From Dokdonia sp. Dokd-P16 (lineage in GTDB: Bacteria; Bacteroidota; Bacteroidia; Flavobacteriales; Flavobacteriaceae): 64,000 nucleotides of DNA. The DNA is taken from positions 515,501 to 579,500 of the forward strand of contig NZ_CP029151.1 of assembly GCF_003095655.1 (NCBI RefSeq), in the 5' to 3' direction. The notes under the pieces were generated by a model. The model made no database searches. It saw only the letters and a program-made list of their open reading frames with translations, and had not been told where the DNA came from. The position numbers were made by a program, and so were the translations under genes. Shown in pieces: positions 1-64,000 of this stretch (position 1 is the stretch's first letter; the number at the start of each line of letters is the position of its first letter).

Positions 1-506
1 ATACAAATTCTATTTCGTGTTTTTACGGTACCTAAAGGAATATCTAGCTCTTCGGCTGTTTCCTTTTGTGTATATCCTTGAAAAAACAAGAAGTGAATTA
101 TCTTTTTACAAAGCGGTTCTAGAACGTCTACATACTTCTTGATACCAATGGCATCTACCGAAGTATTAAAGCTTCCTTTCGCCTCGAGAATATCTACGAA
201 ATATTCGGCAGTATGGTTTTTCTTTTGATTTTTGAAATCTTTAGAACGTGTTTTGTCTATAGCACCATTGCGAGCTATATTAAGCATCCACGTAAAAAAT
301 CTTCCTTTAGAAGGGTTGTACTTATCTGAATTATTCCAGATTTTAACAAAGGTGTCTTGCAATAACTCTTCTGCTACCTCTTGGTTATGTACAACACTAT
401 TTATAACTCCAAATAAGCTCTCGCTATAGAGTTCATAAATTTTCTCAAAAGATGCAGGATCTTTCTGTAGAAACTTATTAATTAATGCGTCTGGTTGTGT
501 CATCAT
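1..506 (-). CDS. ECF-type RNA polymerase sigma factor, 3' end outside the window
   Basis: Reading the minus strand from ATG ATG at 506/503 gives about 168 residues with no stop before the window edge. Region 2 features are visible (EVAEELLQDTFVKIWNN, then RFFTWMLNIARNGAIDKTRS), followed by a region 4 helix-turn-helix (CKKIIHFLFFQGYTQKETAE, then ELDIPLGTVKTRNR). This is the usual layout of a sigma-70 group 4 factor, which directs RNA polymerase to a small regulon and is normally held by an anti-sigma factor. The gene after it, probably the anti-sigma factor, lies outside the window. The start could be either of the two adjacent ATG codons. Confidence 0.93.
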   Translation of the reverse strand, partial: MMTQPDALINKFLQKDPASFEKIYELYSESLFGVINSVVHNQEVAEELLQDTFVKIWNNSDKYNPSKGRFFTWMLNIARNGAIDKTRSKDFKNQKKNHTAEYFVDILEAKGSFNTSVDAIGIKKYVDVLEPLCKKIIHFLFFQGYTQKETAEELDIPLGTVKTRNRIC

Positions 507-640
507 AGATTAGACTACCAATGTAGGATTATGATTTACCATATGCAACTATTTTGCTGTTAAAGCCTGTAATAATTTACTTGTGCTATTAATAAATCAA
601 TCTCACTCTCCTACTAGCTTATGAAATATACATCTGTAAT

Positions 641-1275
641 TGAAACTTTCACGAAAGGATTATCTCCGCTGCACTTCGGTGATCCCACAAAGCTCCGCTT
701 TGAAAATAGAAGAGCCCCAATTACAAATTCAAATACACTTGATTTACTATGAGAATTTTGTGCTCATTAGTAACTTGAAAGGGTCAGAATTCAAACTTTT
801 TGAAGGAAGACATAACTGTAATGGAAACTTTCACTGAAGGATTACCTCCGCTGCGCTTCGGTGATCCTCAAAGCTCCGCTTTGAAAATAAAAAAGGAGAA
901 AAATAATTTCTGAGCAAGCTCAAATTATTTTCTCCTTAGTTAACTCAAAGGCACGAGTTCAAACTTTCTGAAGGACGACATAACTATAATGAAAACTTTC
1001 ACGAAAGGATTACCTCCGCTACGCTTCGGTGATCCTCAAAGCTCCGCTTTGAAAATAGAAAAGGAGAAAAATAATTTCTGAGCAAGCTCAAATTATTTTC
1101 TCCTTAGTTAACTCAAAGGCACGAGTTCAAACTTTCTGAAGGACGACATAACTATAATGAAAACTTTCACGAAAGGATTACCTCCGCTACGCTTCGGTGA
1201 TCCTCAAAGCTCCGCTTTGAAAATAAAAAAGGAGAAAAATAATTTCTGAGCAAGCTCAAATTATTTTTCTCCTTT
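641..1275. repeat. tandem repeat array, about 168 bp period, with embedded hairpins
   Basis: A module beginning GAAACTTTCAC, continuing with a CTCCGCT-CTTCGGTGATCC segment and ending AAAGCTCCGCTTTGAAAATA starts at 641, 823, 991 and 1159, so the spacings are 182, 168 and 168 bp. The last three copies are each followed by a hairpin (893-937, 1061-1105, 1229-1274) with arms of the type AAGGAGAAAAATAATTT around a GAGCAAGCTC centre. The third hairpin has a perfect 17-bp stem; the first two lack one base in the right arm. The 991 and 1159 copies are almost identical over more than 150 bp, which points to a recent duplication. No credible gene lies here. The segment 507-640 to its left shows nothing I recognise. 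Confidence 0.9.
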
Positions 1276-1287
1276 TCTATTTATTCG

Positions 1288-1361
1288 TGACCCAGAGAGG
1301 ATTCGAACCTCCAACCGTCAGAGCCGAAATCTGATATTCTATCCAGTTGAACTACTGAGCC
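1288..1361 (-). tRNA. tRNA-Arg (anticodon TCG)
   Basis: On the minus strand the acceptor arms GGCTCAG and CTGGGTC pair throughout, with two wobble pairs. The anticodon stem TCAGA/TCTGA encloses the loop TTTCGGC, which places TCG at positions 34-36 and so reads the arginine codon CGA. The T arm is GGAGG-TTCGAAT-CCTCT. The discriminator base is A and CCA is not encoded. Length is 74 nt. It lies 38 bp downstream of the OmpA-family gene on the same strand and directly beside the tandem repeat array. Confidence 0.95.
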
Positions 1362-1371
1362 TACTTTTTTT

Positions 1372-1385
1372 GCTTTCGCGAAAGC
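1372..1385. repeat. GCTTTCGCGAAAGC palindrome, copy 1
   Basis: Exact 14-bp palindrome in the 38-bp gap between the OmpA-family gene and tRNA-Arg. Confidence 0.9.
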
Positions 1386-1399
1386 GCAAATGTAAATCT

Positions 1400-3358
1400 T
1401 TACTGAGTAATCACAATAAATTCTGAACGACGATTTAATTGATGTTGCTCCTCTGTACAGTCTGAGTTGTTATCACAGGTATTTACGAGCTCTGTCTCGC
1501 CATAACCTTGACCAGATATCCTATTGGCATCGATACCTCTAGAGATAATGTATGCCACTGTAGATTTTGCTCTTCTATCTGAAAGTGACAGGTTATAATC
1601 ATCCTTACCTCGACTATCTGTATGTGACCTTACGCTTATCACCATATCTGGCACTTGCTTCATTGCAGAGATCACTTTTGTAAGCTCTAACGCAGCATCT
1701 GGTCTTATGTCAGATTTATTATAATCAAAGTAAATAGGATTAAGATTAAGAAGTTTTGCAAGATCGTCACCTACTCCTACTTCTGTAAGTCTCAACTCGA
1801 GCTCTATATCCTTTTGTAATGTTTCTGGCTCTGCCGGTGTGATCACAATAACCTCTTTTGCATAATATAATTTTGAGGTCGCACGTATTACATAATTTTC
1901 TGAGCATACGAGACTAAATCTATATAAGCCACGTGCATTTACATCAACTTCTTTTACCACTTCATTATCAGCATTCATGAGCTGTACTTTTGCATCCGTT
2001 ATAGGTTGCTTTGTCACCGCATCTGTAATAAAACCTAAGACATCTACATCACATCGTGGCTCTGGCTTTTCCTTTTGCTTGAATCTATAAATATCATCAC
2101 TACCCATTCCCTGATTACGACTTGAAGAAAAGAAACCAGTTTTTAAAGTGTCATTCACTATGTAGGCAAAATCATCTGCAGAGCTATTAATAGGTTCACC
2201 CAAGCTTGCAACCGTAATCTCTTCTGATGATGGGTTAGTCACAAAAATATCAAGTCCTCCCAGCCCTGGATATCCATCTGAGGCGTAGTAAAGATTCCCT
2301 GTACTACTCATAAATGGAAAGGCATCTCTTCCTTCTGTATTTATAGGTTTCCCAAGATTTACAGGCTCACCAAAGCTTCCATCACCATTAATAGCCACTT
2401 TCCAAATATCTGACAGCCCTACACTCCCTGGCCTATCTGATGAGAAATAAAGTGTTTTTCCATCTGGGCTTAACGCTGGGTGGGCAGTAGCATATTCTTC
2501 TTCATTAAATGAAACTTCAACCGCTTCTGACCAACTTCCTTTTTCCTTATCTAATAACCTAGATTTATAGATTTTCAATTTATTAATCCCATCTGACGAT
2601 TTTGCAAAATCTCCATCTGTAAAATTATTTCTTGTAAAATACATTGTCTTTCCATCCTTAGTAAACGTAGGAGTACTCTCATGGAAGATGGTATTTACCT
2701 TGCGGTGAAAACGTGAAGGCGGAGACATGCTTCCATCTTCCTTCATAGTGGACTTATATAAATCCAAAAATGGCTGATTGTTCCACTTATGTATACGTCT
2801 TGTAATAGAACCCGTATCTCTTGCCGAAGCAAAAATCACTTGATTCTTATAATATGACGGACCAAAATCTGAGTATCGAGAGTTCATCTCTCGTATCATA
2901 TTAACCGTATAATAGCTTTCTCGGTAGCCTTCTACCTTTGTATAATCTGGATTTTCTTTGAATAATTTTGCTCTGAAGTCATTTCCGCTTCGATCTGCAA
3001 AGATTTGCATCATCTCATCAGACTTATCATATTCTTTGATAGCACGTAGTGTTTGCGCATATCTAAAATAGTGCTCATCACTTACAGAGTCTGCATAGCT
3101 TTCTGTAAGTTTCCCATACCATTCTTGAGCTTGGGAGTACTTACCATTGTAATAGTAGGCTTCTGCTATTTTATTAAAAACTTGATAAGATTTAAAACCT
3201 TCTGCTACGAGGTCTTTATAGATTTCAATCGCATCTATATAAGCTAACTGATTAAACTTTTTATTTGCTCTAGCAAGCTTTCCTTGCTGTGCATTAGCAC
3301 TAGTAATTGTACTAAAAATAATCACTAAAATAAAGGCGCACCTCATAAATCCCTTCAT
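1400..3358 (-). CDS. OmpA-family protein with TPR and PD40 repeats (PorE-like architecture)
   Basis: A 652-residue secreted protein. A signal peptide ends near SANA-QQ (residue 23). TPR-like helices follow to about residue 130, then PD40/WD40-type beta-propeller repeats (HPALSPDGKTLYFSSDRPG, SSSRNQGMGSDDIYRF) to about 430. A carboxypeptidase regulatory-like beta-sandwich covers about 435-520, and a C-terminal OmpA peptidoglycan-binding domain (IYFDYNKSDIRPDA, then HTDSRGKDDYNLSLSDRRA) runs from about 535. This domain order is the one known for PorE of the type IX secretion machinery, but Bacteroidota carry several paralogs. No porP/sprF neighbour is present, so a T9SS role is only a possibility. 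It probably links the outer membrane to peptidoglycan. Confidence 0.85.
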   Translation of the reverse strand: MKGFMRCAFILVIIFSTITSANAQQGKLARANKKFNQLAYIDAIEIYKDLVAEGFKSYQVFNKIAEAYYYNGKYSQAQEWYGKLTESYADSVSDEHYFRYAQTLRAIKEYDKSDEMMQIFADRSGNDFRAKLFKENPDYTKVEGYRESYYTVNMIREMNSRYSDFGPSYYKNQVIFASARDTGSITRRIHKWNNQPFLDLYKSTMKEDGSMSPPSRFHRKVNTIFHESTPTFTKDGKTMYFTRNNFTDGDFAKSSDGINKLKIYKSRLLDKEKGSWSEAVEVSFNEEEYATAHPALSPDGKTLYFSSDRPGSVGLSDIWKVAINGDGSFGEPVNLGKPINTEGRDAFPFMSSTGNLYYASDGYPGLGGLDIFVTNPSSEEITVASLGEPINSSADDFAYIVNDTLKTGFFSSSRNQGMGSDDIYRFKQKEKPEPRCDVDVLGFITDAVTKQPITDAKVQLMNADNEVVKEVDVNARGLYRFSLVCSENYVIRATSKLYYAKEVIVITPAEPETLQKDIELELRLTEVGVGDDLAKLLNLNPIYFDYNKSDIRPDAALELTKVISAMKQVPDMVISVRSHTDSRGKDDYNLSLSDRRAKSTVAYIISRGIDANRISGQGYGETELVNTCDNNSDCTEEQHQLNRRSEFIVITQ

Positions 3359-3562
3359 AACCTCTTGGTATAAAAGTTAAACGTTAAAAACTATTTAGGG
3401 GGTTTATTTAAAGACTGCTTGAGTCTCGCTGGGGAACACAATATTAGTAAACCTTTTTTTCAAATGACACAACTATGTTGTCAATTCGATAAAAAGACTG
3501 CTTTCACGTATAAAAGGCTATTATATAAGAATTTTAAAGTAAATCAACTGACTACAAGACTA

Positions 3563-4012
3563 TTATGAAAGACGAGCCTTCACAATTGTACTAATGGTTT
3601 TACCATCTGCTTTTCCAGTAAGTCTAGCATTAACTTGTCCCATCACTTTACCCATATCTTTCATTCCTTGGGCACCAGTTGCGGCAATTATCTCATCTAC
3701 TACTTTAGTTACATCTGCCTCACTCATTTGTTCTGGTAAGAATTGAGAGATTACTTCTGCCTGTGCTATTTCTGGATCTGCAAGATCATTACGTCCTTGC
3801 TCTGCAAAGATAGCTGCACTATCCTTACGCTGCTTTACAAGTTTCTGTAATAACTTAAGCTCTTGCTCTTCGGTGATCTCTTCTTTTGCTCCTGTCTCTG
3901 TCTGCGCAAGTAAGATTGCAGATTTTATGGCACGTAGCGATGTTAATGCATTTTGATCTTTAGCTTTCATAGCTTCTTTCATTGCAGTCATCACTTGTGT
4001 AGATAGGCTCAT
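3563..4012 (-). CDS. yqeY: GatB/YqeY domain protein
   Basis: The 149-residue product starting MSLSTQVMTAMKEAMKAKDQ matches the usual length of YqeY. It shows the helical bundle pattern (LTSLRAIKSAILLAQTE, QLLQKLVKQRKDSAAIF-like segment) and the C-terminal GKVMGQVNARLTGKADG motif seen in the tail domain of GatB. The family's function is unclear; a link to tRNA-dependent amidotransferase chemistry is suggested only by the shared domain. An in-frame start nine codons upstream exists, but the family normally begins at MSL. It is the next gene after ftsZ on the same strand, beyond the ftsZ terminator. Confidence 0.88.
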   Translation of the reverse strand: MSLSTQVMTAMKEAMKAKDQNALTSLRAIKSAILLAQTETGAKEEITEEQELKLLQKLVKQRKDSAAIFAEQGRNDLADPEIAQAEVISQFLPEQMSEADVTKVVDEIIAATGAQGMKDMGKVMGQVNARLTGKADGKTISTIVKARLS

Positions 4013-4159
4013 AGTAGTATATATTTTTTTACTCAACACTCCTAATTAAGTTATGGAGTTTAAGAGATAATTTTATTGATTATAAATATCTTATTAAAGT
4101 CACGAAGATACGAGAAATGGTGAAATTAAATACACACCCAAGTAGCTTATAAAAAAGAA

Positions 4160-4189
4160 ACCCGACTATCTTGGGGAAGATAGCCGGGT
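4160..4189 (-). terminator. rho-independent terminator after ftsZ
   Basis: On the minus strand the arms ACCCGGCTATCTT and AAGATAGTCGGGT pair around CCCC and are followed by TTCTTTTTT. The single plus-strand mismatch becomes a G-U pair on the minus strand, which fits an RNA hairpin closing the dcw transcript. Confidence 0.85.
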
Positions 4190-4215
4190 CGCTAAAAACT
4201 CTAAGCAGTAGCTGC

Positions 4216-6231
4216 CTAATCTACATTATCATGTAAAAATGAGTTATTACTTCTCAATTGAATTTCATCATTATCGTCTGTAGAAAGTGATGTTCTAGAC
4301 AAACTTCCATCTTTTGCTGGTGTTTCTTCTAGATCAATCCCCATACGCTTATACGCAGGTTGCTTTTCTATCTCCTCTATACGAGACTGATTTGTGCGAA
4401 ATTTATAATTGAATTCTTTCATCTTGCGCTTACGCTCAGAAGCTCTATCTATAAGAATCTGTGAGATAGGACTATTCATTGGGTCTATCTCTGCATTTTC
4501 ATCTTCACTCTTTTGTTGAGGAGCAACAGTTTTTGTTTCAAAAACAATAGTTTCTTCTTCAATATCGCTTTCATCTTCATCACTAGATGCGTTAGAAAGT
4601 GTTTCCTCAAGCTCCATGTAATCTTCAAGACTATATCGAGTTTCTCCAGTATTAGAATGCTCAGTTACTGGTACAATTTCTATAGGCTCCTTAACTTCAA
4701 TAGATGCTGTAGTGTCATCAAGATCAAACATGATAGGCTTCTCATCTTCCTCTACAGGCGCTTCTGTCGTTAGTGGCATATCAAAAAATAACATTCCATT
4801 ATTTTCTGGCTCTTTATGCTCTACTCTAGTCGCTTCATGACGCACTGTAGTATCTATGATTTCAAAATCTGCTTCATTCTCTAGAAGTATCTCATCATAC
4901 ACAACTGTAATATTCTTAATTACATCTGTAGTAGGAACTATATCCATACTATATTGCTGCGCAGGAGGCTGTACTGGCTCAGCTTTAGGAGCCTGCTCTG
5001 GCACAGCTTGTTGCCTTGTAATTTCTTTTACTGGCGCTTTCGCGAAAGCGGTAGGCCTCTTTTCCTCTATTTCATCAAGATCAAGTGTATGCACTATTTT
5101 CTTAGGAGCAACCGGTGCTTGTGGAGCTACTGGTGCCGAAGGTGGAATCTCTACAGTAGCATCTGGCATTAAATCTTGCTGTGCTCTTTGCTCCTCTTCT
5201 AGTGTATGAATGATTTTCTTAGTCTCTACGTTTACAATCTCATTCTGCTGCTCTGCATTAAATCCTGTAGCGATAATCGTTACAGAAATTGCATCGCCTA
5301 GAGAGTCATCTTCACCTACACCCATGATGATGTTTGCGCTGTGACCTGCCTCTGCTTGAATGTGATCGTTAATTTCTCCTATCTCGTCTATAGTAATCTC
5401 ATCACCACCAGAAACTATGAGTAATAATACATTCTTAGCTCCAGTAATTTTATTATCGTTAAGCAATGGAGAGTCAAGCGCTTTTGATATCGCCTCATTT
5501 GCACGACTTGTACCACTAGCAGTGGCGCTACCCATGATAGCTGTCCCTGATTTACTTAAAACTGTTTTTGCATCACGTAAATCGATGTTTTGTGTATAGT
5601 GATGTGTAATTACCTCTGCAATACCACGTGAAGCGGTTGCAAGAACTTCATCTGCTTTACTAAAACCTGCTTTAAAACCAAGATTACCGTAAACCTCACG
5701 GAGCTTGTTATTATTAATAACAATAAGTGAATCTACCTGGGCACGAAGTCTATCTACTCCTTTTTGAGCTTGCTCATTACGCATTTTACCTTCAAACTGG
5801 AATGGTATCGTGACAATCCCTACGACTAGGATATCAAGCTCACGAGCCATTTTGGCAATAACTGGCGCAGCACCCGTTCCTGTACCACCACCCATTCCGG
5901 CAGTAATAAATATCATCTTTGTGTTAGTACCAAGCATTTGCTTGATATCCATCTCACTCTCTATAGCCGCTTGTTCTCCAACATCTGGATTTGCTCCAGC
6001 ACCAAGACCTTCTGTAAGACCTACTCCCAGTTGTATCTTATTAGGTACTGTACTATTTTCCAGTGCTTGTGCATCTGTGTTACAGATTACAAAATCTACC
6101 CCATTTATTCCCTGCTGGAACATATGGTTAATAGCGTTACTACCTCCACCACCTACACCTATCACTTTAATTACGTGACTTTGGTTTTTAGGTAGATCAA
6201 ATGTGATGTTATCAAATTGTGTCGTACTCAT
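4216..6231 (-). CDS. ftsZ: cell division GTPase FtsZ with long C-terminal tail
   Basis: Tubulin-like GTPase that polymerises into the Z ring. The N-terminal IKVIGVGGGGSNAINHM (21-37) and the tubulin signature GGGTGTG (114-120) are intact. The product has 671 residues, far longer than the 380-390 of E. coli FtsZ. The excess is an acidic, proline-rich, low-complexity tail from about residue 340, ending in a short segment FLHDNVD that probably serves as the C-terminal docking peptide. A copy of the GCTTTCGCGAAAGC palindrome lies in the tail and is read as AFAKA around residue 395. It is the last dcw gene, 93 bp after ftsA. Confidence 0.97.
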   Translation of the reverse strand: MSTTQFDNITFDLPKNQSHVIKVIGVGGGGSNAINHMFQQGINGVDFVICNTDAQALENSTVPNKIQLGVGLTEGLGAGANPDVGEQAAIESEMDIKQMLGTNTKMIFITAGMGGGTGTGAAPVIAKMARELDILVVGIVTIPFQFEGKMRNEQAQKGVDRLRAQVDSLIVINNNKLREVYGNLGFKAGFSKADEVLATASRGIAEVITHHYTQNIDLRDAKTVLSKSGTAIMGSATASGTSRANEAISKALDSPLLNDNKITGAKNVLLLIVSGGDEITIDEIGEINDHIQAEAGHSANIIMGVGEDDSLGDAISVTIIATGFNAEQQNEIVNVETKKIIHTLEEEQRAQQDLMPDATVEIPPSAPVAPQAPVAPKKIVHTLDLDEIEEKRPTAFAKAPVKEITRQQAVPEQAPKAEPVQPPAQQYSMDIVPTTDVIKNITVVYDEILLENEADFEIIDTTVRHEATRVEHKEPENNGMLFFDMPLTTEAPVEEDEKPIMFDLDDTTASIEVKEPIEIVPVTEHSNTGETRYSLEDYMELEETLSNASSDEDESDIEEETIVFETKTVAPQQKSEDENAEIDPMNSPISQILIDRASERKRKMKEFNYKFRTNQSRIEEIEKQPAYKRMGIDLEETPAKDGSLSRTSLSTDDNDEIQLRSNNSFLHDNVD
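5035..5050. repeat. CGCTTTCGCGAAAGCG palindrome inside ftsZ, copy 2
   Basis: Exact 16-bp palindrome within the FtsZ tail coding sequence, in the frame that reads AFAKA. Confidence 0.9.
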
Positions 6232-6324
6232 ATGATTTGTTTTTGCCCCTTATTCTTATACAATCAATTACTACTTGCGTAGCCGTCTTATTATTCTCTA
6301 TTTACTCTTTACTGATCTTATAGA

Positions 6325-7674
6325 CTACTCTGCGTTGTCTAGAAAATCTTTAAACTTATCTGCCCATCTATCAAATATGCTTCTCTTAGGCGCCTGTGGT
6401 TTTTTAGGCCTTGCCTCGATATCTGTTTCTGGCATTTCATTAATGGTGTCTGTAAAGACCTCTTCTTCTTTTGCAATAATTTCCTCTTCTGGCTCTAACT
6501 GACTGTTATATAAACCGTGCTCAAGGCTATTCATTACTAATCCCACAGCAGTAGCATACAGCGGACTCGTAGTCTCTGCATCACTATCTCCAGCAAGATG
6601 CTCATTAGGATATCCTATACGAGTATCCATACCTGTAATATATTCTACTAGCTGTTTTAAGTGCTTGAGTTGGCTACCTCCACCAGTAAGTACAATACCT
6701 GCAATGAGCTTTTTCTTTTGCTCCTCGTGTCCGTAATTTTTAATTTCTAAATACACTTGCTCAACAATCTCCACTACTCTCGCGTGAATGATTTTTGATA
6801 AATTCTTTAGTGTTATCTCTTTAGGTTCACGGCCTCGTAACCCAGGAATAGAAACAATCTCGTTGTCTTTATTTTCTCCTGGCCACGCAGAACCAAATTT
6901 AATTTTAAGAAGCTCTGCCTGCTTCTCAATAATTGAACATCCTTCTTTTATATCTTCTGTAATAATATTACCTCCAAAAGGTATTACAGCTGTATGTCTA
7001 ATAATACCATCTTTAAAAATAGCAAGGTCTGTTGTACCACCACCTATATCGATAAGTGCTACTCCAGCTTCCTTTTCCTCTTGGCTCAACACTGCATTTG
7101 CAGATGCCAGTGGCTCTAGTGTGATGCGATCAAGGTTTAACCCTGCGCTTTTCACACAACGACCTATATTTCTTATGGATGCTACTTGCCCTACGACCAC
7201 GTGAAAATTTGCTTCTACGCGACCACCATACATCCCAATAGGCTCTTTAATCTCGCTTTGCCCGTCTACTTTATACTCTTGTGGTAATACATGAATAATT
7301 TCCTCACCTGGAAGCATTACCAGTTTATGTACTTGGTTACATAATGCATCAATATCTGCTGCATCAATTACCTCTTCAGAGTTGTTACGGGTTATATAAT
7401 CACTATGTTGTAATGAACGTATGTGTTGCCCAGCAATACCTACGACTACATCTTGAATTTTGATTCCTGATACATCTTCTGCTTCCTGTACAGCTTGCTG
7501 CACAGACTGTATGGTCTGGGTGATATTATTTACCACACCACGGTGTACACCAAGACTTTTGGACTTCCCTATACCGAGAATCTCCACCTTGTTATACTCA
7601 TTGTACCGCCCTATCATTGCCACGATCTTCGTGGTCCCTATGTCCAGCCCTACTGCGATATTTTGATTTTCCAT
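6325..7674 (-). CDS. ftsA: cell division protein FtsA
   Basis: Actin-like ATPase that tethers FtsZ filaments to the membrane. The phosphate-1 motif VGLDIGTTKIVAMIG starts at residue 8 and the phosphate-2 motif VALIDIGGGTTDLAIF sits near 205-220. A TGGGSQLKHL adenosine-type motif and the C-terminal SIFDRWADKFKDFLDNAE, a likely amphipathic membrane-targeting helix, follow. Length 449 is typical for Bacteroidota. It lies between ftsQ and ftsZ, the usual order. Confidence 0.96.
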   Translation of the reverse strand: MENQNIAVGLDIGTTKIVAMIGRYNEYNKVEILGIGKSKSLGVHRGVVNNITQTIQSVQQAVQEAEDVSGIKIQDVVVGIAGQHIRSLQHSDYITRNNSEEVIDAADIDALCNQVHKLVMLPGEEIIHVLPQEYKVDGQSEIKEPIGMYGGRVEANFHVVVGQVASIRNIGRCVKSAGLNLDRITLEPLASANAVLSQEEKEAGVALIDIGGGTTDLAIFKDGIIRHTAVIPFGGNIITEDIKEGCSIIEKQAELLKIKFGSAWPGENKDNEIVSIPGLRGREPKEITLKNLSKIIHARVVEIVEQVYLEIKNYGHEEQKKKLIAGIVLTGGGSQLKHLKQLVEYITGMDTRIGYPNEHLAGDSDAETTSPLYATAVGLVMNSLEHGLYNSQLEPEEEIIAKEEEVFTDTINEMPETDIEARPKKPQAPKRSIFDRWADKFKDFLDNAE

Positions 7675-7702
7675 ACCTTTAATTTTGAGAGTTTACTCCC
7701 TC

Positions 7703-7716
7703 CCGATAGCTATCGG
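7703..7716. repeat. CCGATAGCTATCGG palindrome between ftsA and ftsQ
   Basis: Perfect 14-bp palindrome in the 71-bp ftsQ-ftsA gap. Unrelated in sequence to the GCTTTCGCGAAAGC family. Seen once in this window. Confidence 0.85.
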
Positions 7717-7745
7717 AATAAGCGAAAGTTTACTCAATCCCCGTT

Positions 7746-8462
7746 TTATTTTTTCTCACAAACTACTTGCCCGTCATACTTGAGCTCTATAGTTTTATAC
7801 TTATCTAAACTTTTATCTCTAAGTGCTTTTTGATAAAAAGCCTTATAATTACTAAATCTCTTTTCTAACGCTTCTACCTTACCTAGTGATACAGTATACC
7901 CTAGTTTTCTAACCTTTAACATATACTCTGCGTTCTTACTTCGAGATATACCTATAATGTGCTTTGCAAGAAACTCATCCTTCCTTATAAAATTTACAAG
8001 CTTATAAACTTCGCTTATTTCTTTCTCGGTTGCTCCGGTTACAAGGGGAACGTGCGCGGAGTGATTTTGTGATAATGGCATCACCTCACCACTCTCATCT
8101 ATATAAAAAGAAATAGCACCGCTAAGTCGTGCTATAGGCTTACGTTGCTCTATTGCAACACCTATATCACCACCCATCGTTACGTAAACATCTGCATTCT
8201 TGATAATTGGATGCGCCTTCACGCGCTTTTCCATCTCACTCAAAGCTATATTTTCTTTTACCTTTCCTGCAAGCTTTTCGTTACTTACTATCAACAATTT
8301 ATTAACGGTCTCACGCGTCACAAAAGGAGCACTTTCATCCTTAAATGAAACACTAACTTCAGCCACTGTGCGCGCCTCATTTCTTTGAATTGCAAACGCA
8401 AACAAAAACACCGTCCACAGCAGTAAAACCGACATCTTTATGTAAAACCAGTTAACCTTCAC
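7746..8462 (-). CDS. ftsQ: FtsQ-like cell division protein
   Basis: A 238-residue protein with a short cytoplasmic start, one membrane segment (ILLWTVFLFAFAI-like, residues about 8-25) and a periplasmic POTRA-like region (VEISF-type strand, then MEKRVKAHPIIKNADVYV and a glycine-rich strand IGVAIEQRKPIARL). This is the pattern of FtsQ/DivIB, the scaffold of the FtsQLB complex. Sequence conservation in the family is low, so position between murC and ftsA is strong support. Its start overlaps the end of murC by 11 nt, indicating coupled translation. Confidence 0.88.
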   Translation of the reverse strand: MKVNWFYIKMSVLLLWTVFLFAFAIQRNEARTVAEVSVSFKDESAPFVTRETVNKLLIVSNEKLAGKVKENIALSEMEKRVKAHPIIKNADVYVTMGGDIGVAIEQRKPIARLSGAISFYIDESGEVMPLSQNHSAHVPLVTGATEKEISEVYKLVNFIRKDEFLAKHIIGISRSKNAEYMLKVRKLGYTVSLGKVEALEKRFSNYKAFYQKALRDKSLDKYKTIELKYDGQVVCEKK

Positions 8463-9804
8463 CCCGCAGTTCTTTTGTTACTTTTAAAATCTCTACACCT
8501 ATATCTCCAGCACCCATCATCACAACAATTTTATGCTTCGTACCTTTTACTAAAGCAATAAGCTCATTTTTCTGTATAATTTGCTTTCGCGAAAGCGTCA
8601 TTTCACTAAGCAATACTTCGCTAGTTATACCATCAATAGGCTCTTCTCTTGCTGGGTAAATATCAAGCAGTGCTACTTCATCAAAACGAGAAAGCGCTAC
8701 TGCAAAATCACTCATAAAATCTTTTGTTCTACTAAATAAGTGTGGCTGAAAAATAGCTAGCACACTCTGCTCTGGATACATCTCTCTTACACTTTGATGC
8801 ACCGCAGCAATTTCTGTAGGGTGATGCGCATAATCATCTATTAACACCATATCTTCTTTCTGGATACGGTATGTAAATCGGCGATTAACGCCTGAATAGC
8901 TCGCTAGTGCTTCAATCAACTGTTCTTTAGGACTACCATACGATAATGCCATCCCTAATGCAGCTACAGCATTAAAAAGATTGTGTCTTCCTGGCAGGCT
9001 AAATCGTAAATTCTCCAAAACACCACCTGGGTAGTGCAAGTCAAAGACATAAGCACCATTCTCTATACGCACTCGCTGCGCAGTATAATCTGCATCCTCC
9101 TCAATACCAACCGTATTTCCAGCTAGTGGAAGTCCGCTTTTTACAAAACGCTTATCTTTTGGAGCTAGTGCCCCAAATTCTTGGAACGTAGCGATAAGGT
9201 CTGCCTCATCTTCATAAATATCAAGATGATCTGCATCCATAGAAGTCACACAGAGAATATCTGGCCTAAGCTGTAGGAATGAGCGATCAAACTCATCTGC
9301 CTCCACAACCACAACGTCACTTCCTTTTTGGATTAAATTACCATTATAATTATTTGTGATACCGCCTATAAATGCAGTTACCGGGGCTCCGGTTGCCGCC
9401 AGTAGATGACCCAAAATACTAGAAGTAGTCGTTTTACCATGCGTTCCCGCAACAGCAAGTGAGAAGCTTTGATTTGCAATCATGCCCAATACTTCTGCTC
9501 TTTTTTTAAGGGTAAATCCGCTTTCGCGAAAATATACTAGCTCTCCCATCATTTTAGGAACAGCAGGAGTAAACACCACTAGGGTATCCTCCTTACTCGT
9601 AAACGAACTATCAATTGCCTCTTTTTTATCTTCAAAATGAACCTTAATCCCAGATGCTTGCAAAGCTGCCGTTACATCTGAAGGCGTTTTATCATAACCC
9701 GCTACATTCTTGCCCTCCTTATGGAAGTACAACGCTAGCGCACTCATACCTATCCCACCGATACCGATGAAGTAAATGTTCTGTATGTCTTTTAAAGGTT
9801 TCAT
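8452..9804 (-). CDS. murC: UDP-N-acetylmuramate--L-alanine ligase
   Basis: Adds L-alanine to UDP-MurNAc in the first step of the stem peptide. The N-terminal IYFIGIGGIGMSALA motif, the ATP-binding GTHGKTTTS (120-128), the central EADEFDRSF and the DDYAHHPTEI motif are all present. Length 450 is normal. The gene carries an exact palindrome (read TLSRKQ near residue 402) and a degenerate one (read YFRES, residues 91-95), so two members of the repeat family lie within one essential enzyme gene. It overlaps ftsQ and follows murG after 55 bp. Confidence 0.96.
   Translation of the reverse strand: MKPLKDIQNIYFIGIGGIGMSALALYFHKEGKNVAGYDKTPSDVTAALQASGIKVHFEDKKEAIDSSFTSKEDTLVVFTPAVPKMMGELVYFRESGFTLKKRAEVLGMIANQSFSLAVAGTHGKTTTSSILGHLLAATGAPVTAFIGGITNNYNGNLIQKGSDVVVVEADEFDRSFLQLRPDILCVTSMDADHLDIYEDEADLIATFQEFGALAPKDKRFVKSGLPLAGNTVGIEEDADYTAQRVRIENGAYVFDLHYPGGVLENLRFSLPGRHNLFNAVAALGMALSYGSPKEQLIEALASYSGVNRRFTYRIQKEDMVLIDDYAHHPTEIAAVHQSVREMYPEQSVLAIFQPHLFSRTKDFMSDFAVALSRFDEVALLDIYPAREEPIDGITSEVLLSEMTLSRKQIIQKNELIALVKGTKHKIVVMMGAGDIGVEILKVTKELRGEG
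8583..8596. repeat. GCTTTCGCGAAAGC palindrome inside murC, copy 3
   Basis: Exact copy within murC, read in the LSRK frame. A degenerate relative, CGCTTTCGCGAAAA, lies in the same gene at 9519-9532. Confidence 0.9.
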
Positions 9805-9816
9805 TTATCTATGCTA

Positions 9817-9843
9817 CAAACCACAGTTTATAAACTACGGTTG
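9817..9843 (-). other. inverted repeat between murG and murC
   Basis: The perfect 12-bp palindrome AGTTTATAAACT is flanked by CAAACC on one side and GGTTG on the other, with a two-base mismatch between. It fills much of the 55-bp murG-murC gap. No T-run follows, so it is not a standard terminator. Confidence 0.5.
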
Positions 9844-9859
9844 TTATGTTTTCAAATTA

Positions 9860-10948
9860 TTATTTAAATAATTGCTCTACCTCATCCACAATGTCTGCTG
9901 TGGCATTTGGTAATGCAAGTGTTTTTATTTTTCTTCCTAGCTCAAAGCGAACTTTCTCATCATTGAAAAGCGCTTTAAATACGAGCTCAAACTTTTTATC
10001 GAGATCCTTTTCTGCAATTAAAATTGCAGCACCCATTTTCTCGATAGCTTGTGCATTTTTAGTTTGGTGATCTTCGGCAACGTTTGGAGAGGGAATAAAA
10101 ATGGTCGCCTTTCCTACAATGCATAACTCAGATACAGACCCTGCTCCAGCTCTAGATATAATAATATCTGCAGCTGCATAAGCCATATCCATCTGATCGA
10201 TATATGCCATCACCTGAACACCATCTGCCTGATGATGCTTGTATTTATCGTAATATAGCTTACCTGTTTGCCATAAAACCTGCACTCCTTTTCGTTTAAA
10301 TATTGGGAGTTGCTTCTCTATTAAATCGTTTATAGCTCTTGCACCTAGACTTCCCCCTATAACTAACACTACTTTTGAACTATGAGACAAGTCATATTTC
10401 GCCAAAGCAGTACTACGTTTACTTTCTATATCCAATAGATCTGCACGTACTGGGTTACCGGTTTTTACAATATTTTCTGCTGGAAAAAAGCGATGCATAT
10501 CATCATAAGCCACGCATACTTTCTCAACCGACTTACCCAACAGTTTATTTGTAATACCTGCATAGCTATTTTGCTCTTGAATCAGTGCAGGTATACCTAC
10601 AATTGTAGCCATCTTAAGCAGTGGCCCACTTGCAAATCCGCCAGTACCTATCACAACATCTGGCTTAAATTTCTTAATAATCTTACGAGATTTCATCAAG
10701 CTACTAATGAGCTTAAATGGAAACATAAGATTATCTACCGTGAGCTTGCGCTGTATTCCAGCAATCCACAACCCTTCTATCTCAAAGCCTGCTTGCGGTA
10801 CTTTTTCCATTTCCATGCGATCACTAGCTCCTACAAATAGAAATTGTGCATCAGGATGACGGCGCTGGATTTCATTTGCAATAGCAATAGCAGGATAGAT
10901 ATGACCTCCTGTTCCTCCTCCAGATAATATGACTCTATATGGCTTCAC
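9860..10948 (-). CDS. murG: UDP-GlcNAc:lipid I N-acetylglucosaminyltransferase
   Basis: Glycosyltransferase that converts lipid I to lipid II at the inner face of the membrane. The N-terminal glycine-rich [16 protein letters not shown] motif (residues 9-24) and the C-terminal-domain motif [12 protein letters not shown] are clear, as is the UDP-GlcNAc-binding [11 protein letters not shown]. Length 362 is standard. The start overlaps the end of ftsW by 14 nt, so the two are translated together. Confidence 0.96.
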
Positions 10949-12143
10949 TAAGTATGTCTAAAGGGTTTAACTCACTCTCATCTTTTGGCACAACTGGTGC
11001 TCGTTTTGCACTTACACTAAGTACAATCCCTACGGCAAGACAGGTCATCCATATAGAAGTACCTCCACTACTCACTAGTGGTAATGTTTGCCCCGTAACA
11101 GGAAATAACTCCACGGCAACTGCCATATTAATTAAAGCCTGAAAAACAATAGGCAATCCTACACCTACCACAACTAGCTTTGCAAAGACTGTATCTGCCT
11201 TATGAGCAACTACGGTAATTCTAAACAATAGCAACATATACAAAAACAGTAAAAATCCTGCTCCCGCAAGACCAAACTCCTCTACAATTATTGCATATAT
11301 AAAATCTGAGGATGATTGTGGCAAAAAGTTTTTCTGAACACTTTTACCTGGACCTAGACCAATGACTCCGCCTGAGGCTATGGCAATTTTCGCTTTTTCT
11401 ATTTGGTAATCTGCATCTGCGTCTACTTCGTTATTTGCAAAATTTTCTACACGACTTATCCAAGTATCAACACGGTTAGGAAATACGCCTGGAAAAGCTT
11501 TTGCTAACAACACGAAGAACAGAAGTGCAACAACACCAGTGGCAATAACAATACCTAAATATTTTAATGGATAACCTCCCAGGAATACTAAAGCTACTAC
11601 CATTGCTGCGATAATCGCAGTAGTAGAAAAGTTAGCCGGAAGTATCAATGCAAGAACAGCAGCCACTGGCAACCATAGAGGCACAATAGTTTCTTTAAAT
11701 GTTACTGCGGTATCCTTAATTTTTGCAAGATACCTAGCCACGTATACCATCAACACAACACCTGCAAATGTGGAAGTCTGAAAACCAACTCCCAGAATCG
11801 GGATTTTAATCCATCTACTTGCATTTGCTCCACCCATGGTAGTTCCCTGAGCGAGTGTCACTATGAGCAGTATAATCACAACTGGAAGCGCAATAAAGGA
11901 AAGCCCTTTAAAGTAATGATGTGGTATTTTATGAACCCCATACAACATTGCAAACCCTAACACTAAATGCATACCATGTTTAATAAGAAACCTCACCGTA
12001 TTCCCATCACCTTTAATATATGCGAGGTTACTTGCCGCGCTATACACAGGTAAAAAGGAAAACAATGCAAGAAGGGCAACAATAGCCCATATAGTCTTGT
12101 CACCTTGTAATCCTGCAAATATGTTTTTAAATGTGGTACTCAA
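10935..12143 (-). CDS. ftsW: SEDS-family septal peptidoglycan glycosyltransferase FtsW
   Basis: A polytopic 402-residue membrane protein of the SEDS family, which polymerises lipid II together with its partner transpeptidase, here probably the product of 16340-18331. About ten hydrophobic segments are visible. The family motifs [36 protein letters not shown] and the C-terminal [12 protein letters not shown] are all present. It lies between murD and murG, as in most Bacteroidota dcw clusters. FtsW rather than RodA is chosen from this position. Confidence 0.95.
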
Positions 12144-12183
12144 CGCTTAGTAATTATTTGTTATTCGGTTTCTTTAACTAATA

Positions 12184-12247
12184 AATTCTGACAAGCTGAT
12201 TGCCTTACACGGGGGAATGAAGTACAATCAGCTTTCAAATCAGAATT
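12184..12247 (-). other. long hairpin between murD and ftsW
   Basis: The outer arms AATTCTGA/TCAGAATT (12184-12191, 12240-12247) and inner arms AAGCTGATTG/CAATCAGCTT (12193-12202, 12225-12234) give 18 paired bases around a 22-nt loop. The structure overlaps the murD stop codon and occupies the 102-bp murD-ftsW gap. No T-run follows on the minus strand, so mRNA processing or stability is more likely than termination. Confidence 0.7.
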
Positions 12248-13583
12248 AAAGGTTACGTACAGCCTCCTTAAACTGGCGGCCGCGATCTTCATAATTTTCA
12301 AACAAGTCAAAACTTGCACAAGCAGGAGAAAGTAATACGTTATCTCCGCGCTCAGATACTTTATAAGCTATTTTTACAGCCTCAGACATAGAAGGTGTTT
12401 CTACAATAATATCAACCATGTTTCCAAAATGACTCATCAATTTTGCATTATCAACACCTAAACAGATAATAGCTTTTACCTTCTCGTTAACAAGTGGATA
12501 TAAATCACGGTAATCATTACCTTTATCTACACCACCTACAATCCACACTGTAGGCTCACTCATACTATCTAAAGCATAAAAAGTTGCGTTTACATTAGTC
12601 GCTTTACTGTCATTAATGTATTGTACATTATTGATTTTAAGCACTTGCTCTAATCTATGCTCAACACCCTGAAAACCTTCTAAACTCTCACGAATAGTAG
12701 CCTTACGGATATTTAATAGATTTGCTACAGTAGAGGCAGCCATTGCATTTTTCTTATTGTGTTGCCCTTTTAAAGCGAGGTTATTTGTAGCCATGGTAAA
12801 GGTGTTATTATCGAGTTGTACTGTTAGGTTATTGTCTTTTATAAATGCGCCATTTTCAAATTCTTTATCAAGTGAAAAAGGCAATAATTTTGATTTAACT
12901 GGATGTTTTTTGAGCCAGTCTACACTCACAGGGTCATCTGCATCGTAGATGAGATAATCTGTTTCTTTTTGGTTCATTGCTATTCTAAATTTTGAAGCAA
13001 TGTAATTTTCAAACTTATAATCGTATCGATCTAGATGATCTGGCGTCACATTTAATACCACCGCGATATGTGGTGCAAAATCTGCGATTCCATCTAACTG
13101 AAAACTGCTTATTTCTAGCACATACGTATCAATCTCTTTCTGTGCCACCATCTTTGCATAGCTGTCACCTATGTTACCAGCAACACCTAGATTGATTCCC
13201 GCTTGCTCTAGAATAAATCCAGTAAGCATCGTCGTAGTGGTTTTTCCGTTACTTCCAGTAATACCCACAATAGTGGCGTCAGTATATTGAGAAGCAAATT
13301 CTATCTCAGAGATTACAGCCACTCCCTTTTCGAGTAACCTCTGCACAATAGGCGCTTTGTCTGGTATTCCAGGGCTCTTCATCACGACATCTGCATTAAG
13401 AATCAATGCCTCTGTATGACCTTCTTCTTCCCAAGCAAATCCCTCGGCAACTAGTATCTTTTTATAATTATCCTTAATTTTTCCAAAATCAGATAAGAAT
13501 ACATCATACCCTTTGGCCTTACCTAAAATGGCAGTTCCTACGCCAGATTCTCCGGCTCCTAATATGACTAAGCGTTTCTTCAT
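12246..13583 (-). CDS. murD: UDP-MurNAc-L-alanine--D-glutamate ligase
   Basis: Adds D-glutamate to the growing stem peptide in the cytoplasm. The Rossmann-type start RLVILGAGESGVGTAIL, the ATP-binding GITGSNGKTTTT (107-118), the LNVTPDHLDRYD motif and the C-terminal YINDSKATNVNAT and LSPACASFD motifs identify MurD. Length 445 is typical. It follows mraY after 58 bp, a gap that contains a copy of the palindrome. Confidence 0.96.
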   Translation of the reverse strand: MKKRLVILGAGESGVGTAILGKAKGYDVFLSDFGKIKDNYKKILVAEGFAWEEEGHTEALILNADVVMKSPGIPDKAPIVQRLLEKGVAVISEIEFASQYTDATIVGITGSNGKTTTTMLTGFILEQAGINLGVAGNIGDSYAKMVAQKEIDTYVLEISSFQLDGIADFAPHIAVVLNVTPDHLDRYDYKFENYIASKFRIAMNQKETDYLIYDADDPVSVDWLKKHPVKSKLLPFSLDKEFENGAFIKDNNLTVQLDNNTFTMATNNLALKGQHNKKNAMAASTVANLLNIRKATIRESLEGFQGVEHRLEQVLKINNVQYINDSKATNVNATFYALDSMSEPTVWIVGGVDKGNDYRDLYPLVNEKVKAIICLGVDNAKLMSHFGNMVDIIVETPSMSEAVKIAYKVSERGDNVLLSPACASFDLFENYEDRGRQFKEAVRNL

Positions 13584-13622
13584 TTTTATACCTTCTAACT
13601 TTAGCAGGTTCAGTGTTAACTT

Positions 13623-13638
13623 CGCTTTCGCGAAAGCG
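13623..13638. repeat. CGCTTTCGCGAAAGCG palindrome between mraY and murD, copy 4
   Basis: Exact 16-bp palindrome ending 3 bp before the mraY stop codon on the plus-strand map. It lies inside the dcw transcription unit. Confidence 0.9.
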
Positions 13639-13641
13639 TGA

Positions 13642-14880
13642 TTATCTAATTTTCAATGTTATAATAGAAAGTACAGCCAGTAAAATCCCTACAATCCAAA
13701 ATCTGGATACAATTTTACTCTCGTGGATACCTTTCTTTTGATAATGGTGGTGTAGTGGTGACATCAAAAAGATGCGTCTACCTTCACCAAATTTCTTTTT
13801 TGTGTATTTAAAATATCCCACCTGCAACACCACCGAAAGATTCTCCATTAAGAAAATTCCGCATAGTATTGGGATGAGCCATTCTTTTCTAGTTGCAATG
13901 GCAAGTACCGCTATAATTCCTCCTATGGTAAGACTACCTGTGTCTCCCATAAAAACTTGCGCTGGATAGGCATTGTACCATAAGAATCCTATAAGCGCTC
14001 CTACAAATGCAGCAATAAATATGAGCATCTCCCCAGTACCTGGTATGTACATCACATTGAGGTAATCACTAAAAATTATGTTACCAGATATAAATGCAAA
14101 AATCCCAAGTGTAAGCACAATAATCGCACTTGTTCCTGCTGCCAGGCCGTCAATACCATCAGTGAGGTTTGCACCATTAGAAACCGCTGTGATTATAAAT
14201 ATTACAATAGGTATAAATATGATCCACGCATACCCTTTCCAATCTTCGTTAATGCTTGTAAGGATTGTTTCATAATTGAGTTCGTTATCCTTGACAAATG
14301 GTATGGTAGTTTTTAAACTCTTATGCGCTTCATCAAATTTTGCATCTCCTCTTACAGTAGTAATTTCTACTTTTTCTGTACCAGCAGTTTGTTTGATCTC
14401 TCCACGGATAGTGATATCACTATGAAAAAACATCGTTGCACCTACTATAATTCCTAAACCTACTTGACCTATTACCTTATACTTACCAGCAAGTCCGTCT
14501 TTATTTTTTTGCATTTTCTTCTTATAATCATCTAAGAAGCCTATGATTCCCATCCATACCGTTGTAACGATAAGAAGGAGGATATATATATTTTGTAAGT
14601 CACCTAACAGTAATACAGGAATAAGCGTAGCACCTATGATAATAAGGCCTCCCATAGTAGGAGTTCCTGCTTTTTCTGCCTGACCTTCTAGCCCTAAATC
14701 GCGTATTTGCTCTCCCATTTGCTTGCGCTGCAAGAGCTTAATAATACGCTCTCCATAAATAGTAGAAAGTCCTAACGATATTAATACCGCAAGTGCAGCA
14801 CGAAACGTACTGAACTGAAACAACCCTGCACCAGGCAAGTTATAAGCTTCGTCTAACCATTGAAAAAGATGATACAGCAT
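13642..14880 (-). CDS. mraY: phospho-N-acetylmuramoyl-pentapeptide transferase
   Basis: Integral membrane enzyme that attaches phospho-MurNAc-pentapeptide to undecaprenyl phosphate, forming lipid I. Family motifs [43 protein letters not shown] and the histidine-rich [12 protein letters not shown] are all visible. At 412 residues it is about 50 longer than the E. coli enzyme; the excess sits in a loop around residues 140-200 between membrane segments. The start overlaps the murE stop by one base (TAATG). Confidence 0.96.
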
Positions 14881-16343
14881 TACTTATTAAGTTGTTTAAG
14901 GGTTTCTTGTACTATTTTATAATCGTCAAAATCAAATCGCTCTCCCATAATCTCTTGGTAAGTCTCATGACCTTTACCTGCGATAAGAATTATATCTCCT
15001 GGATTTGCAAGTTGGCAAGCTGTTTTTATAGCTTGCTTTCTATCTGTGATAGATAAAATCTTCTTGTAGTTAATAGGCTCAACACCTGCTTCTACTTGCT
15101 CGATAATTGCTTCTGGCTTTTCTGAGCGCGGATTATCACTTGTGATAATAGCTTTCGTACTCAGCGCACTTGCAATGTGCCCCATCTTAGGACGCTTTGT
15201 AGTATCTCTATCTCCACCAGCTCCTACAACCGTAATAAGCTCCTCATTTTTAGTGCGGATGTCATTTATGGTCTCTAGTACATTTTTAAGAGCATCTGGC
15301 GTGTGTGCATAATCTACTATTGCTGTCACATTACCTTCTGAAATAAAGTATTGGAAACGCCCAGACACACTTTCTAACTCACTTAAAAGCTTTAATGCTT
15401 CCATTTGATCTAGTTCCAAAAGCTCTGCCGTTGCAAAAATGGCTAGCAAATTATAGGCATTAAATGACCCAATAAGCTTTACCCAAACTTCTTGATCTTG
15501 AATTTTAAGTAATAATCCAGACAGTTGGTTTTCTAAAATTTGCGCTCTATAATCTGCATATGATTTTAAAGCGTAGGTTACTTTTTTTGCTTTTGTATTC
15601 TGAACCATAACAGGTCCATTTTTATCATCGTTATTTACTAGCGCAAAAGCAGTTTTAGGCAACTCATCAAAAAATTTCTTCTTAACATCTCTGTACTCTG
15701 CAAAGGTGTCGTGGTAATCTAGATGATCGTGAGATAGGTTTGTAAAAATTCCTCCCTCAAAACGCAAACCTTCTGTACGCTTTTGATGAATCCCATGTGA
15801 ACTCACCTCCATAAAGCAATACTCAACACCTGCCTCAGACATCTCAGCCAGATATTTGTTTATTGTTAAACTATCTGGAGTAGTATGCGTTGCTTTATAC
15901 TCGGTTTTATCAACTAAAATCTTTACCGTAGAAAGCAATCCTGTTTTATAACCTGCCTTTTGAAACAGTTGGTATAGCAAACTAGCGATAGTGGTCTTAC
16001 CATTAGTTCCCGTAATCCCGATAAGCTTTAAATTAGCCGATGGGTTTCCATAAAAATTAGAAGCTATTGTAGCGAGTGCGCTAGAAGTATCTGCTACCTT
16101 AACGTATGTTATCCCGTTTACAATTTGCTCTGGAAGTTCCTCACATATAATCGCTATTGCACCTTGATTTACAGCGTTAGTTATATAATCATGACCATCA
16201 CTTTGCGTTCCACGTACGGCAACAAATACATCATTAAGAGACACTTTACGTGAGTCAAAATGAACATTAGTTATTGCCACAGCAGTATTACCCACCACAG
16301 TTTCTAGCGTTACTTTATATAATATGTCTTTAAGTAGTATCAA
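14880..16343 (-). CDS. murE: UDP-MurNAc-tripeptide synthetase (meso-diaminopimelate-adding)
   Basis: Adds the third amino acid of the stem peptide. The ATP-binding [10 protein letters not shown] (109-118), the SSHGIHQKR region and the [11 protein letters not shown] motif identify MurE. DNPR at 403-406 is the motif associated with meso-diaminopimelate specificity, so the peptidoglycan should be of the DAP type. Length 487 is normal. Its start overlaps the transpeptidase gene by 4 nt and its stop overlaps the mraY start by 1 nt. Confidence 0.96.
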
Positions 16344-18331
16344 GATAATTGTAGCGTGATTATTTTATTCTTCTCTATTTTATCGCCAGCTTTTATAGAC
16401 TGACTTTTTACTTTCCCGCTTCCGCGAAAATTTACTTTTAAACCTAGATTTTCTAGTAATGCAATTGCATCCATCCCAGGCATTCCTTTTACATTAGGCA
16501 TCTTGCTATGTGCTTTATTCACATTTGCATAATACTTCTGATAATCTCCCTCAATAACCTTTGAATTACCTGTAGGCAACTTCACCTCATCAATTACTGG
16601 AGTATCTGTATAAATCTTTTGAGCAATCTCCTTAAATACCGGTGCAGCAACAATATTTCCGTAAAATCCGAGAGACTTTTTAGGTTTATTTACTACCACA
16701 ATACAAGAATACTTAGGCTCATCTGCTGGAAAATAGCCTGCAAATGATGAAATATACCTCCCTGCTTCTATCCAATACTCCGTCTGGCAAGTACCCGTCT
16801 TTCCAGCCATTGAAAACTCTTCGCTGTAAATATTTCTAGCCGTTCCACGCTCAACAGTTTTTTTCATCATCTCCTTTACTACATTAATAGTAGCCTGAGA
16901 TGCGATACGAGAATTGATCACCTCTTTATCAAAAGTCTCAATGGTTTGATCCCATTCTTTCACCTCTTTAATAAAGCGAGGCTTTACCATCTCTCCATCA
17001 TTTGCAATCGCATTGTAAAATGTGAGTGTTTGTAAAGGCGTTAACTCTATCCCGTAACCAAAAGCCATCCATGGAAGCGTTGTCCCATACCAGTTTTTAT
17101 CTCCTGGGTAAGGAAAATTTGGTTTTCCTTCTCCTTTAATTTCAAGTCCTAGCTGATCATTAAGCCCCATATTAAAAAGTCGTTTTACAAACTTTTCTGG
17201 CTCTGACGCGTAGTTATCGTTTATCATTTTGGCGAAAGCCGTATTACTACTCAGCTCAAAAGCCTTTGCCGCTGTTATCTTACCATAACCTCCACGCTTA
17301 GAATCTATCGCGGTGCGATCATAAAATTTTACACGTCCATTTTCTGTGTCAAAAACTGTACTTGAGTCTATTACTTTATCCTCAAGTGCGGCTACCATAG
17401 TCATCAACTTAAATGTAGAACCTGGCTCGTGCGCCTCGCCTACCGCATAGTTAAGACGCTCATAGTATTTACCTTCAGGAGTTCTACCTAGATTTGAGAT
17501 TGCTTTAATCTCTCCAGTTTTTGTCTCCATAACGACCACACATCCATGGTCTGCTTGATATTTTTGTAGACTTGCTAATAATGCATTGTGTGCTACATCT
17601 TGAATATTTACATCTATGGTTGAGATTACATCATAACCATCTCGTGGCTCGATCACATTACCTACACCAAGAGGCTTCCATTCTCCTTTTGCAATCTTCT
17701 GCTTAAGACGACGACCTTCTTTCCCACGCAAGTAATACCCATATGCTCCCTCAAGACCCACGCGTGTGTAGTAACCACTATCATCTTGACGCTCATACCC
17801 TACGGTACGCTCTGCCATTTTCTCAAGTGGATGCTCACGCTCTGTATGCTCCTCGATAATAATCCCGCCTCTAAATTGACCTTTATTAAATAATGGTAGA
17901 GACTTAATCTTCACATACTCTGCGTAGCCTAGTTTTCTAGCAATAAACAGGTAACGGTTTTTGGTATTACGTGCTTTACGTAGTCTATTCTCATAATAAG
18001 ATTGAGGCTTCCCTAAAACTTTAGAAAGACCCTTAGAAAGACCAACTATATTCTCGTTGAAATTCTCCTTAGATGGTGCTACTGCGTCCCATCGTATATC
18101 GTATTTGATTTGTGAAGTAGCAAGAAGACTCCCATCTTCTGCATAAAGATTACCACGAGTAGCTGGGATGGTCACCATCTTCTCTGTGCTAGTAGTAGCA
18201 AGCTCACGATACTTAGCACCTTGAAACACCTGAATCACAATAAGCTTGTATGCAATTATGATCGCTAGGAGGAACATACATCCAGCGACGAAATAAAGGC
18301 GGTTTAATATGTGCTTCTCTGTGGTTGCCAC
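16340..18331 (-). CDS. ftsI: septal penicillin-binding protein 2/3 with PASTA domain
   Basis: Class B transpeptidase that cross-links septal peptidoglycan. One N-terminal membrane anchor (residues about 12-35), a dimerisation region, and a transpeptidase domain with STFK (305-308, catalytic Ser305), SSNTA and KTGT motifs are present. A single PASTA domain (MPNVKGMPGMDAIALLENLG onward) closes the 663-residue protein. The PASTA region carries a degenerate palindrome copy read as NFRGSG. It lies between ftsL and murE, the normal place for FtsI. Confidence 0.95.
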   Translation of the reverse strand: MATTEKHILNRLYFVAGCMFLLAIIIAYKLIVIQVFQGAKYRELATTSTEKMVTIPATRGNLYAEDGSLLATSQIKYDIRWDAVAPSKENFNENIVGLSKGLSKVLGKPQSYYENRLRKARNTKNRYLFIARKLGYAEYVKIKSLPLFNKGQFRGGIIIEEHTEREHPLEKMAERTVGYERQDDSGYYTRVGLEGAYGYYLRGKEGRRLKQKIAKGEWKPLGVGNVIEPRDGYDVISTIDVNIQDVAHNALLASLQKYQADHGCVVVMETKTGEIKAISNLGRTPEGKYYERLNYAVGEAHEPGSTFKLMTMVAALEDKVIDSSTVFDTENGRVKFYDRTAIDSKRGGYGKITAAKAFELSSNTAFAKMINDNYASEPEKFVKRLFNMGLNDQLGLEIKGEGKPNFPYPGDKNWYGTTLPWMAFGYGIELTPLQTLTFYNAIANDGEMVKPRFIKEVKEWDQTIETFDKEVINSRIASQATINVVKEMMKKTVERGTARNIYSEEFSMAGKTGTCQTEYWIEAGRYISSFAGYFPADEPKYSCIVVVNKPKKSLGFYGNIVAAPVFKEIAQKIYTDTPVIDEVKLPTGNSKVIEGDYQKYYANVNKAHSKMPNVKGMPGMDAIALLENLGLKVNFRGSGKVKSQSIKAGDKIEKNKIITLQLS

Positions 18332-18335
18332 GTTA

Positions 18336-18656
18336 TTAATCTGTTTCTTGCGTTGTTACTTTTATCTTTTTGGGCGGCACATTAGAAGGTTTAATTCCTC
18401 TTGCCTCTAACGCTCTTGCCACACTACTATTTGTTTTTAACTTCCAGAGATTTACTCGGCTGTCTACCGCTTCGCTTCTCAGCTCGGCTACTTCTTCTTT
18501 TAATCTTGCAATCTCATAGACCTTCTCATCTGCTCTGTGCGAACTAGCAATCATGATTAATGCTAGAACTGAAATGAAAATGATCATCCTCCAGTTTTTA
18601 AAGGCGTCCTCATCTACTAGAAATTTACCCTTGAGTATATTATTAAACTTGCTCAC
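18336..18656 (-). CDS. ftsL: FtsL-like cell division protein
   Basis: A 106-residue bitopic protein: a short basic cytoplasmic start, one membrane segment (MIIFISVLALIMIAS, about residues 24-40) and a periplasmic coiled coil (EIARLKEEVAELRSEAVDSR). This is the FtsL pattern, a partner of FtsQ and FtsB in activating septal synthesis. The sequence itself is weakly conserved, so the call rests on topology and on position between rsmH and ftsI. Confidence 0.85.
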   Translation of the reverse strand: MSKFNNILKGKFLVDEDAFKNWRMIIFISVLALIMIASSHRADEKVYEIARLKEEVAELRSEAVDSRVNLWKLKTNSSVARALEARGIKPSNVPPKKIKVTTQETD

Positions 18657-18664
18657 TGCGTCCC

Positions 18665-19561
18665 TTAAAGTTTTTCAGCGATTCTCAACTTTGCACTGCG
18701 CGCTCTGTTGTTTAATTTTATCTCTTTACCGTCTGGAATAATGAGCTTTCCTACTTTCTTAAAAGGAACCTCAAAATTCCCATACATATCTTTCTCCGGC
18801 TCACCTTCAAACATCCCACTCCTTATATACCTTTTCACTAGACGGTCTTCAAGTGAGTGATAGCTTATCAAGCTTATTCTCCCACCTGCATCAAGCAGTT
18901 GCTCTGTTTGCATTAAAAACTCCTTAAGCACTTCGATCTCCTGATTTACTTCTATGCGAATTGCCTGGTAAATCTGAGCAAGTATTTTATGCTCTCTATG
19001 TTTAGGCAAAAATGGAGCTAACACTTTTTTAAGGTGCTCACTTGTTTTTATAAACTGACTATTGCGCTCTTGAACAATAGTGCTAGCAAGTTTAGGCGCA
19101 TTACGAAGTTCTCCGTACTGCCAGAACACTTGTCTTAAATCTTCTTCCTCATATTCATTGATCACATTATAAGCAGATAAAGCATCCTTTTGATTCATCC
19201 TCATATCGAGATCACTCTCAAAACGAGTAGAAAAACCACGTTCTGCAACATCAAATTGATGTGAACTCACCCCAAAATCACCAAGAATTCCATCTACTTT
19301 TTTCACACCATGAAAGCGCATAAATCGCTTGATGTATCTAAAGTTTTCTGGAATAAGCGTGAATCGCTCATCCTCGATTATATTCTCCTGAGCATCTATA
19401 TCTTGATCAAAACCATAAAGTTTTCCCTCAGGACCTAGCCTACTCAAAATCTCACGAGAATGACCACCACCACCAAAGGTGACATCTACATAGACACCAT
19501 CTGGCTTGATATTGAGACCATCTACCGTCTCTTTTAATAATACTGGGTTATGATAATCCAT
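18665..19561 (-). CDS. rsmH: 16S rRNA (cytosine(1402)-N(4))-methyltransferase
   Basis: SAM-dependent methyltransferase modifying C1402 in the 16S rRNA decoding centre. The N-terminal YHNPVLLKETVDGL, the SAM-binding YVDVTFGGGGHSREIL, the GILGDFGVSSHQFD motif and the late SYHSLEDRLVKR are all characteristic. Length 298 is typical. Its start overlaps the end of mraZ by 14 nt, as in most dcw clusters. Confidence 0.97.
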   Translation of the reverse strand: MDYHNPVLLKETVDGLNIKPDGVYVDVTFGGGGHSREILSRLGPEGKLYGFDQDIDAQENIIEDERFTLIPENFRYIKRFMRFHGVKKVDGILGDFGVSSHQFDVAERGFSTRFESDLDMRMNQKDALSAYNVINEYEEEDLRQVFWQYGELRNAPKLASTIVQERNSQFIKTSEHLKKVLAPFLPKHREHKILAQIYQAIRIEVNQEIEVLKEFLMQTEQLLDAGGRISLISYHSLEDRLVKRYIRSGMFEGEPEKDMYGNFEVPFKKVGKLIIPDGKEIKLNNRARSAKLRIAEKL

Positions 19562-20018
19562 CTGGTATATCGCTATCTCCCATCACTTCCTCAGCAAGAT
19601 CTGCAAAATCTAGTGCTGCCTCATCAATGGCTTTTTCGTATAAATCTTTATCCCAAATCTCCAGAATATTGAAAGCAGCATTTACCACAATCGACTTCTC
19701 AAGTTTTGCAAAATTTCCTAAATCTTTAGACACTAAAACTCTTCCTGTTCCATCAACTTCTACTGGCTTAACACCTGCATTGAAACGACGTATAAACTCA
19801 TCATTCTTCTTATTAAAACGATTAAGCTTATTCACCTTTGCACTTAGCGTGTTCCACTCTGCAATAGGATATAACTCAAGGCACTTTTGAAACACAGCGC
19901 GCTTAAGCACAAAACCATCCTGAAGGATAGGAGCCAGCTGCTTTTTAAACGCTTGAGGCAACATGAGTCGGCCCTTAGCGTCTATTTTACATTCGTATGT
20001 TCCAATGAGGTTAATCAC
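19548..20018 (-). CDS. mraZ: transcriptional regulator MraZ
   Basis: First gene of the dcw cluster. The 156-residue product has two SpoVT/AbrB-like halves (GTYECKIDAKGRLMLPQAFKK at the N-terminus and PVEVDGTGRVLVSKDL in the second half), the fold of MraZ rings that bind repeated short DNA boxes. MraZ is known to repress or tune its own operon. A matching set of direct repeats lies just upstream (20067-20123), so autoregulation is likely here. Confidence 0.96.
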   Translation of the reverse strand: MINLIGTYECKIDAKGRLMLPQAFKKQLAPILQDGFVLKRAVFQKCLELYPIAEWNTLSAKVNKLNRFNKKNDEFIRRFNAGVKPVEVDGTGRVLVSKDLGNFAKLEKSIVVNAAFNILEIWDKDLYEKAIDEAALDFADLAEEVMGDSDIPDGLS

Positions 20019-20048
20019 TCGAGATAGGTTAGTTTTTATGTATTAACT

Positions 20049-20056
20049 CAAATATA
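20049..20056 (-). promoter_or_regulatory. candidate -7 element of the mraZ/dcw promoter
   Basis: TATATTTG on the minus strand matches the Bacteroidota consensus TAnnTTTG, 31 bp upstream of the mraZ start. No clear -33 TTG is seen at the right distance; that region is taken up by the repeated boxes. Confidence 0.5.
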
Positions 20057-20066
20057 GCGCAAATAT

Positions 20067-20123
20067 TACCACTTTTTACCACATTCTACCACTTTGTTGA
20101 TAAGTTATACCACCTACCTCCAC
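20067..20123 (-). promoter_or_regulatory. candidate MraZ operator: direct repeats GTGGTA at 10-bp steps
   Basis: On the minus strand GTGGTA occurs at 20087-20092, 20077-20082 and 20067-20072, each preceded by an A-rich triplet (AAA, AAT, AAA). Two more members sit one gap upstream (GTGGAG at 20118-20123, GTGGTA at 20108-20113). Steps are 10, 10, 21 and 10 bp, so all boxes lie nearly on one helix face. Known MraZ boxes (TGGGA repeats in E. coli, AAAGTG-type boxes in mollicutes) have the same arrangement and, for the latter, nearly the same sequence. Confidence 0.75.
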
Positions 20124-20334
20124 TTGTTAACAATATGTTGATGAGTAGAATTTTATAATTTTCTTTCTCTTTTGAGCTTGATTTTCTTTTTTTTGCTTTC
20201 GCGAAAGCGTACTAAAACAACTTGCTATAACCTTAAAAATGCTCAGTATCACGCATTAAGACCATTGTAAAAAAAGAGCAACTAATCAAAACCGAAATAA
20301 GTATATTTGCTTATACCGATTACTAACCACTTTT
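20124..20334. other. intergenic region between mraZ and the alpha/beta hydrolase
   Basis: Together with 20019-20123 this forms a 316-bp divergent gap. It holds one palindrome copy (20195-20209) and a TAnnTTTG match, TATATTTG at 20302-20309 on the plus strand, about 26 bp before the hydrolase start and a possible -7 element. Nothing else is recognised. Confidence 0.5.
20195..20209. repeat. GCTTTCGCGAAAGCG palindrome, copy 5
   Basis: Exact copy in the gap between the divergent mraZ and hydrolase genes, preceded by a run of T. Confidence 0.9.
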
Positions 20335-21099
20335 ATGAAACACGACTTAATTACCGAAGGGAAATTTACTTATCTAGAAAAAGGCGAAGGAACACCGATT
20401 ATCATTCTTCATGGTTTAATGGGAGGCCTGAGTAATTTTGATGCAGTGACTTCTCATTTCTCGGAAAATGGGTATAAAGTGGTAATCCCGGAACTTCCAG
20501 TATACACGATGCCTCTTATTAAAACAGGGGTGAAATCGTTTGCTAAGTATCTTGACGAATTCATTGAAATGAAAGGCTATGAAGAAGTAATTCTTCTAGG
20601 CAATTCTATGGGTGGTCATGTGGGACTGTATCACACTAAAATGTCTCCAGAAAAAGTAAAGGCTCTTGTAATTACAGGCAGCTCTGGACTTTATGAAAGC
20701 GCGATGGGAGAAAGCTACCCTAAGCGTGGTGATTATGAGTACATCAAAAAGAAAGCACAAGGAGTATTTTATAATCCTGAGTGTGCTACCAAAGAAATTG
20801 TAGACGAAGTTTACGACACAGTAAACGATCGCAATAAATTACTTAAGACGCTTGCTATAGCAAAAAGTGCAATACGTCATAACATGGCACAAGACCTTCC
20901 AGATATGAATACACCTACTTGTATTATCTGGGGACGTCAAGATGGTGTTACTCCACCTGAGGTTGCAGAAGATTTTAATAAATTACTTCCAGACTCAGAT
21001 CTGTTTTGGATAGAGGAATGTGGTCATGCAGCTATGATGGAAAAGCCAACAGAGTTTAACGACATTTTGTTGAAGTGGCTTAAACAAAGAGAGTTTTAA
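20335..21099 (+). CDS. alpha/beta hydrolase
   Basis: A 254-residue soluble alpha/beta-hydrolase fold enzyme. The oxyanion-region motif HGLMGGLSNFD (26-36), nucleophile elbow GNSMGG with Ser91, an acid in GRQDGVTPPE and the late histidine in ECGHAAMMEKP make a complete catalytic triad. The substrate cannot be read from the sequence; esterases and related hydrolases share the same pattern. It is divergent from mraZ and precedes engB on the same strand. Confidence 0.88.
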   Translation: MKHDLITEGKFTYLEKGEGTPIIILHGLMGGLSNFDAVTSHFSENGYKVVIPELPVYTMPLIKTGVKSFAKYLDEFIEMKGYEEVILLGNSMGGHVGLYHTKMSPEKVKALVITGSSGLYESAMGESYPKRGDYEYIKKKAQGVFYNPECATKEIVDEVYDTVNDRNKLLKTLAIAKSAIRHNMAQDLPDMNTPTCIIWGRQDGVTPPEVAEDFNKLLPDSDLFWIEECGHAAMMEKPTEFNDILLKWLKQREF

Positions 21100-21200
21100 A
21101 AAGCCTCAACCACAACAAACATACATAGACAACTCATACTCATTCTTGAGACTTTGAGCATATAATGTGCTTCATATTCTTTATTAAACGATTACATTAC

Positions 21201-21208
21201 TATTTTTG
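21201..21208 (+). promoter_or_regulatory. possible -7 element close to the engB start
   Basis: TATTTTTG matches TAnnTTTG and ends 4 bp before the engB ATG. If used, the transcript would be nearly leaderless. No -33 element is evident, so this is tentative. Confidence 0.3.
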
Positions 21209-21212
21209 CGAT

Positions 21213-21824
21213 ATGAAAATCAAGTCTGCCTCTTTTGTAGTAAGTAACTCCGAAGTCACAAAGTGCCCTAACACTCGCATTCCAGAATATGCCTTTATAG
21301 GCCGCTCTAATGTAGGAAAGTCTTCGCTTATTAATATGCTTACTAACCGTAAGAGTCTGGCAAAAACATCTGGAAGACCTGGTAAGACGCAGCTTATTAA
21401 TCACTTCTTGATTAACGAAAACTGGCACCTCGTAGATTTACCTGGTTACGGATATGCTCGTGTATCTAAGAAAGATAAAAAATACTTTCAAAAATTCATT
21501 ACAGATTACTTTGAGCAACGCGAGCAAATGATCTCTGCCTTTGTGCTTGTAGATTGTCGTCACGAGCCTCAAAAAATCGACATGGAATTCATGGAATATT
21601 TAGGCGAAAAAGAGATTCCATTTTCTATCATTTTTACCAAAGCAGATAAGCTACGTCCACAAGCGCTCGAACGCAACATAGAAGTCTATAAAAAGATTAT
21701 GCTTGATGGTGTATGGTGGGAATTTCCTAAATACTTCGTGAGCAGCGCATCACATGGTGATGGTCAAGATGAAATTTTAGGCTACATAGAAGACCTCAAC
21801 GAGAACCTAAAGCCAGGCTACTAA
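21213..21824 (+). CDS. engB: ribosome biogenesis GTPase EngB/YsxC
   Basis: A 203-residue TrmE-Era-EngA-EngB-type GTPase needed for large ribosomal subunit assembly. G1 GRSNVGKSS (30-38), G3 DLPGYGYA, G4 TKAD and G5 SSASHG are present. The ATG at 21213 is preferred over one 16 codons upstream because the family starts MKIKSASFV-like, immediately before the first strand. The gene converges with the 21835-22200 gene, with only 10 bp between the stop codons. Confidence 0.95.
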   Translation: MKIKSASFVVSNSEVTKCPNTRIPEYAFIGRSNVGKSSLINMLTNRKSLAKTSGRPGKTQLINHFLINENWHLVDLPGYGYARVSKKDKKYFQKFITDYFEQREQMISAFVLVDCRHEPQKIDMEFMEYLGEKEIPFSIIFTKADKLRPQALERNIEVYKKIMLDGVWWEFPKYFVSSASHGDGQDEILGYIEDLNENLKPGY

Positions 21825-21834
21825 ACTAAGTCAA

Positions 21835-22200
21835 CTAATAAGATTCTATAATTTTATTGACTTGCTCAATAAGCTCTTGAGAAGATGCAATACCAGTAAA
21901 TGCATCTGCACTTATTACAACTTCCAGACCAGCTTCTGTAACCGCTAGTACCACGGGAAATTCATACTTAGGCAACCACTTAGATTTATAAGCTTTTAAA
22001 AATTCATCCTTGTGAAGAAATTCTAATGGTGTTTTAACGCTTTCGCGAAAGCGTAACCATTCCTCCTTTTCCTTAAACACTCCAAAGGTTAAACTGCACA
22101 AATCACACTCGTAGGTTTCTGGACGTATCCATTTGTGCGCACTATCCATAAGTGCATTGAGTTTTCCTGAATTTGCGTTATAAACAAATAGTAGCTTCAT
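21835..22200 (-). CDS. conserved hypothetical protein with CxxC motif
   Basis: A 121-residue protein starting MKLLFVYNANSGKLNALMDSAHKW. The chosen ATG opens a hydrophobic first strand; the longer frame adds 14 residues with no family-like character. It contains a paired cysteine motif YECDLCSLTFG at about residues 29-39 and a C-terminal segment VLAVTEAGLEVVISADAF resembling a beta-alpha unit. The fold is unknown to me; a thioredoxin-like or redox role would be a guess from CDLC. A palindrome copy lies inside the gene and is read as RFRES. Confidence 0.75.
   Translation of the reverse strand: MKLLFVYNANSGKLNALMDSAHKWIRPETYECDLCSLTFGVFKEKEEWLRFRESVKTPLEFLHKDEFLKAYKSKWLPKYEFPVVLAVTEAGLEVVISADAFTGIASSQELIEQVNKIIESY
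22038..22053. repeat. CGCTTTCGCGAAAGCG palindrome inside the 21835-22200 gene, copy 6
   Basis: Exact 16-bp palindrome within coding sequence, in the frame that reads FRES. Confidence 0.9.
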
Positions 22201-22263
22201 TAGAACAAATATAATATCACTTACCTTGAAGCAAAGCAACATTTACTGACTGTTTCTAATTAA

Positions 22264-22296
22264 AAAAAAGGACGCCCATAAAAGACGTCCTTTTTT
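22264..22296 (-). terminator. rho-independent terminator after the lamin-tail-like lipoprotein gene
   Basis: The arms AAAAAAGGACG and CGTCCTTTTTT enclose a loop of about 11 nt. It lies 40 bp downstream of the lipoprotein stop on the minus strand. The T-run is present on both strands. Confidence 0.8.
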
Positions 22297-22337
22297 CCAA
22301 CAATAATTAAATAATCATTTTTTTCAACTACAGATTA

Positions 22338-23315
22338 CTACCAGAATGTTACTCCTACATCTTGAGCACCTCCTGTAAAACTATACTCATCTGCTTGTGC
22401 TACAAAATTACCTGCACTATCCCATCTACCTGCAGCTACTGCTTGATTTGCTCGTGCTTGATTTGCTGCTCCCCATTGTACATAATCCAGTAATATTGTA
22501 GGATCTGAAGAGCTAAATGTATTTGTAGAGAAAACACCTAAACCACCAGTAGCTGGATTTACGTTATAAGGAAGTGTGATCGTTGCATTTGCTCCCAATA
22601 CAGTACTTCCTGTCGCAACATTTGCAACATTCACATACGTTCCAGGACCTAGACATAACCAGTAAGGACCTACATCTACACTTGTGTTTCCAAAATTTGT
22701 TAAGGTTACTAAGTCACCTTCTGCATCTACATTAAGAACACGTACGGCAACAAAAGGATCTTGACCACTCCAAAAAGTAGACCCTACATCTGAGGAAGTA
22801 CCATCAAAGGTATAGAGACTTACCCCTGCTGCAAAACTAGTTGCACTATCCCATCTTCCAGCGGCTACTGCTTGATCTACACGAGATTGATTTGTTGCTC
22901 CCCACTGCACATAATCTAATAAAATGTCTGGATCAGAGCTAGAAAATTCACTGGTAGCAAAAACCGCTAGTCCGTCTTGTGCTTCATTTACATCATAACT
23001 TAATGTTATAGACCCATTAGGCGCGACAGCGGTATTATCACTAGTAAGACCAGAGATGGCAGCGTATGTTCCAGGACCGAGACACAAGAAATAACTTCCT
23101 AATTCTAGCGTACTATCGCCTAGGTTTGTTACAACTACAAGATCGTTTGTTGCATCTACTTCTGTAATTCTAATAAGACCGGCCACTGACTCCTCTGGCT
23201 CATCCGGTGTTTCTGTTACAGGGACTATTACATCTGGTGTTACTGTGTTGTCATCATCACTGCTACAGCTTATTGTCATTAAAACAATTAATAATGGTAA
23301 GAAAATCTTTTTCAT
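22338..23315 (-). CDS. lipoprotein with two lamin-tail-like repeats
   Basis: A 325-residue protein with a lipoprotein signal (lipobox ending in Cys17, MTISC-SSDDD). After a Pro/Thr/Glu-rich linker come two tandem repeats of about 135 residues. Each starts with a beta-rich stretch of the type TEVDATNDLVVVTNLGDSTL and ends with a segment like LLDYVQWGATNQSRVDQAVA followed by AGRWDSA. The motif order resembles lamin-tail domains of secreted bacterial proteins. The repeats are close enough to indicate internal duplication. It is probably anchored on the outer membrane; the function is unknown. Confidence 0.8.
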   Translation of the reverse strand: MKKIFLPLLIVLMTISCSSDDDNTVTPDVIVPVTETPDEPEESVAGLIRITEVDATNDLVVVTNLGDSTLELGSYFLCLGPGTYAAISGLTSDNTAVAPNGSITLSYDVNEAQDGLAVFATSEFSSSDPDILLDYVQWGATNQSRVDQAVAAGRWDSATSFAAGVSLYTFDGTSSDVGSTFWSGQDPFVAVRVLNVDAEGDLVTLTNFGNTSVDVGPYWLCLGPGTYVNVANVATGSTVLGANATITLPYNVNPATGGLGVFSTNTFSSSDPTILLDYVQWGAANQARANQAVAAGRWDSAGNFVAQADEYSFTGGAQDVGVTFW

Positions 23316-23862
23316 GTTACGTTTATTTTTAATTCATTTATACTTTTTACTTGGTACAAATAAACTCCAAATCCTTTCTTTTCTTTCTGTAAAATACAGT
23401 GAGGAGGAAAAAAAAGCCTTAAAACGGAAAGAACAAACTCTTTATACATGGGCTTTGAGGCAATATTACTATCTAGTTTATTAAAAACCCTTTTTACAGC
23501 TGCCGTATCTATTATGGAACACATAGCATTTGATCTATATATTATTAGTGCAATGCATATAGTGCATATTACTACAAAAGAGCTGTATTAAAAAAAGCTC
23601 CTAAGATTTAGAAAGGAGCGATGCAGTACTATTTATAGACTACATTAAATGGTTAAAAATAATATGCAATTACATAATATGAGTCTAATACAACTTACAT
23701 TGCATAACAGCGACTAGTAAATGCCTTTTCTTTAAAGTAGTATTCCCAATACACTTACTTTCTACATTACCCCTATCTTACAGCAAATTGTTAAAACATA
23801 AAAAAGCGATACTGTATATTAATACAGTATCGCTTTTCATTAAATACTTTATTTTATCTGGC
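23316..23862. other. 547-bp intergenic region between two minus-strand genes
   Basis: The region holds the strong terminator at 23802-23837. It also has a smaller hairpin (GCTCCT...AGGAGC, 23596-23618) and a TGCATAT-AG-TGCATAT direct repeat near 23555-23575. I see no convincing gene. The upstream part presumably carries the lipoprotein promoter, but no clear TAnnTTTG element stands out. Confidence 0.5.
23802..23837 (-). terminator. terminator after the DUF5777 gene
   Basis: A perfect 16-bp stem (AAAAGCGATACTGTAT and its complement) closes on a 4-nt loop ATTA. It lies 25 bp beyond the stop codon of the DUF5777 gene on the minus strand. The arms end in A- and T-runs, so it could work in both directions. 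Confidence 0.88.
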
Positions 23863-24747
23863 TTACAGCTGCAAAAAATAGGTGGCATTAAAACCAAAGA
23901 AGAAGTTCCCATCTCTAAAGTTAAAATTCTTTCTAGTTTGTGTAATAAAAGAGTCTTCTGTAAACGTTGGGTTATTAGTCATTGAAAATTGTAATAAAAT
24001 ATGTCTTACACTCCAATTGACTCCTAAGGCAAACGCGCCAAATGTCTCGATACTTTCTAACTCATTAGCCACATAATAATACTCTGACACAATACTAACA
24101 TGATGTGCTACTTTATACCTCCCACCAAAGCCTACAGCAAACTGGGTATTATCATCATTTATATTTCTAGAAGAACTTCGGTACACAAAGGTAGGGCTAA
24201 GCTGTAATGAGAAATCTTGAGTAATCTTTCTAGCAATAAGCAATTGCGTTGTAAAAGCTGTTTTTTGAAAAAAATCATCTCTTTCTTCTATATTATTAAA
24301 CGATTTTGATCTATAAGTAGCGGTTTGTAAACCTGTAATTCCAATAGGGCTACCATTATTATTAATTCCTTGGCGCAATATCCTATACTTTGCATATCCA
24401 TCTACAATACCATTAGACAGTCCAAAACCAACTCCTGTAGTAAAGCGATCTGTGATAGCGTAGTCTGCACCAAGACGAGTGCTCACTCTATCTGCAATAA
24501 AACTATTGCTATTCTCTTGGGTTGTGTTCCAATACCTACTCATAAAGGTAAACTCTAATGCTCCTTTTTTTCTGGTTTCAACAGAATGGCCTAGAGACAA
24601 TCTATTTCCTTTAAATGTAGATAAGGCAAATTCTGGCTGGACTATAGGTTCCTTATCTAGTAATGTCAATAGATCCTGGGCAACTAAATCTTGCCCGTAT
24701 ACTAATGAAACTAATGCAAGAATATAATGAAGTACTTTATTATTCAT
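23863..24747 (-). CDS. DUF5777-type outer-membrane beta-barrel protein
   Basis: A 294-residue protein with a signal peptide (MNNKVLHYILALVSLVYGQDLVAQ). Then come the segment LDKEPIVQPEFALSTFKGNRL and alternating amphipathic strands ending in aromatic FGFNATYFLQL, as in a beta-barrel. The KGALEF-FMSRYWN and TTGVGFGLSNGIVDGYAKYR stretches match what I know of DUF5777. The ATG at 24747 starts a normal signal peptide and overlaps the end of the YceI gene by 8 nt, so the two are co-translated. Confidence 0.75.
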   Translation of the reverse strand: MNNKVLHYILALVSLVYGQDLVAQDLLTLLDKEPIVQPEFALSTFKGNRLSLGHSVETRKKGALEFTFMSRYWNTTQENSNSFIADRVSTRLGADYAITDRFTTGVGFGLSNGIVDGYAKYRILRQGINNNGSPIGITGLQTATYRSKSFNNIEERDDFFQKTAFTTQLLIARKITQDFSLQLSPTFVYRSSSRNINDDNTQFAVGFGGRYKVAHHVSIVSEYYYVANELESIETFGAFALGVNWSVRHILLQFSMTNNPTFTEDSFITQTRKNFNFRDGNFFFGFNATYFLQL

Positions 24748-25285
24748 AGGGAGTGTAATCAAAATTAAATGCTACCTGAATTTTCTTTGCAATATTAGGC
24801 GAAAGCAACGCTGGAATATTAATGTCAAAATCCTGAACTAATATTTCTAGGTTACCATCCACGTAAATAATATTATTTACAACGCGTATGGCAACCTTAA
24901 ACTCTAGCGGCTTTGTGATACCGCGCAATGTAAAATCACCTCTTACAAGACGCGTGTGAGTATCTTGAATGCTAGCGTCATAATTATCAATACGACCAAT
25001 GAAATTTGCTTCGGGATACAAATCTGATTCCATATAGCTTTCATTAAAATGCTCTTCCATAAGTGATTTTTCAAATTTAAAAGCTCGCATTAAAACTCGC
25101 ACTGCAATTTCTCCAGTGTTAGGGTTTAAAAAACTTAAGACTTGAGCATTTTCTGCTTTAATATTCTCGACAGATGTGTAAGACAAAAAGGACATTTTAC
25201 CCTGTCTAGCAATAACTTTCTCTAGACCTTGAGCATTACTGTACATGGAAACTATAAGAAAAGAAATGAGTACTACTCTATTCAT
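24740..25285 (-). CDS. YceI-like periplasmic lipid-binding domain protein
   Basis: A 181-residue secreted protein. A signal peptide (MNRVVLISFLIVSMYSNAQG) precedes a YceI-type lipocalin-like barrel with the pattern SFLSYTSVENIKAENAQVLS, YPEANFIGRIDNYDAS, and GDFTLRGITKPLEFKV. YceI proteins bind isoprenoid-type lipids and often sit beside respiratory genes. The ATG at 25285 begins the signal peptide and is preferred to an upstream TTG. It lies 11 bp after the OB-fold gene and overlaps the DUF5777 gene. Confidence 0.82.
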   Translation of the reverse strand: MNRVVLISFLIVSMYSNAQGLEKVIARQGKMSFLSYTSVENIKAENAQVLSFLNPNTGEIAVRVLMRAFKFEKSLMEEHFNESYMESDLYPEANFIGRIDNYDASIQDTHTRLVRGDFTLRGITKPLEFKVAIRVVNNIIYVDGNLEILVQDFDINIPALLSPNIAKKIQVAFNFDYTPYE

Positions 25286-25296
25286 AAATAACATCC

Positions 25297-25722
25297 TTAA
25301 ATTTTGATGCAATTTAACAAAATAGCGTCAAGAAGAAATCCTTTAAAAATTCCTTTTACCATTATTTTATCACCCACTTTAAGCTTGCTCATTGCCATAT
25401 CTTGATCTCTCTGCATTTCACAAATAACGTTGCGTCCCATATTTTCACCTTCTAATATTAAAGAATACACACCATCACGTTGTGTAATGTTTTTTACTAC
25501 TCCTTCAACTTCGATCGCCTTTTCTACATACCTTGCAAGCTCATCAGGATGGTCATCTTGTAACGGCAGGAAAAAATCTTGTGCCGTCATATTCAATTCT
25601 GTTTCTAAAGATTGCGTCTTAGCAGTTTTCTTAGCGCTTATTTTTATAACCACAAACAGCACAACAAAAACCATCATAATTCCTAAAAAAAATTTTATAA
25701 CTTGATTGTTTGAACCCTTCAT
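25297..25722 (-). CDS. membrane-anchored OB-fold (tRNA_anti-like) protein
   Basis: A 141-residue protein with one N-terminal membrane segment (FLGIMMVFVVLFVVI, about residues 11-26). A small OB-fold-like domain follows, with the pattern AIEVEGVVKNITQRDGVYSLIL, NVICEM and LKVGDKIMVKGIFKGFLLDAILLNC. This matches the tRNA_anti-like family of Bacteroidota, in which a conserved late cysteine is usual. Its ligand is unknown. It heads a three-gene unit with YceI and DUF5777 proteins. Confidence 0.75.
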   Translation of the reverse strand: MKGSNNQVIKFFLGIMMVFVVLFVVIKISAKKTAKTQSLETELNMTAQDFFLPLQDDHPDELARYVEKAIEVEGVVKNITQRDGVYSLILEGENMGRNVICEMQRDQDMAMSKLKVGDKIMVKGIFKGFLLDAILLNCIKI

Positions 25723-25790
25723 ACTTACAAATATTGTGTTTTCAATACCGTTAATATTGCTACATAAATACTATTGAAAGTATCAAAAAT

Positions 25791-25816
25791 ACATGATCCC
25801 ATCATCTTAATCATGT
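25791..25816. promoter_or_regulatory. inverted repeat ACATGAT-N12-ATCATGT upstream of the LytTR gene
   Basis: Seven-base arms separated by 12 bp, placed 112 bp before the LytTR gene start and 69 bp before the divergent OB-fold gene start. It could be an operator for the LytTR protein acting on both promoters. That is inferred from position only. Confidence 0.35.
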
Positions 25817-25927
25817 AAACAACAAAGAGACTCCCTGAATAGGAATTTCCAGCATTGAAACGGAATATCCCTTACCTAAATCTCAATCAAGAACCACTTT
25901 GACTTATCTTTACTGTATTTGAAAAAC

Positions 25928-27064
25928 ATGAGAAATTACAAAATCTATCTTTACATTACTTTAGGAACCACTATTTTCTTTTTGATCATTGCTTTTTTTG
26001 CAACGCCTTATTTTATCAAAAACACAACGATTACACTTTTAGATAGTGAGATTTCTGCCGCAAAAGCAGAGACTACTCAAATTGCTGTGGTCTTTAGTGA
26101 AGGTCAAATTTCTAAAACAGATAAGGAAAAAACAATACAAGGTATACAAAAGGCAATAACAAATACACATAGAGAAGACGTATACCTTTCTCTTATAAAC
26201 TGGTCGGGAAAAATAGTCTCTCATCCAGATCTCACTTTAATAGGTGCTAAAATTCCAGATCAAGATAACAATACCTCGAGTATAGAAACAATAATGTCTG
26301 GAGAAGATCTATACAAGCTTATCAAAAACTCAAAAAAAGATATTTCATTAACCATAAATGATGATATCATCTATATGCTATCTATCCCTAATACGGATCT
26401 TATTGTTACCGCATACATTAATAGAAAAAACATTCAGCTACGCATTAAAGAGACTAGAACTCTTTTTAATACAGGTTTTCTCATAATAGGCTTGTTTACA
26501 CTATTGTTTGTACTAGCGATTATTAGATATATTTCTAGTTATTATGAAGAACAACTAGCATTAAAAACAAGTACAATAGAAGATAGTGTACTTAGCCTTT
26601 CAAAGCTTAATACATCTCTAGAAAACTATCAGAAAAATATACTTGAAATAAGAGAAACGCAAGAACTCAACTCAAATGTATCAAAAAAGGAATCTGGAGA
26701 TGACGTAATTGATACGCAGGAAAAATCTAAACAACGCTTACTTACTTATGTGCGCAACGAACTCTTATCTATATCTACAGATGACATCTCATATATTTAT
26801 GTAGACAATAGTATTACGTATGTTATAAAAAAGGATGGCCGCCGCAGTACTACAAATGATAGTTTAGATCAAATTTACTCCTCACTTGATCAAGGACTTT
26901 TTTTTAGAGCAAATAGACAAATTATAGTTGCTATACACGCCATTGAAAAAATTACGAAATTTGGAAATAGCGCTCTTAAAATTCAAACAAATCCTGAGTC
27001 AGAAATTGAAATTATCATTGGAAAAAACAAAGCCGCATCCTTTAAACAATGGCTTGATTTATAA
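25928..27064 (+). CDS. membrane-bound LytTR-family transcriptional regulator with Cache-like sensor
   Basis: A 378-residue protein. A membrane segment (about residues 8-27) and a second one (about 177-200) flank a periplasmic region of about 150 residues with a Cache/PAS-like pattern (YLSLINWSGKIVSHPDLTLIG). A coiled coil (about 215-250) leads to a C-terminal LytTR DNA-binding domain (LLSISTDDISYIYVDNSITYVI, FFRANRQIIVAIHAI). It is thus a one-component sensor with DNA binding joined directly to the membrane. The ATG at 25928 is preferred over a TTG three codons upstream. Ligand and targets are unknown. Confidence 0.82.
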   Translation: MRNYKIYLYITLGTTIFFLIIAFFATPYFIKNTTITLLDSEISAAKAETTQIAVVFSEGQISKTDKEKTIQGIQKAITNTHREDVYLSLINWSGKIVSHPDLTLIGAKIPDQDNNTSSIETIMSGEDLYKLIKNSKKDISLTINDDIIYMLSIPNTDLIVTAYINRKNIQLRIKETRTLFNTGFLIIGLFTLLFVLAIIRYISSYYEEQLALKTSTIEDSVLSLSKLNTSLENYQKNILEIRETQELNSNVSKKESGDDVIDTQEKSKQRLLTYVRNELLSISTDDISYIYVDNSITYVIKKDGRRSTTNDSLDQIYSSLDQGLFFRANRQIIVAIHAIEKITKFGNSALKIQTNPESEIEIIIGKNKAASFKQWLDL

Positions 27065-27193
27065 GATTATCACAACTAGCACCATCAACTTCTACGTAAG
27101 ATAATTCCTTAAAAAAATATAATATGCTAGAATGTATCTGTCACTAGTTCCAATCTTTAGGAACCATTTAATTTATTTAAGGTGATATTTTTT

Positions 27194-27207
27194 GCTTTCG
27201 CGAAAGC
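27194..27207. repeat. GCTTTCGCGAAAGC palindrome, copy 7
   Basis: Exact copy in the 228-bp gap between the convergent LytTR and gldC genes. No other element is recognised in that gap. Confidence 0.9.
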
Positions 27208-27292
27208 ATAACACTCCATAAATCTATAGTAGTAACCCAAATTGTTGTGCTAGTTAAGGCGTTCTTATGGAACCAGCCGATAATTATGTGTA

Positions 27293-27631
27293 CTATTTTT
27301 CTTTTAGATCAAGGTGTTCTGCAAAATAATCTGCAAAATCTTTCATAGTATCTGCCATTTTCTCATCATTTGTAGCACGACGAAAAGACTCTGTCATACC
27401 CACAAGTACTTGGTGAAAAAATTGCTGCATCTCATCTACGGGCATATCTTTTGTCCATAAATCAATACGTACAGTTTCCTTTTGGTTAGGATCCCATAAA
27501 GAAAGAAGCATTGCTTTTGCTTCCTCGTTTGCTACTCCACCATCACGTGCAGTCCAAGCCATACTTTCTGGAACACGATTCTCATCAAGTTCGATTGCTA
27601 TTTTAATTTCAGATTTTTCTTTCTTAGCCAT
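27293..27631 (-). CDS. gldC: gliding motility protein GldC
   Basis: A 112-residue soluble protein with the GldC pattern: SEIKIAIELDENRVPESMAW, then WDPNQKETVRIDLWTKDMPVDEM, then a helical end TMKDFADYFAEHLDLKEK. GldC supports gliding with GldB in Flavobacterium but is not strictly essential there. It follows gldB by 3 bp, the arrangement seen in gliding Bacteroidota, and is almost certainly co-transcribed with it. Confidence 0.93.
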   Translation of the reverse strand: MAKKEKSEIKIAIELDENRVPESMAWTARDGGVANEEAKAMLLSLWDPNQKETVRIDLWTKDMPVDEMQQFFHQVLVGMTESFRRATNDEKMADTMKDFADYFAEHLDLKEK

Positions 27632-27634
27632 TCC

Positions 27635-28588
27635 TTAGGGTTTGTATTTTGCGTTTGCAAAGATAATAGTTGCATCTTGATTCAATAAGACTTTAAGCGA
27701 TACATCGTTGTTATCCATATATGATTTTACAATCTCGTGACCTATATATCTCCCCACTCGACCAGGCGTCTCATTATCAAAGGAAAGATAGAATTTTGAG
27801 AAAGGCGCTGGATTTATAAAACGACTTAAAAGCTTTCTATCTGTACTATATAACAGTTCGTTTTTTACAAAAAACTCCCACATATTTTTTTCATTCTCTT
27901 GCGCAAATAGTAACTCCTCAGGTGTATAACCTAAGACTTCATGAGCAGGTATCTCACTAAGCAACAGTTGCATGAGGTATAACTTTTTACCTTCATGTAT
28001 GATCTCAGAAAGGAAGTCCTTTTGACGTAATCTATTAGTTTTTGTTTTTGCAAATGCATCTGCTATATCTACTGGCATCTGCTCTTTTCTAAAATTCTTA
28101 CTTTGAAATTTTGGAATACCTACATAAAAATGATGATCTGCCCCTAAGTATGTATCTAATCCTACTAACAAAAGGCTGTCTGCTAGCACGACTTTATTTC
28201 TATAATCAACTTCTGTCGTTAGGGTTACAATCTTAGGAATTGTAGTTTCTGGGAAGTAATACTTAATATGACGAAAAAGATCTTCTATGGAAGCTTTTTC
28301 ACTCTCAAAATCTGGAAAAACTTTTGCAATCTCTTCGTTAATTTCTAACTGTATAGTATCTGCAAAACGTTGAGCCCAGTATTCGTCAGGAAATTTTTTT
28401 GAAAATAAATAAGGAAACTCTTTCCTTAAAGGTGCTAGGTCTTCCTTTGAAGCAGCAGCAAATAGTTGATCAAATCTCCTAACCTCCATATCTACAGACA
28501 TTGCTTTGATTTCTGGCGGAGTCTTTGTGTCTTCTGTACAACTAGTAAGGCATACCAGCAATGGCAGAATTATAAGCATTTTATTCAT
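27635..28588 (-). CDS. gldB: gliding motility lipoprotein GldB
   Basis: A 317-residue lipoprotein with a lipobox ending in Cys17 (LPLLVCLTSC). The body matches GldB (VRRFDQLFAA, then LRKEFPYLFSKKFPDEYW, then a late GRYIGHEIVKSYMDNN). GldB is needed for surface gliding in Flavobacterium johnsoniae and is thought to act at the cell envelope. It is transcribed with gldC from a promoter that matches the Bacteroidota consensus (28661-28687), divergent from nadE. Confidence 0.93.
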   Translation of the reverse strand: MNKMLIILPLLVCLTSCTEDTKTPPEIKAMSVDMEVRRFDQLFAAASKEDLAPLRKEFPYLFSKKFPDEYWAQRFADTIQLEINEEIAKVFPDFESEKASIEDLFRHIKYYFPETTIPKIVTLTTEVDYRNKVVLADSLLLVGLDTYLGADHHFYVGIPKFQSKNFRKEQMPVDIADAFAKTKTNRLRQKDFLSEIIHEGKKLYLMQLLLSEIPAHEVLGYTPEELLFAQENEKNMWEFFVKNELLYSTDRKLLSRFINPAPFSKFYLSFDNETPGRVGRYIGHEIVKSYMDNNDVSLKVLLNQDATIIFANAKYKP

Positions 28589-28660
28589 AGAGTTTGTATC
28601 TTTATATTTAAGAAAAACGATTCCTTACCTTAAAGCGTATATTAATTATCTTTAAGGACA

Positions 28661-28687
28661 CAAAAGTACCAATTTAAAGCACTTCAA
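28661..28687 (-). promoter_or_regulatory. candidate promoter of gldB-gldC
   Basis: On the minus strand TTTTG (TTG at 28685-28687) lies 16 bp before TACTTTTG (28661-28668), matching the Bacteroidota -33 TTG / -7 TAnnTTTG pattern. It would leave a leader of about 65 nt before gldB. Confidence 0.65.
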
Positions 28688-28700
28688 AACAGAGCGACCT

Positions 28701-29510
28701 ATGCAAAGCGATAAAGTAGTAGACCACATTGTAAACTGGCTTAAAGAATATGCAACAAACGCCCGAATGACTGGCTTTGTGATAGGTATAAGTGGCGGTA
28801 TTGATAGCGCACTTACCTCAACACTTTGTGCAAAAACAGGACTACGTGTTCTCTGTGTAGAAATGCCTATCCATCAGGATGAGCGCCAGGTGACTCGTGC
28901 TAAGGAGCATATCAACCAGCTCAAAAAGCGTTTTGCTAATGTCTCAAGCTTGGAGGTGAATCTTACAGAAACCTTCGAACAATTAAAGAGCGCTGTCCCA
29001 ACTGCAGAAGACAGCGAGCAGCTCAATCTAAGCTTAGCAAACACAAGAGCTAGACTTCGCATGAGTACCCTATATTACTTTGCTGGACTTCACAAATATC
29101 TTGTTGCTGGTACAGGTAATAAAGTAGAAGACTTTGGCGTAGGCTTTTATACAAAATATGGTGATGGTGGTGTTGACCTCAGCCCTATTGCAGACCTTAT
29201 GAAATCTGAAGTTTTTAAACTTGCGGCAGCAGTTGGTGTTCCAGAAAGTATTCAAAATGCAGCCCCTACAGATGGACTTTGGGGAGATGACCGCACAGAT
29301 GAAGATCAAATAGGCGCAACTTACGATCAACTTGAATGGGCAATGCATCAAGATGAGCTACTTAAAAGTGGTGATAGCAACAAAACTGTTGAATCTTTCA
29401 CCACAGAAGAAAGACGTGTTTTTGACCTTTACAAGAGATTAAACACTGCCAATTTGCACAAAATGAACCCTATACCCGTCTGCAACATCCCCGTTAACCT
29501 AAAAAAGTAG
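28701..29510 (+). CDS. nadE: NAD+ synthetase (ammonia-dependent type)
   Basis: Amidates nicotinic acid adenine dinucleotide to NAD+ with ATP. The pyrophosphatase P-loop SGGIDS is at 31-36, and the downstream motifs GTGNKVEDFGVGFYTKYGDG and DLSPIADLMKSEV are typical. At 269 residues there is no glutaminase domain, so the enzyme should use free ammonia. It is divergent from gldB and on the same strand as the response regulator that follows. Confidence 0.95.
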   Translation: MQSDKVVDHIVNWLKEYATNARMTGFVIGISGGIDSALTSTLCAKTGLRVLCVEMPIHQDERQVTRAKEHINQLKKRFANVSSLEVNLTETFEQLKSAVPTAEDSEQLNLSLANTRARLRMSTLYYFAGLHKYLVAGTGNKVEDFGVGFYTKYGDGGVDLSPIADLMKSEVFKLAAAVGVPESIQNAAPTDGLWGDDRTDEDQIGATYDQLEWAMHQDELLKSGDSNKTVESFTTEERRVFDLYKRLNTANLHKMNPIPVCNIPVNLKK

Positions 29511-29634
29511 GTATTTGAACGAATAAATGATCAAAAACGTTAAAACTCTGAACAATTGAGCGTACTTTGCAGTGCAAACAAACAAGTACTACCCCTCAAT
29601 CACTTGTTTCATTACTTGTTAAACAAAATAACTA

Positions 29635-30273
29635 ATGAACAAAGTTTTAATAGCAGATCATCACCCAATCACGCGTAAGGGAATTTCTTCCATACTTCTC
29701 GCGGAGGGAAACTATGAAGTAATCGGATATGTTAACGACGGTAATGACCTTCTTAACACCCTGACTACAACAGAGATTGACATCCTCATTCTCGAGATAG
29801 ACATTCCTAACCTTAATAGTATTACCGCGCTAAAGGCGATAAAAAGAGAATTTCCTCACATCAAGATATTAGTATTAAGCTGTCATCCAGAAGAGATGTA
29901 TGCTTTAAGCGCTATAAAATATGGAGCTTCTGGTTATGTAGCAAAGACCGCTTCTATACAGCGCGTGCTTAATGCCATAAACCAAGTACAGCGAGGAGGA
30001 ATCTACCTTAATGAAGCGCTTAGCCAGAGACTCGTAAGTGATGGTAACGCAACACAAGGACTAGCATTTAAGTATAAAAAACTCTCTAGTAGAGAGATAG
30101 AAGTATTAAACTTATTATCTAATGGTAAGCGCAATAAAGAAATTGCAGCAGAGCTAGACATTAACGAGAAGACAGTAAGTACTTATAAAATGAGACTCCT
30201 TAAAAAACTAGAAGCACAAAACGTTGCAGAGCTTATAAAGCATGCAAGGTTATTACAAAGCAGCCACGTTTAG
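29635..30273 (+). CDS. LuxR/NarL-type response regulator with atypical receiver
   Basis: A 212-residue protein with an N-terminal receiver domain and a C-terminal LuxR-type helix-turn-helix (KLSSREIEVLNLLSNGKRNKEIAAELDINEKTVSTYKMRL). In the receiver, the phosphoacceptor position in LILEIDIP is Glu54 instead of Asp, and the usual acidic pair reads ADHHP, with His9 in the second place. Both changes argue against normal phosphorylation; Glu54 may mimic a permanently active state. No histidine kinase gene is adjacent. Its stop overlaps the dnaG stop on the other strand. Confidence 0.9.
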   Translation: MNKVLIADHHPITRKGISSILLAEGNYEVIGYVNDGNDLLNTLTTTEIDILILEIDIPNLNSITALKAIKREFPHIKILVLSCHPEEMYALSAIKYGASGYVAKTASIQRVLNAINQVQRGGIYLNEALSQRLVSDGNATQGLAFKYKKLSSREIEVLNLLSNGKRNKEIAAELDINEKTVSTYKMRLLKKLEAQNVAELIKHARLLQSSHV

Positions 30274-32246
30274 ACAGATAGAACTCGCCCTAGTTTATTA
30301 CCTAGCAACGTATTAAGAGATTGATAATCAAGAATATCTTTAATGATTTCTTTATTGTCTGTACTATCCTTGGTCTGATTCATCAACTCCTTTATCTTTT
30401 CTGTAATAAGATATTTTCTGAGGCTCAGTACCGTTTCTGTAACAAACTGACCTACAGAAGTATCCTTTTTACGCACATAAACCTCTCGGGTATCCCATCT
30501 ATGAAGCTCATACTTCTCATCATTAAGGATGATATTAGATATCTCACTAGCTTCCTCTGGTGCTAGCTCATTGATAAAATTCTGAACTTGGAAATTTTGA
30601 TCTAGGTGCATTTTCGCTACTATTTTACCATAGATCACCTTAAAGAGGTCATTTGTAAACTCCACCTCATCATCTTGAAGATCTAGGTAGATTTTTTCAA
30701 AAACTCTTGCCTTATGAACTATAGGCTCCAGCTCAAGACTACCATCTTCATTTTCCTTAAGAACAAGATCTTCAAAATCTTCTTCTACCTGCCCGTATAA
30801 AAGTAGCGACTCTATGAGCTTACGCTCAAGTTCATATAGCACATTAACTTTCTCAACAGCATTAGGCATCTCATCTGGGACCACAGACATATATTCTGGT
30901 GGTGGTGATTGATTACCTCGATCTTGTTTTACTGTTTCTTTTTTATCTTTCTTAAGTATTTGAGCAAGCGTATTATACAACACAGTCTCAGAAACCTCCA
31001 TTATGCGCGCACACTCTTGCACATAAATTTCTTGCTTTATGGCGTCAGGTATTTTAGAAATACTCTCTACCATATCACGCACAGTATCTGCTTTTTTTAC
31101 AGGATCGCCAGCCGCTTCTTCTACGAGCAGGTTTGCTTTGTACTGTATAAAATCTTTTGCATTTTCATCAAAAAAAGCAACGATTTCTTCTTTACTATGC
31201 TTTCGCGAAAAAGAATCTGGATCCTCACCCTCAGGAAAGGAGCAAACCCTCACGTTCATTCCCTGCTCAAGGATTAAATCAATCCCTCGTAGTGCTGCTC
31301 GCTGTCCCGCAGCATCACCATCAAAGAGGACCGTAATATTTTTAGTGAGTCTATTTATTAATCGTATTTGCTCAGGAGTAAGCGCTGTTCCAGAAGAAGA
31401 AACTACATTCTCAATACCCGACTGAAACATCTGTATCACATCTGTATACCCTTCTACCAGGTAACAGTTATCCTCCTTTGCAATAGCTTGCTTTGCATAA
31501 TAAATACCATAAAGCACTTTACTCTTGTGGTAAATATCACTTTCTGGAGAGTTGAGATATTTTGCCGCTTTCTTGCTACTATCTAATATTCTACCTCCAA
31601 AACCTAGCACACGACCACTCATAGAGTGTATAGGAAACATCACACGCCCTTTAAAACGGTCAAATTGTTTCTCCTCCTTTACAATGGATAGTCCGGTTTT
31701 TTCTAAGTAATCTAGTTTGTATCCTTGGCGTATTGCCTCACTTGTAAAAGCATCCCATTGATCAGGATTATATCCTAACTCAAATTTTTCAATAGTCGCT
31801 GCAGTAAACCCACGTTCCTTAAAGTATGAAAGACCTATTGCCTTTCCTTGCTCAGAGTTGAGCATTGTTTTATGGAAATAATCACGAGCATACTCACTCA
31901 CGAGATACATACTCTCACGCTCATTTGCAGCCTCCTTTTGCTCATCTGTACGCTCTGTCTCCTCTATCTCAATGTTGTACTTTTTGGCAAGGTACTTTAT
32001 GGCTTCTGGATAGCTAAAATGCTCATGTTCCATTAAGAATGAAACCGCCGAACCTCCTTTACCTGTAGAGAAATCTTTCCAAATTTGCTTAACAGGACTC
32101 ACCATAAAACTTGGCGTGCGCTCGTCAGAAAATGGAGAGAGCCCTTTAAAGTTTGACCCCGACTTTTTAAGAACTACAAAATCGCCTATCACCTCCTCTA
32201 CACGAGCAGTTTCAAAAACTTTATCTATGGTTTCTTTGGATATCAA
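30270..32246 (-). CDS. dnaG: DNA primase
   Basis: Makes RNA primers for replication. The 658-residue product has an N-terminal CHC2-type zinc-ribbon fold, a TOPRIM core (YLVEGYTDVIQMFQSG, then VLFDGDAAGQRAALRG) and a C-terminal DnaB-interaction region. The zinc ligands are gone: the positions of the usual CPFH and CFGC cysteines/histidine are Ser37, Ser40, Asp58 and Thr61. A degenerate palindrome is read as FSRK near residue 345. It is transcribed convergently with the response regulator, sharing their stop-codon region. Confidence 0.96.
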   Translation of the reverse strand: MISKETIDKVFETARVEEVIGDFVVLKKSGSNFKGLSPFSDERTPSFMVSPVKQIWKDFSTGKGGSAVSFLMEHEHFSYPEAIKYLAKKYNIEIEETERTDEQKEAANERESMYLVSEYARDYFHKTMLNSEQGKAIGLSYFKERGFTAATIEKFELGYNPDQWDAFTSEAIRQGYKLDYLEKTGLSIVKEEKQFDRFKGRVMFPIHSMSGRVLGFGGRILDSSKKAAKYLNSPESDIYHKSKVLYGIYYAKQAIAKEDNCYLVEGYTDVIQMFQSGIENVVSSSGTALTPEQIRLINRLTKNITVLFDGDAAGQRAALRGIDLILEQGMNVRVCSFPEGEDPDSFSRKHSKEEIVAFFDENAKDFIQYKANLLVEEAAGDPVKKADTVRDMVESISKIPDAIKQEIYVQECARIMEVSETVLYNTLAQILKKDKKETVKQDRGNQSPPPEYMSVVPDEMPNAVEKVNVLYELERKLIESLLLYGQVEEDFEDLVLKENEDGSLELEPIVHKARVFEKIYLDLQDDEVEFTNDLFKVIYGKIVAKMHLDQNFQVQNFINELAPEEASEISNIILNDEKYELHRWDTREVYVRKKDTSVGQFVTETVLSLRKYLITEKIKELMNQTKDSTDNKEIIKDILDYQSLNTLLGNKLGRVLSV

Positions 32247-32288
32247 AGCAGTACAGCGTGTTAATTAAGAAGTGCCAGTGGCAGCTTG

Positions 32289-32319
32289 CAAAAGTACTTT
32301 AAATTACAACAGTTTTCAA
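32289..32319 (-). promoter_or_regulatory. candidate dnaG promoter
   Basis: On the minus strand TTG (32317-32319) and TACTTTTG (32289-32296) are 20 bp apart, a good match to the Bacteroidota -33/-7 consensus. The expected leader is about 35-40 nt. Confidence 0.7.
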
Positions 32320-32368
32320 TATAACATACCTTATCGTTGATAAAAAATTGAATCACCCTCAAATAGAA

Positions 32369-32399
32369 ATAGCCTAGACATTTAAATATCTGAGCTATT
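32369..32399. terminator. weak hairpin downstream of the outer-membrane protein gene
   Basis: The arms AATAGC and GCTATT plus inner TAGA/TCTG pairs enclose an AT-rich loop. A T-run follows on the plus strand (CTTTTTTT). It separates the 32440-33534 gene from the dnaG promoter. The T-run is on the strand opposite to the gene, so termination of that gene is uncertain. Confidence 0.4.
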
Positions 32400-32413
32400 C
32401 TTTTTTTAATCAT

Positions 32414-32428
32414 GCTTTCGCGAAAGCG
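32414..32428. repeat. GCTTTCGCGAAAGCG palindrome, copy 8
   Basis: Exact copy 12 bp downstream of the outer-membrane protein gene end. Confidence 0.9.
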
Positions 32429-32439
32429 CAACAACTAAC

Positions 32440-33534
32440 CTATAAGTCTAATCGCAATCCAAGAGAAACATTATTTACCTCTCCCAGCTCTACCGTTTTA
32501 AACGCCGAACTCAAATCATACTTAGCATACAAGCTCAGGTCTCCAGTCACTCTTATGTAACTTGACAATCCGTAAACTAGGTTATCTCCGTCAAAGTCTT
32601 CTCGTGACTTTGTTTTAATGCGGTCGCCGTTTTCTTTGTATTTCAATTTTTGCTGAGTTCCTAAGCGCACCCCTGCATATCCTCCTATTCCCATTCTAAA
32701 TTTTCCAGCTGTTCTATAACGAACGTAATCGTCCTTCTGTTCTTTCTTCCATCCTCCAAATTCAAAATGCAATGGTACCACCAGATTTGTAATTCTAAGT
32801 TTTGCCTTTTTTAAATCTACTCGGAATTCTTCTAACACATTACCCTCTTCTAAGCTTACTAAAGCTTTATCATCCTTAATAGATAAAAAATTGCTTTGTA
32901 AGGAGAGTCCATACTTAAACTGTATGGCTCCAGAATTTTCAAAAACTCTTGTTTTCCAAGCGTACCCTAACTCTACAAACGTAGATTTACCTATAGAAAA
33001 GTCATCACCTATATCTGCATTATCACTTACTGCGTTATTAAGACCCGTTGCAAAAACAGTTTCTCCATAGGTGCGCCTGTCATAATTTGTTACTCCAGGT
33101 TTATTTCTATTTACAGCAACACCTAATACTCTATTACCATCTCGATCAACACCTCCTAATCCTATCTCTACCGAAGTTCCATAATAGGGATTCATGTGTC
33201 CGGTACGCTTCACTAATTCTATTTGATTATCAATAATAGAAATCTCATTTTCTATATTAAGTGCTATTTCCTCTGCTTCCTCTTTTTTTCTCACCTCTAC
33301 TTCGGCAGCGCTTAGATTTAGCTTCTCTTGTTGCGCATTTATATATTCAATACGTCTTTTAAGTGTTTGTTTCCAGTTTTCTGTTAATTGCTCTTTTCTT
33401 TTTTCTAGAGCCGACACTTGACTTACAATATCCTCAGAGACTTCTTTCTTGACTTCCTCAACCTCTTGTGCATGTACATTTTGGGCAAAGATGACCACTG
33501 TTGCCGCTAGGGCAATTTTCATAATTGATTTCAT
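32440..33534 (-). CDS. outer-membrane beta-barrel protein with N-terminal coiled coil
   Basis: A 364-residue secreted protein. After a signal peptide (MKSIMKIALAATVVIFAQNVHAQ) comes a charged coiled coil of about 100 residues (VSALEKRKEQLTENWKQTLK onward). The C-terminal half has beta-barrel character (FRMGIGGYAGVRLGTQQKLK, LSLYAKYDLSSAFKT, ending VSLGLRLDL). The ATG at 33534 starts the signal peptide; a longer reading adds a His/Arg-rich stretch. It lies 51 bp after the anti-sigma-like gene, so it may be the output of that sigma module. I do not recognise a named family. Confidence 0.78.
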   Translation of the reverse strand: MKSIMKIALAATVVIFAQNVHAQEVEEVKKEVSEDIVSQVSALEKRKEQLTENWKQTLKRRIEYINAQQEKLNLSAAEVEVRKKEEAEEIALNIENEISIIDNQIELVKRTGHMNPYYGTSVEIGLGGVDRDGNRVLGVAVNRNKPGVTNYDRRTYGETVFATGLNNAVSDNADIGDDFSIGKSTFVELGYAWKTRVFENSGAIQFKYGLSLQSNFLSIKDDKALVSLEEGNVLEEFRVDLKKAKLRITNLVVPLHFEFGGWKKEQKDDYVRYRTAGKFRMGIGGYAGVRLGTQQKLKYKENGDRIKTKSREDFDGDNLVYGLSSYIRVTGDLSLYAKYDLSSAFKTVELGEVNNVSLGLRLDL

Positions 33535-33585
33535 AACTGTTTGTGTTTTGTGCGCTCGATGATGGCGCATTATTGATGAATTTTC

Positions 33586-34386
33586 TTAATTATCTTTATT
33601 TGCAACTGCCTCTACGGCTCTATTAAACTCTTTTTTGAGCGTGCGGAACATTCTATCTTTAAAAGAGTCTGGATCTACCTCAGCCTCTACATCTAGTAAT
33701 AATTCGTTTGCATTTACCACTGGAGTTTGTGCTTCATAGGTTTTCTGTCGCTTTATTTCAGTTTGTGCATTTTTAAGTAACATATCCACTTCATCATCAG
33801 TTACCGAGAAGTCACTAGCACCAACAACTTCAACGCCAGTTTTTTCTTGAGACACATATGCCTTGTTAAGTGGCTCATCACTTACGATTCCGACATTATC
33901 CTTATCTACCTTCGCTACGGCACTGTTTTTAGTTGAAGCAACTGTGGCTGTTGGCTTATAATTATTGCGGTATGTTTTGGTAGCAGCAGTATTAGTTTTT
34001 TGCTTCGCATCACGCTTTCGCGAAAGCGTAACCTCATCCTTCTCCACCTCTGCTGCAGCATCTACTTTTGATGCGTCTACTACCTGTATGTTCTCAATGT
34101 TCCTTAAATTAATATTACTTGCATCTTCTTTATCGATGGTATTATTAATAGTTTCTGGCGTTTGTACTATTTGATTTTCTATTCCATCAGTATCACCTCC
34201 AAAAATGATAGCTGTAAGAAAAACACCTGCAATAAAACTAGCTGCAATAGCAAGCCAAAAGATTATACCATTCTTCTTTTTACCCTGCTCCGTCTCAAGT
34301 TTACCCTCTATACGATCCCAAGCAGATGCGGTAGGTGCTATGCGGCGACCTTCCAACTTTTCTCTAAAATTATCTTCTAACTTCAT
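33586..34386 (-). CDS. membrane anti-sigma-factor-like protein
   Basis: A 266-residue protein with a short cytoplasmic N-terminus (LEDNFREKLEGRRIAPTASAWDRIEGKL), one membrane segment (IIFWLAIAASFIAGVFLTAII, about residues 40-60) and a low-complexity extracytoplasmic region. Overlap of 17 nt with an ECF sigma gene and this topology suggest an anti-sigma factor, though no zinc-binding HxxxCxxC motif is seen. The extracytoplasmic part carries a palindrome copy read as TLSRKRD. Confidence 0.72.
   Translation of the reverse strand: MKLEDNFREKLEGRRIAPTASAWDRIEGKLETEQGKKKNGIIFWLAIAASFIAGVFLTAIIFGGDTDGIENQIVQTPETINNTIDKEDASNINLRNIENIQVVDASKVDAAAEVEKDEVTLSRKRDAKQKTNTAATKTYRNNYKPTATVASTKNSAVAKVDKDNVGIVSDEPLNKAYVSQEKTGVEVVGASDFSVTDDEVDMLLKNAQTEIKRQKTYEAQTPVVNANELLLDVEAEVDPDSFKDRMFRTLKKEFNRAVEAVANKDN
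34013..34028. repeat. CGCTTTCGCGAAAGCG palindrome inside the anti-sigma-like gene, copy 9
   Basis: Exact 16-bp palindrome in coding sequence, in the LSRK frame. Confidence 0.9.
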
Positions 34387-34939
34387 TGGTCCCATTATTA
34401 ATTAATTCTTCTTCAAGTTTTGCTTGCAATTGCTTCCTTGCCTTAAACAACTGACTTTTTGAGGTGCTCTCACTAATTCCTAGTGTTTTTGCTATCTCCT
34501 TGTGTTTGTATCCCTCTATAGCATACATTATAAAAACTACACGATATCCCTCTGGCAAATCATCTATTAAACTCTGGATGTGTGCCACCTCGAGATCTGT
34601 CTGGATATTATTTATGGCATCGTTGCTCTCAATCTCACCATCTTCTGTGAAGTATAACTTCTTTATCGCACGTAAATAAGAAATGCTTTCCCTTACCATA
34701 ATCCTACGTATCCATCCTTCAAAACTTCCTGCATTTTTAAAACTATCTAGCTTTGTAAATACTTTTAAAAAACCATTACACATTGCCTCCTCCGCCTGAT
34801 GTACATCTTTTATATAATAACGACACACACTTAGCATCTTAGGCGCATGCTGCTCATAAAGTGCTCGTTGAGCATCTCTATTACCTTTGATAGCTTTTTT
34901 AATAAGCTGTTTCTCGTTATTAAACTGTATGACTTTCAT
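34370..34939 (-). CDS. ECF-type RNA polymerase sigma factor
   Basis: A 189-residue group 4 sigma-70 factor. Region 2 (LYEQHAPKMLSVCRYYIKD, AMCNGFLKVFTKLDSF, FEGWIRRIMVRESISYLR) and region 4 (IDDLPEGYRVVFIMYAIEGY, HKEIAKTLGISESTSKSQLF) are both complete. Its stop overlaps the start of the anti-sigma-like gene by 17 nt, the typical coupling of sigma and anti-sigma factor. The regulon cannot be read from here; the outer-membrane gene downstream is a candidate target. Confidence 0.93.
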   Translation of the reverse strand: MKVIQFNNEKQLIKKAIKGNRDAQRALYEQHAPKMLSVCRYYIKDVHQAEEAMCNGFLKVFTKLDSFKNAGSFEGWIRRIMVRESISYLRAIKKLYFTEDGEIESNDAINNIQTDLEVAHIQSLIDDLPEGYRVVFIMYAIEGYKHKEIAKTLGISESTSKSQLFKARKQLQAKLEEELINNGTNEVRR

Positions 34940-35025
34940 ACCTGATTGATGGGTTTCTATCTATAAAGACGCAGGCTATTTATAAAAGGTTGCCTCGTAC
35001 ATTGAGAAAAGTTTTAAAATAAAAA

Positions 35026-35069
35026 ATTCCAAAGTCTCCAATAAACATTCTTACTATAAACTTTGGAAT
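35026..35069 (-). terminator. possible terminator after rsmG
   Basis: The arms ATTCCAAAGT and ACTTTGGAAT pair around a loop of about 24 nt, and the minus-strand side continues into TTTTTT. It lies 22 bp beyond the rsmG stop. The large loop lowers confidence. Confidence 0.5.
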
Positions 35070-35091
35070 CAAATATATGGTTTTAAGAGTT

Positions 35092-35721
35092 TTACCCCTT
35101 AAACTTCATAGGTAAGTGTACTACCTTTTTAGTTTCAAAAAACTCTTCTTCAAAAAATGAAGGAAGCTCATAAATGGTAGTCGTTGTATATTTTTGAAGC
35201 TCTTCTGTAAGATCGCCACCTTTTAAATAGAGAATTCCATTTTTGAGTTCGTGAGTAGATTTTTTGGCAACACGACCTTTTACCCAGTGTACAAAAGTTT
35301 CCATTTGAGCTACTGCACGAGAGACTACAAAGTCATATTGATCTTTTACAGTTTCAACACGATCATTTGTTGTTTTTACATTTGTAATACCAAGACCCTC
35401 TACGACCTCATTTACTACTTTGATTTTTTTACCTATACTATCTACGAGGTGAAAACTCACCTCTGGGTGTAGTATCGCTAGTGGCACTCCTGGAAATCCT
35501 CCACCAGTTCCCACGTCAAGAATTTTACTTCCAGGATTAAATCGCTGTACCTTTGCAATGCCCAGTGAGTGTAGTACATGACGTAAGTATATTTCATCAA
35601 TATCCTTACGGCTCACAACATTGATTTTAAGGTTCCAGTCGTGGTATAAATCCTTTAATTTTGAGAATTGCTCGATTTGAGTTTCGGTGAGATCAGGAAA
35701 GTATTTTAATATGATATCCAT
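35092..35721 (-). CDS. rsmG: 16S rRNA (guanine(527)-N(7))-methyltransferase
   Basis: SAM-dependent methyltransferase acting on G527 of 16S rRNA. The 209-residue product shows the family motifs YHDWNLKINVVSRKD, LRHVLHSLGIAK and the SAM-binding ILDVGTGGGFPGVPLAI, then VVSRAVAQMETFVHWV. A weak -7-like element (TACTTTTA on the minus strand at 35741-35748) lies about 20 bp upstream. It is a single-gene unit between the sigma module and the divergent desaturase. Confidence 0.95.
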   Translation of the reverse strand: MDIILKYFPDLTETQIEQFSKLKDLYHDWNLKINVVSRKDIDEIYLRHVLHSLGIAKVQRFNPGSKILDVGTGGGFPGVPLAILHPEVSFHLVDSIGKKIKVVNEVVEGLGITNVKTTNDRVETVKDQYDFVVSRAVAQMETFVHWVKGRVAKKSTHELKNGILYLKGGDLTEELQKYTTTTIYELPSFFEEEFFETKKVVHLPMKFKG

Positions 35722-35920
35722 TAGTAGTATATTAGGACTGTAAAAGTACCATTTTACTCCCTATTATTTTAACGCAGGTTCATAGCTGTGAGCGGGATTA
35801 AGTATTACTTTTACAAGGCTATTATAAAAGAAAAACTTTTTCGCGAAAGCGAGAGAAAAACGCTATACAGAGTGCAATATCTTGAATTAAAGTGCGCTAT
35901 GTAAGGGTAATTACATTATT

Positions 35921-37018
35921 ATGGAAAATACAATTAAATTTTCGCGCACGGACTCAGCAAAATTCTTCAGAACGCTGAATAAACGTGTAAATTCTTATTT
36001 TAAAGAAAATGATATTAAACGCACAGGTAACTGGAAATTGTACCTCAAGGCGATTATCATGTTTGCTATATACTTAGTACCTTATTTTTTATTCTTAACC
36101 CTTGATATGCCTACGTGGCTGCAATTACTTCTTACTGTTGTAATGGGTGTAGGAATGGCTGGAATAGGTATGAATGTAATGCATGATGGAAATCACGGTT
36201 CATTTTCTAGTAAAAAATGGGTTAACAAATTAATGGGTAGTAGTATCTATATTCTAGCTGGTAATGTGTATAACTGGCAAGTACAACACAACGTACTTCA
36301 CCACACGTATACTAACATACACGGTCACGATGAAGATATGGAAGCTGGACGTGTACTCCGTTTCTCAAAACACGGTAAGTGGCATTGGGCTCATAAATTC
36401 CAGCAATACTACTCTGTGTTTTTATACGGACTCCTTACTTTTAACTGGGCGCTCACTACAGATTTTTTTCAAATGAAACGCTACATGAAGCGCAAACTAT
36501 CTTATGGAAAACTACAAAGTCCTGCGAGACAATGGAGCACACTTCTTATCACTAAATCTATTTATCTAGGTATGTGGATTGTGATCCCGATGATTGTGAT
36601 GGATCTTGCATGGTGGAAAATTCTAATAGGATTCTTTATTATGCACTACGTAGCTGGAGTAATTTTAAGTGTGATTTTCCAACTTGCACACATGGTTGAA
36701 GATGCTCACATGCCATTACCTGATGAAACAGGAACCATGAAAAATACTTGGGCGATACACCAATTATTTACTACAGTAAATTTTTCTACTAAAAATAAAA
36801 TCATGAATTGGTTTTCTGGAGGTTTAAACCACCAGGTAGAACACCACATCTTCCCTCACATTAGTCACGTACATTATACGAAGATTAGTAAGATTGTAAG
36901 AGAAACAGCAAATGAGTTCAACCTTCCTTATCATGAGTATGAAACAACAAGAAAGGCGCTCGTTGCTCACTTCAATCACCTTAAAAATATGGGAATGAAA
37001 CCTGCGATTACTGCATAA
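35921..37018 (+). CDS. membrane fatty acid desaturase, acyl-lipid type
   Basis: A 365-residue di-iron membrane desaturase. The three histidine boxes are HDGNH (88-92), HNVLHH (123-128) and HQVEHH (304-309). The third box in HxxHH form with a leading Gln is typical of front-end (delta-5/6-like) or linoleoyl-type desaturases. Four hydrophobic segments fit the family. There is no fused cytochrome b5 domain, so the electron donor must be separate. Regiospecificity cannot be set from sequence alone. It probably adjusts membrane fluidity. Confidence 0.9.
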   Translation: MENTIKFSRTDSAKFFRTLNKRVNSYFKENDIKRTGNWKLYLKAIIMFAIYLVPYFLFLTLDMPTWLQLLLTVVMGVGMAGIGMNVMHDGNHGSFSSKKWVNKLMGSSIYILAGNVYNWQVQHNVLHHTYTNIHGHDEDMEAGRVLRFSKHGKWHWAHKFQQYYSVFLYGLLTFNWALTTDFFQMKRYMKRKLSYGKLQSPARQWSTLLITKSIYLGMWIVIPMIVMDLAWWKILIGFFIMHYVAGVILSVIFQLAHMVEDAHMPLPDETGTMKNTWAIHQLFTTVNFSTKNKIMNWFSGGLNHQVEHHIFPHISHVHYTKISKIVRETANEFNLPYHEYETTRKALVAHFNHLKNMGMKPAITA

Positions 37019-37045
37019 AACAAGCGTAATTTTTCAGAAAATATC

Positions 37046-37076
37046 AAGTGCCAAATCCCTAAAGGATTTGGCACTT
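37046..37076 (+). terminator. rho-independent terminator after the desaturase gene
   Basis: A perfect 13-bp stem (AAGTGCCAAATCC and its complement) with loop CTAAA is followed by TT on the plus strand, 27 bp after the stop codon. Confidence 0.88.
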
Positions 37077-37129
37077 TTCGTTAACTTGCAATACAAAACT
37101 TATATCAACATAATATATAATCTCCTAGT

Positions 37130-38314
37130 ATGAATAAACTATCTACCCGTGTAACAGAAATGGCTACCTCTGCAACACTAGCAATGGCTGCCAAAGCAAG
37201 AGAATTAAGAGCAGAAGGAAAAGATATCATAGGTTTAAGCCTAGGAGAACCAGATTTCAATACTCCAGACTTTATAAAGGATGCCGCAATACAGGCGATA
37301 AATGACAACTATAACTCATACACTCCTGTAGATGGTTATGTAGAGTTAAAAGAGGCAATCATCACAAAATTTAAAAGAGACAACAAGCTCGATTATAAAC
37401 TACCGCAAATTGTAGTTTCTACTGGAGCAAAACAATCACTTGCTAATATTGCATTAGTATGTCTTGATCCAGGTGACGAGGTAATACTACCATGCCCTTA
37501 CTGGGTAAGCTACTCAGATATTGTGAAAATAGCAGAAGGTGTGCCTGTTGAAGTACCAACTTCTATAGATACTAATTTCAAAATGACTCCTGAGCAGCTT
37601 GAGGCAGCTATTACTCCTAAGACTAAGATGCTTTGGTATAGCTCTCCTTGCAACCCTTCTGGATCTATTTACAGTAAAGAAGAATTACGCGGCCTAGCAG
37701 ATGTTCTTGTAAAATATCCAAACATCATCGTTGTGAGCGATGAGATATACGAACACATTAATTATGTAGGCGAGCACGCTAGTATGGCTCAGTTTCCAGA
37801 TATGTACGATCGTACAGTTACTGTAAACGGTGTGTCAAAAGCTTTTGCAATGACGGGATGGCGTGTAGGTTACATAGGCGGGCCAGAATATATAGCTCGC
37901 GCTTGTAATAAAATGCAAGGACAGATTACTAGTGGTACAAACTGTATCGCTCAACGTGCTGTGATAACAGCTCTAGAAGCTCCAGTAAGCAAAGTACAAT
38001 ACATGATAGACGAGTTTAAAAGTCGTCGAACTTTAATACTAGACTTACTAAATGATATTGAAGGTTTTAAATGCAACGAACCAAAAGGTGCATTTTATGT
38101 ATTCCCAAATATATCTTACTACTTCGGAAAAACACTAGGTGGAACAAAAATTGAAAACGCATCAGATTTTTCACTTTACCTACTTGAAGCGGCAAATGTT
38201 GCGACGGTTACTGGTGAAGCATTTGGAAATCCAGACTGCATACGTATATCTTATGCAGCTAGTGTGGACAACATAAAAGACGCAATGAAGCAGATTAAAG
38301 CTGCCGTTTCATAG
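37130..38314 (+). CDS. PLP-dependent aspartate-type aminotransferase
   Basis: A 394-residue class I aminotransferase. The PLP lysine is Lys237 in VSKAFAMTGWRVGYIGG, with Asn175-Pro176 (SPCNPSGSI), Asp204 (VVSDEIYE) and the PLP-phosphate region near 98-103 (TGAKQSLAN). The subgroup (Igamma/Ibeta) covers bacterial aspartate and broad-range transaminases; aspartate/2-oxoglutarate is the likely reaction. The gene is bounded by terminators on both sides, so it is a single transcription unit. Confidence 0.9.
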   Translation: MNKLSTRVTEMATSATLAMAAKARELRAEGKDIIGLSLGEPDFNTPDFIKDAAIQAINDNYNSYTPVDGYVELKEAIITKFKRDNKLDYKLPQIVVSTGAKQSLANIALVCLDPGDEVILPCPYWVSYSDIVKIAEGVPVEVPTSIDTNFKMTPEQLEAAITPKTKMLWYSSPCNPSGSIYSKEELRGLADVLVKYPNIIVVSDEIYEHINYVGEHASMAQFPDMYDRTVTVNGVSKAFAMTGWRVGYIGGPEYIARACNKMQGQITSGTNCIAQRAVITALEAPVSKVQYMIDEFKSRRTLILDLLNDIEGFKCNEPKGAFYVFPNISYYFGKTLGGTKIENASDFSLYLLEAANVATVTGEAFGNPDCIRISYAASVDNIKDAMKQIKAAVS

Positions 38315-38328
38315 TTCTTATTAATTAA

Positions 38329-38342
38329 GCTTTCGCGAAAGC
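38329..38342. repeat. GCTTTCGCGAAAGC palindrome, copy 10
   Basis: Exact copy between the aminotransferase stop codon and its terminator, so it is transcribed in the 3' UTR. Confidence 0.9.
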
Positions 38343-38351
38343 ACAACAATC

Positions 38352-38379
38352 AAAACCCGCTAATCTCTTAGTGGGTTTT
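38352..38379 (+). terminator. rho-independent terminator after the aminotransferase gene
   Basis: The arms AAACCCGCTAA and TTAGTGGGTTT pair with one G-U on the plus strand around TCTC and run into eight T. Confidence 0.9.
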
Positions 38380-38500
38380 TTTTATAGCTCTATTTCCACA
38401 ATAAGTCTTAATATTCTTCTGCGTAATAAGGCACCCAAGCGACCACATAATTTATTTACGAATAAGTATCTTAGTAACGTAATAGTGAGTGTGAGAATAC

Positions 38501-38516
38501 CGCTTTCGCGAAAGCG
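38501..38516. repeat. CGCTTTCGCGAAAGCG palindrome, copy 11
   Basis: Exact 16-bp copy 66 bp upstream of the DUF885 gene, only about 170 bp from copy 10: the closest pair in the window. Confidence 0.9.
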
Positions 38517-38581
38517 CAACAAACACCTTAAAACAATTTAAACTGCAGAAAACAATAGCTGCAACTTCTATAACCTTCCTT

Positions 38582-40366
38582 ATGAAAAAAACACTACTCG
38601 CAGGAATAATGGCCTTAAGCCTAATAGCCTGTAAAAACGATGCCACAACAGAAATAGCTAGTACAGCAGACACATCACTAGCTTTTAACAATGTGCTAGA
38701 CAACTATTATGAAGATGGACTAAAACTTAATCCGCTTAATGCTACAATGTCTGGAGATAATAGATATAATGACAAATTTCCAGATGCATTATCTCAATCA
38801 CATAAAGATGCGGTAAAGACGTATTATACTTCGTACCGTGACTCTATCCAGCAGTTTAACGACAGTGACCTCACAGACACAGAGAAGATGAGTAAGGAAG
38901 TACTACTCTGGGATATCGCGATCAATCTAGAAGGTATGGAGTTTAAAAAAGACCTTACTCCTATAGACCAGATGTGGTCTCCACATCTTATGTTTGGCCA
39001 ACTTGCAAGTGGTGCGAGTGCACAACCTTTTAACACTCTAGAAGATTACCGAAACTGGCAAACACGTGTAGACGAATACCTTATCTGGCTCAACAGTTCA
39101 GAGCAAAATATGCGTCAAGGAATGACAGAAGGCTACGTACTTCCTAAGTCGCTTATTAAAAAAATCATCCCACAAATGGATGCTATGACGGAAGCAACTG
39201 TAGAAAATCACTTGTTTTACAAGCCCGTAGCAAACTTTCCAGAAGGAATAACAGAAGAAGATAAAAACACTTTACGCACAGATTACATTGCCATGATAGA
39301 AGGCAAAGTAATCCCTGCCTATGCAAAGATGCGTGACTTTTTACAAAATGAATACCTAGCTGCTGGTCGTGATAGCTCTGGTTATAGTGACTTACCTGCA
39401 GGTAGCGATTATTATGACTACGCCATCAAACTTTATACTACCACTACAATGAGCGCAGATGAGATACACCAACTCGGCCTGAGCGAGGTTACTCGCATAC
39501 GTACGGAGATGGAAAAAGTAAAAGAGCAAGTTGGCTTTAAAGGAGACCTCAAAGCATTTTTTGATGATGTACGTACTAACAAAAAATTAATGCCGTACAC
39601 TACCCCAGAAGAAATCATTGCAAATTTTAATGCAATGCATGAGACCATTAAACCTCAAGTAGATTTACTTTTTAGCGTACAACCTAAAACAGCTTTTGAA
39701 GTGAGACAGACAGAAGCATTTAGAGAGAACTCTGCAAGTGCAGAGTATAATCCTGGATCGCTAGATGGAACTCGACCAGGTATTTTTTACACACCTATAC
39801 CAGATGCAAGTACTTATAATGTATACTCAGACGAGTCATTATTTTTACATGAAGCTGTCCCTGGACACCACTTCCAGGTTTCTCTAACACAAGAAAGCGA
39901 GACACTACCACAGTTTAGAAAAACATTATGGTATAGCGCATATGGTGAAGGCTGGGCATTGTATACAGAATCGCTTGGTAAAGAGCTAGGACTTTATACA
40001 GATCCTTATCAATATTTTGGAACACTGGGAGCTGAGATGCACCGCGCAGTTAGACTTGTGGTAGATACAGGAATCCACACTAAAGGATGGAGCCGCGAGA
40101 AAGCGATTGCTTATTGTCTAGAAAATGAAGCAGAAAGCGAAGCAGGTATTATATCAGAAATTGAGCGTTATATGGCAAATCCGGGACAAGCGCTTTCTTA
40201 TAAAATTGGTCAACTTAAAATCAGAGAGTTGCGCACAAAAGCAACCCAAGAATTAGGTGAAAAATTTGATATCAGGGAATTTCATAAAGAAGTACTTGAG
40301 ACAGGATGTATCCCACTTGCACTACTTGAGGAAAAAATTAATGGTTGGATAGAAGAAAGTAAATAG
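38582..40366 (+). CDS. DUF885-family lipoprotein, putative metallopeptidase
   Basis: A 594-residue lipoprotein (lipobox ending at Cys18, LSLIAC-KND). The HEAVPGHH motif near residue 425, followed later by EGWALYTESLG and the helical C-terminal half, is characteristic of DUF885 proteins. These resemble gluzincin-type zinc peptidases, with HExxH-like ligands and a downstream Glu. The protein is exported and anchored, so a periplasmic or surface peptidase is plausible. The substrate is unknown. Confidence 0.85.
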   Translation: MKKTLLAGIMALSLIACKNDATTEIASTADTSLAFNNVLDNYYEDGLKLNPLNATMSGDNRYNDKFPDALSQSHKDAVKTYYTSYRDSIQQFNDSDLTDTEKMSKEVLLWDIAINLEGMEFKKDLTPIDQMWSPHLMFGQLASGASAQPFNTLEDYRNWQTRVDEYLIWLNSSEQNMRQGMTEGYVLPKSLIKKIIPQMDAMTEATVENHLFYKPVANFPEGITEEDKNTLRTDYIAMIEGKVIPAYAKMRDFLQNEYLAAGRDSSGYSDLPAGSDYYDYAIKLYTTTTMSADEIHQLGLSEVTRIRTEMEKVKEQVGFKGDLKAFFDDVRTNKKLMPYTTPEEIIANFNAMHETIKPQVDLLFSVQPKTAFEVRQTEAFRENSASAEYNPGSLDGTRPGIFYTPIPDASTYNVYSDESLFLHEAVPGHHFQVSLTQESETLPQFRKTLWYSAYGEGWALYTESLGKELGLYTDPYQYFGTLGAEMHRAVRLVVDTGIHTKGWSREKAIAYCLENEAESEAGIISEIERYMANPGQALSYKIGQLKIRELRTKATQELGEKFDIREFHKEVLETGCIPLALLEEKINGWIEESK

Positions 40367-40426
40367 TACAACTTTCAAGCAAGTGAAGTTTACACGGAGC
40401 TTGCCAAAGTGCGAAAGCAAAACATT

Positions 40427-41590
40427 ATGAATAAAAAGATAGTATTACTAGGCTCAGGAGAACTGGGAAAGGAATTTGTAATTGCAGCACAACGCCTTGG
40501 TCAAACTGTAATTGCTGTAGATAGTTATGATAACGCTCCTGCAATGCAAGTAGCAGATGGTCGCGAGGTGATAAATATGCTAGATGGCGACGCTCTAGAT
40601 AGACTAGTCGAAAAGCACAAACCTGATTTTATTGTTCCAGAAATTGAAGCAATTCGCACAGAGCGTTTTTATGAATATGAAAAGCAGGGATATACAGTAA
40701 TCCCAAGTGCAAAAGCTGCCAACTTCACAATGAATCGCAAATCTATACGCGACTTAGCGGCTAAAGACCTTGGCTTAAAAACTGCAAATTATCGCTATGC
40801 AACATCTGCAGAAACATTACAAAAAGCAGTTAAGGAAGTAGGAATTCCTTGCGTGGTAAAGCCCTTGATGTCTTCTAGCGGAAAAGGGCAATCTACCATC
40901 AAAACTCCAGATGACATCCAACGAGCTTGGGAATACTCTCAAGCTGGATCAAGAGGAGATGTCGCCGAGGTGATTGTGGAGTCTTTTGTGAATTTCAATT
41001 ACGAGATTACACTTCTCACTGTTACACAAAGAGATGGTGAGACGCTGTTTTGCCCTCCTGTAGGTCACCGTCAAGAACGAGGCGACTACCAAGAAAGCTG
41101 GCAACCAGCAACCATGGCGGATGCTCATCTCAAAACTGCTCAAGAAATGGCATCTAAAGTTACTGCTGCTTTAGGAGGAGCTGGTTTATGGGGCGTAGAA
41201 TTCTTTGTAGGTGATGATGGGGTTTACTTTTCTGAGCTATCACCTAGACCACATGACACCGGCATGGTAACCCTGGCAAATACTCAAAACTATAATGAGT
41301 TTGAGCTACACTTAAGAGCCGTGTTAGGACTATCTATAAAAGAAATTACTCAAGAACGTATAGGCGCAAGTGCCGTGATTCTTGCAACTAAGAATTCTGA
41401 CAATCCATCTTTCACAGGTATAGAAAATATCGCCGGAGCTCCCAAATCTGACTTCAGGCTTTTTGGAAAACCCACCTCCCGTCCATTCAGACGTATGGGA
41501 GTTGTGGTAACCTATGACAAACTAAATGGTAATATTACAAACGTTACCGAAAGAGCAAAAGAGCTCGCTTCGAAAGTCACTGTAATTTAA
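40427..41590 (+). CDS. purT: formate-dependent phosphoribosylglycinamide formyltransferase
   Basis: ATP-grasp enzyme of purine synthesis that formylates GAR with formate and ATP. The 387-residue product has the N-terminal dinucleotide-like [14 protein letters not shown], the ATP-grasp stretch [14 protein letters not shown], the metal-binding [26 protein letters not shown], and a C-terminal [15 protein letters not shown]. The ATG at 40427 is preferred over an in-frame start six codons upstream, because the first strand begins at KKIVLLG. A MepB-like gene follows after 6 bp. Confidence 0.95.
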
Positions 41591-41596
41591 CAGTCA

Positions 41597-42094
41597 ATGA
41601 CCTCTAACCTGCAACAAATTAAAGCGAGCATTTATGACAAATGCTCGCTTTATATTTCGGATTATCATGACGAGCTCGAAAGCAAATCCTACGGCGCCTG
41701 TACATTTACGCTAGCAGGATTAAATATTATATGTAGAGATGCGAAAGTAACGCCTAAAAAAGCAGGCCAATTTGTAACATTCTGGAAGCGCTTGGAAAGC
41801 GGAGAAATCTCACCTTTTCACGAAAGTGATGTTATTGATTTTTATGTAGTAAATGTAAAGACAGAAAATGAGTTAGGGCAATTTATCTTCCCTAGATCAA
41901 TCCTTATCAAAAAAGGAATTATATCAACCCAAACTAAAGAAGGCAAAAGAGCTTTTAGAGTTTATCCAGCATGGGACACTCCAAATAATAAACAAGCTCT
42001 AAACACGAAAAAATGGCAATTAGATTATTTTCATCAAGTAGGTAAAGACGTAGATATAGATTTTATTACGTCTCTTTTTACATCCTGTGAATAA
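41597..42094 (+). CDS. MepB-like protein
   Basis: A 165-residue cytoplasmic protein. The pattern YGACTFTLAGLNIICRDAKVTPKK, FVTFWKR, FYVVNVK and GKRAFRVYPAWD matches the MepB family, whose member in Staphylococcus sits beside the mepRA efflux locus but has no firmly known activity. Here it directly follows purT and is probably co-transcribed. No terminator is evident before the convergent gene at 42119. Confidence 0.8.
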   Translation: MTSNLQQIKASIYDKCSLYISDYHDELESKSYGACTFTLAGLNIICRDAKVTPKKAGQFVTFWKRLESGEISPFHESDVIDFYVVNVKTENELGQFIFPRSILIKKGIISTQTKEGKRAFRVYPAWDTPNNKQALNTKKWQLDYFHQVGKDVDIDFITSLFTSCE

Positions 42095-42118
42095 TAATAA
42101 AATGCGTTGATGTAATAA

Positions 42119-43033
42119 CTACTCTCTTATAAGCGGTAGTGTACTACATCTTAGTAATCCTTCTTGCTTTGCAATCTCTGCATAAGCAACTTCTTCTACG
42201 GTAATATTCTGATCTCTCAGCCACGTATTTAATCTTGTAAAATTACGTTCAGAAATTACTACTTCTGGCGATATACTGAATATATTAGAATTCATATTAA
42301 ACATCTCTTGAGACGAGATTTCAAATACATTTTCTTTCCCATAATGGTTTAACAACCAGTTATACTCTTTTTCTTGAAGGAATCCGTTTTTATGTAAAAT
42401 TGCTTTTCCGTCACCTACTGGCTGGAAACAGCAATCTAAGTGAAGTGCGTTACTGTATGGATCTGTGTTTGATTTTCTAAGATCAAATGACATTACTTTT
42501 TTATTTGGGAATAACTCCTGTATCATTCCTACGGCAAGCATATTTGTACGTGCAATGATATAATCTGGATAGTCTGCACCTCTATAAGTCCCGATAAAAA
42601 TATGATCATCTGCAAGCATCACATCTCCTCCCTCAATATGTGCTTCTTCTGGCAATCTAAACACATGCGTTGGTGCCACTTGCTTTATAATATGCTCTAT
42701 AGCATCTATTTCCTCTTCCCTATCAGGGAGGATATTAGCCTTAAAAAACTTATCATCAATCACAAATCCTATATCCCTAGTAAAGATCTGATTCATATCT
42801 TTTATAAGTTTAGGTCTATACACTTCTACATCATACTTCTTGAATATAGTTGCTACTGCTTCCATCTCTGGAACCATGTCTTTTTCTAGAGGATATGTAC
42901 CTTCTTTAATATGAAGCGCTGACTTAGGATCGTAAGCATCTTCTAGTGATGGCGTAGGTCCATTACTTTCTGCAGTTCCTAAAACCACGGCTTTAAGACG
43001 TGACGTTTCGTTTTTTACATTGAGTTTAAGCAT
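42119..43033 (-). CDS. amidinotransferase-fold hydrolase (arginine deiminase / DDAH-like)
   Basis: A 304-residue enzyme of the guanidine-modifying superfamily. The catalytic set is visible: FTRDIG (84-89), HIEGGD (132-137), His198 in NALHLDCCF and the nucleophile Cys296 in RCSTLPL near the C-terminus. Length and motif spacing fit dimethylarginine dimethylaminohydrolase- or arginine-deiminase-like proteins, which release citrulline or ammonia from guanidino substrates. The exact substrate is open. It is a single gene convergent with the MepB-like gene. Confidence 0.85.
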   Translation of the reverse strand: MLKLNVKNETSRLKAVVLGTAESNGPTPSLEDAYDPKSALHIKEGTYPLEKDMVPEMEAVATIFKKYDVEVYRPKLIKDMNQIFTRDIGFVIDDKFFKANILPDREEEIDAIEHIIKQVAPTHVFRLPEEAHIEGGDVMLADDHIFIGTYRGADYPDYIIARTNMLAVGMIQELFPNKKVMSFDLRKSNTDPYSNALHLDCCFQPVGDGKAILHKNGFLQEKEYNWLLNHYGKENVFEISSQEMFNMNSNIFSISPEVVISERNFTRLNTWLRDQNITVEEVAYAEIAKQEGLLRCSTLPLIRE

Positions 43034-43119
43034 AGCGTGAAATTACAAATTCCACTCTTGAAATCCCAACAACTACGATTAAGTAACATAAAAAACATAG
43101 TAATTGAATGAGACTAAAA

Positions 43120-43617
43120 CTATATGATTGGAATCCAGACTTCTTCTTGCGCATCTGGCTGATTAGGTCCTAAATAATCCGAAGCCATGAACTCATAATG
43201 TGGTCTATGATCCAATTGATACCCAGATGACGGAAGCCACTCTTGATACACATACTGAGCAAATTTTCCAAAATCACTTGTGGTGCCTTTATATAAAAAA
43301 ACAGCCCATTTACCCTCTGGGATTTTCAACACTTCTAACTCCTTTGGAATATTATTTTCGGTAGTTACGGCTACTGCTGCCCATTTTACAAACTTGGTTT
43401 CTGGTGTAAAAGGAATAGACATAAAATTATCTACATAGCACTGCACGCTATAACTCCCATCATTAGACTTGTTATGGATTAACTTTTTTAAAGGTCCTAA
43501 GGTTTGCCATAATTGCATTGTTGTATTATGAGCTAGAGACATTGTAGTCTGTAAACCTGCAAGTATAAGTTCTGGCTGCTCTACAATAATTGGTAATGGG
43601 TGGTTGGTAACTTTCAC
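43120..43617 (-). CDS. GyrI-like small-molecule-binding protein
   Basis: A 165-residue stand-alone effector-binding (SOUL/GyrI-like) domain: ILAGLQTTMS, WAAVAVTTENNIPKELEVLKIPEGKWAVFLYKG, VYQEWLPSSGYQLDHRPHYEFM and a late EVWIPI. The start is a GTG at 43617; upstream the frame soon hits a stop and the next ATG would cut into the first strand. The GTG sits inside CTTTCACGAAAG (43611-43622), a one-base variant of the window's palindrome. Ligand unknown; such domains bind drugs or act on GyrB. Confidence 0.8.
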   Translation of the reverse strand: MKVTNHPLPIIVEQPELILAGLQTTMSLAHNTTMQLWQTLGPLKKLIHNKSNDGSYSVQCYVDNFMSIPFTPETKFVKWAAVAVTTENNIPKELEVLKIPEGKWAVFLYKGTTSDFGKFAQYVYQEWLPSSGYQLDHRPHYEFMASDYLGPNQPDAQEEVWIPII

Positions 43618-43672
43618 GAAAGTGAATTTACAATTTTTTAGATAGTCTATTACTTACTCTTTTGAGCATAAA

Positions 43673-43701
43673 AAAAGAGCAAACGAAATGTTTGCTCTTT
43701 T
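43673..43701 (-). terminator. rho-independent terminator after gltA
   Basis: A perfect 12-bp stem (AAAAGAGCAAAC and its complement) with loop GAAAT lies 20 bp beyond the gltA stop on the minus strand and ends in a T-run. Confidence 0.9.
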
Positions 43702-43720
43702 ATAATTTACTACTGAGTTT

Positions 43721-45007
43721 TTATCTCTCTGAAACTTCTTTAAAAGATCTTAAGTTTTCACCAGTATATACCTGACGTGGACGTCCGATAGGCTCTTTAC
43801 CTAATCTCATCTCTCTCCATTGAGCAATCCAACCTGGAAGACGACCTACTGCAAACATCACAGTAAACATCTCTACTGGAATATCTAGTGCACGATAAAT
43901 AATACCTGAATAGAAATCTACGTTTGGATATAATTTACGGTCTACAAAATATGGATCTTCAAGAGCTTCTTTTTCAAGTCCCTTAGCTATATCCAACACA
44001 GGATCTTCTATTCCTAATTGAGTAAGAACATCATCTGCAGCTACTTTAATAATCTTTGCTCTCGGGTCAAAGTTTTTATATACTCTATGTCCAAAGCCCA
44101 TTAAACGGAAAGGATCTTCCTTATCCTTAGCTTTAGCCATATATTTCTTAGTATCACCACCGTCTTCTTTGATAGCTTCTAGCATTTCAATTACAGCTTG
44201 GTTTGCTCCACCGTGTAGTGGTCCCCATAATGCAGAGATTCCTGCAGAAATAGAAGCAAATAAACCAGCATGTGATGATCCAACTATACGTACTGTAGAT
44301 GTAGAACAGTTTTGCTCATGATCTGCATGTAATATTAGTAACTTATCTATAGCTTCAATAACAGCTTTGTCCACCTTATACTCCTCATTAGGCTTTGCAA
44401 ACATCATTTTATGGAAGTTCTCTACATAACCAAGAGAATTATCTCCATAATCAAGAGGTTGACTCTTTTTCTTGCGCATTGCCCATGCAGCTAGTACAGG
44501 AAACTTCGCTAGAAGTTTTACAATAGCAGCATACATATCTTCTTCAGAATCTACATTTACGGTTGAAGGATTAAATGCTATAAGTGCAGATGTAAGTGCA
44601 CTTAAAACACCCATAGGGTGTGCAGACTTAGGAAAACCATCTAAGATTTTCTTCATATCTTCATCTACGTGAGACTCAGATTTGATATCTGCGTGAAATT
44701 TATCTAGTTGTTGTTTTGTAGGAAGCTCTCCAAAAATCAATAAATAAGCTGTTTCAAGAAAATCTGCTTTCTCTGCAAGCTCTTCTATTGAATAACCGCG
44801 GTATCTAAGAATTCCTTTCTCCCCATCTAAAAAAGTAATAGCGCTTTCACAAGACCCTGTATTTTTATAACCTGGATCTATCGTAGTGATTCCTCCAGTA
44901 GCTCCTCTGAGCGTCTTTATATCAATTGCCTGCTCCTTCTCTGTTCCTGTAATTATTGGGAACTCGTAACTTTTTCCATCTATCGTTAGGGTTGCTTTAT
45001 CTGCCAT
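43721..45007 (-). CDS. gltA: citrate synthase
   Basis: Condenses acetyl-CoA and oxaloacetate, the entry step of the citric acid cycle. The 428-residue product is close to the E. coli type II enzyme. It has the first catalytic-histidine region LWGPLHGGANQAVIEM, the second histidine in MGFGHRVYKNFDPRA and the final VMFAVGRLPGWIAQWRE with the catalytic Asp just upstream. An N-terminal beta domain (LTIDGKSYEFPIITG) precedes the helical core, as in Gram-negative enzymes. It is a single-gene unit with its own terminator. Confidence 0.97.
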   Translation of the reverse strand: MADKATLTIDGKSYEFPIITGTEKEQAIDIKTLRGATGGITTIDPGYKNTGSCESAITFLDGEKGILRYRGYSIEELAEKADFLETAYLLIFGELPTKQQLDKFHADIKSESHVDEDMKKILDGFPKSAHPMGVLSALTSALIAFNPSTVNVDSEEDMYAAIVKLLAKFPVLAAWAMRKKKSQPLDYGDNSLGYVENFHKMMFAKPNEEYKVDKAVIEAIDKLLILHADHEQNCSTSTVRIVGSSHAGLFASISAGISALWGPLHGGANQAVIEMLEAIKEDGGDTKKYMAKAKDKEDPFRLMGFGHRVYKNFDPRAKIIKVAADDVLTQLGIEDPVLDIAKGLEKEALEDPYFVDRKLYPNVDFYSGIIYRALDIPVEMFTVMFAVGRLPGWIAQWREMRLGKEPIGRPRQVYTGENLRSFKEVSER

Positions 45008-45151
45008 CTATCGTTATATTTTTCTTATTTTATTCTATTGTTTGAAGTTAGGCTAAATTACAAAAAAGAAGTCTCATTTTTTAACATATAGGCTTCATAG
45101 AAGGTTAAAAATTAATTAAATTCTTACTAGATAACACAAGAGAGAACTTTC

Positions 45152-45159
45152 CAAATATA
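45152..45159 (-). promoter_or_regulatory. candidate -7 element of the gltA promoter
   Basis: TATATTTG on the minus strand matches TAnnTTTG, about 145 bp upstream of gltA. The -33 side is weak. Confidence 0.4.
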
Positions 45160-45220
45160 GAAGATACTTATAAACAGACATTTTACACAAAAGCTGATAT
45201 GCTTCTAGTAGCGCAATAAA

Positions 45221-45351
45221 AAAGGACATGTACCGTAGCACATGTCCTTTACCCAACTTAAATCTAGATTTTGGATTTCTCCAAAATCCATTTAAAAAAA
45301 GAGCGAGTGTACAACATCGAAGCGTAACTGCCCGCTCTTACCCAACTTAAA
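45221..45351 (-). ncRNA. candidate structured RNA: two terminator-like hairpins around a GAAA-loop hairpin
   Basis: On the minus strand the order is: the motif TTTAAGTTGGGT, a hairpin with arms AAGAGCG/CGCTCTT (45299-45339) ending in seven T, a perfect 9-bp hairpin GATTTTGGA-GAAA-TCCAAAATC (45267-45288), the same motif again, then an 11-bp hairpin AAAGGACATGT/ACATGTCCTTT (45221-45250) with a T-run. The GAAA tetraloop and T-runs are on the minus strand. This suggests small transcripts or a leader, but no promoter is clear. Confidence 0.5.
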
Positions 45352-45431
45352 GTCATACTTGCTTGTTTATTCACTAACGATGCAACGAATGAGCCAGGTA
45401 AAAATTTAAAAAACTATATAGATTTAAAATT

Positions 45432-45446
45432 CGCTTTCGCGAAAGC
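45432..45446. repeat. CGCTTTCGCGAAAGC palindrome, copy 12
   Basis: Exact copy in the eno-gltA intergenic region. Confidence 0.9.
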
Positions 45447-45695
45447 AAAACCTAGACAACTTCTAAAAGATCATAATTTGGAAATATAAAATTAATGTAT
45501 TTTAACGTGTTTACCACAGCAATTGAGTAAGATTTTACTTACTTATTGATTTTAACATAAAACACTGAATTACAGAAGTAATAGCTTATGATTTAAACGA
45601 TAAAGAGTGCTACTAGTTTTAATTTTTAAATGAAAATTACATTACACTAAGCACATAATCCTCAAAATCCGTTATTAATCGGCTCTTATAAAAAT

Positions 45696-45726
45696 AAAAA
45701 TGCCCTCTCATGGAGAAGGCATTTTT
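45696..45726 (-). terminator. rho-independent terminator after eno
   Basis: On the minus strand AAAAATGCCTTCTC pairs with GAGAGGGCATTTTT (one U-G) around CAT and is followed by ATTTT. It lies 24 bp after the eno stop. Confidence 0.88.
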
Positions 45727-45750
45727 CAAATAATATAGTTCTTATCACTC

Positions 45751-47052
<1,302 letters not shown>

Positions 47053-47154
47053 TTATTAGTTACGTAAAAATACGATTTTGATGATGATTTTGTAAAGTCT
47101 ATGTTCTTTTGTAGCGATAACGTTTTCGCGAAAGCAAAATTTTTAAACTAAAAA

Positions 47155-47184
47155 AATCCCCATCTAACAAATTAGATGAGGATT
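47155..47184 (-). terminator. rho-independent terminator after carA
   Basis: On the minus strand AATCCTCATCTAA pairs with TTAGATGGGGATT (one U-G) around TTTG, then TTTTT. It lies 6 bp beyond the carA stop. A degenerate palindrome (CGTTTTCGCGAAAGC, 47121-47135) is just downstream. Confidence 0.88.
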
Positions 47185-47190
47185 AGATTT

Positions 47191-48303
47191 TTAAGCTGTG
47201 ACACTTTTAATATTATCTATGAACTGATCGAATAAATAAGTAGCATCGTTAGGTCCAGGACTCGCTTCCGGATGATATTGAACGGAAAAGCAGTTCTTAT
47301 CCTTTAGTTTAATTCCTGCAACAGTGTTATCATTAAGGTGAACATGCGTTATCTCCACATCGTTATTAGCTTCTGCCTCCTCCCTATTAATTGCAAAGCC
47401 ATGGTTTTGTGAAGTAATTTCACCCTTACCAGTAACCAAGTTCATTATAGGATGATTGATCCCACGGTGTCCATTGTGCATTTTATAAGTAGAAATACCA
47501 TTTGCGAGTGCTATTACTTGATGTCCTAGGCATATTCCAAATAGTGGATCGTTTGCGCTAATGATATCTTTTGCAACTTGTATTGCATTTTCAAGTGGCT
47601 CAGGATCTCCAGGTCCATTAGATAAAAAATATCCATCAGGATTCCATTCTTTCATCTCCTTATAAGTAGTATTGTATGGGAATACTTTTACATATGCACC
47701 TCTTTTTGCGAGATTTCGTAAAATATTACGTTTGATCCCAATATCTAATGCAGCAACCTTAACTTCGGCATTTTCTTCGCCAAAATAGTAAGCTTCAGTG
47801 GTAGATACTTTTGAGGCTAATTCTAGTCCGTTCATATCAGGAACCTCCGACAACTGCTTTTTCAAACCTTCAATATCATCAACAGCAGTTGAAATAACAG
47901 CATTCATAGCACCATTATCACGTATGTGTGCAACAAGCGCTCGAGTATCTACATCCGAAATAGCGAAGAGTTCACTATCATTTAAGAAAGATTCTAAAGA
48001 CTCCTCTGCATCTTTTCTTGAGTATGTATAGCTGAAATTTCTACAAATTAATCCAGAAATTTTAACAGTGTCAGACTCCGTCTCAACATCTGTTGCTCCA
48101 TAATTACCTATATGAGCATTTGTAGTAACCATTAACTGACCAAAATATGATGGATCAGTAAAAATTTCTTGATAGCCTGTCATTCCTGTATTAAAACAAA
48201 CTTCACCAAAAGAAGTTGCTTCTTTGTCTCCTACAGATTTACCATGAAAAATTGTTCCGTCTGCAAGTAATATTATGGCTGGTCTTCTAGATTGATATTT
48301 CAT
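47191..48303 (-). CDS. carA: carbamoyl-phosphate synthase small subunit
   Basis: Glutamine amidotransferase subunit that feeds ammonia to CarB for arginine and pyrimidine synthesis. The 370-residue product has the N-terminal small-subunit domain (LLADGTIFHGKSVG, FNTGMTGYQEIFTDPSYFGQ) and a class I glutaminase with the nucleophile Cys in FGICLGHQ and the catalytic His in VQYHPEASPGP. The ATG at 48303 fits the family start (MKYQSRRPAIILL) better than one nine codons upstream. carB is not in the window. Confidence 0.95.
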   Translation of the reverse strand: MKYQSRRPAIILLADGTIFHGKSVGDKEATSFGEVCFNTGMTGYQEIFTDPSYFGQLMVTTNAHIGNYGATDVETESDTVKISGLICRNFSYTYSRKDAEESLESFLNDSELFAISDVDTRALVAHIRDNGAMNAVISTAVDDIEGLKKQLSEVPDMNGLELASKVSTTEAYYFGEENAEVKVAALDIGIKRNILRNLAKRGAYVKVFPYNTTYKEMKEWNPDGYFLSNGPGDPEPLENAIQVAKDIISANDPLFGICLGHQVIALANGISTYKMHNGHRGINHPIMNLVTGKGEITSQNHGFAINREEAEANNDVEITHVHLNDNTVAGIKLKDKNCFSVQYHPEASPGPNDATYLFDQFIDNIKSVTA

Positions 48304-48378
48304 TTTTTGTTTTTTCCTTACAGAAGACAAAAGTAGTGAATATAGTCTTTTGAAAAAAGAATAGTTTAATCACTGAAA

Positions 48379-49095
48379 TTAATTCGCAGAAGATCTAAGC
48401 GAGCTTAATTTTATAAACATCTTTTTTAAATCTGAATCCTCTTTGTAAGACAACTTATTATCCTTCACATACTGCACCATTATATCCTCATAATCATTGA
48501 AAATTGCGAGTACAGAAGATTTCTTTGGCTTAAATTTCTTAAACTCTCCATCACTAATAAGATAATAGTTTATACTACTTACATATTCATCAGGCTCTTG
48601 TCCAACTTGTATATCAAATTTTCCCTCTCTTATTCTGACGTTATGGTCTTTCAATAAGGAGATGTCATCAGATTCGTATATAACTTCCATTAATCTAGAT
48701 ATATTATCTTGTGGATTTAACGTTCTTTTGAAAGTTAAATCATTTACACTAACAGAGCCGACAACAAACTGATTTACATCTAATAGATACTCTCCCTCTT
48801 TAAAGGAAAATGTACCTCGCTCCATATCAAAATTAACATTACGTACATCTATAACTTGCTTATTCTGTGTTATAACTCTAGCAGAGCTAAACCAATTATC
48901 GAATAAAAACTTATCACCCTCTATCTTAGTTGCGGCCTTAAATGTCCTACCCGAGTAGTTTCCCCCATCAAAATTTACTAGTGATCCGTCAATAGCTTGG
49001 TTAGAATTTAAACTTGACATAAACGTCACATCTTCAGATTGACAGATTGCTGTAAGAGAATTAATAAGTAAAACGGAGATCAAGAAATATTTCAT
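48379..49095 (-). CDS. secreted protein of unknown function
   Basis: A 238-residue protein with a signal peptide (MKYFLISVLLINSLTAICQ). The mature part is beta-rich in its first half (LVNFDGGNYSGRTFKAATKI, VDVRNVNF-like strand, GTFSFKEGEYLLDV) and helical at the C-terminus (VKDNKLSYKEDSDLKKMFIKLS). I do not recognise the family. Its position between the ribosomal terminator and carA suggests later insertion into a usually conserved order, which is an inference. It is followed by carA on the same strand after 75 bp. Confidence 0.75.
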   Translation of the reverse strand: MKYFLISVLLINSLTAICQSEDVTFMSSLNSNQAIDGSLVNFDGGNYSGRTFKAATKIEGDKFLFDNWFSSARVITQNKQVIDVRNVNFDMERGTFSFKEGEYLLDVNQFVVGSVSVNDLTFKRTLNPQDNISRLMEVIYESDDISLLKDHNVRIREGKFDIQVGQEPDEYVSSINYYLISDGEFKKFKPKKSSVLAIFNDYEDIMVQYVKDNKLSYKEDSDLKKMFIKLSSLRSSAN

Positions 49096-49193
49096 AACAC
49101 TAAAGTTGTTTTGTTATAACTAATATAATACCTAAAAACAGAACTCAACAAAAAATAGAAATCTTAACAAGATATTATGAATCTTTTGAAATA

Positions 49194-49225
49194 AAAAAGG
49201 CTCTGCTTAATAGCAGAGCCTTTTT
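49194..49225 (-). terminator. terminator of the ribosomal protein operon (after rplQ)
   Basis: A perfect 13-bp stem (AAAAAGGCTCTGC and its complement) with loop TTAATA lies 25 bp beyond the rplQ stop on the minus strand and ends in a T-run. It closes the long ribosomal transcription unit. Confidence 0.92.
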
Positions 49226-49250
49226 AAAACTGTTTAGACAATAAAATTAT

Positions 49251-49724
49251 CTATTCTTCTTCGTTAGAAGCGTTTTCTTCTGTTGCAGCAGGTGCTACAG
49301 CTTCGGCTTTTTTACTTCCACGACGCGTATTTTTCTTCTTTGCTGGTTTTCCTGGGCTGTAAATCTCGTTGTAATCAACAAGTTCTATCATTGCCATATC
49401 AGCGTTATCCCCAAGACGGTTACCCATCTTGATAATACGAGTATAACCTCCTGGACGATCACCAATCTTTGCCGCTACATCTCTGAATAATTCAGTAACT
49501 GCATCTTTTTGGCGAAGCTTTGCAAAAACGATACGACGATTATGAGTAGTATCTTCTTTTGACTTTGTGATCATTGGCTCAACAAACTGCTTTAAAGCTT
49601 TTGCCTTTGCCACTGTCGTGTTTATTCTCTTATGTTCAATTAAAGAGCAAGCCATGTTTGCAAGCATAGACTTTCTATGTGCAGTCTTTCTCCCTAAGTG
49701 ATTAAATTTCTTTCCGTGTCTCAT
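49251..49724 (-). CDS. rplQ: 50S ribosomal protein L17
   Basis: Large-subunit protein near the peptide exit tunnel. The core [23 protein letters not shown]-type start and the end region [18 protein letters not shown] are standard. At 157 residues it exceeds the E. coli protein by about 30; the excess is a C-terminal Lys-then-Ala/Glu-rich tail, a common addition in Bacteroidota. It follows rpoA after 57 bp, a gap that holds a palindrome copy. Confidence 0.97.
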
Positions 49725-49741
49725 TGTAATATGTATTTTCC

Positions 49742-49757
49742 CGCTTTCGCGAAAGCG
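49742..49757. repeat. CGCTTTCGCGAAAGCG palindrome between rpoA and rplQ, copy 13
   Basis: Exact 16-bp copy within the ribosomal transcription unit. Confidence 0.9.
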
Positions 49758-49781
49758 CTATTGCATTTCTGCTATAGCTAA

Positions 49782-50774
49782 CTAGTCTTTATCTAATTTA
49801 TACTTAGCTAGATCCATTCCAAAACTAAGGCCTTTTACATTTACAAGCTCTTCAAGCTCAGTAAGTGACTTTTTACCAAAGTTTCTGAATTTCATCAAGT
49901 CATTTTTGTTATAAGAAACAAGATCTCCTAATGTTTCTACTTCTGCTGCTTTTAAACAGTTAAGCGCACGAACGGAAAGATCCATATCGATAAGCTTAGT
50001 TTTAAGCAACTGACGCATGTGTAGAGATTCTTCATCATAAGTCTCAGTCTGAGCTATCTCATCTGCCTCTAAAGTGATACGCTCGTCTGAGAATAACATA
50101 AAGTGGTGAATAAGGGTCTTAGCTGCTTCAGTAAGAGCTTCTTTTGGATGAATAGATCCATCAGTGATGATTTCAAAAACTAATTTTTCATAATCAGTTT
50201 TCTGCTCAACACGATAGTTCTCTATACTATATTTCACATTACGGATAGGAGTATAAATAGAGTCTGTAAAGATAGTCCCAAGAGGTGCATTAGACTTCTT
50301 GTTCTCTTCAGCAGGTACATATCCACGTCCCTTTTCGATAGTAATTTCCATATTAAGATTTACTTTCTTATCCATGTTTGCTATCACCATATCAGGATTA
50401 AGCACTTGGAAACCAGAAATAAATTTTTGAAAATCACCAGCTGTTAATTGATCTACTCCAGATAATGAAATTGTTACAGTTTCGTTATCTATTTCTTCTA
50501 TTTGTCTTTTAAAACGTACTTGCTTAAGATTAAGGATAATTTCTGTAACATCCTCAACTACTCCAGCCAATGTAGAAAACTCGTGATCTACACCTTCTAT
50601 ACGTACAGATGTAATTGCAAAACCTTCTAATGAAGATAACAATACACGACGTAAAGCGTTTCCTACGGTTAAACCGTAACCTGGTTCTAAAGGTCTAAAC
50701 TCAAATTTACCTTCAAAATCAGTAGAGTCAATCATAATGACTTTATCGGGCTTCTGGAAATTTAATATTGCCAT
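49782..50774 (-). CDS. rpoA: DNA-directed RNA polymerase subunit alpha
   Basis: Assembly platform of RNA polymerase. The 330-residue product has the N-terminal dimerisation domain ([28 protein letters not shown]) and the C-terminal DNA- and activator-binding domain ([34 protein letters not shown]). Both domains are complete. It lies between rpsD and rplQ, the standard alpha-operon order. Confidence 0.98.
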
Positions 50775-50799
50775 ATCGGTTTTCTAGCTTTAGTGGTTA

Positions 50800-51405
50800 T
50801 TACTTAGAGTACAGCTCGACGATGAACTGGGTATTGATGTTTTCAGGAATCTGAAGACGTTGTGGTATTGCCACAAAAGTACCTTCCTTCTTATCGTTGT
50901 TCCAAGAAATCCACTCGTAGACGTTACTTGAATTTTGAAGAGAGTTAGAGATTACTTCTAAAGATTTAGACTTCTCACGTACCGCAACAACATCACCAGG
51001 CTTAACCTGAAATGAAGGAATGTTTACGATGCTTCCATTTACAGTAATGTGACGGTGTCCTACTAATTGACGTGCACCACTTCTAGAAGGAGACATTCCC
51101 ATTCTGTGTACAACATTATCAAGACGACACTCACAAAGTTGAAGTAAAACTTCACCTGTAATTCCTGGAGCACGATTTGCTCTGTCGTACATGTTTCTAA
51201 ACTGACGCTCAAGGATACCGTAAGTATACTTTGCCTTTTGCTTTTCAGCTAACTGTACTGCGTATTCAGATTTCTTTCCTCTACGTCTGTTGTTTCCGTG
51301 TTGCCCTGGAGGGTAATTTCTTTTTTCAAAAGATTTGTCTTCTCCGAAGATTGCTTCGCCAAATTTACGAGCGATCTTTGTTTTGGGACCAGTATATCTT
51401 GCCAT
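50800..51405 (-). CDS. rpsD: 30S ribosomal protein S4
   Basis: Primary 16S rRNA-binding protein and, in several bacteria, the translational regulator of its own operon. The 201-residue product begins [20 protein letters not shown] and has the S4 RNA-binding motif [20 protein letters not shown]. The N-terminal region lacks the zinc cysteine set, so it is the zinc-free form. A hairpin immediately upstream (51422-51469) is a candidate site for S4 feedback. Confidence 0.97.
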
Positions 51406-51421
51406 TTTAAATGTATTTGTT

Positions 51422-51469
51422 GAGGGTGATTAGAAATTAAGGTCAATCCTTTGCTAATCGTTCTCCCTC
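51422..51469 (-). promoter_or_regulatory. candidate S4 leader hairpin upstream of rpsD
   Basis: On the minus strand three stems stack: GAGGG/CCCTC, GATTAG/CTAATC and AAGG/CCTT, separated by internal loops AGAAC/A and CA/AATTT and closed by ATTGA. The structure ends 16 nt before the rpsD ATG inside the 87-bp rpsK-rpsD gap. No T-run follows, so a translational role fits better than termination. Confidence 0.6.
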
Positions 51470-51492
51470 GAGATATTAATTATAATTTAGTA

Positions 51493-51876
51493 TTAAACGC
51501 GACGTCTCTTAGGAGGACGACAACCGTTGTGCGGCATTGGAGTGATATCAATAATCTCAGTCACTTCAATTCCACTGTTGTGTACAGCACGTATAGCAGA
51601 CTCACGTCCGTTACCTGGGCCTTTAACATACACTTTCACTTTACGAAGGCCAGCTTCGTGAGCAACCTTAGAACAATCTTCTGCAGCAGTCTGAGCAGCA
51701 TACGGAGTATTCTTTTTAGAACCTCTGAAACCCATTTTACCGGCAGATGACCAAGAGATAACATCTCCTTTCTTGTTTGTTAACGAAACTATGATGTTAT
51801 TAAATGAAGCAGTTATATGGGCTTCCCCAACTGATTCTATAACAACCTTACGTTTTTTTGCAGTTTGCTTTGCCAT
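51493..51876 (-). CDS. rpsK: 30S ribosomal protein S11
   Basis: Platform protein of the small subunit. The 127-residue product shows [29 protein letters not shown]-like turn, [14 protein letters not shown] and the C-terminal [17 protein letters not shown]. It lies 9 bp after rpsM; the 87 bp to rpsD hold the candidate S4 leader. Confidence 0.97.
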
Positions 51877-51885
51877 TATGCCTTA

Positions 51886-52260
51886 TTATTTAGTTGCTTT
51901 CTTCTTGTTTGCAACTGTTTTACGCTTTCCTTTTCTAGTACGAGAATTATTCTTTGTACGTTGTCCTCTTAAAGGAAGACCCACACGATGACGAATACCA
52001 CGGTAACAACCAATGTCCATCAAACGTTTAATGTTCAAAGAAACTTCTGAACGAAGTTCTCCTTCTATTGTAAATGTACCAACAGCATCACGTATGCGAC
52101 CTATTTCGTCGTCATCCCAATCAGATACTTTTTTATCTTCTGATACATTAGCAGCTGCAAGAATTTCTTCTGCTCTACTCTTTCCGATTCCAAAGATGTA
52201 CGTTAATGCAATTACACCTCTCTTTTGTTTTGGGATATCTATCCCTGCAATTCTAGCCAT
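51886..52260 (-). CDS. rpsM: 30S ribosomal protein S13
   Basis: Head protein of the small subunit contacting the P-site tRNA and L5. The 124-residue product starts [20 protein letters not shown] and has the helix [14 protein letters not shown] and the basic end [20 protein letters not shown]. It follows rpmJ by 5 bp and precedes rpsK, as in most bacteria. Confidence 0.97.
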
Positions 52261-52265
52261 AACTA

Positions 52266-52382
52266 TTAACCTTGTCTTTGTTTAAACCTAGGATTCTTTT
52301 TGTTGATTACGTATAATCTTCCTTTGCGACGAACGATCTTGCAATCGGCGCTTCTTTTTTTAATGGATGCTCTTACTTTCAT
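52266..52382 (-). CDS. rpmJ: 50S ribosomal protein L36
   Basis: A 38-residue protein: [20 protein letters not shown] onward, ending NPRFKQRQG. The usual CxxC...C...H zinc set is reduced to a single cysteine (Cys14), so this is the zinc-free form of L36. Position between infA and rpsM is standard. The gene is short but the family match is unambiguous. Confidence 0.95.
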
Positions 52383-52399
52383 ATCCAGCTTTTTTCCGC

Positions 52400-52615
52400 T
52401 TAATAGCGGTAAGTTATACGAGCCTTTGATAAATCGTAAGGACTCATTTCTAATTTTACTTTATCCCCAGGTAATAATTTGATATAGTGCATACGCATTT
52501 TACCTGAGATATGCGCTGTCACAACGTGACCGTTTTCTAACTCTACTCTAAACATTGCATTAGACAATGCCTCGATTATAGATCCATCTTGCTCTATTGC
52601 TGCTTGCTTTGCCAT
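52400..52615 (-). CDS. infA: translation initiation factor IF-1
   Basis: A 71-residue OB-fold factor that binds the A site of the 30S subunit during initiation. The sequence [39 protein letters not shown] and [14 protein letters not shown] is the family standard. Its ATG overlaps the secY stop by one base (TAATG), so the two are coupled. rpmJ follows after 17 bp. Confidence 0.97.
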
Positions 52616-53967
52616 TATGCTACTGCTTTTCGGTTTTTACCTGATTTCATAAGACCATCGTAATGCTTATTCAAAAGATAAGAATTTACTTGTTGCATAG
52701 TATCTATAGCTACACCAACCATAATTAATAGTGATGTACCTCCATAAAACAATGCCCATCCTTGTTGCATACCTAATACATTAACTGCTACTGCAGGAAA
52801 TATAGCGATAAGAGCAAGAAACACAGAACCCGGAAGAGTAATCTGCGACATTATTCTATCTAAATATTCAGCAGTTTCAGATCCTGGACGTATGCCAGCT
52901 ATAAAGCCACCACTACGTTTTAAATCATCTGCCATTTTATTAGTAGGTACTGTGATTGCTGTATAGAAATATGTAAAAACAATAATCAATAATGCAAACA
53001 CAAGGTTATACCAAAAACCAAAAATGTTATTTCCGAAGTTGGTTTGTAACCAAGTTCCAGCAGTGGTATCTGCCAAGAAACTTGCACCACCTATCAACCC
53101 AGGAACAAACATAATTGCCTGCGCAAAGATAATAGGCATTACCCCAGAAGCGTTAAGTTTTAGTGGTAAAAATTGTCTACTACCAAAAACATTTTTTTCA
53201 TAGGCTCCAGTCGCTGTTCTTCTTGCATATGAAACCGGCACTTGACGTACTGCCATAACAAGTAAAATACACAACAAGATAATAACAAACCAAATCACTA
53301 ACTCTATGAGTATCATGATTAAACCACCGTTTGACTCATTAACACGAGCTACCCATTCTTGTACAAATGATATAGGCATCGTTGCAATAATACCCACCAT
53401 AATTAAAAGTGAAATACCATTACCGATACCTTTATCTGTAATCTTTTCACCTAACCACATAGCAAAAACACAACCTGTAACTAAAATAAATACAGATGAT
53501 ATATAGAATGTAGGTGTTAAACCCATAACAAAAGCGCTAGAAGGAACTCCTAATGCAGGTAACGCAGCAAGATATCCTGGTGCCTGTAATAAACAGATTG
53601 CAATAGTTAACCATCTAGTTATTTGGTTGATTTTTCGTCGTCCACTTTCACCCTCCTTTTGTAGCTTCTGCAGATAAGGTATTGCTATTCCCATTAACTG
53701 CACTACAATAGAAGCAGATATATATGGCATAATCCCCAACGCAAAAACTGATGCATTAGAAAATGCACCACCTGTAAATGCAGCTAGAAGACCTAACAAA
53801 CCTTGATCCGTACTATCCTGAAGACCCCCAAGTTGTGAAGCATCTATACCAGGAAGTACTACTTGAGCACCAAAACGATATACGAGGAGAAGTGTGAGCG
53901 TAAGGAGTATTCTATTCCTTAGCTCATCAATCTTCCAGATATTCTTTATTGTATCTATAAATTTCAT
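52615..53967 (-). CDS. secY: preprotein translocase subunit SecY
   Basis: Channel-forming subunit of the Sec translocon in the inner membrane. The 450-residue product has ten hydrophobic segments, starting with [21 protein letters not shown]. It contains the plug-region [21 protein letters not shown] and the cytoplasmic C-terminal [11 protein letters not shown]. It lies between rplO and infA, the usual spc-operon place. Confidence 0.97.
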
Positions 53968-53980
53968 CCTCTTATATCAA

Positions 53981-54433
53981 TTATAGCGTTACAGCTTCAC
54001 CGCCAGCAGCTTCAACAGCAGCCTTTGCAGTTGCAGTAAATTTATGTGCAGATACTTTAATTTTAGCCTTAAGCTCTCCTCTACCTAATATCTTAACTAG
54101 ATCGTTTTTACCAACTAATCCAGCTTCCATAAGAGACTCAATAGATACTTCTTCCGTCAAACGCCCAGCATCAACATACTCTTGTAATGTATCAAGGTTT
54201 ACACCTGCATACTCTTTTCTGTTGATATTTGTAAATCCAAATTTAGGAACACGACGTTGAAGTGGCATTTGCCCTCCTTCAAAACCAATTTTCTTACTGT
54301 ATCCTGAACGAGACTTCTGTCCTTTGTGTCCACGACCAGCCGTACCACCTTGACCAGTTGCCTGACCACGACCTTTACGACTATCGTTTTTCTTAACAGC
54401 TCCTTTTGCAGGCCTTAAGTTATTTAACTCCAT
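53981..54433 (-). CDS. rplO: 50S ribosomal protein L15
   Basis: Late-assembly protein of the large subunit. The 150-residue product starts MELNNLRPAKGAVKKNDSRK and carries the glycine-rich stretch GQGGTAGRGHKGQKSRSGY. The C-terminal domain includes GELKAKIKVSAHKFTATAK. It follows rpmD by 12 bp and precedes secY by 13 bp. Confidence 0.97.
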   Translation of the reverse strand: MELNNLRPAKGAVKKNDSRKGRGQATGQGGTAGRGHKGQKSRSGYSKKIGFEGGQMPLQRRVPKFGFTNINRKEYAGVNLDTLQEYVDAGRLTEEVSIESLMEAGLVGKNDLVKILGRGELKAKIKVSAHKFTATAKAAVEAAGGEAVTL

Positions 54434-54445
54434 CTGTTATTTATA

Positions 54446-54625
54446 TTAAGCTTCCTCTACAGAAACTAAGTGACTAACTTTACTTACCATACCAAGGATG
54501 TTAGGTGTATTATCATGCACCTTTACCTGGCCTATTTTTCTTAACCCAAGAGATTCTAAAATTCTCTTTTGGTTCTGAGTGCGGTTTATTGCACTCTTAA
54601 CCTTTGTTACTTTGATTTTTGCCAT
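54446..54625 (-). CDS. rpmD: 50S ribosomal protein L30
   Basis: A 59-residue protein, MAKIKVTKVKSAINRTQNQK onward, ending LVSVEEA. It shows the compact L30 pattern (LGLRKIGQVKVHDNTPNILG). The gene lies 10 bp after rpsE and before rplO, the standard spc order. Confidence 0.95.
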   Translation of the reverse strand: MAKIKVTKVKSAINRTQNQKRILESLGLRKIGQVKVHDNTPNILGMVSKVSHLVSVEEA

Positions 54626-54635
54626 TGTCCTTGAT

Positions 54636-55160
54636 TTATCCTTTAAACACTTTATCTAGTGTGATACCACGTTGCTTTGCAACTGTCTCAGCACTTCTTA
54701 ACTTAAGTAAAGCATCAAAAGTTGCCTTAACTACGTTATGTGGATTTGAAGATCCTTGATTCTTTGATAATACATCATGTATCCCAACTGATTCAAGTAC
54801 TGCACGTATTGCACCACCCGCGATAACTCCAGTACCCGCTGCTGCAGGTAATAAAAGTACACGAGCTCCTCCAAATTTACCTTTCTGTTCGTGAGGGATA
54901 GTTGCTTTATTTAATGGAATACGAACTAAGTTTTTCTTAGCATCTTCCATAGCCTTTGCAATTGCAGAAGCTACTTCTTTAGACTTTCCTAAACCGTGAC
55001 CTACTACTCCATTCTCATCACCTACTACAACAATAGCAGAAAATCCAAAAGCTCTACCTCCTTTAGTTACCTTAGTAACACGCTGTACACCAACTAAACG
55101 ATCTTTAAGATCTAACCCAGATGGTTTTACTAACTCTACGTTTTTATAATCTTGATACAT
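54636..55160 (-). CDS. rpsE: 30S ribosomal protein S5
   Basis: Small-subunit protein important for decoding accuracy and helicase activity at the mRNA entrance. The 174-residue product has the motif [21 protein letters not shown] and the downstream [21 protein letters not shown], with an N-terminal extension. rplR ends 5 bp upstream. Confidence 0.97.
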
Positions 55161-55165
55161 ACTTC

Positions 55166-55522
55166 TTAGAATTTAAGACCGCCTTCTCTTGCGCCCTCTG
55201 CTAGTTGTTTAATTCTTCCGTGATATAAGTAACCACCTCTGTCAAATACTACAGCCTCTACTCCAGATTTTGTAGCTTTTTCAGCGATTGCCTTACCTAC
55301 AAGCTTTGCAGTTTCAGTCTTACTTGATTTTGCAGCTGCGATATCTTTATCACGTGACGATGCTGCCATAATAGTTTTCCCCGTAAGGTCATCTACTAAC
55401 TGAGCATAAATCTCTTTATTACTTCTAAATACACAGAGTCTTGGTCTCTCCGCAGATCCAGAAATAGTCTTACGAATTCTAAGATGAATTCTATTTCTTT
55501 TTTCACTTTTTGATAATGCCAT
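55166..55522 (-). CDS. rplR: 50S ribosomal protein L18
   Basis: Binds 5S rRNA together with L5. The 118-residue product begins [20 protein letters not shown], has [20 protein letters not shown] and ends [20 protein letters not shown] plus a short tail. It follows rplF by 11 bp. Confidence 0.97.
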
Positions 55523-55533
55523 TTCTCTATGTA

Positions 55534-56076
55534 TTATGCAGATTTACCTGCTTTTCTTCTAATTATCTCTCCTACAAACTTGATACCTTTACCTTTATAA
55601 GGCTCTGGTCTACGGAAACCGCGTATTTTTGCAGCTACTTGTCCTACAAGTTGTTTATCATGTGAAGTAAGTTTAATAATAGGATTTTTTCCTTTATCAG
55701 AAACTGTTTCTACTTTCACTTCTGGAGCTATATCCAAAACTATATTGTGAGAAAATCCTACAGCAAGATCAAGTTTATTACCTTGGTTACTCGCTCTATA
55801 ACCTACACCTACAAGTTCTAATTTCTTTTCAAAACCGTTAGATACACCTTCAATCATGTTTGCAATCAAAGACCTGTATAGTCCGTGCTTTGCACGAACA
55901 TCCTTCTTATCTGAGTCACGCTCAAGAGTAATAGTTCCGTCTTCGATTTTAATATCTATACCAGAGTACTCTTGCGTAAGCTCGCCTAATTTTCCTTTTA
56001 CCGTTACAATACCATCTGCTACGTTTACCGTAACACCATCTGGAACTGTAATTGGGCTTCTACCTATTCTTGACAT
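55534..56076 (-). CDS. rplF: 50S ribosomal protein L6
   Basis: Large-subunit protein near the factor-binding site. The 180-residue product shows two similar domains: [20 protein letters not shown] at the start and [20 protein letters not shown] in the second half. It follows rpsH by 20 bp. Confidence 0.97.
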
Positions 56077-56096
56077 CTTGTTGTCTTTTTATCTGA

Positions 56097-56495
56097 TTAG
56101 TAAACGTAACAAAGTACCTCTCCTCCAACATTGTGTTGAGCCGCTTGCTTACCTGTCATAACTCCTTTAGAAGTTGAAACAATAGCAATTCCCAGTCCAT
56201 TCAATATACGAGGTATCTCTGTTGATGAAGAATATTTACGTAAACCAGGCTTACTTATTCTTTGTATATCCTTAATAACAGCTTCTTTAGTAATGCGATC
56301 ATACTTCAAGGCAATCTTGATAGTATCCTGCGCTTTACCTTCTTCAAACTTGTAGCTAAGAATGTACCCTTGGTCAAATAAGATTTTAGTCATCGCCTTC
56401 TTAAGGTTTGATGCTGGAATCTCGACCACTCTGTGATTTGCTGCCGATGCGTTACGCACACGTGTCAGGAAATCTGCAATAGTATCTGTATTCAT
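56097..56495 (-). CDS. rpsH: 30S ribosomal protein S8
   Basis: Central-domain 16S rRNA binder. In E. coli it also regulates the spc operon by binding mRNA near rplE. The 132-residue product starts MNTDTIADFLTRVRNASAAN and ends in the typical GIAIVSTSKGVMTGKQAAQH-plus-GGEVLCYVY. The 86-bp gap to rpsN contains a palindrome copy rather than an obvious S8 site. Confidence 0.97.
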   Translation of the reverse strand: MNTDTIADFLTRVRNASAANHRVVEIPASNLKKAMTKILFDQGYILSYKFEEGKAQDTIKIALKYDRITKEAVIKDIQRISKPGLRKYSSSTEIPRILNGLGIAIVSTSKGVMTGKQAAQHNVGGEVLCYVY

Positions 56496-56530
56496 TTAAT
56501 TATAGTTACGGTAGTGGTTTTCTCTAGTCC

Positions 56531-56545
56531 CGCTTTCGCGAAAGC
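56531..56545. repeat. CGCTTTCGCGAAAGC palindrome between rpsN and rpsH, copy 14
   Basis: Exact copy inside the ribosomal transcription unit, in one of its few wide gaps. Confidence 0.9.
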
Positions 56546-56581
56546 ATAAAAAGAACCTTCTACCAATTTATACTCTTTGTA

Positions 56582-56851
56582 TTACCAGCTCGCTTTCTTA
56601 ACTCCTGGTATTAATCCTTGGTTTGCCATCTGACGGAACATCACACGTGATAATCCGAACTGACGCATATAACCCTTAGGACGACCTGTAAGTTTGCAAC
56701 GATTGTGCTGACGTATAGGTGAAGCGTTCTTAGGTAACTTTTGCAATCCTTCGTAATCTCCAGCTTCTTTTAAAGCCTTACGTTTCTCAGCATATTTTGC
56801 AACTGTTTTAGCACGCTTTACCTCACGGGCTTTCATTGATTCTTTAGCCAT
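56582..56851 (-). CDS. rpsN: 30S ribosomal protein S14
   Basis: Head protein of the small subunit. The 89-residue product lacks the CxxC pairs of the short zinc form and has the longer zinc-free layout ([20 protein letters not shown], then [20 protein letters not shown]). It lies 3 bp after rplE. Confidence 0.97.
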
Positions 56852-56854
56852 ATC

Positions 56855-57406
56855 TTAATTCTTTTTAAAAGGTAAACCTAGTTCTGCAAGTAATGATTTT
56901 GCTTCCTTATCAGTTTGAGCAGAAGTTTGAAAAGTGATGTTCATACCATCTATTTTCTTGATTCTATCAATATTGATTTCAGGAAAGATAATCTGCTCTG
57001 TAACTCCCATACTGTAGTTACCACGACCATCAAAACCTGTAGCATTGATTCCGTTAAAGTCACGTACTCGTGGAAGTGCAGATGTAACAAGTCTATCTAA
57101 AAACTCATACATGCGCTCTCCACGTAAAGTAACTTTGGCACCAATAGGCATTCCTTTACGTAATTTAAATGTCGCAACATCCTTCTTAGACATTGTCGAG
57201 ATAGCTCTCTGTCCTGTGATAAGCGTAAGCTCCTCAACAGCATTTTCTACAAGCTTCTTATCTGCAACCGCAGCTCCAACACCACGAGATACTACAATCT
57301 TATTAAGACGAGGTACCTGCATAATATTTTTGTAACCAAACTCTTCTTGAAGGGCTGGCGTTACGCGGTCTTTAAACTCTTGTTTTAGTCTTGGTACGTA
57401 TCCCAT
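56855..57406 (-). CDS. rplE: 50S ribosomal protein L5
   Basis: 5S rRNA-binding protein at the central protuberance. The 183-residue product starts [20 protein letters not shown] and contains [20 protein letters not shown] and [21 protein letters not shown] chose the ATG at 57406; a GTG one codon earlier overlaps the rplX stop and is also possible. Confidence 0.96.
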
Positions 57407-57408
57407 CA

Positions 57409-57720
57409 CTATAATATTTCGTTGTTAGACTTTGCAAAGCGTACCTTCTTATCTCCTTCCATACGGTAACCTACTCTCGTAGTCTTACCATCCTTATCCA
57501 TCAAAGATAAGTTAGAAATTTGAAGTGGCGCTTCTTTTTCTTTAATTCCACCTTGAGGATTTGCGGCGCTTGGCTTTTCGTGCTTCTTCACCATGTTAAC
57601 ACCCTCAACGATTGCTTTGTTCTTCTCGATAAATACTTTTACGACTTTACCTTCAGACCCTTTGTGATCTCCAGCAATAACCTTAACTGTATCTCCCGTT
57701 TTTATTTTAAGCTTTGTCAT
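57409..57720 (-). CDS. rplX: 50S ribosomal protein L24
   Basis: Early-assembly KOW-domain protein of the large subunit. The 103-residue product has the KOW motif [20 protein letters not shown] and the [20 protein letters not shown] loop. It lies between rplN (13 bp) and rplE. Confidence 0.97.
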
Positions 57721-57733
57721 CTTATTGTCTGTA

Positions 57734-58102
57734 TTAAAGCACCTCTGGTGCTAATGATACAATCTTCATAAACTGTTTGTCACGAAGCTCTCTTGCTACT
57801 GGTCCAAATACACGAGTACCGCGCATCTCACCTTGAGCATTTAAAAGAACACAAGCGTTATCATCAAAACGGATATATGATCCATCTGGACGACGTACTT
57901 CCTTCTTAGTACGTACAACTACTGCTGTAGATACGGCTCCTTTTTTAATTTGACCGTTAGGTGTAGCATCTTTTACAGATACTACAATCTTATCCCCTAC
58001 AGAAGCATATCTTCTCTTAGTACCTCCTAATACACGGATAGTCAAAACTTCTTTTGCTCCGGTATTATCTGCTACTTTTAATCTTGATTCTTGCTGTAAC
58101 AT
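57734..58102 (-). CDS. rplN: 50S ribosomal protein L14
   Basis: Large-subunit interface protein that contacts the small subunit. The 122-residue product begins [20 protein letters not shown] and has the signature [20 protein letters not shown]. Its ATG overlaps the rpsQ stop by one base. Confidence 0.97.
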
Positions 58103-58359
58103 TACTTCGCTCTTTCAATGATTTCTACTAGTCTCCAAGTCTTTGATTTACTCATAGGACGTGTTTCCATGATCCTAACTGTATCTCCTTCGTTGCAGTC
58201 GTTTGTTTCGTCGTGTGCTACATACTTCTTCGTCTTTAAAACGAATTTACCATACATAGGGTGCTTTACTTTTTTAACTTCGGCAACAACGATAGACTTT
58301 TGCATCTTGTTACTAGTTACTACACCGACACGCTCTTTTCTTAAATTTCTTTTTTCCAT
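58102..58359 (-). CDS. rpsQ: 30S ribosomal protein S17
   Basis: Primary 16S rRNA-binding OB-fold protein. The 85-residue product [20 protein letters not shown] onward, with [20 protein letters not shown], is standard. It is coupled to rplN by a one-base overlap and follows rpmC by 11 bp. Confidence 0.97.
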
Positions 58360-58370
58360 CTTAAGCAGCG

Positions 58371-58559
58371 TTATTGTTCTCTTTTAGTTAATTCAGTTGC
58401 AATTCTAGCGACTGTACGTCTCATAGAACGCAGTTGAATAGGATTGTCAAGTGGAGAGATAGCGTGCGCCATCTTAAGATCCATGTAAGATCTTTTTGCT
58501 TTTCCAAGCTCTTCTTGCAATTCTGCTACAGATAATCCTTTTACCTCTGATTGTTTCAT
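58371..58559 (-). CDS. rpmC: 50S ribosomal protein L29
   Basis: A 62-residue two-helix protein near the tunnel exit. The sequence [20 protein letters not shown], with the end [20 protein letters not shown], matches L29. rplP ends 11 bp upstream. Confidence 0.96.
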
Positions 58560-58570
58560 AGTACTATAAT

Positions 58571-58993
58571 TTATTCAGCTGAAAAATCTCTAGCTACGAC
58601 ATACTTAGTTCTTACTGGAAGTTTTTGAGCCGCAAGACGTAATGCCTCTTTTGCCACTGGTTCTGGAACCCCTCCTAATTCGAACATAATGCGTCCTGGT
58701 TTTACAACTGCTGCCCAATATTCTACAGCACCTTTACCTTTACCCATACGTACCTCTAAAGGCTTCTTAGTGATAGGCTTATCTGGGAAAATCTTAATCC
58801 AAAGAGTTCCCTCTCTTTTCATGTAACGTGTTGCTGCTATACGAGCTGCTTCTATTTGTCTCGCAGTTACAAAAGATGAATCGAGTGATTTTATACCGAA
58901 CTGACCGTTAGAAAGCAAATGCCCTCTATTAGCTAGTCCTTTCATACGACCCTTCTGCTGCTTGCGGAATTTTGTTTTTCTAGGCTGTAACAT
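58571..58993 (-). CDS. rplP: 50S ribosomal protein L16
   Basis: Large-subunit protein close to the A-site tRNA. The 140-residue product starts [20 protein letters not shown] and includes [20 protein letters not shown] and the late [20 protein letters not shown]. It follows rpsC by 21 bp. Confidence 0.97.
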
Positions 58994-59014
58994 TTTTTAC
59001 TGTCTTTTTAAAAA

Positions 59015-59737
59015 TTACTTTCTACGACGTGGTCCACGGTTGTCCTTACGACCTCCACCACCTTTTCCAGACTTGCTATTTTGCAGTCCTACTAAAGGAG
59101 AAAGCTCTCTCTTGCCATATACTTCACCTTTCATAACCCATACTTTGATACCCAATCTACCATATGTAGTGTGAGCTTCAACCAAAGCATAATCTATGTC
59201 GGCTCTAAAAGTAGATAAAGGAATACGCCCATCTTTATAAGATTCTGAACGCGCCATTTCAGCTCCATTCAATCTCCCAGAAATCTGGATTTTAATACCC
59301 TCAGCATTCATACGCATCGCTGCTGCGATAGCCATCTTAATTGCACGACGGAAAGAAATTCTTCCTTCTATCTGGCGAGCAACACTTTGACCTACCAGAA
59401 ATGCATCAAGCTCTGGACGTTTAATCTCGTGGATATTAATTTGTACTTCTTTACCTGTGAGTTTCTTAAGCTCTTCTTTCAACTTGTCTACTTCCTGACC
59501 ACCTTTCCCAATAATAATACCAGGTCTTGCAGTAGTAATAGTAACGGTTACAAGTTTAAGCGTACGCTCAATTATAACTCTAGACACACTAGCTTTGCTT
59601 AAACGAGCGTGAATATAACGTCTAATCTTATCGTCTTCGGCAAGTTTATCACCGTAGTCATTACCTCCGTACCAGTTAGATTCCCATCCTCTGATTATTC
59701 CAAGGCGATTTCCGATTGGATTTGTCTTCTGTCCCAT
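59015..59737 (-). CDS. rpsC: 30S ribosomal protein S3
   Basis: Head protein lining the mRNA entrance. The 240-residue product has the KH domain ([20 protein letters not shown]) and the C-terminal signature [20 protein letters not shown], followed by a glycine- and basic-rich tail. rplV ends 4 bp upstream. Confidence 0.97.
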
Positions 59738-59741
59738 CTAA

Positions 59742-60152
59742 TTAATTGCTTTGTGTGTTATCTTTTGCTCCAAGAATCACTGTTACGTGATTAGAACGTT
59801 TTCTAATTCTGTGCGCGCGACCTTGTGGTGCTGGACGTAGTCTTTTCAACATTGTTCCAGAATCCACTTTGATCTCTTTAATAAAAAGATTAGCATCTTC
59901 GATACTAGCATCCTCATTCTTAGCTTCCCAGTTTGCAACTGCAGAAAGAACAAGTTTCTCAACTTTACGTGACGCCTCTTTATTACTAAATTTCAACAAC
60001 TGAAGTGCTCTCTCCACCTGCGTACCTCGTACCATATCTGCTACAAGACGCATTTTACGTGGAGAGGTAGGGCAGTTATTCAATTTCGCGAAAGCGATAG
60101 ACTTATTAGCCTCTTTGCGACGATTAGCCGCTTCTTTTTTACGAACTCCCAT
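59742..60152 (-). CDS. rplV: 50S ribosomal protein L22
   Basis: Large-subunit protein whose loop lines the exit tunnel. The 136-residue product has a basic N-terminal extension ([18 protein letters not shown]) before the core [20 protein letters not shown] and ends [18 protein letters not shown] degenerate palindrome (TTTCGCGAAAGCG, 60084-60096) is read as IAFAK at the boundary between extension and core. Confidence 0.97.
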
Positions 60153-60158
60153 CTCCTG

Positions 60159-60440
60159 TTATCTTTTACCTTTATTTTTCTTATCAGCTCCGTGCCCTCT
60201 GTAAGAGCGCGTAGGTGAAAATTCTCCTAGCTTATGCCCTACCATGTTCTCAGTAACATATACTGGTACGAACTGGCGACCATTATGCACTGCAATAGTT
60301 TGCCCCACAAAATCTGGGGTAATCATAGAAGCTCTAGACCAAGTCTTGATGACAGTCTTTTTATCGCCTTCTACGTTTGCAGTAACTTTCTTTTCTAACT
60401 TATAGTGAACGTAAGGTCCTTTTTTTAATGAACGTGCCAT
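60159..60440 (-). CDS. rpsS: 30S ribosomal protein S19
   Basis: Head protein of the small subunit, partner of S13. The 93-residue product [20 protein letters not shown] onward carries the signature [20 protein letters not shown] and ends [20 protein letters not shown]. It follows rplB by 6 bp. Confidence 0.97.
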
Positions 60441-60446
60441 ATCTTA

Positions 60447-61271
60447 TTATTTCTTTCTACGTTCTACAATATACTTATTACTCGACTTCGTCTTAGAACG
60501 CGTTCTGTAACCTTTAGCAGGTACACCATTACGGTTTCTAGGGTGACCTCCAGAAGATTTACCTTCTCCACCTCCCATTGGGTGATCGACAGGGTTCATA
60601 ACTACTGGACGTACACGTGGACGACGACCTAACCAACGGCTTCTACCAGCTTTACCAGATACAAGTAACTGGTGATCACTATTAGATACAGCACCTATTG
60701 TTGCCATACACGTTGATAAGATTAATCTTGTTTCTCCAGAAGGAAGTTTTACCGTAGCAAACTTACCATCACGAGCCATTAACTGAGCAAATGAACCCGC
60801 CGAACGCGCCATAACAGCACCTTGACCTGGACGTAACTCAATACAAGATATTATAGTTCCCAAAGGAATCGCCGAAAGTGGCATAGCATTACCTATCTCA
60901 GGAGCTACACTTGCACCAGAAACTAAGTTCTGACCAACTTGCAAACCATTCTGAGCGATAATATAACGCTTCTCACCATCTTGATAATCAAGAAGAGCGA
61001 TAAACGCCGTTCTGTTTGGATCATATTGGATTGACGCAACAGTTGCAGGAACTCCTTCTTTGTTACGTTTAAAATCGATAATACGGTAACGCTTTTTGTG
61101 ACCTCCACCTACTTGGCGTATAGTCATCTTACCCGTATTATTTCTACCTCCTGAGCGTTTTTTCGGAGCCAATAGGCTTTTTTCCGGCTTATCAGTCGTA
61201 ATCTGGTCGAAACCATTTACAACTCTAAATCGCTGCCCTGGAGTGATAGGTTTTAATTTTCTTACTGACAT
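60447..61271 (-). CDS. rplB: 50S ribosomal protein L2
   Basis: Core protein of the large subunit needed for peptidyl-transferase assembly. The 274-residue product shows the RNA-binding stretch [20 protein letters not shown] and the C-terminal signature [20 protein letters not shown]. rplW ends 9 bp upstream. Confidence 0.98.
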
Positions 61272-61280
61272 TTTTTTGTC

Positions 61281-61571
61281 TTAAATGTTGTTATAAAAAT
61301 CTATTGTATCACCTTCCGCCAGCTGTACAATTGCCTTTTTAATAGCATTTGTTTTACCAGTAAGAACACCAGACTTCGTATGACGAGACTTGCGATCCGG
61401 GCGGACGTTCATTGTGCGAACTTTTTCAACTGAAACACCATAAGCAGCTTCTACCGCTTTCTTAATTTCAACCTTATTTGTTCTCATACTCACTTCAAAA
61501 GTAAAACGATTCATTTCCTCGCTATCTTTTGTTGCTTTTTCTGTAATAACAGGCTTTATTAAAATACTCAT
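61281..61571 (-). CDS. rplW: 50S ribosomal protein L23
   Basis: Tunnel-exit protein that docks trigger factor and SRP. The 96-residue product begins MSILIKPVITEKATKDSEEM and has YTFEV-like FTFEVSMRTNKVEIKKAVEA plus VRTMNVRPDRKSRH. It follows rplD by 6 bp. Confidence 0.97.
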   Translation of the reverse strand: MSILIKPVITEKATKDSEEMNRFTFEVSMRTNKVEIKKAVEAAYGVSVEKVRTMNVRPDRKSRHTKSGVLTGKTNAIKKAIVQLAEGDTIDFYNNI

Positions 61572-61577
61572 CGTGTC

Positions 61578-62207
61578 TTATTTTGCTAAATTTGCTTCAA
61601 CACCTTCTAAAGACCCTTCTAAGAACACAACGTTGTTTGCATTCATTATTCCGTAAGTGCTTAATTCTGAGCTTTTTACGACTTTAGCGGTCTTTAAATT
61701 GCGCGACGACAAATATACGTTATTATTTGACTCTCCCAACACTATAAGTGACTTTTTATTCTCTAACCCTAAGGCTTTCAAAACATTCACAAAATCTTTC
61801 GTTTTTGGAGCGTCTAGATTAAAATCTTCTATTACAGTGATTGCGTTATCGTTAGCCTTAATTGTAAGTGCCGAACGACGTGCAAGTCTCTTCAATCCTT
61901 TGTTTAATTTGAAAGAGTAATTTCTAGGTCTTGGGCCGAACATACGTCCTCCTCCTCTAAAAACACCAGACTTAATACTACCCGCACGGGCTGTACCAGT
62001 TCCTTTTTGCTTCTTGATCTTACGAGTAGAACCCGCAATCTCTGCTCTTTCTTTAGACTTGTGCGTTCCTTGACGTTGGTTAGCAAGAAATTGCTTAACA
62101 TCTAAATACACAGCATGCTTGTTTGGTTCAATTCCAAAAACAGCATCAGAAAGGTCTGCCTTTCTCCCTGTTTCTTTTCCTTTGATATCTACAACTGCTA
62201 TCTTCAT
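61578..62207 (-). CDS. rplD: 50S ribosomal protein L4
   Basis: Large-subunit protein with a tunnel loop; in E. coli it also regulates the S10 operon. The 209-residue product starts [20 protein letters not shown] and contains the loop [29 protein letters not shown]. The ATG at 62207 overlaps the rplC stop by one base (TAATG); a longer in-frame reading upstream lies wholly inside rplC and is unlikely. Confidence 0.97.
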
Positions 62208-62818
62208 TACTTCTGAATGATTACATAAGCATTTTTGTGACCAGGAACACATCCTTTCACTACAAGTAGATTCTTTTCAGCAACTACTTTCAATACTTTA
62301 AGATTTTGAACTTTTATTTTGTCACCACCCATACGACCTGCCATACGCATTCCTTTGAATACACGTGCAGGGTAAGATGCTGCCCCAATTGAACCTGGCG
62401 CTCTAAGACGGTTATGTTGACCGTGAGTAGCTTGTCCAACACCACGGAAACCGTGACGCTTTACAACTCCTTGAAAACCTTTACCTTTTGAAGTTCCCGA
62501 TACATCGACAAATTCTCCTTCAGCAAAATGATCTACAGTAATTGCATCTCCTAATTTAAACTCTCCTTCAAATCCTTGAAATTCGACAACTTTACGCTTA
62601 GCAACAGTTCCTGCTTTTTTGGCGTGGCCAGCAGCAGCTTTGTTTGCCTTCTTAGCGTCATCGAAACCAAGTTGAAGGGCTTCATACCCGTCAGCTTCTG
62701 TGGTTCTGACTTGGGTGATAACGCAGGGACCTGCTTCGATAACGGTACATGGAATATTTTTTCCATTCTCGTCAAAGATGCTAGTCATACCTACTTTCTT
62801 TCCGATTAACCCAGACAT
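62207..62818 (-). CDS. rplC: 50S ribosomal protein L3
   Basis: Early-assembly protein near the peptidyl-transferase centre. The 203-residue product begins [20 protein letters not shown] and has the signature [20 protein letters not shown] plus [21 protein letters not shown] gap of 153 bp separates it from rpsJ, the widest in the ribosomal cluster, with a terminator-like hairpin in it. Confidence 0.97.
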
Positions 62819-62852
62819 AATTATAAATATTTGTTATTAAAAAATCTATTCT

Positions 62853-62884
62853 AAAAAAAACAAGGCCGAACACGTTCGACCTTG
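62853..62884 (-). terminator. terminator-like hairpin between rpsJ and rplC (possible attenuator)
   Basis: On the minus strand CAAGGTCGAA pairs with TTCGGCCTTG around CGTG, including one U-G that is a mismatch on the plus strand, then eight T follow (62853-62860). It looks like an intrinsic terminator placed inside the ribosomal transcription unit, 35 bp before rplC. Confidence 0.75.
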
Positions 62885-62945
62885 AATGTGTGTTTCCGTT
62901 TTTCCCTCGCACGCAGCTCAGGACAAATTAGTGTGGTAATTAATA

Positions 62946-62961
62946 CGCTTTCGCGAAAGCG
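62946..62961. repeat. CGCTTTCGCGAAAGCG palindrome between rpsJ and rplC, copy 15
   Basis: Exact copy, here extended to the 20-bp perfect palindrome TACGCTTTCGCGAAAGCGTA (62944-62963). On the minus strand it lies between GTGTG and CACAC, which could add an outer stem. Confidence 0.9.
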
Positions 62962-62971
62962 TAAACATCTA

Positions 62972-63277
62972 TCACACCTTAATCTCTACCTCTACTCCAG
63001 ATGGTAATTCTAATTTCATCAAAGCATCAATAGTCTTTGAAGAGGAAGAATAGATATCAAGTAAACGCTTATAAGAGCTAAGCTCAAATTGCTCACGAGA
63101 TTTCTTGTTTACGTGTGGAGAACGTAATACAGTAAAGATTTTCTTATGTGTTGGAAGAGGAATAGGCCCTGTTACTACAGCTCCTGTTGTCTTCACAGTT
63201 CTTACAATTTTCTCAGCACTTTTATCTACTAAGTTGTGATCGTAAGATTTTAGTTTAATTCTAATTTTTTGACTCAT
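62972..63277 (-). CDS. rpsJ: 30S ribosomal protein S10
   Basis: Head protein of the small subunit, also the NusE antitermination factor. The 101-residue product starts [20 protein letters not shown] and has the signature [20 protein letters not shown]. It follows fusA by 11 bp, so the str and S10 gene groups are joined here. Confidence 0.97.
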
Positions 63278-63288
63278 TTCCTTAGTAA

Positions 63289-64000
63289 TTAATCGTTTGT
63301 ACCTTTAGATGCTGCAATAACTTCTGCTGCAATATTTGCAGGAGTTTCCTCGTAGTGAGAAAATTCCATAGTAGAAGTTGCACGTCCAGATGATAGCGTA
63401 CGCAATGTTGTTACATAACCAAACATCTCAGAAAGTGGCACTGTTGCCTTGATAGTCTTTGCACCAGCACGGTCACCCATACTTGCCATTTGACCACGAC
63501 GACGGTTCAAATCTCCTACAATATCACCCATGTTCTCTTCTGGTGTAATCACCTCAAGCTTCATGATAGGCTCCATTATAACTGCCTTGGCAGCTTTTGC
63601 AGAGTTTTTAAATCCAAGCTTAGCAGCAAGTTCGAAAGAAAGTTGATCAGAATCCACATCGTGGTAAGATCCATCTCTCAACGTTACTTTAATTGCATCT
63701 ACTTCATAACCAGCAAGAGGTCCATTTACCATTGCCATTTTGAATCCTTTCTCAATAGATGGGATAAATTCCTTAGGAACGTTACCACCCTTAATTACTG
63801 ATTCAAATTGCAATCCTACAACACCTTCGTCTGCAGGCTCTATTGTAAATACGATGTCAGCAAATTTACCACGTCCACCAGATTGCTTTTTATAAGTTTC
63901 TCTGTGCTCTGCGGCTCTTGTAATTGCCTCCTTGTACTCAACTTGTGGTTGACCTTGGTTAACCTCTACTTTAAATTCTCTTCTTAAACGGTCTACAATT
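63289..64000 (-). CDS. fusA: elongation factor G, 5' part outside the window
   Basis: The frame stays open from its stop at 63289 to the window edge, giving about 237 C-terminal residues. Domain IV ([20 protein letters not shown], then [20 protein letters not shown], then [16 protein letters not shown]) and domain V ([20 protein letters not shown], then [17 protein letters not shown]) are typical. EF-G drives translocation and, with RRF, ribosome recycling. The GTPase part lies beyond position 64000. Confidence 0.95.

Follow-up and report, generated by a model that had tools for sequence, protein, structure and literature searches.

Results

The window, the whole 64-kb stretch of Dokdonia DNA analyzed here, contains ftsZ, a Mur ligase gene placed as murC, a murD-like gene, mraY, dnaG, and genes for an aminotransferase, a DUF885 protein and citrate synthase, together with a gene at 1400-3358(-) that, judged by eye from its translation, presumably encodes an OmpA-like protein. 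A Pfam scan of three window proteins gave no domain above the cut-off. Dispersed over the window are 15 exact copies of the palindromic 14-mer GCTTTCGCGAAAGC (Table 1), all of which were confirmed at the coordinates given in the initial annotation. The extension to the 16-mer CGCTTTCGCGAAAGCG reported there is found at 7 of the 15 sites, and the six degenerate relatives are likewise real, with one to three mismatches each.

Table 1. Copies and variants of GCTTTCGCGAAAGC in the window, and their state in four Dokdonia relatives (G001, G004, G005, G007) and in G207, from another genus
Feature	Position	Context	State in relatives
Exact copy	1372..1385	intergenic, 14 bp beyond stop of gene 1400-3358(-)	exact in 4/4 Dokdonia
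Exact copy, 16-mer	5036..5049	within ftsZ (4216-6231, -), C-terminal of FtsZ domains	exact in G004, G005, G001; absent from G007
Exact copy	8583..8596	within Mur ligase gene 8452-9804(-), murC by position	exact in G004, G005, G007; G001 without site, no gap
Half variant GCTTTCGCGAAAAT, 2 mismatches	9520..9533	murC-position gene	exact site here in L070, L071, G001
Exact copy, 16-mer	13624..13637	intergenic, murD-like gene / mraY	exact in 4/4 Dokdonia
Degenerate copy, 3 mismatches	16418..16431		
Exact copy	20195..20208	divergent intergenic region	exact in G004, G005, G001, despite differing G001 flanks
Exact copy, 16-mer	22039..22052	within reading frame 21835-22242(-)	exact in 4/4 Dokdonia and G207
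Exact copy	27194..27207	convergent intergenic region	no projection onto any relative
Half variant GCTTTCGCGAAAAA, 2 mismatches	31199..31212	within dnaG	
Exact copy	32414..32427	intergenic, dnaG / 32440-33570(-)	exact in 4/4 Dokdonia
Exact copy, 16-mer	34014..34027	within reading frame 33586-34395(-)	exact only in G004
Half variant TTTTTCGCGAAAGC, 2 mismatches	35837..35850		
Exact copy	38329..38342	intergenic, past aminotransferase gene 37130-38314(+)	exact in G004, G005, G001
Exact copy, 16-mer	38502..38515	intergenic, ahead of DUF885 gene 38582-40366(+)	exact in 4/4 Dokdonia
Exact copy	45433..45446	intergenic, upstream of citrate synthase gene	exact in G005; one mismatch in G004; absent from G001, G007
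One-mismatch copy GTTTTCGCGAAAGC	47122..47135		
Exact copy, 16-mer	49743..49756	intergenic	exact in G004, G005, G001; absent from G007
Exact copy	56532..56545	intergenic	exact in 4/4 Dokdonia
Two-mismatch copy AATTTCGCGAAAGC	60082..60095		
Exact copy, 16-mer	62947..62960	intergenic	exact in G004, G005; one mismatch in both G001 and G007

The recurrence is far beyond chance, as had been suspected, and extends beyond the window: the 3.62-Mb genome holds 808 copies against approximately 0.005 expected from base composition, while 100 dinucleotide shuffles of the window yielded none. This corresponds to a mean interval of about 4.5 kb, or 0.22 sites per kb. In an 864-kb sample of the genome, sites are nearly all-or-none, with 197 exact against 23 one-mismatch copies (two control motifs gave 0 and 0 in these classes), and 139 of the 197 extend to the 16-mer; strictness is weaker in small samples of two other motif-high genomes (exact versus one-mismatch, 26:8 in G003 and 52:12 in G207). 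The one-mismatch forms are changed mainly at the two outermost positions (16/23). Only 1 of 48 two-mismatch variants is still palindromic, which indicates that the sequence is read and not its base pairing. These data support the view that the motif is a sequence-specific, duplex-symmetric, chromosome-wide site. It combines the gross over-representation of a short palindrome that characterizes highly iterated palindromes with the hundreds of strict genomic copies that characterize DNA uptake sequences. Within the literature collection searched, there was nothing on the 14-mer, no related title among the matches listed for TTTCGCGAAA, and, in titles and abstract openings, nothing relevant on Dokdonia with palindromes, repeats or intergenic motifs.

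The initial description of single sites in all contexts is borne out by the 104 coding and 93 intergenic sites of the genome sample, although, with genes called by a longest-reading-frame script, density is 0.80 per kb in intergenic against 0.14 per kb in coding DNA. Short gaps are rare (12 of 158 under 1 kb, versus 25.6%, sd 3.2, in simulations that retain the intergenic bias), and the coefficient of variation of the gaps is 0.61 against 0.95 simulated, a value that low occurring in none of 1000 simulations. For the 83 sites in classified gaps, density is similar in co-directional (1.03 per kb), convergent (1.02) and divergent (0.90) ones, and sites are thus without link to transcription or operon direction; even spacing with neither orientation nor operon bias is also a feature of DNA uptake sequences. 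The motif is flanked on each side by about 20 keto-rich bases, such that each strand is G/T-rich on the 5' side of the site, and no flank sequence is common to the copies beyond approximately 4 bp. The (G/A)NAA right flank noted at 10 of the 15 window sites is indeed there, but the polarity it implied is local: in 40 stretches outside the window, it occurs on the right only at 47 and on the left only at 43 of 182 sites.

Three near-canonical parS sites (1-2 mismatches) lie within 3 kb (C1:1337034-1340063), near the GC-skew switch. The scan, at up to 3 mismatches, gave 18 matches in the genome, fewer than the 34 of a reversed control, so that only the tight cluster is informative. Motif density shows no trend with distance from this cluster (Spearman 0.12, P 0.46), and therefore the depletion near the terminus that the initial annotation had raised is not seen.

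Comparisons between orthologues show how sites differ among species. Eight coding pairs with and without a site, from only three loci, align gap-free, and a further five are gapped; at these three comparable loci, sites appear to arise by substitution. Among intergenic pairs, 8 are gap-free and 26 can be aligned only with gaps, which leaves room for insertion there. Intergenic sites are conserved between species above local controls. All 15 ftsZ loci of the genus with the whole gene have a site, at positions varying by subclade, and hence sites turn over while local density around ftsZ is maintained.

Each of the 18 Dokdonia genomes searched carries between 369 and 905 copies. Within a Flavobacteriaceae sample, the motif is high in 3 of 235 genera, and in a sample of the phylum the window's genome is the only high one; the FtsZ tree, with its long branches, gives no decision between a shared and a separate origin of the three high genera. 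Stretches of motif-poor genera contained no other GC-containing motif at such density, and family-wide "dialects" are therefore not evident. The idea that low-copy genomes retain an ancestral group of parS-like sites by the origin was considered and dropped, as the pairs of sites 933 bp apart sit in one efflux gene. Phage contigs carry several genuine sites each, with keto shoulders of 0.637 on multi-site contigs, compared with 0.483 where a GC-rich contig has a single site. A comparison of the terminases of these phages with 42 genomes, meant to link them to Dokdonia, gave no match and, run without a positive control, is uninformative. A 40-base query against named phages and plasmids returned 38 and 14 records, all partial and chance-like and none covering 80% of the query.

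Discussion

By analogy, the closest known kinds of element are the cyanobacterial HIP1 and the DUS/USS sequences, and cells may use the motif to tell their own DNA from other DNA. HIP1 is spread over coding and non-coding DNA, as is the Dokdonia motif. HIP1 (GCGATCGC) and the alternate HIPs are also GC-rich palindromes iterated hundreds of times or more, limited to particular lineages and unproven in function (PMC4390886); the Dokdonia motif differs in its length (14 bp or more versus 8 bp), its keto-rich shoulders and its phylum. With the DUS, USS and DUES of Neisseriaceae and Pasteurellaceae it shares hundreds of copies, even spacing, an excess in non-coding DNA, the lack of orientation bias, a steep drop at one mismatch and, to judge from the three coding loci compared, a gradual origin by point mutation (PMC1939737). 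The motif departs from these elements in being palindromic, in occurring on phage contigs, and in a pilus-assembly ATPase family that passes the cut-off in just 3 of the 11 high genomes searched and does not do so in the genome of the window.

We tentatively propose, with less than even confidence, that the motif acts as a self-DNA signal akin to DNA uptake sequences, maintained by molecular drive and recognized by the Flavobacteriaceae transformation machinery. A DNA receptor of this machinery, which is apparently not a type IV pilus, would sit on the surface or in the periplasm and prefer fragments carrying the symmetric core with its keto-rich shoulders. Fragments of relatives' DNA with a site would be taken up and recombined more frequently than those lacking one; site-creating mutations would thus spread and site-breaking ones would be replaced, with about one site per uptake-sized fragment as the predicted endpoint, here one per 4.5 kb.

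Beside the copy number, strictness, even spacing and intergenic bias of the motif, its lack of a link to transcription, the substitutions at the comparable coding loci and the turnover around ftsZ stands the presence of general transformation machinery genes: all 12 high genomes searched for ComEC have it, as do all 12 searched for a DUF5689 protein, and both count in favor of an uptake signal. A Riemerella relative of the DUF5689 protein is required for transformation according to a transposon screen, with no pilus gene among the hits listed (PMC8459023), and the DUF5689 gene of the window's genome comes after a CarboxypepD_reg-domain gene, as in Riemerella. One paper reports that Riemerella columbina favors its own DNA, with no signal established, and that Flavobacterium johnsoniae has homologues of type IV pilus components (PMC7965970). 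Our proposal supposes that Dokdonia may transform at all, that its uptake would be biased, that the reader would be an uptake receptor, and that a pilus would not be needed; a literature search found no paper combining Dokdonia and natural competence. The DUF5689 protein, the one candidate compared, is probably not the reader and was set aside, since motif-poor genomes have it just as often (22 of 24 searched) and its phylogeny does not track the motif, with three changes needed and another type present in G003, itself of the genus Dokdonia. With this one candidate, the co-occurrence with the motif expected of a cognate receptor was not seen. Also counting against an uptake signal are the non-palindromic nature of known uptake sequences (PMC1939737) and the genuine sites on phage contigs, which such a signal does not need. 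So do the rarity of the pilus-assembly ATPase among high genomes, the lack of comparably dense motifs in the stretches of motif-poor genera, and the weaker strictness in small samples of other high genomes.

The chief rival, which we regard as nearly as likely, is a putative homodimeric DNA-binding protein that would organize, segregate or mark the chromosome every 4.5 kb or so, with a small selective value at each site and with phages and mobile elements gaining sites by sharing the cell. The perfect two-fold symmetry, keto-rich shoulders included, fits such a protein, as do the strictness, the reading of sequence over pairing, the even spacing, the similar density across operon types and at all distances from the parS cluster, the conservation of intergenic sites between species, and the same keto shoulders on multi-site phage contigs. 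However, no reader protein was found, and per-site selection is demanding for 800 sites of which about half are coding. Nucleoid sites such as parS and those of Noc, MatP and SlmA are, like the motif, single dispersed palindromes of about 12-18 bp, but architectural sites number tens, whereas the motif has some 800 strict copies, no regional distribution and no known protein. We consider it somewhat unlikely that the motif is specifically a self mark read in the cell, whereby a homodimeric protein of three Flavobacteriaceae genera would recognize approximately 800 identical 14-bp palindromes and phages and mobile DNA would have to carry the mark. We know of no system that combines about 800 strict palindromes, keto-rich shoulders, and marked phages and mobile DNA.

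Sites could also accumulate with no function of their own. In a mutational model of the type published for HIP1 (PMC4390886), a DNA methyltransferase acting within the motif would bias mismatch repair and so work as a ratchet. The outward form is the same as that of HIP1, and the concentration of one-mismatch changes at the two outermost positions also speaks for such a model, but the methylation signature expected of the inner palindromes is not seen (ratios outside the motif of 1.03 for TCGCGA and 0.81 for CGCG), and 7 of the 12 high genomes searched, among them that of the window, lack a cytosine-5 methyltransferase. Both features also separate the motif from HIP1 itself and make the ratchet improbable. 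Very improbable is a bidirectional Chi-like signal at which a RecBCD or AddAB nuclease would leave RecA a keto-rich single strand on either side: density resembles that of Chi in E. coli, each strand is G/T-rich ahead of the site, and phages carry the motif, but known Chi sites are much shorter than 14 bp and are defined by a strand polarity that a palindrome cannot have.

Still less credit can be given to a short mobile element of the REP or MITE type that inserts copies. Such elements are short dispersed palindromes with an intergenic bias, and strict copies and the 26 gapped intergenic pairs would suit them; against this, the motif belongs to no longer unit, flank similarity ends at about 4 bp, spacing is even, and 16 pairs (8 coding, 8 intergenic) are gap-free, with substitutions at the coding loci compared. 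The initial annotation had placed the motif nearer to sites of nucleoid proteins such as ParB or Noc than to REP elements. Its distinction from REP elements finds support, but the binding of a ParB or Noc-like paralogue is extremely improbable and was rejected: the halves do read TTTC...GAAA and copies are chromosome-wide, yet the genome has one ParB_N protein, which appears to have its own separate parS cluster and thus leaves no ParB-type protein free, half-site spacing is unlike that of parS and Noc sites, and density has neither an origin nor a terminus trend. The least credible explanation, a hairpin in the RNA (for instance, a transcription terminator), draws on the 29 of 80 distances to a neighboring stop codon that are 4-16 bp, and was discarded because the flanks (T/G-rich before, A/C-rich after) are the reverse of a bidirectional terminator, in which an A-tract precedes and a T-tract follows the hairpin at the ends of genes, divergent gaps are nearly as site-rich as the others, about half of the sites are coding, and compensatory variants are absent with one exception.

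Should the motif act in uptake, no palindromic signal of this kind and no defined one from Bacteroidota would, to our knowledge, have preceded it; it would also be relevant to the unexplained preference of Riemerella columbina for its own DNA and offer a handle on the DNA receptor still to be named, and the prediction is testable in Dokdonia, a cultivable marine genus. Should it be a protein site, it would point to a chromosome organizer with more and stricter sites than any we know of. Under either reading, the motif would serve as a tracer of DNA moved between genera, as in efflux operons, and would mark phages likely linked to motif-bearing hosts.

Copy number and taxonomic spread

All 15 exact copies of the palindrome GCTTTCGCGAAAGC that the initial annotation had reported in the window are present where it placed them, and none arose in 100 shuffles. 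The whole genome holds far more than base composition predicts, with 808 exact copies in one contig (C1) of 3,623,447 bases against 0.005 expected; the pattern read backwards does not occur in it. On C1 the window spans 515501-579500. The 18 Dokdonia genomes searched contain 369-905 copies each. In a family sample of 249 genomes from 235 genera, 196 have none, 53 have at least one and 48 have 1-17, and hundreds of copies are found in five genomes of three genera: Dokdonia (808 and 857), g11 (578 and 664) and g191 (408). A phylum sample of 394 genomes, which contained no g11 or g191 genome, yielded 22 with a match, the window's genome being the sole one with hundreds. Dokdonia forms a single clade in a tree of 29 FtsZ loci. 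In 26 stretches from motif-poor genomes, no other palindrome containing G or C and at least 10 bases long was seen three times, and no unrelated 11-mer reached five occurrences; 10-mers of A and T only occurred 3-4 times in three of these stretches.

The 14-mer had no match in the literature searched, and titles and abstract openings on Dokdonia and on iterated palindromes held nothing about it. We place it among the genome-wide iterated oligonucleotides. It is alike in form to the cyanobacterial iterated palindrome HIP1 and to DNA uptake sequences, which is not proof that it is either.

A strict core between keto-rich shoulders

In a sample of the window's genome (41 stretches, 864 kb, 197 sites) the motif is nearly all-or-none: 197 exact copies stand beside 23 with one mismatch and 48 with two, and the corresponding counts for two control words are 0, 0, 4 and 0, 0, 1. 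Strictness is weaker in smaller samples from the Dokdonia genome G003 (26, 8, 10) and from G207, outside Dokdonia (52, 12, 31). Among the two-mismatch sites, 35 of 48 read GCTTTCGCGAAA followed by AT or AA, one outer half being gone, and only one of the 48 is still palindromic, so base pairing is not the conserved property. The left and right flanks show no pairing above composition, and the inner palindromes are not enriched elsewhere in the DNA examined. The core is lengthened to CGCTTTCGCGAAAGCG at 139 of the 197 sites, and the surrounding consensus widens to TTACGCTTTCGCGAAAGCGTAA.

On both sides of the motif, the strand that enters the site 5' is rich in G+T (keto) over about 20 bases. 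The keto fraction at -5 to -16 on each side is 0.650, compared with controls of 0.501 (SD 0.012) around 11 frequent palindromic 8-mers, most of them built of A and T alone, and 0.493 around 1121 pooled palindromic 8-mers with at least four G/C; the bias fades out by about 20-25 bases. These shoulders are also present in g191, despite its different base composition. In 16 ortholog pairs with one site-less side, keto is 0.617 on that side versus 0.690, and therefore the shoulder predates or outlives the core. In the window, ACTTTCACGAAAGG recurs locally in three similarly flanked copies, each with three mismatches to the motif; this repeat resembles the motif but is probably unrelated to it.

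Placement and spacing

With genes called by our own longest-reading-frame script, 104 sites of this sample are coding (0.14 per kb) versus 93 intergenic (0.80 per kb), a bias that is weaker in G207 (0.11 and 0.25 per kb, respectively). For the 83 sites with both neighbours known, densities per kb are near equal in co-directional (1.03), convergent (1.02) and divergent (0.90) gaps, which disfavours promoter and terminator readings. Spacing is more even than chance. Gaps below 1 kb number 12 of 158 (7.6%) versus 25.6% (SD 3.2) in simulations that preserve the intergenic bias, and the coefficient of variation is 0.61 versus 0.95, with none of 1000 simulations as low. The initial annotation had proposed a search for depletion near the terminus; density is flat with distance from the parS cluster.

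Two of 40 20-kb stretches of this genome lack any site: L010, which is AT-rich and contains an integron-like cassette array, and L048, of ordinary GC (0.387). The array part of a further stretch, L037, is site-free, all three L037 sites lying outside it. The array repeats (four copies in L010 and five in L037, 1.2-1.6 kb apart with small reading frames between) measure about 100 bp or more, contain CCGATAGCTATCGG, end near GGCCTGTT and look attC-like by eye.

Conservation and turnover between relatives

For the window's sites, projections were made to the orthologous DNA in four Dokdonia genomes and, where alignment allowed, in G207. Fourteen of the 15 could be projected and, by our own count in site-by-site alignments, are exact in 13/14 cases in G004, 13/14 in G005, 10/14 in G001, 7/14 in G007 and 1/4 in G207, frequently with altered flanks (for instance, 20195 in G001 and 1372 in G005). 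Controls were compared in longer alignments, which are more prone to slip. There, intergenic sites are exact in 9/10, 10/10, 7/10 and 4/9 cases (G004, G005, G001 and G007), and control 14-mers nearby in fractions of 0.515, 0.331, 0.186 and 0.118 (binomial P 0.014, 2e-5, 5e-4 and 0.015). Conservation of position between species, which the initial annotation had proposed to check, is seen above nearby controls for intergenic sites in these four genomes. Coding sites, at 4/4, 3/4, 2/4 and 1/3 against window-wide coding controls of 0.620, 0.298, 0.148 and 0.097, are too few for significance.

Over all pairs of five genomes, which are non-independent, 62 of 241 projections are inexact. Eight coding site/no-site pairs (three loci) align cleanly without gaps at 2-8 substitutions, and eight intergenic ones are gap-free with one mismatch; gaps are needed to align five further coding pairs and 26 intergenic ones, the latter making origin by insertion possible in intergenic DNA. 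An exact site lies nearby in 15 pairs. ftsZ was searched in 16 of the 18 Dokdonia genomes, and G012, a fragment only, was left out. All 15 remaining loci (4-5 kb) hold a site, after the FtsZ domains in seven and at varying places in the remainder; outside Dokdonia, there is one site in G027 (g11) and none in G258, G207 or 11 motif-poor genomes. At ftsZ, site position turns over and local density stays.

Sites on viral contigs

At least 120 viral-contig stretches match the motif in a pattern scan. Among the matches listed, we class 22 stretches as multi-site; their 27 distinct sites have a keto fraction of 0.637, and 43 of the 54 flanks carry C at -1. Single sites among the matches listed, our internal control for chance copies, have keto fractions of 0.483 on GC-rich contigs (n=50) and 0.517 on AT-rich ones (n=15, a class that still includes L209 and L214, both from the same contig). 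Multi-site contigs carry genuine sites, at a density that is a biased estimate because viral contigs were chosen for carrying them. Matches among 20 scanned proteins of multi-site contigs include terminases, portal proteins, a major head protein, tape-measure proteins, a transposase and an integrase. Regarding hosts, a three-row terminase model, run without a positive control, had no match in 42 genomes.

Candidate mechanisms

Among known kinds, DNA uptake sequences are the best match in strictness, evenness, non-coding excess and indifference to transcription, as described in PMC1939737, and we tentatively favour an uptake signal as a possible, rather than probable, role. A pilus-assembly ATPase family passes its cut-off in three of the 11 high genomes searched and in five of the 24 others, and does not pass it in the window's genome. 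According to PMC8459023, transformation of Riemerella anatipestifer requires ComEC, DprA, ComF and RecA, a predicted outer-membrane protein with a carboxypeptidase-regulatory domain, and DUF5689, helix-hairpin-helix and DUF1343 proteins; a pilus may thus be dispensable for transformation in Flavobacteriaceae. PMC7965970 describes R. columbina as favouring its own DNA, the signal not being established, and reports that F. johnsoniae has homologues of the type IV pilus. The window's genome encodes ComEC and a CarboxypepD_reg/DUF5689 pair.

Against an uptake signal, DUF5689 occurs just as often where the motif is scarce, in a tree discordant with the motif, phage contigs bear genuine sites, and known uptake sequences, according to PMC1939737, are non-palindromic, whereas the Dokdonia motif is palindromic. 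These objections hold the uptake reading down and leave a possible rival only slightly less likely, in which an intracellular chromosome-organising or self-marking protein reads the motif. ParB or Noc, to whose binding sites the initial annotation had likened the motif, is unlikely in this role, with one ParB_N protein encoded and three near-canonical parS located elsewhere, inside 3 kb. Cytosine-5 methylation, in a simple form, does not account for the motif in 7 of the 12 high genomes searched.

At the DUF5689 loci (L298-L329), the C-terminal half varies between genomes by eye, in what looks like a module swap; we take it to be choice-of-anchor-J-like in many and lamin-tail-like in G218, G018, G231 and G177.

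Coordinates of features in extracted loci (L), in the window and on the contig of the window's genome (C1)
Feature	Position	Contig stretch	Contents
405-aa gene site pair	L049:7431-8377		
405-aa gene site pair	L050:8588-9534		
405-aa gene site pair	L052:4266-5212		
405-aa gene site pair	L055:5727-6673		
Possible transformation locus	L330:219-7998	C1:1684001-1692000	CarboxypepD_reg, 968 aa; DUF5689, 499 aa
Flanks of its CarboxypepD_reg/DUF5689 pair	L330:1219 and 6671		Motif copies at these positions; Exo_endo_phos_3 gene each side
Integron-like cassette array	L010:10082-14210	C1:90001-110000	
Integron-like cassette array	L037:533-6322	C1:2610001-2630000	
Site-less stretch	L048	C1:3600001-3620000	
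parS cluster		C1:1337034-1340063	
Local repeat	window 645-1176		

Sites outside the three high genera

Of the 48 low-copy family genomes, 13 contributed the 19 loci, with 37 sites, that we examined. Since the flanks of 30 distinct low-copy-genome sites are keto-biased (0.674), we infer that these sites are DNA transferred from motif-rich donors. Of seven site-bearing genes scanned, four encode parts of efflux systems, either ACR_tran pumps or outer-membrane proteins of the OEP family; the remaining three belong to the Beta-lactamase, AbiEii and DUF2652 families. In four Flavobacteriaceae genera, two sites lie exactly 933 bp apart inside one 405-aa gene, whose L049 copy is an OEP efflux protein by domain scan. 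With its site pair, this gene might serve to trace such transfer.
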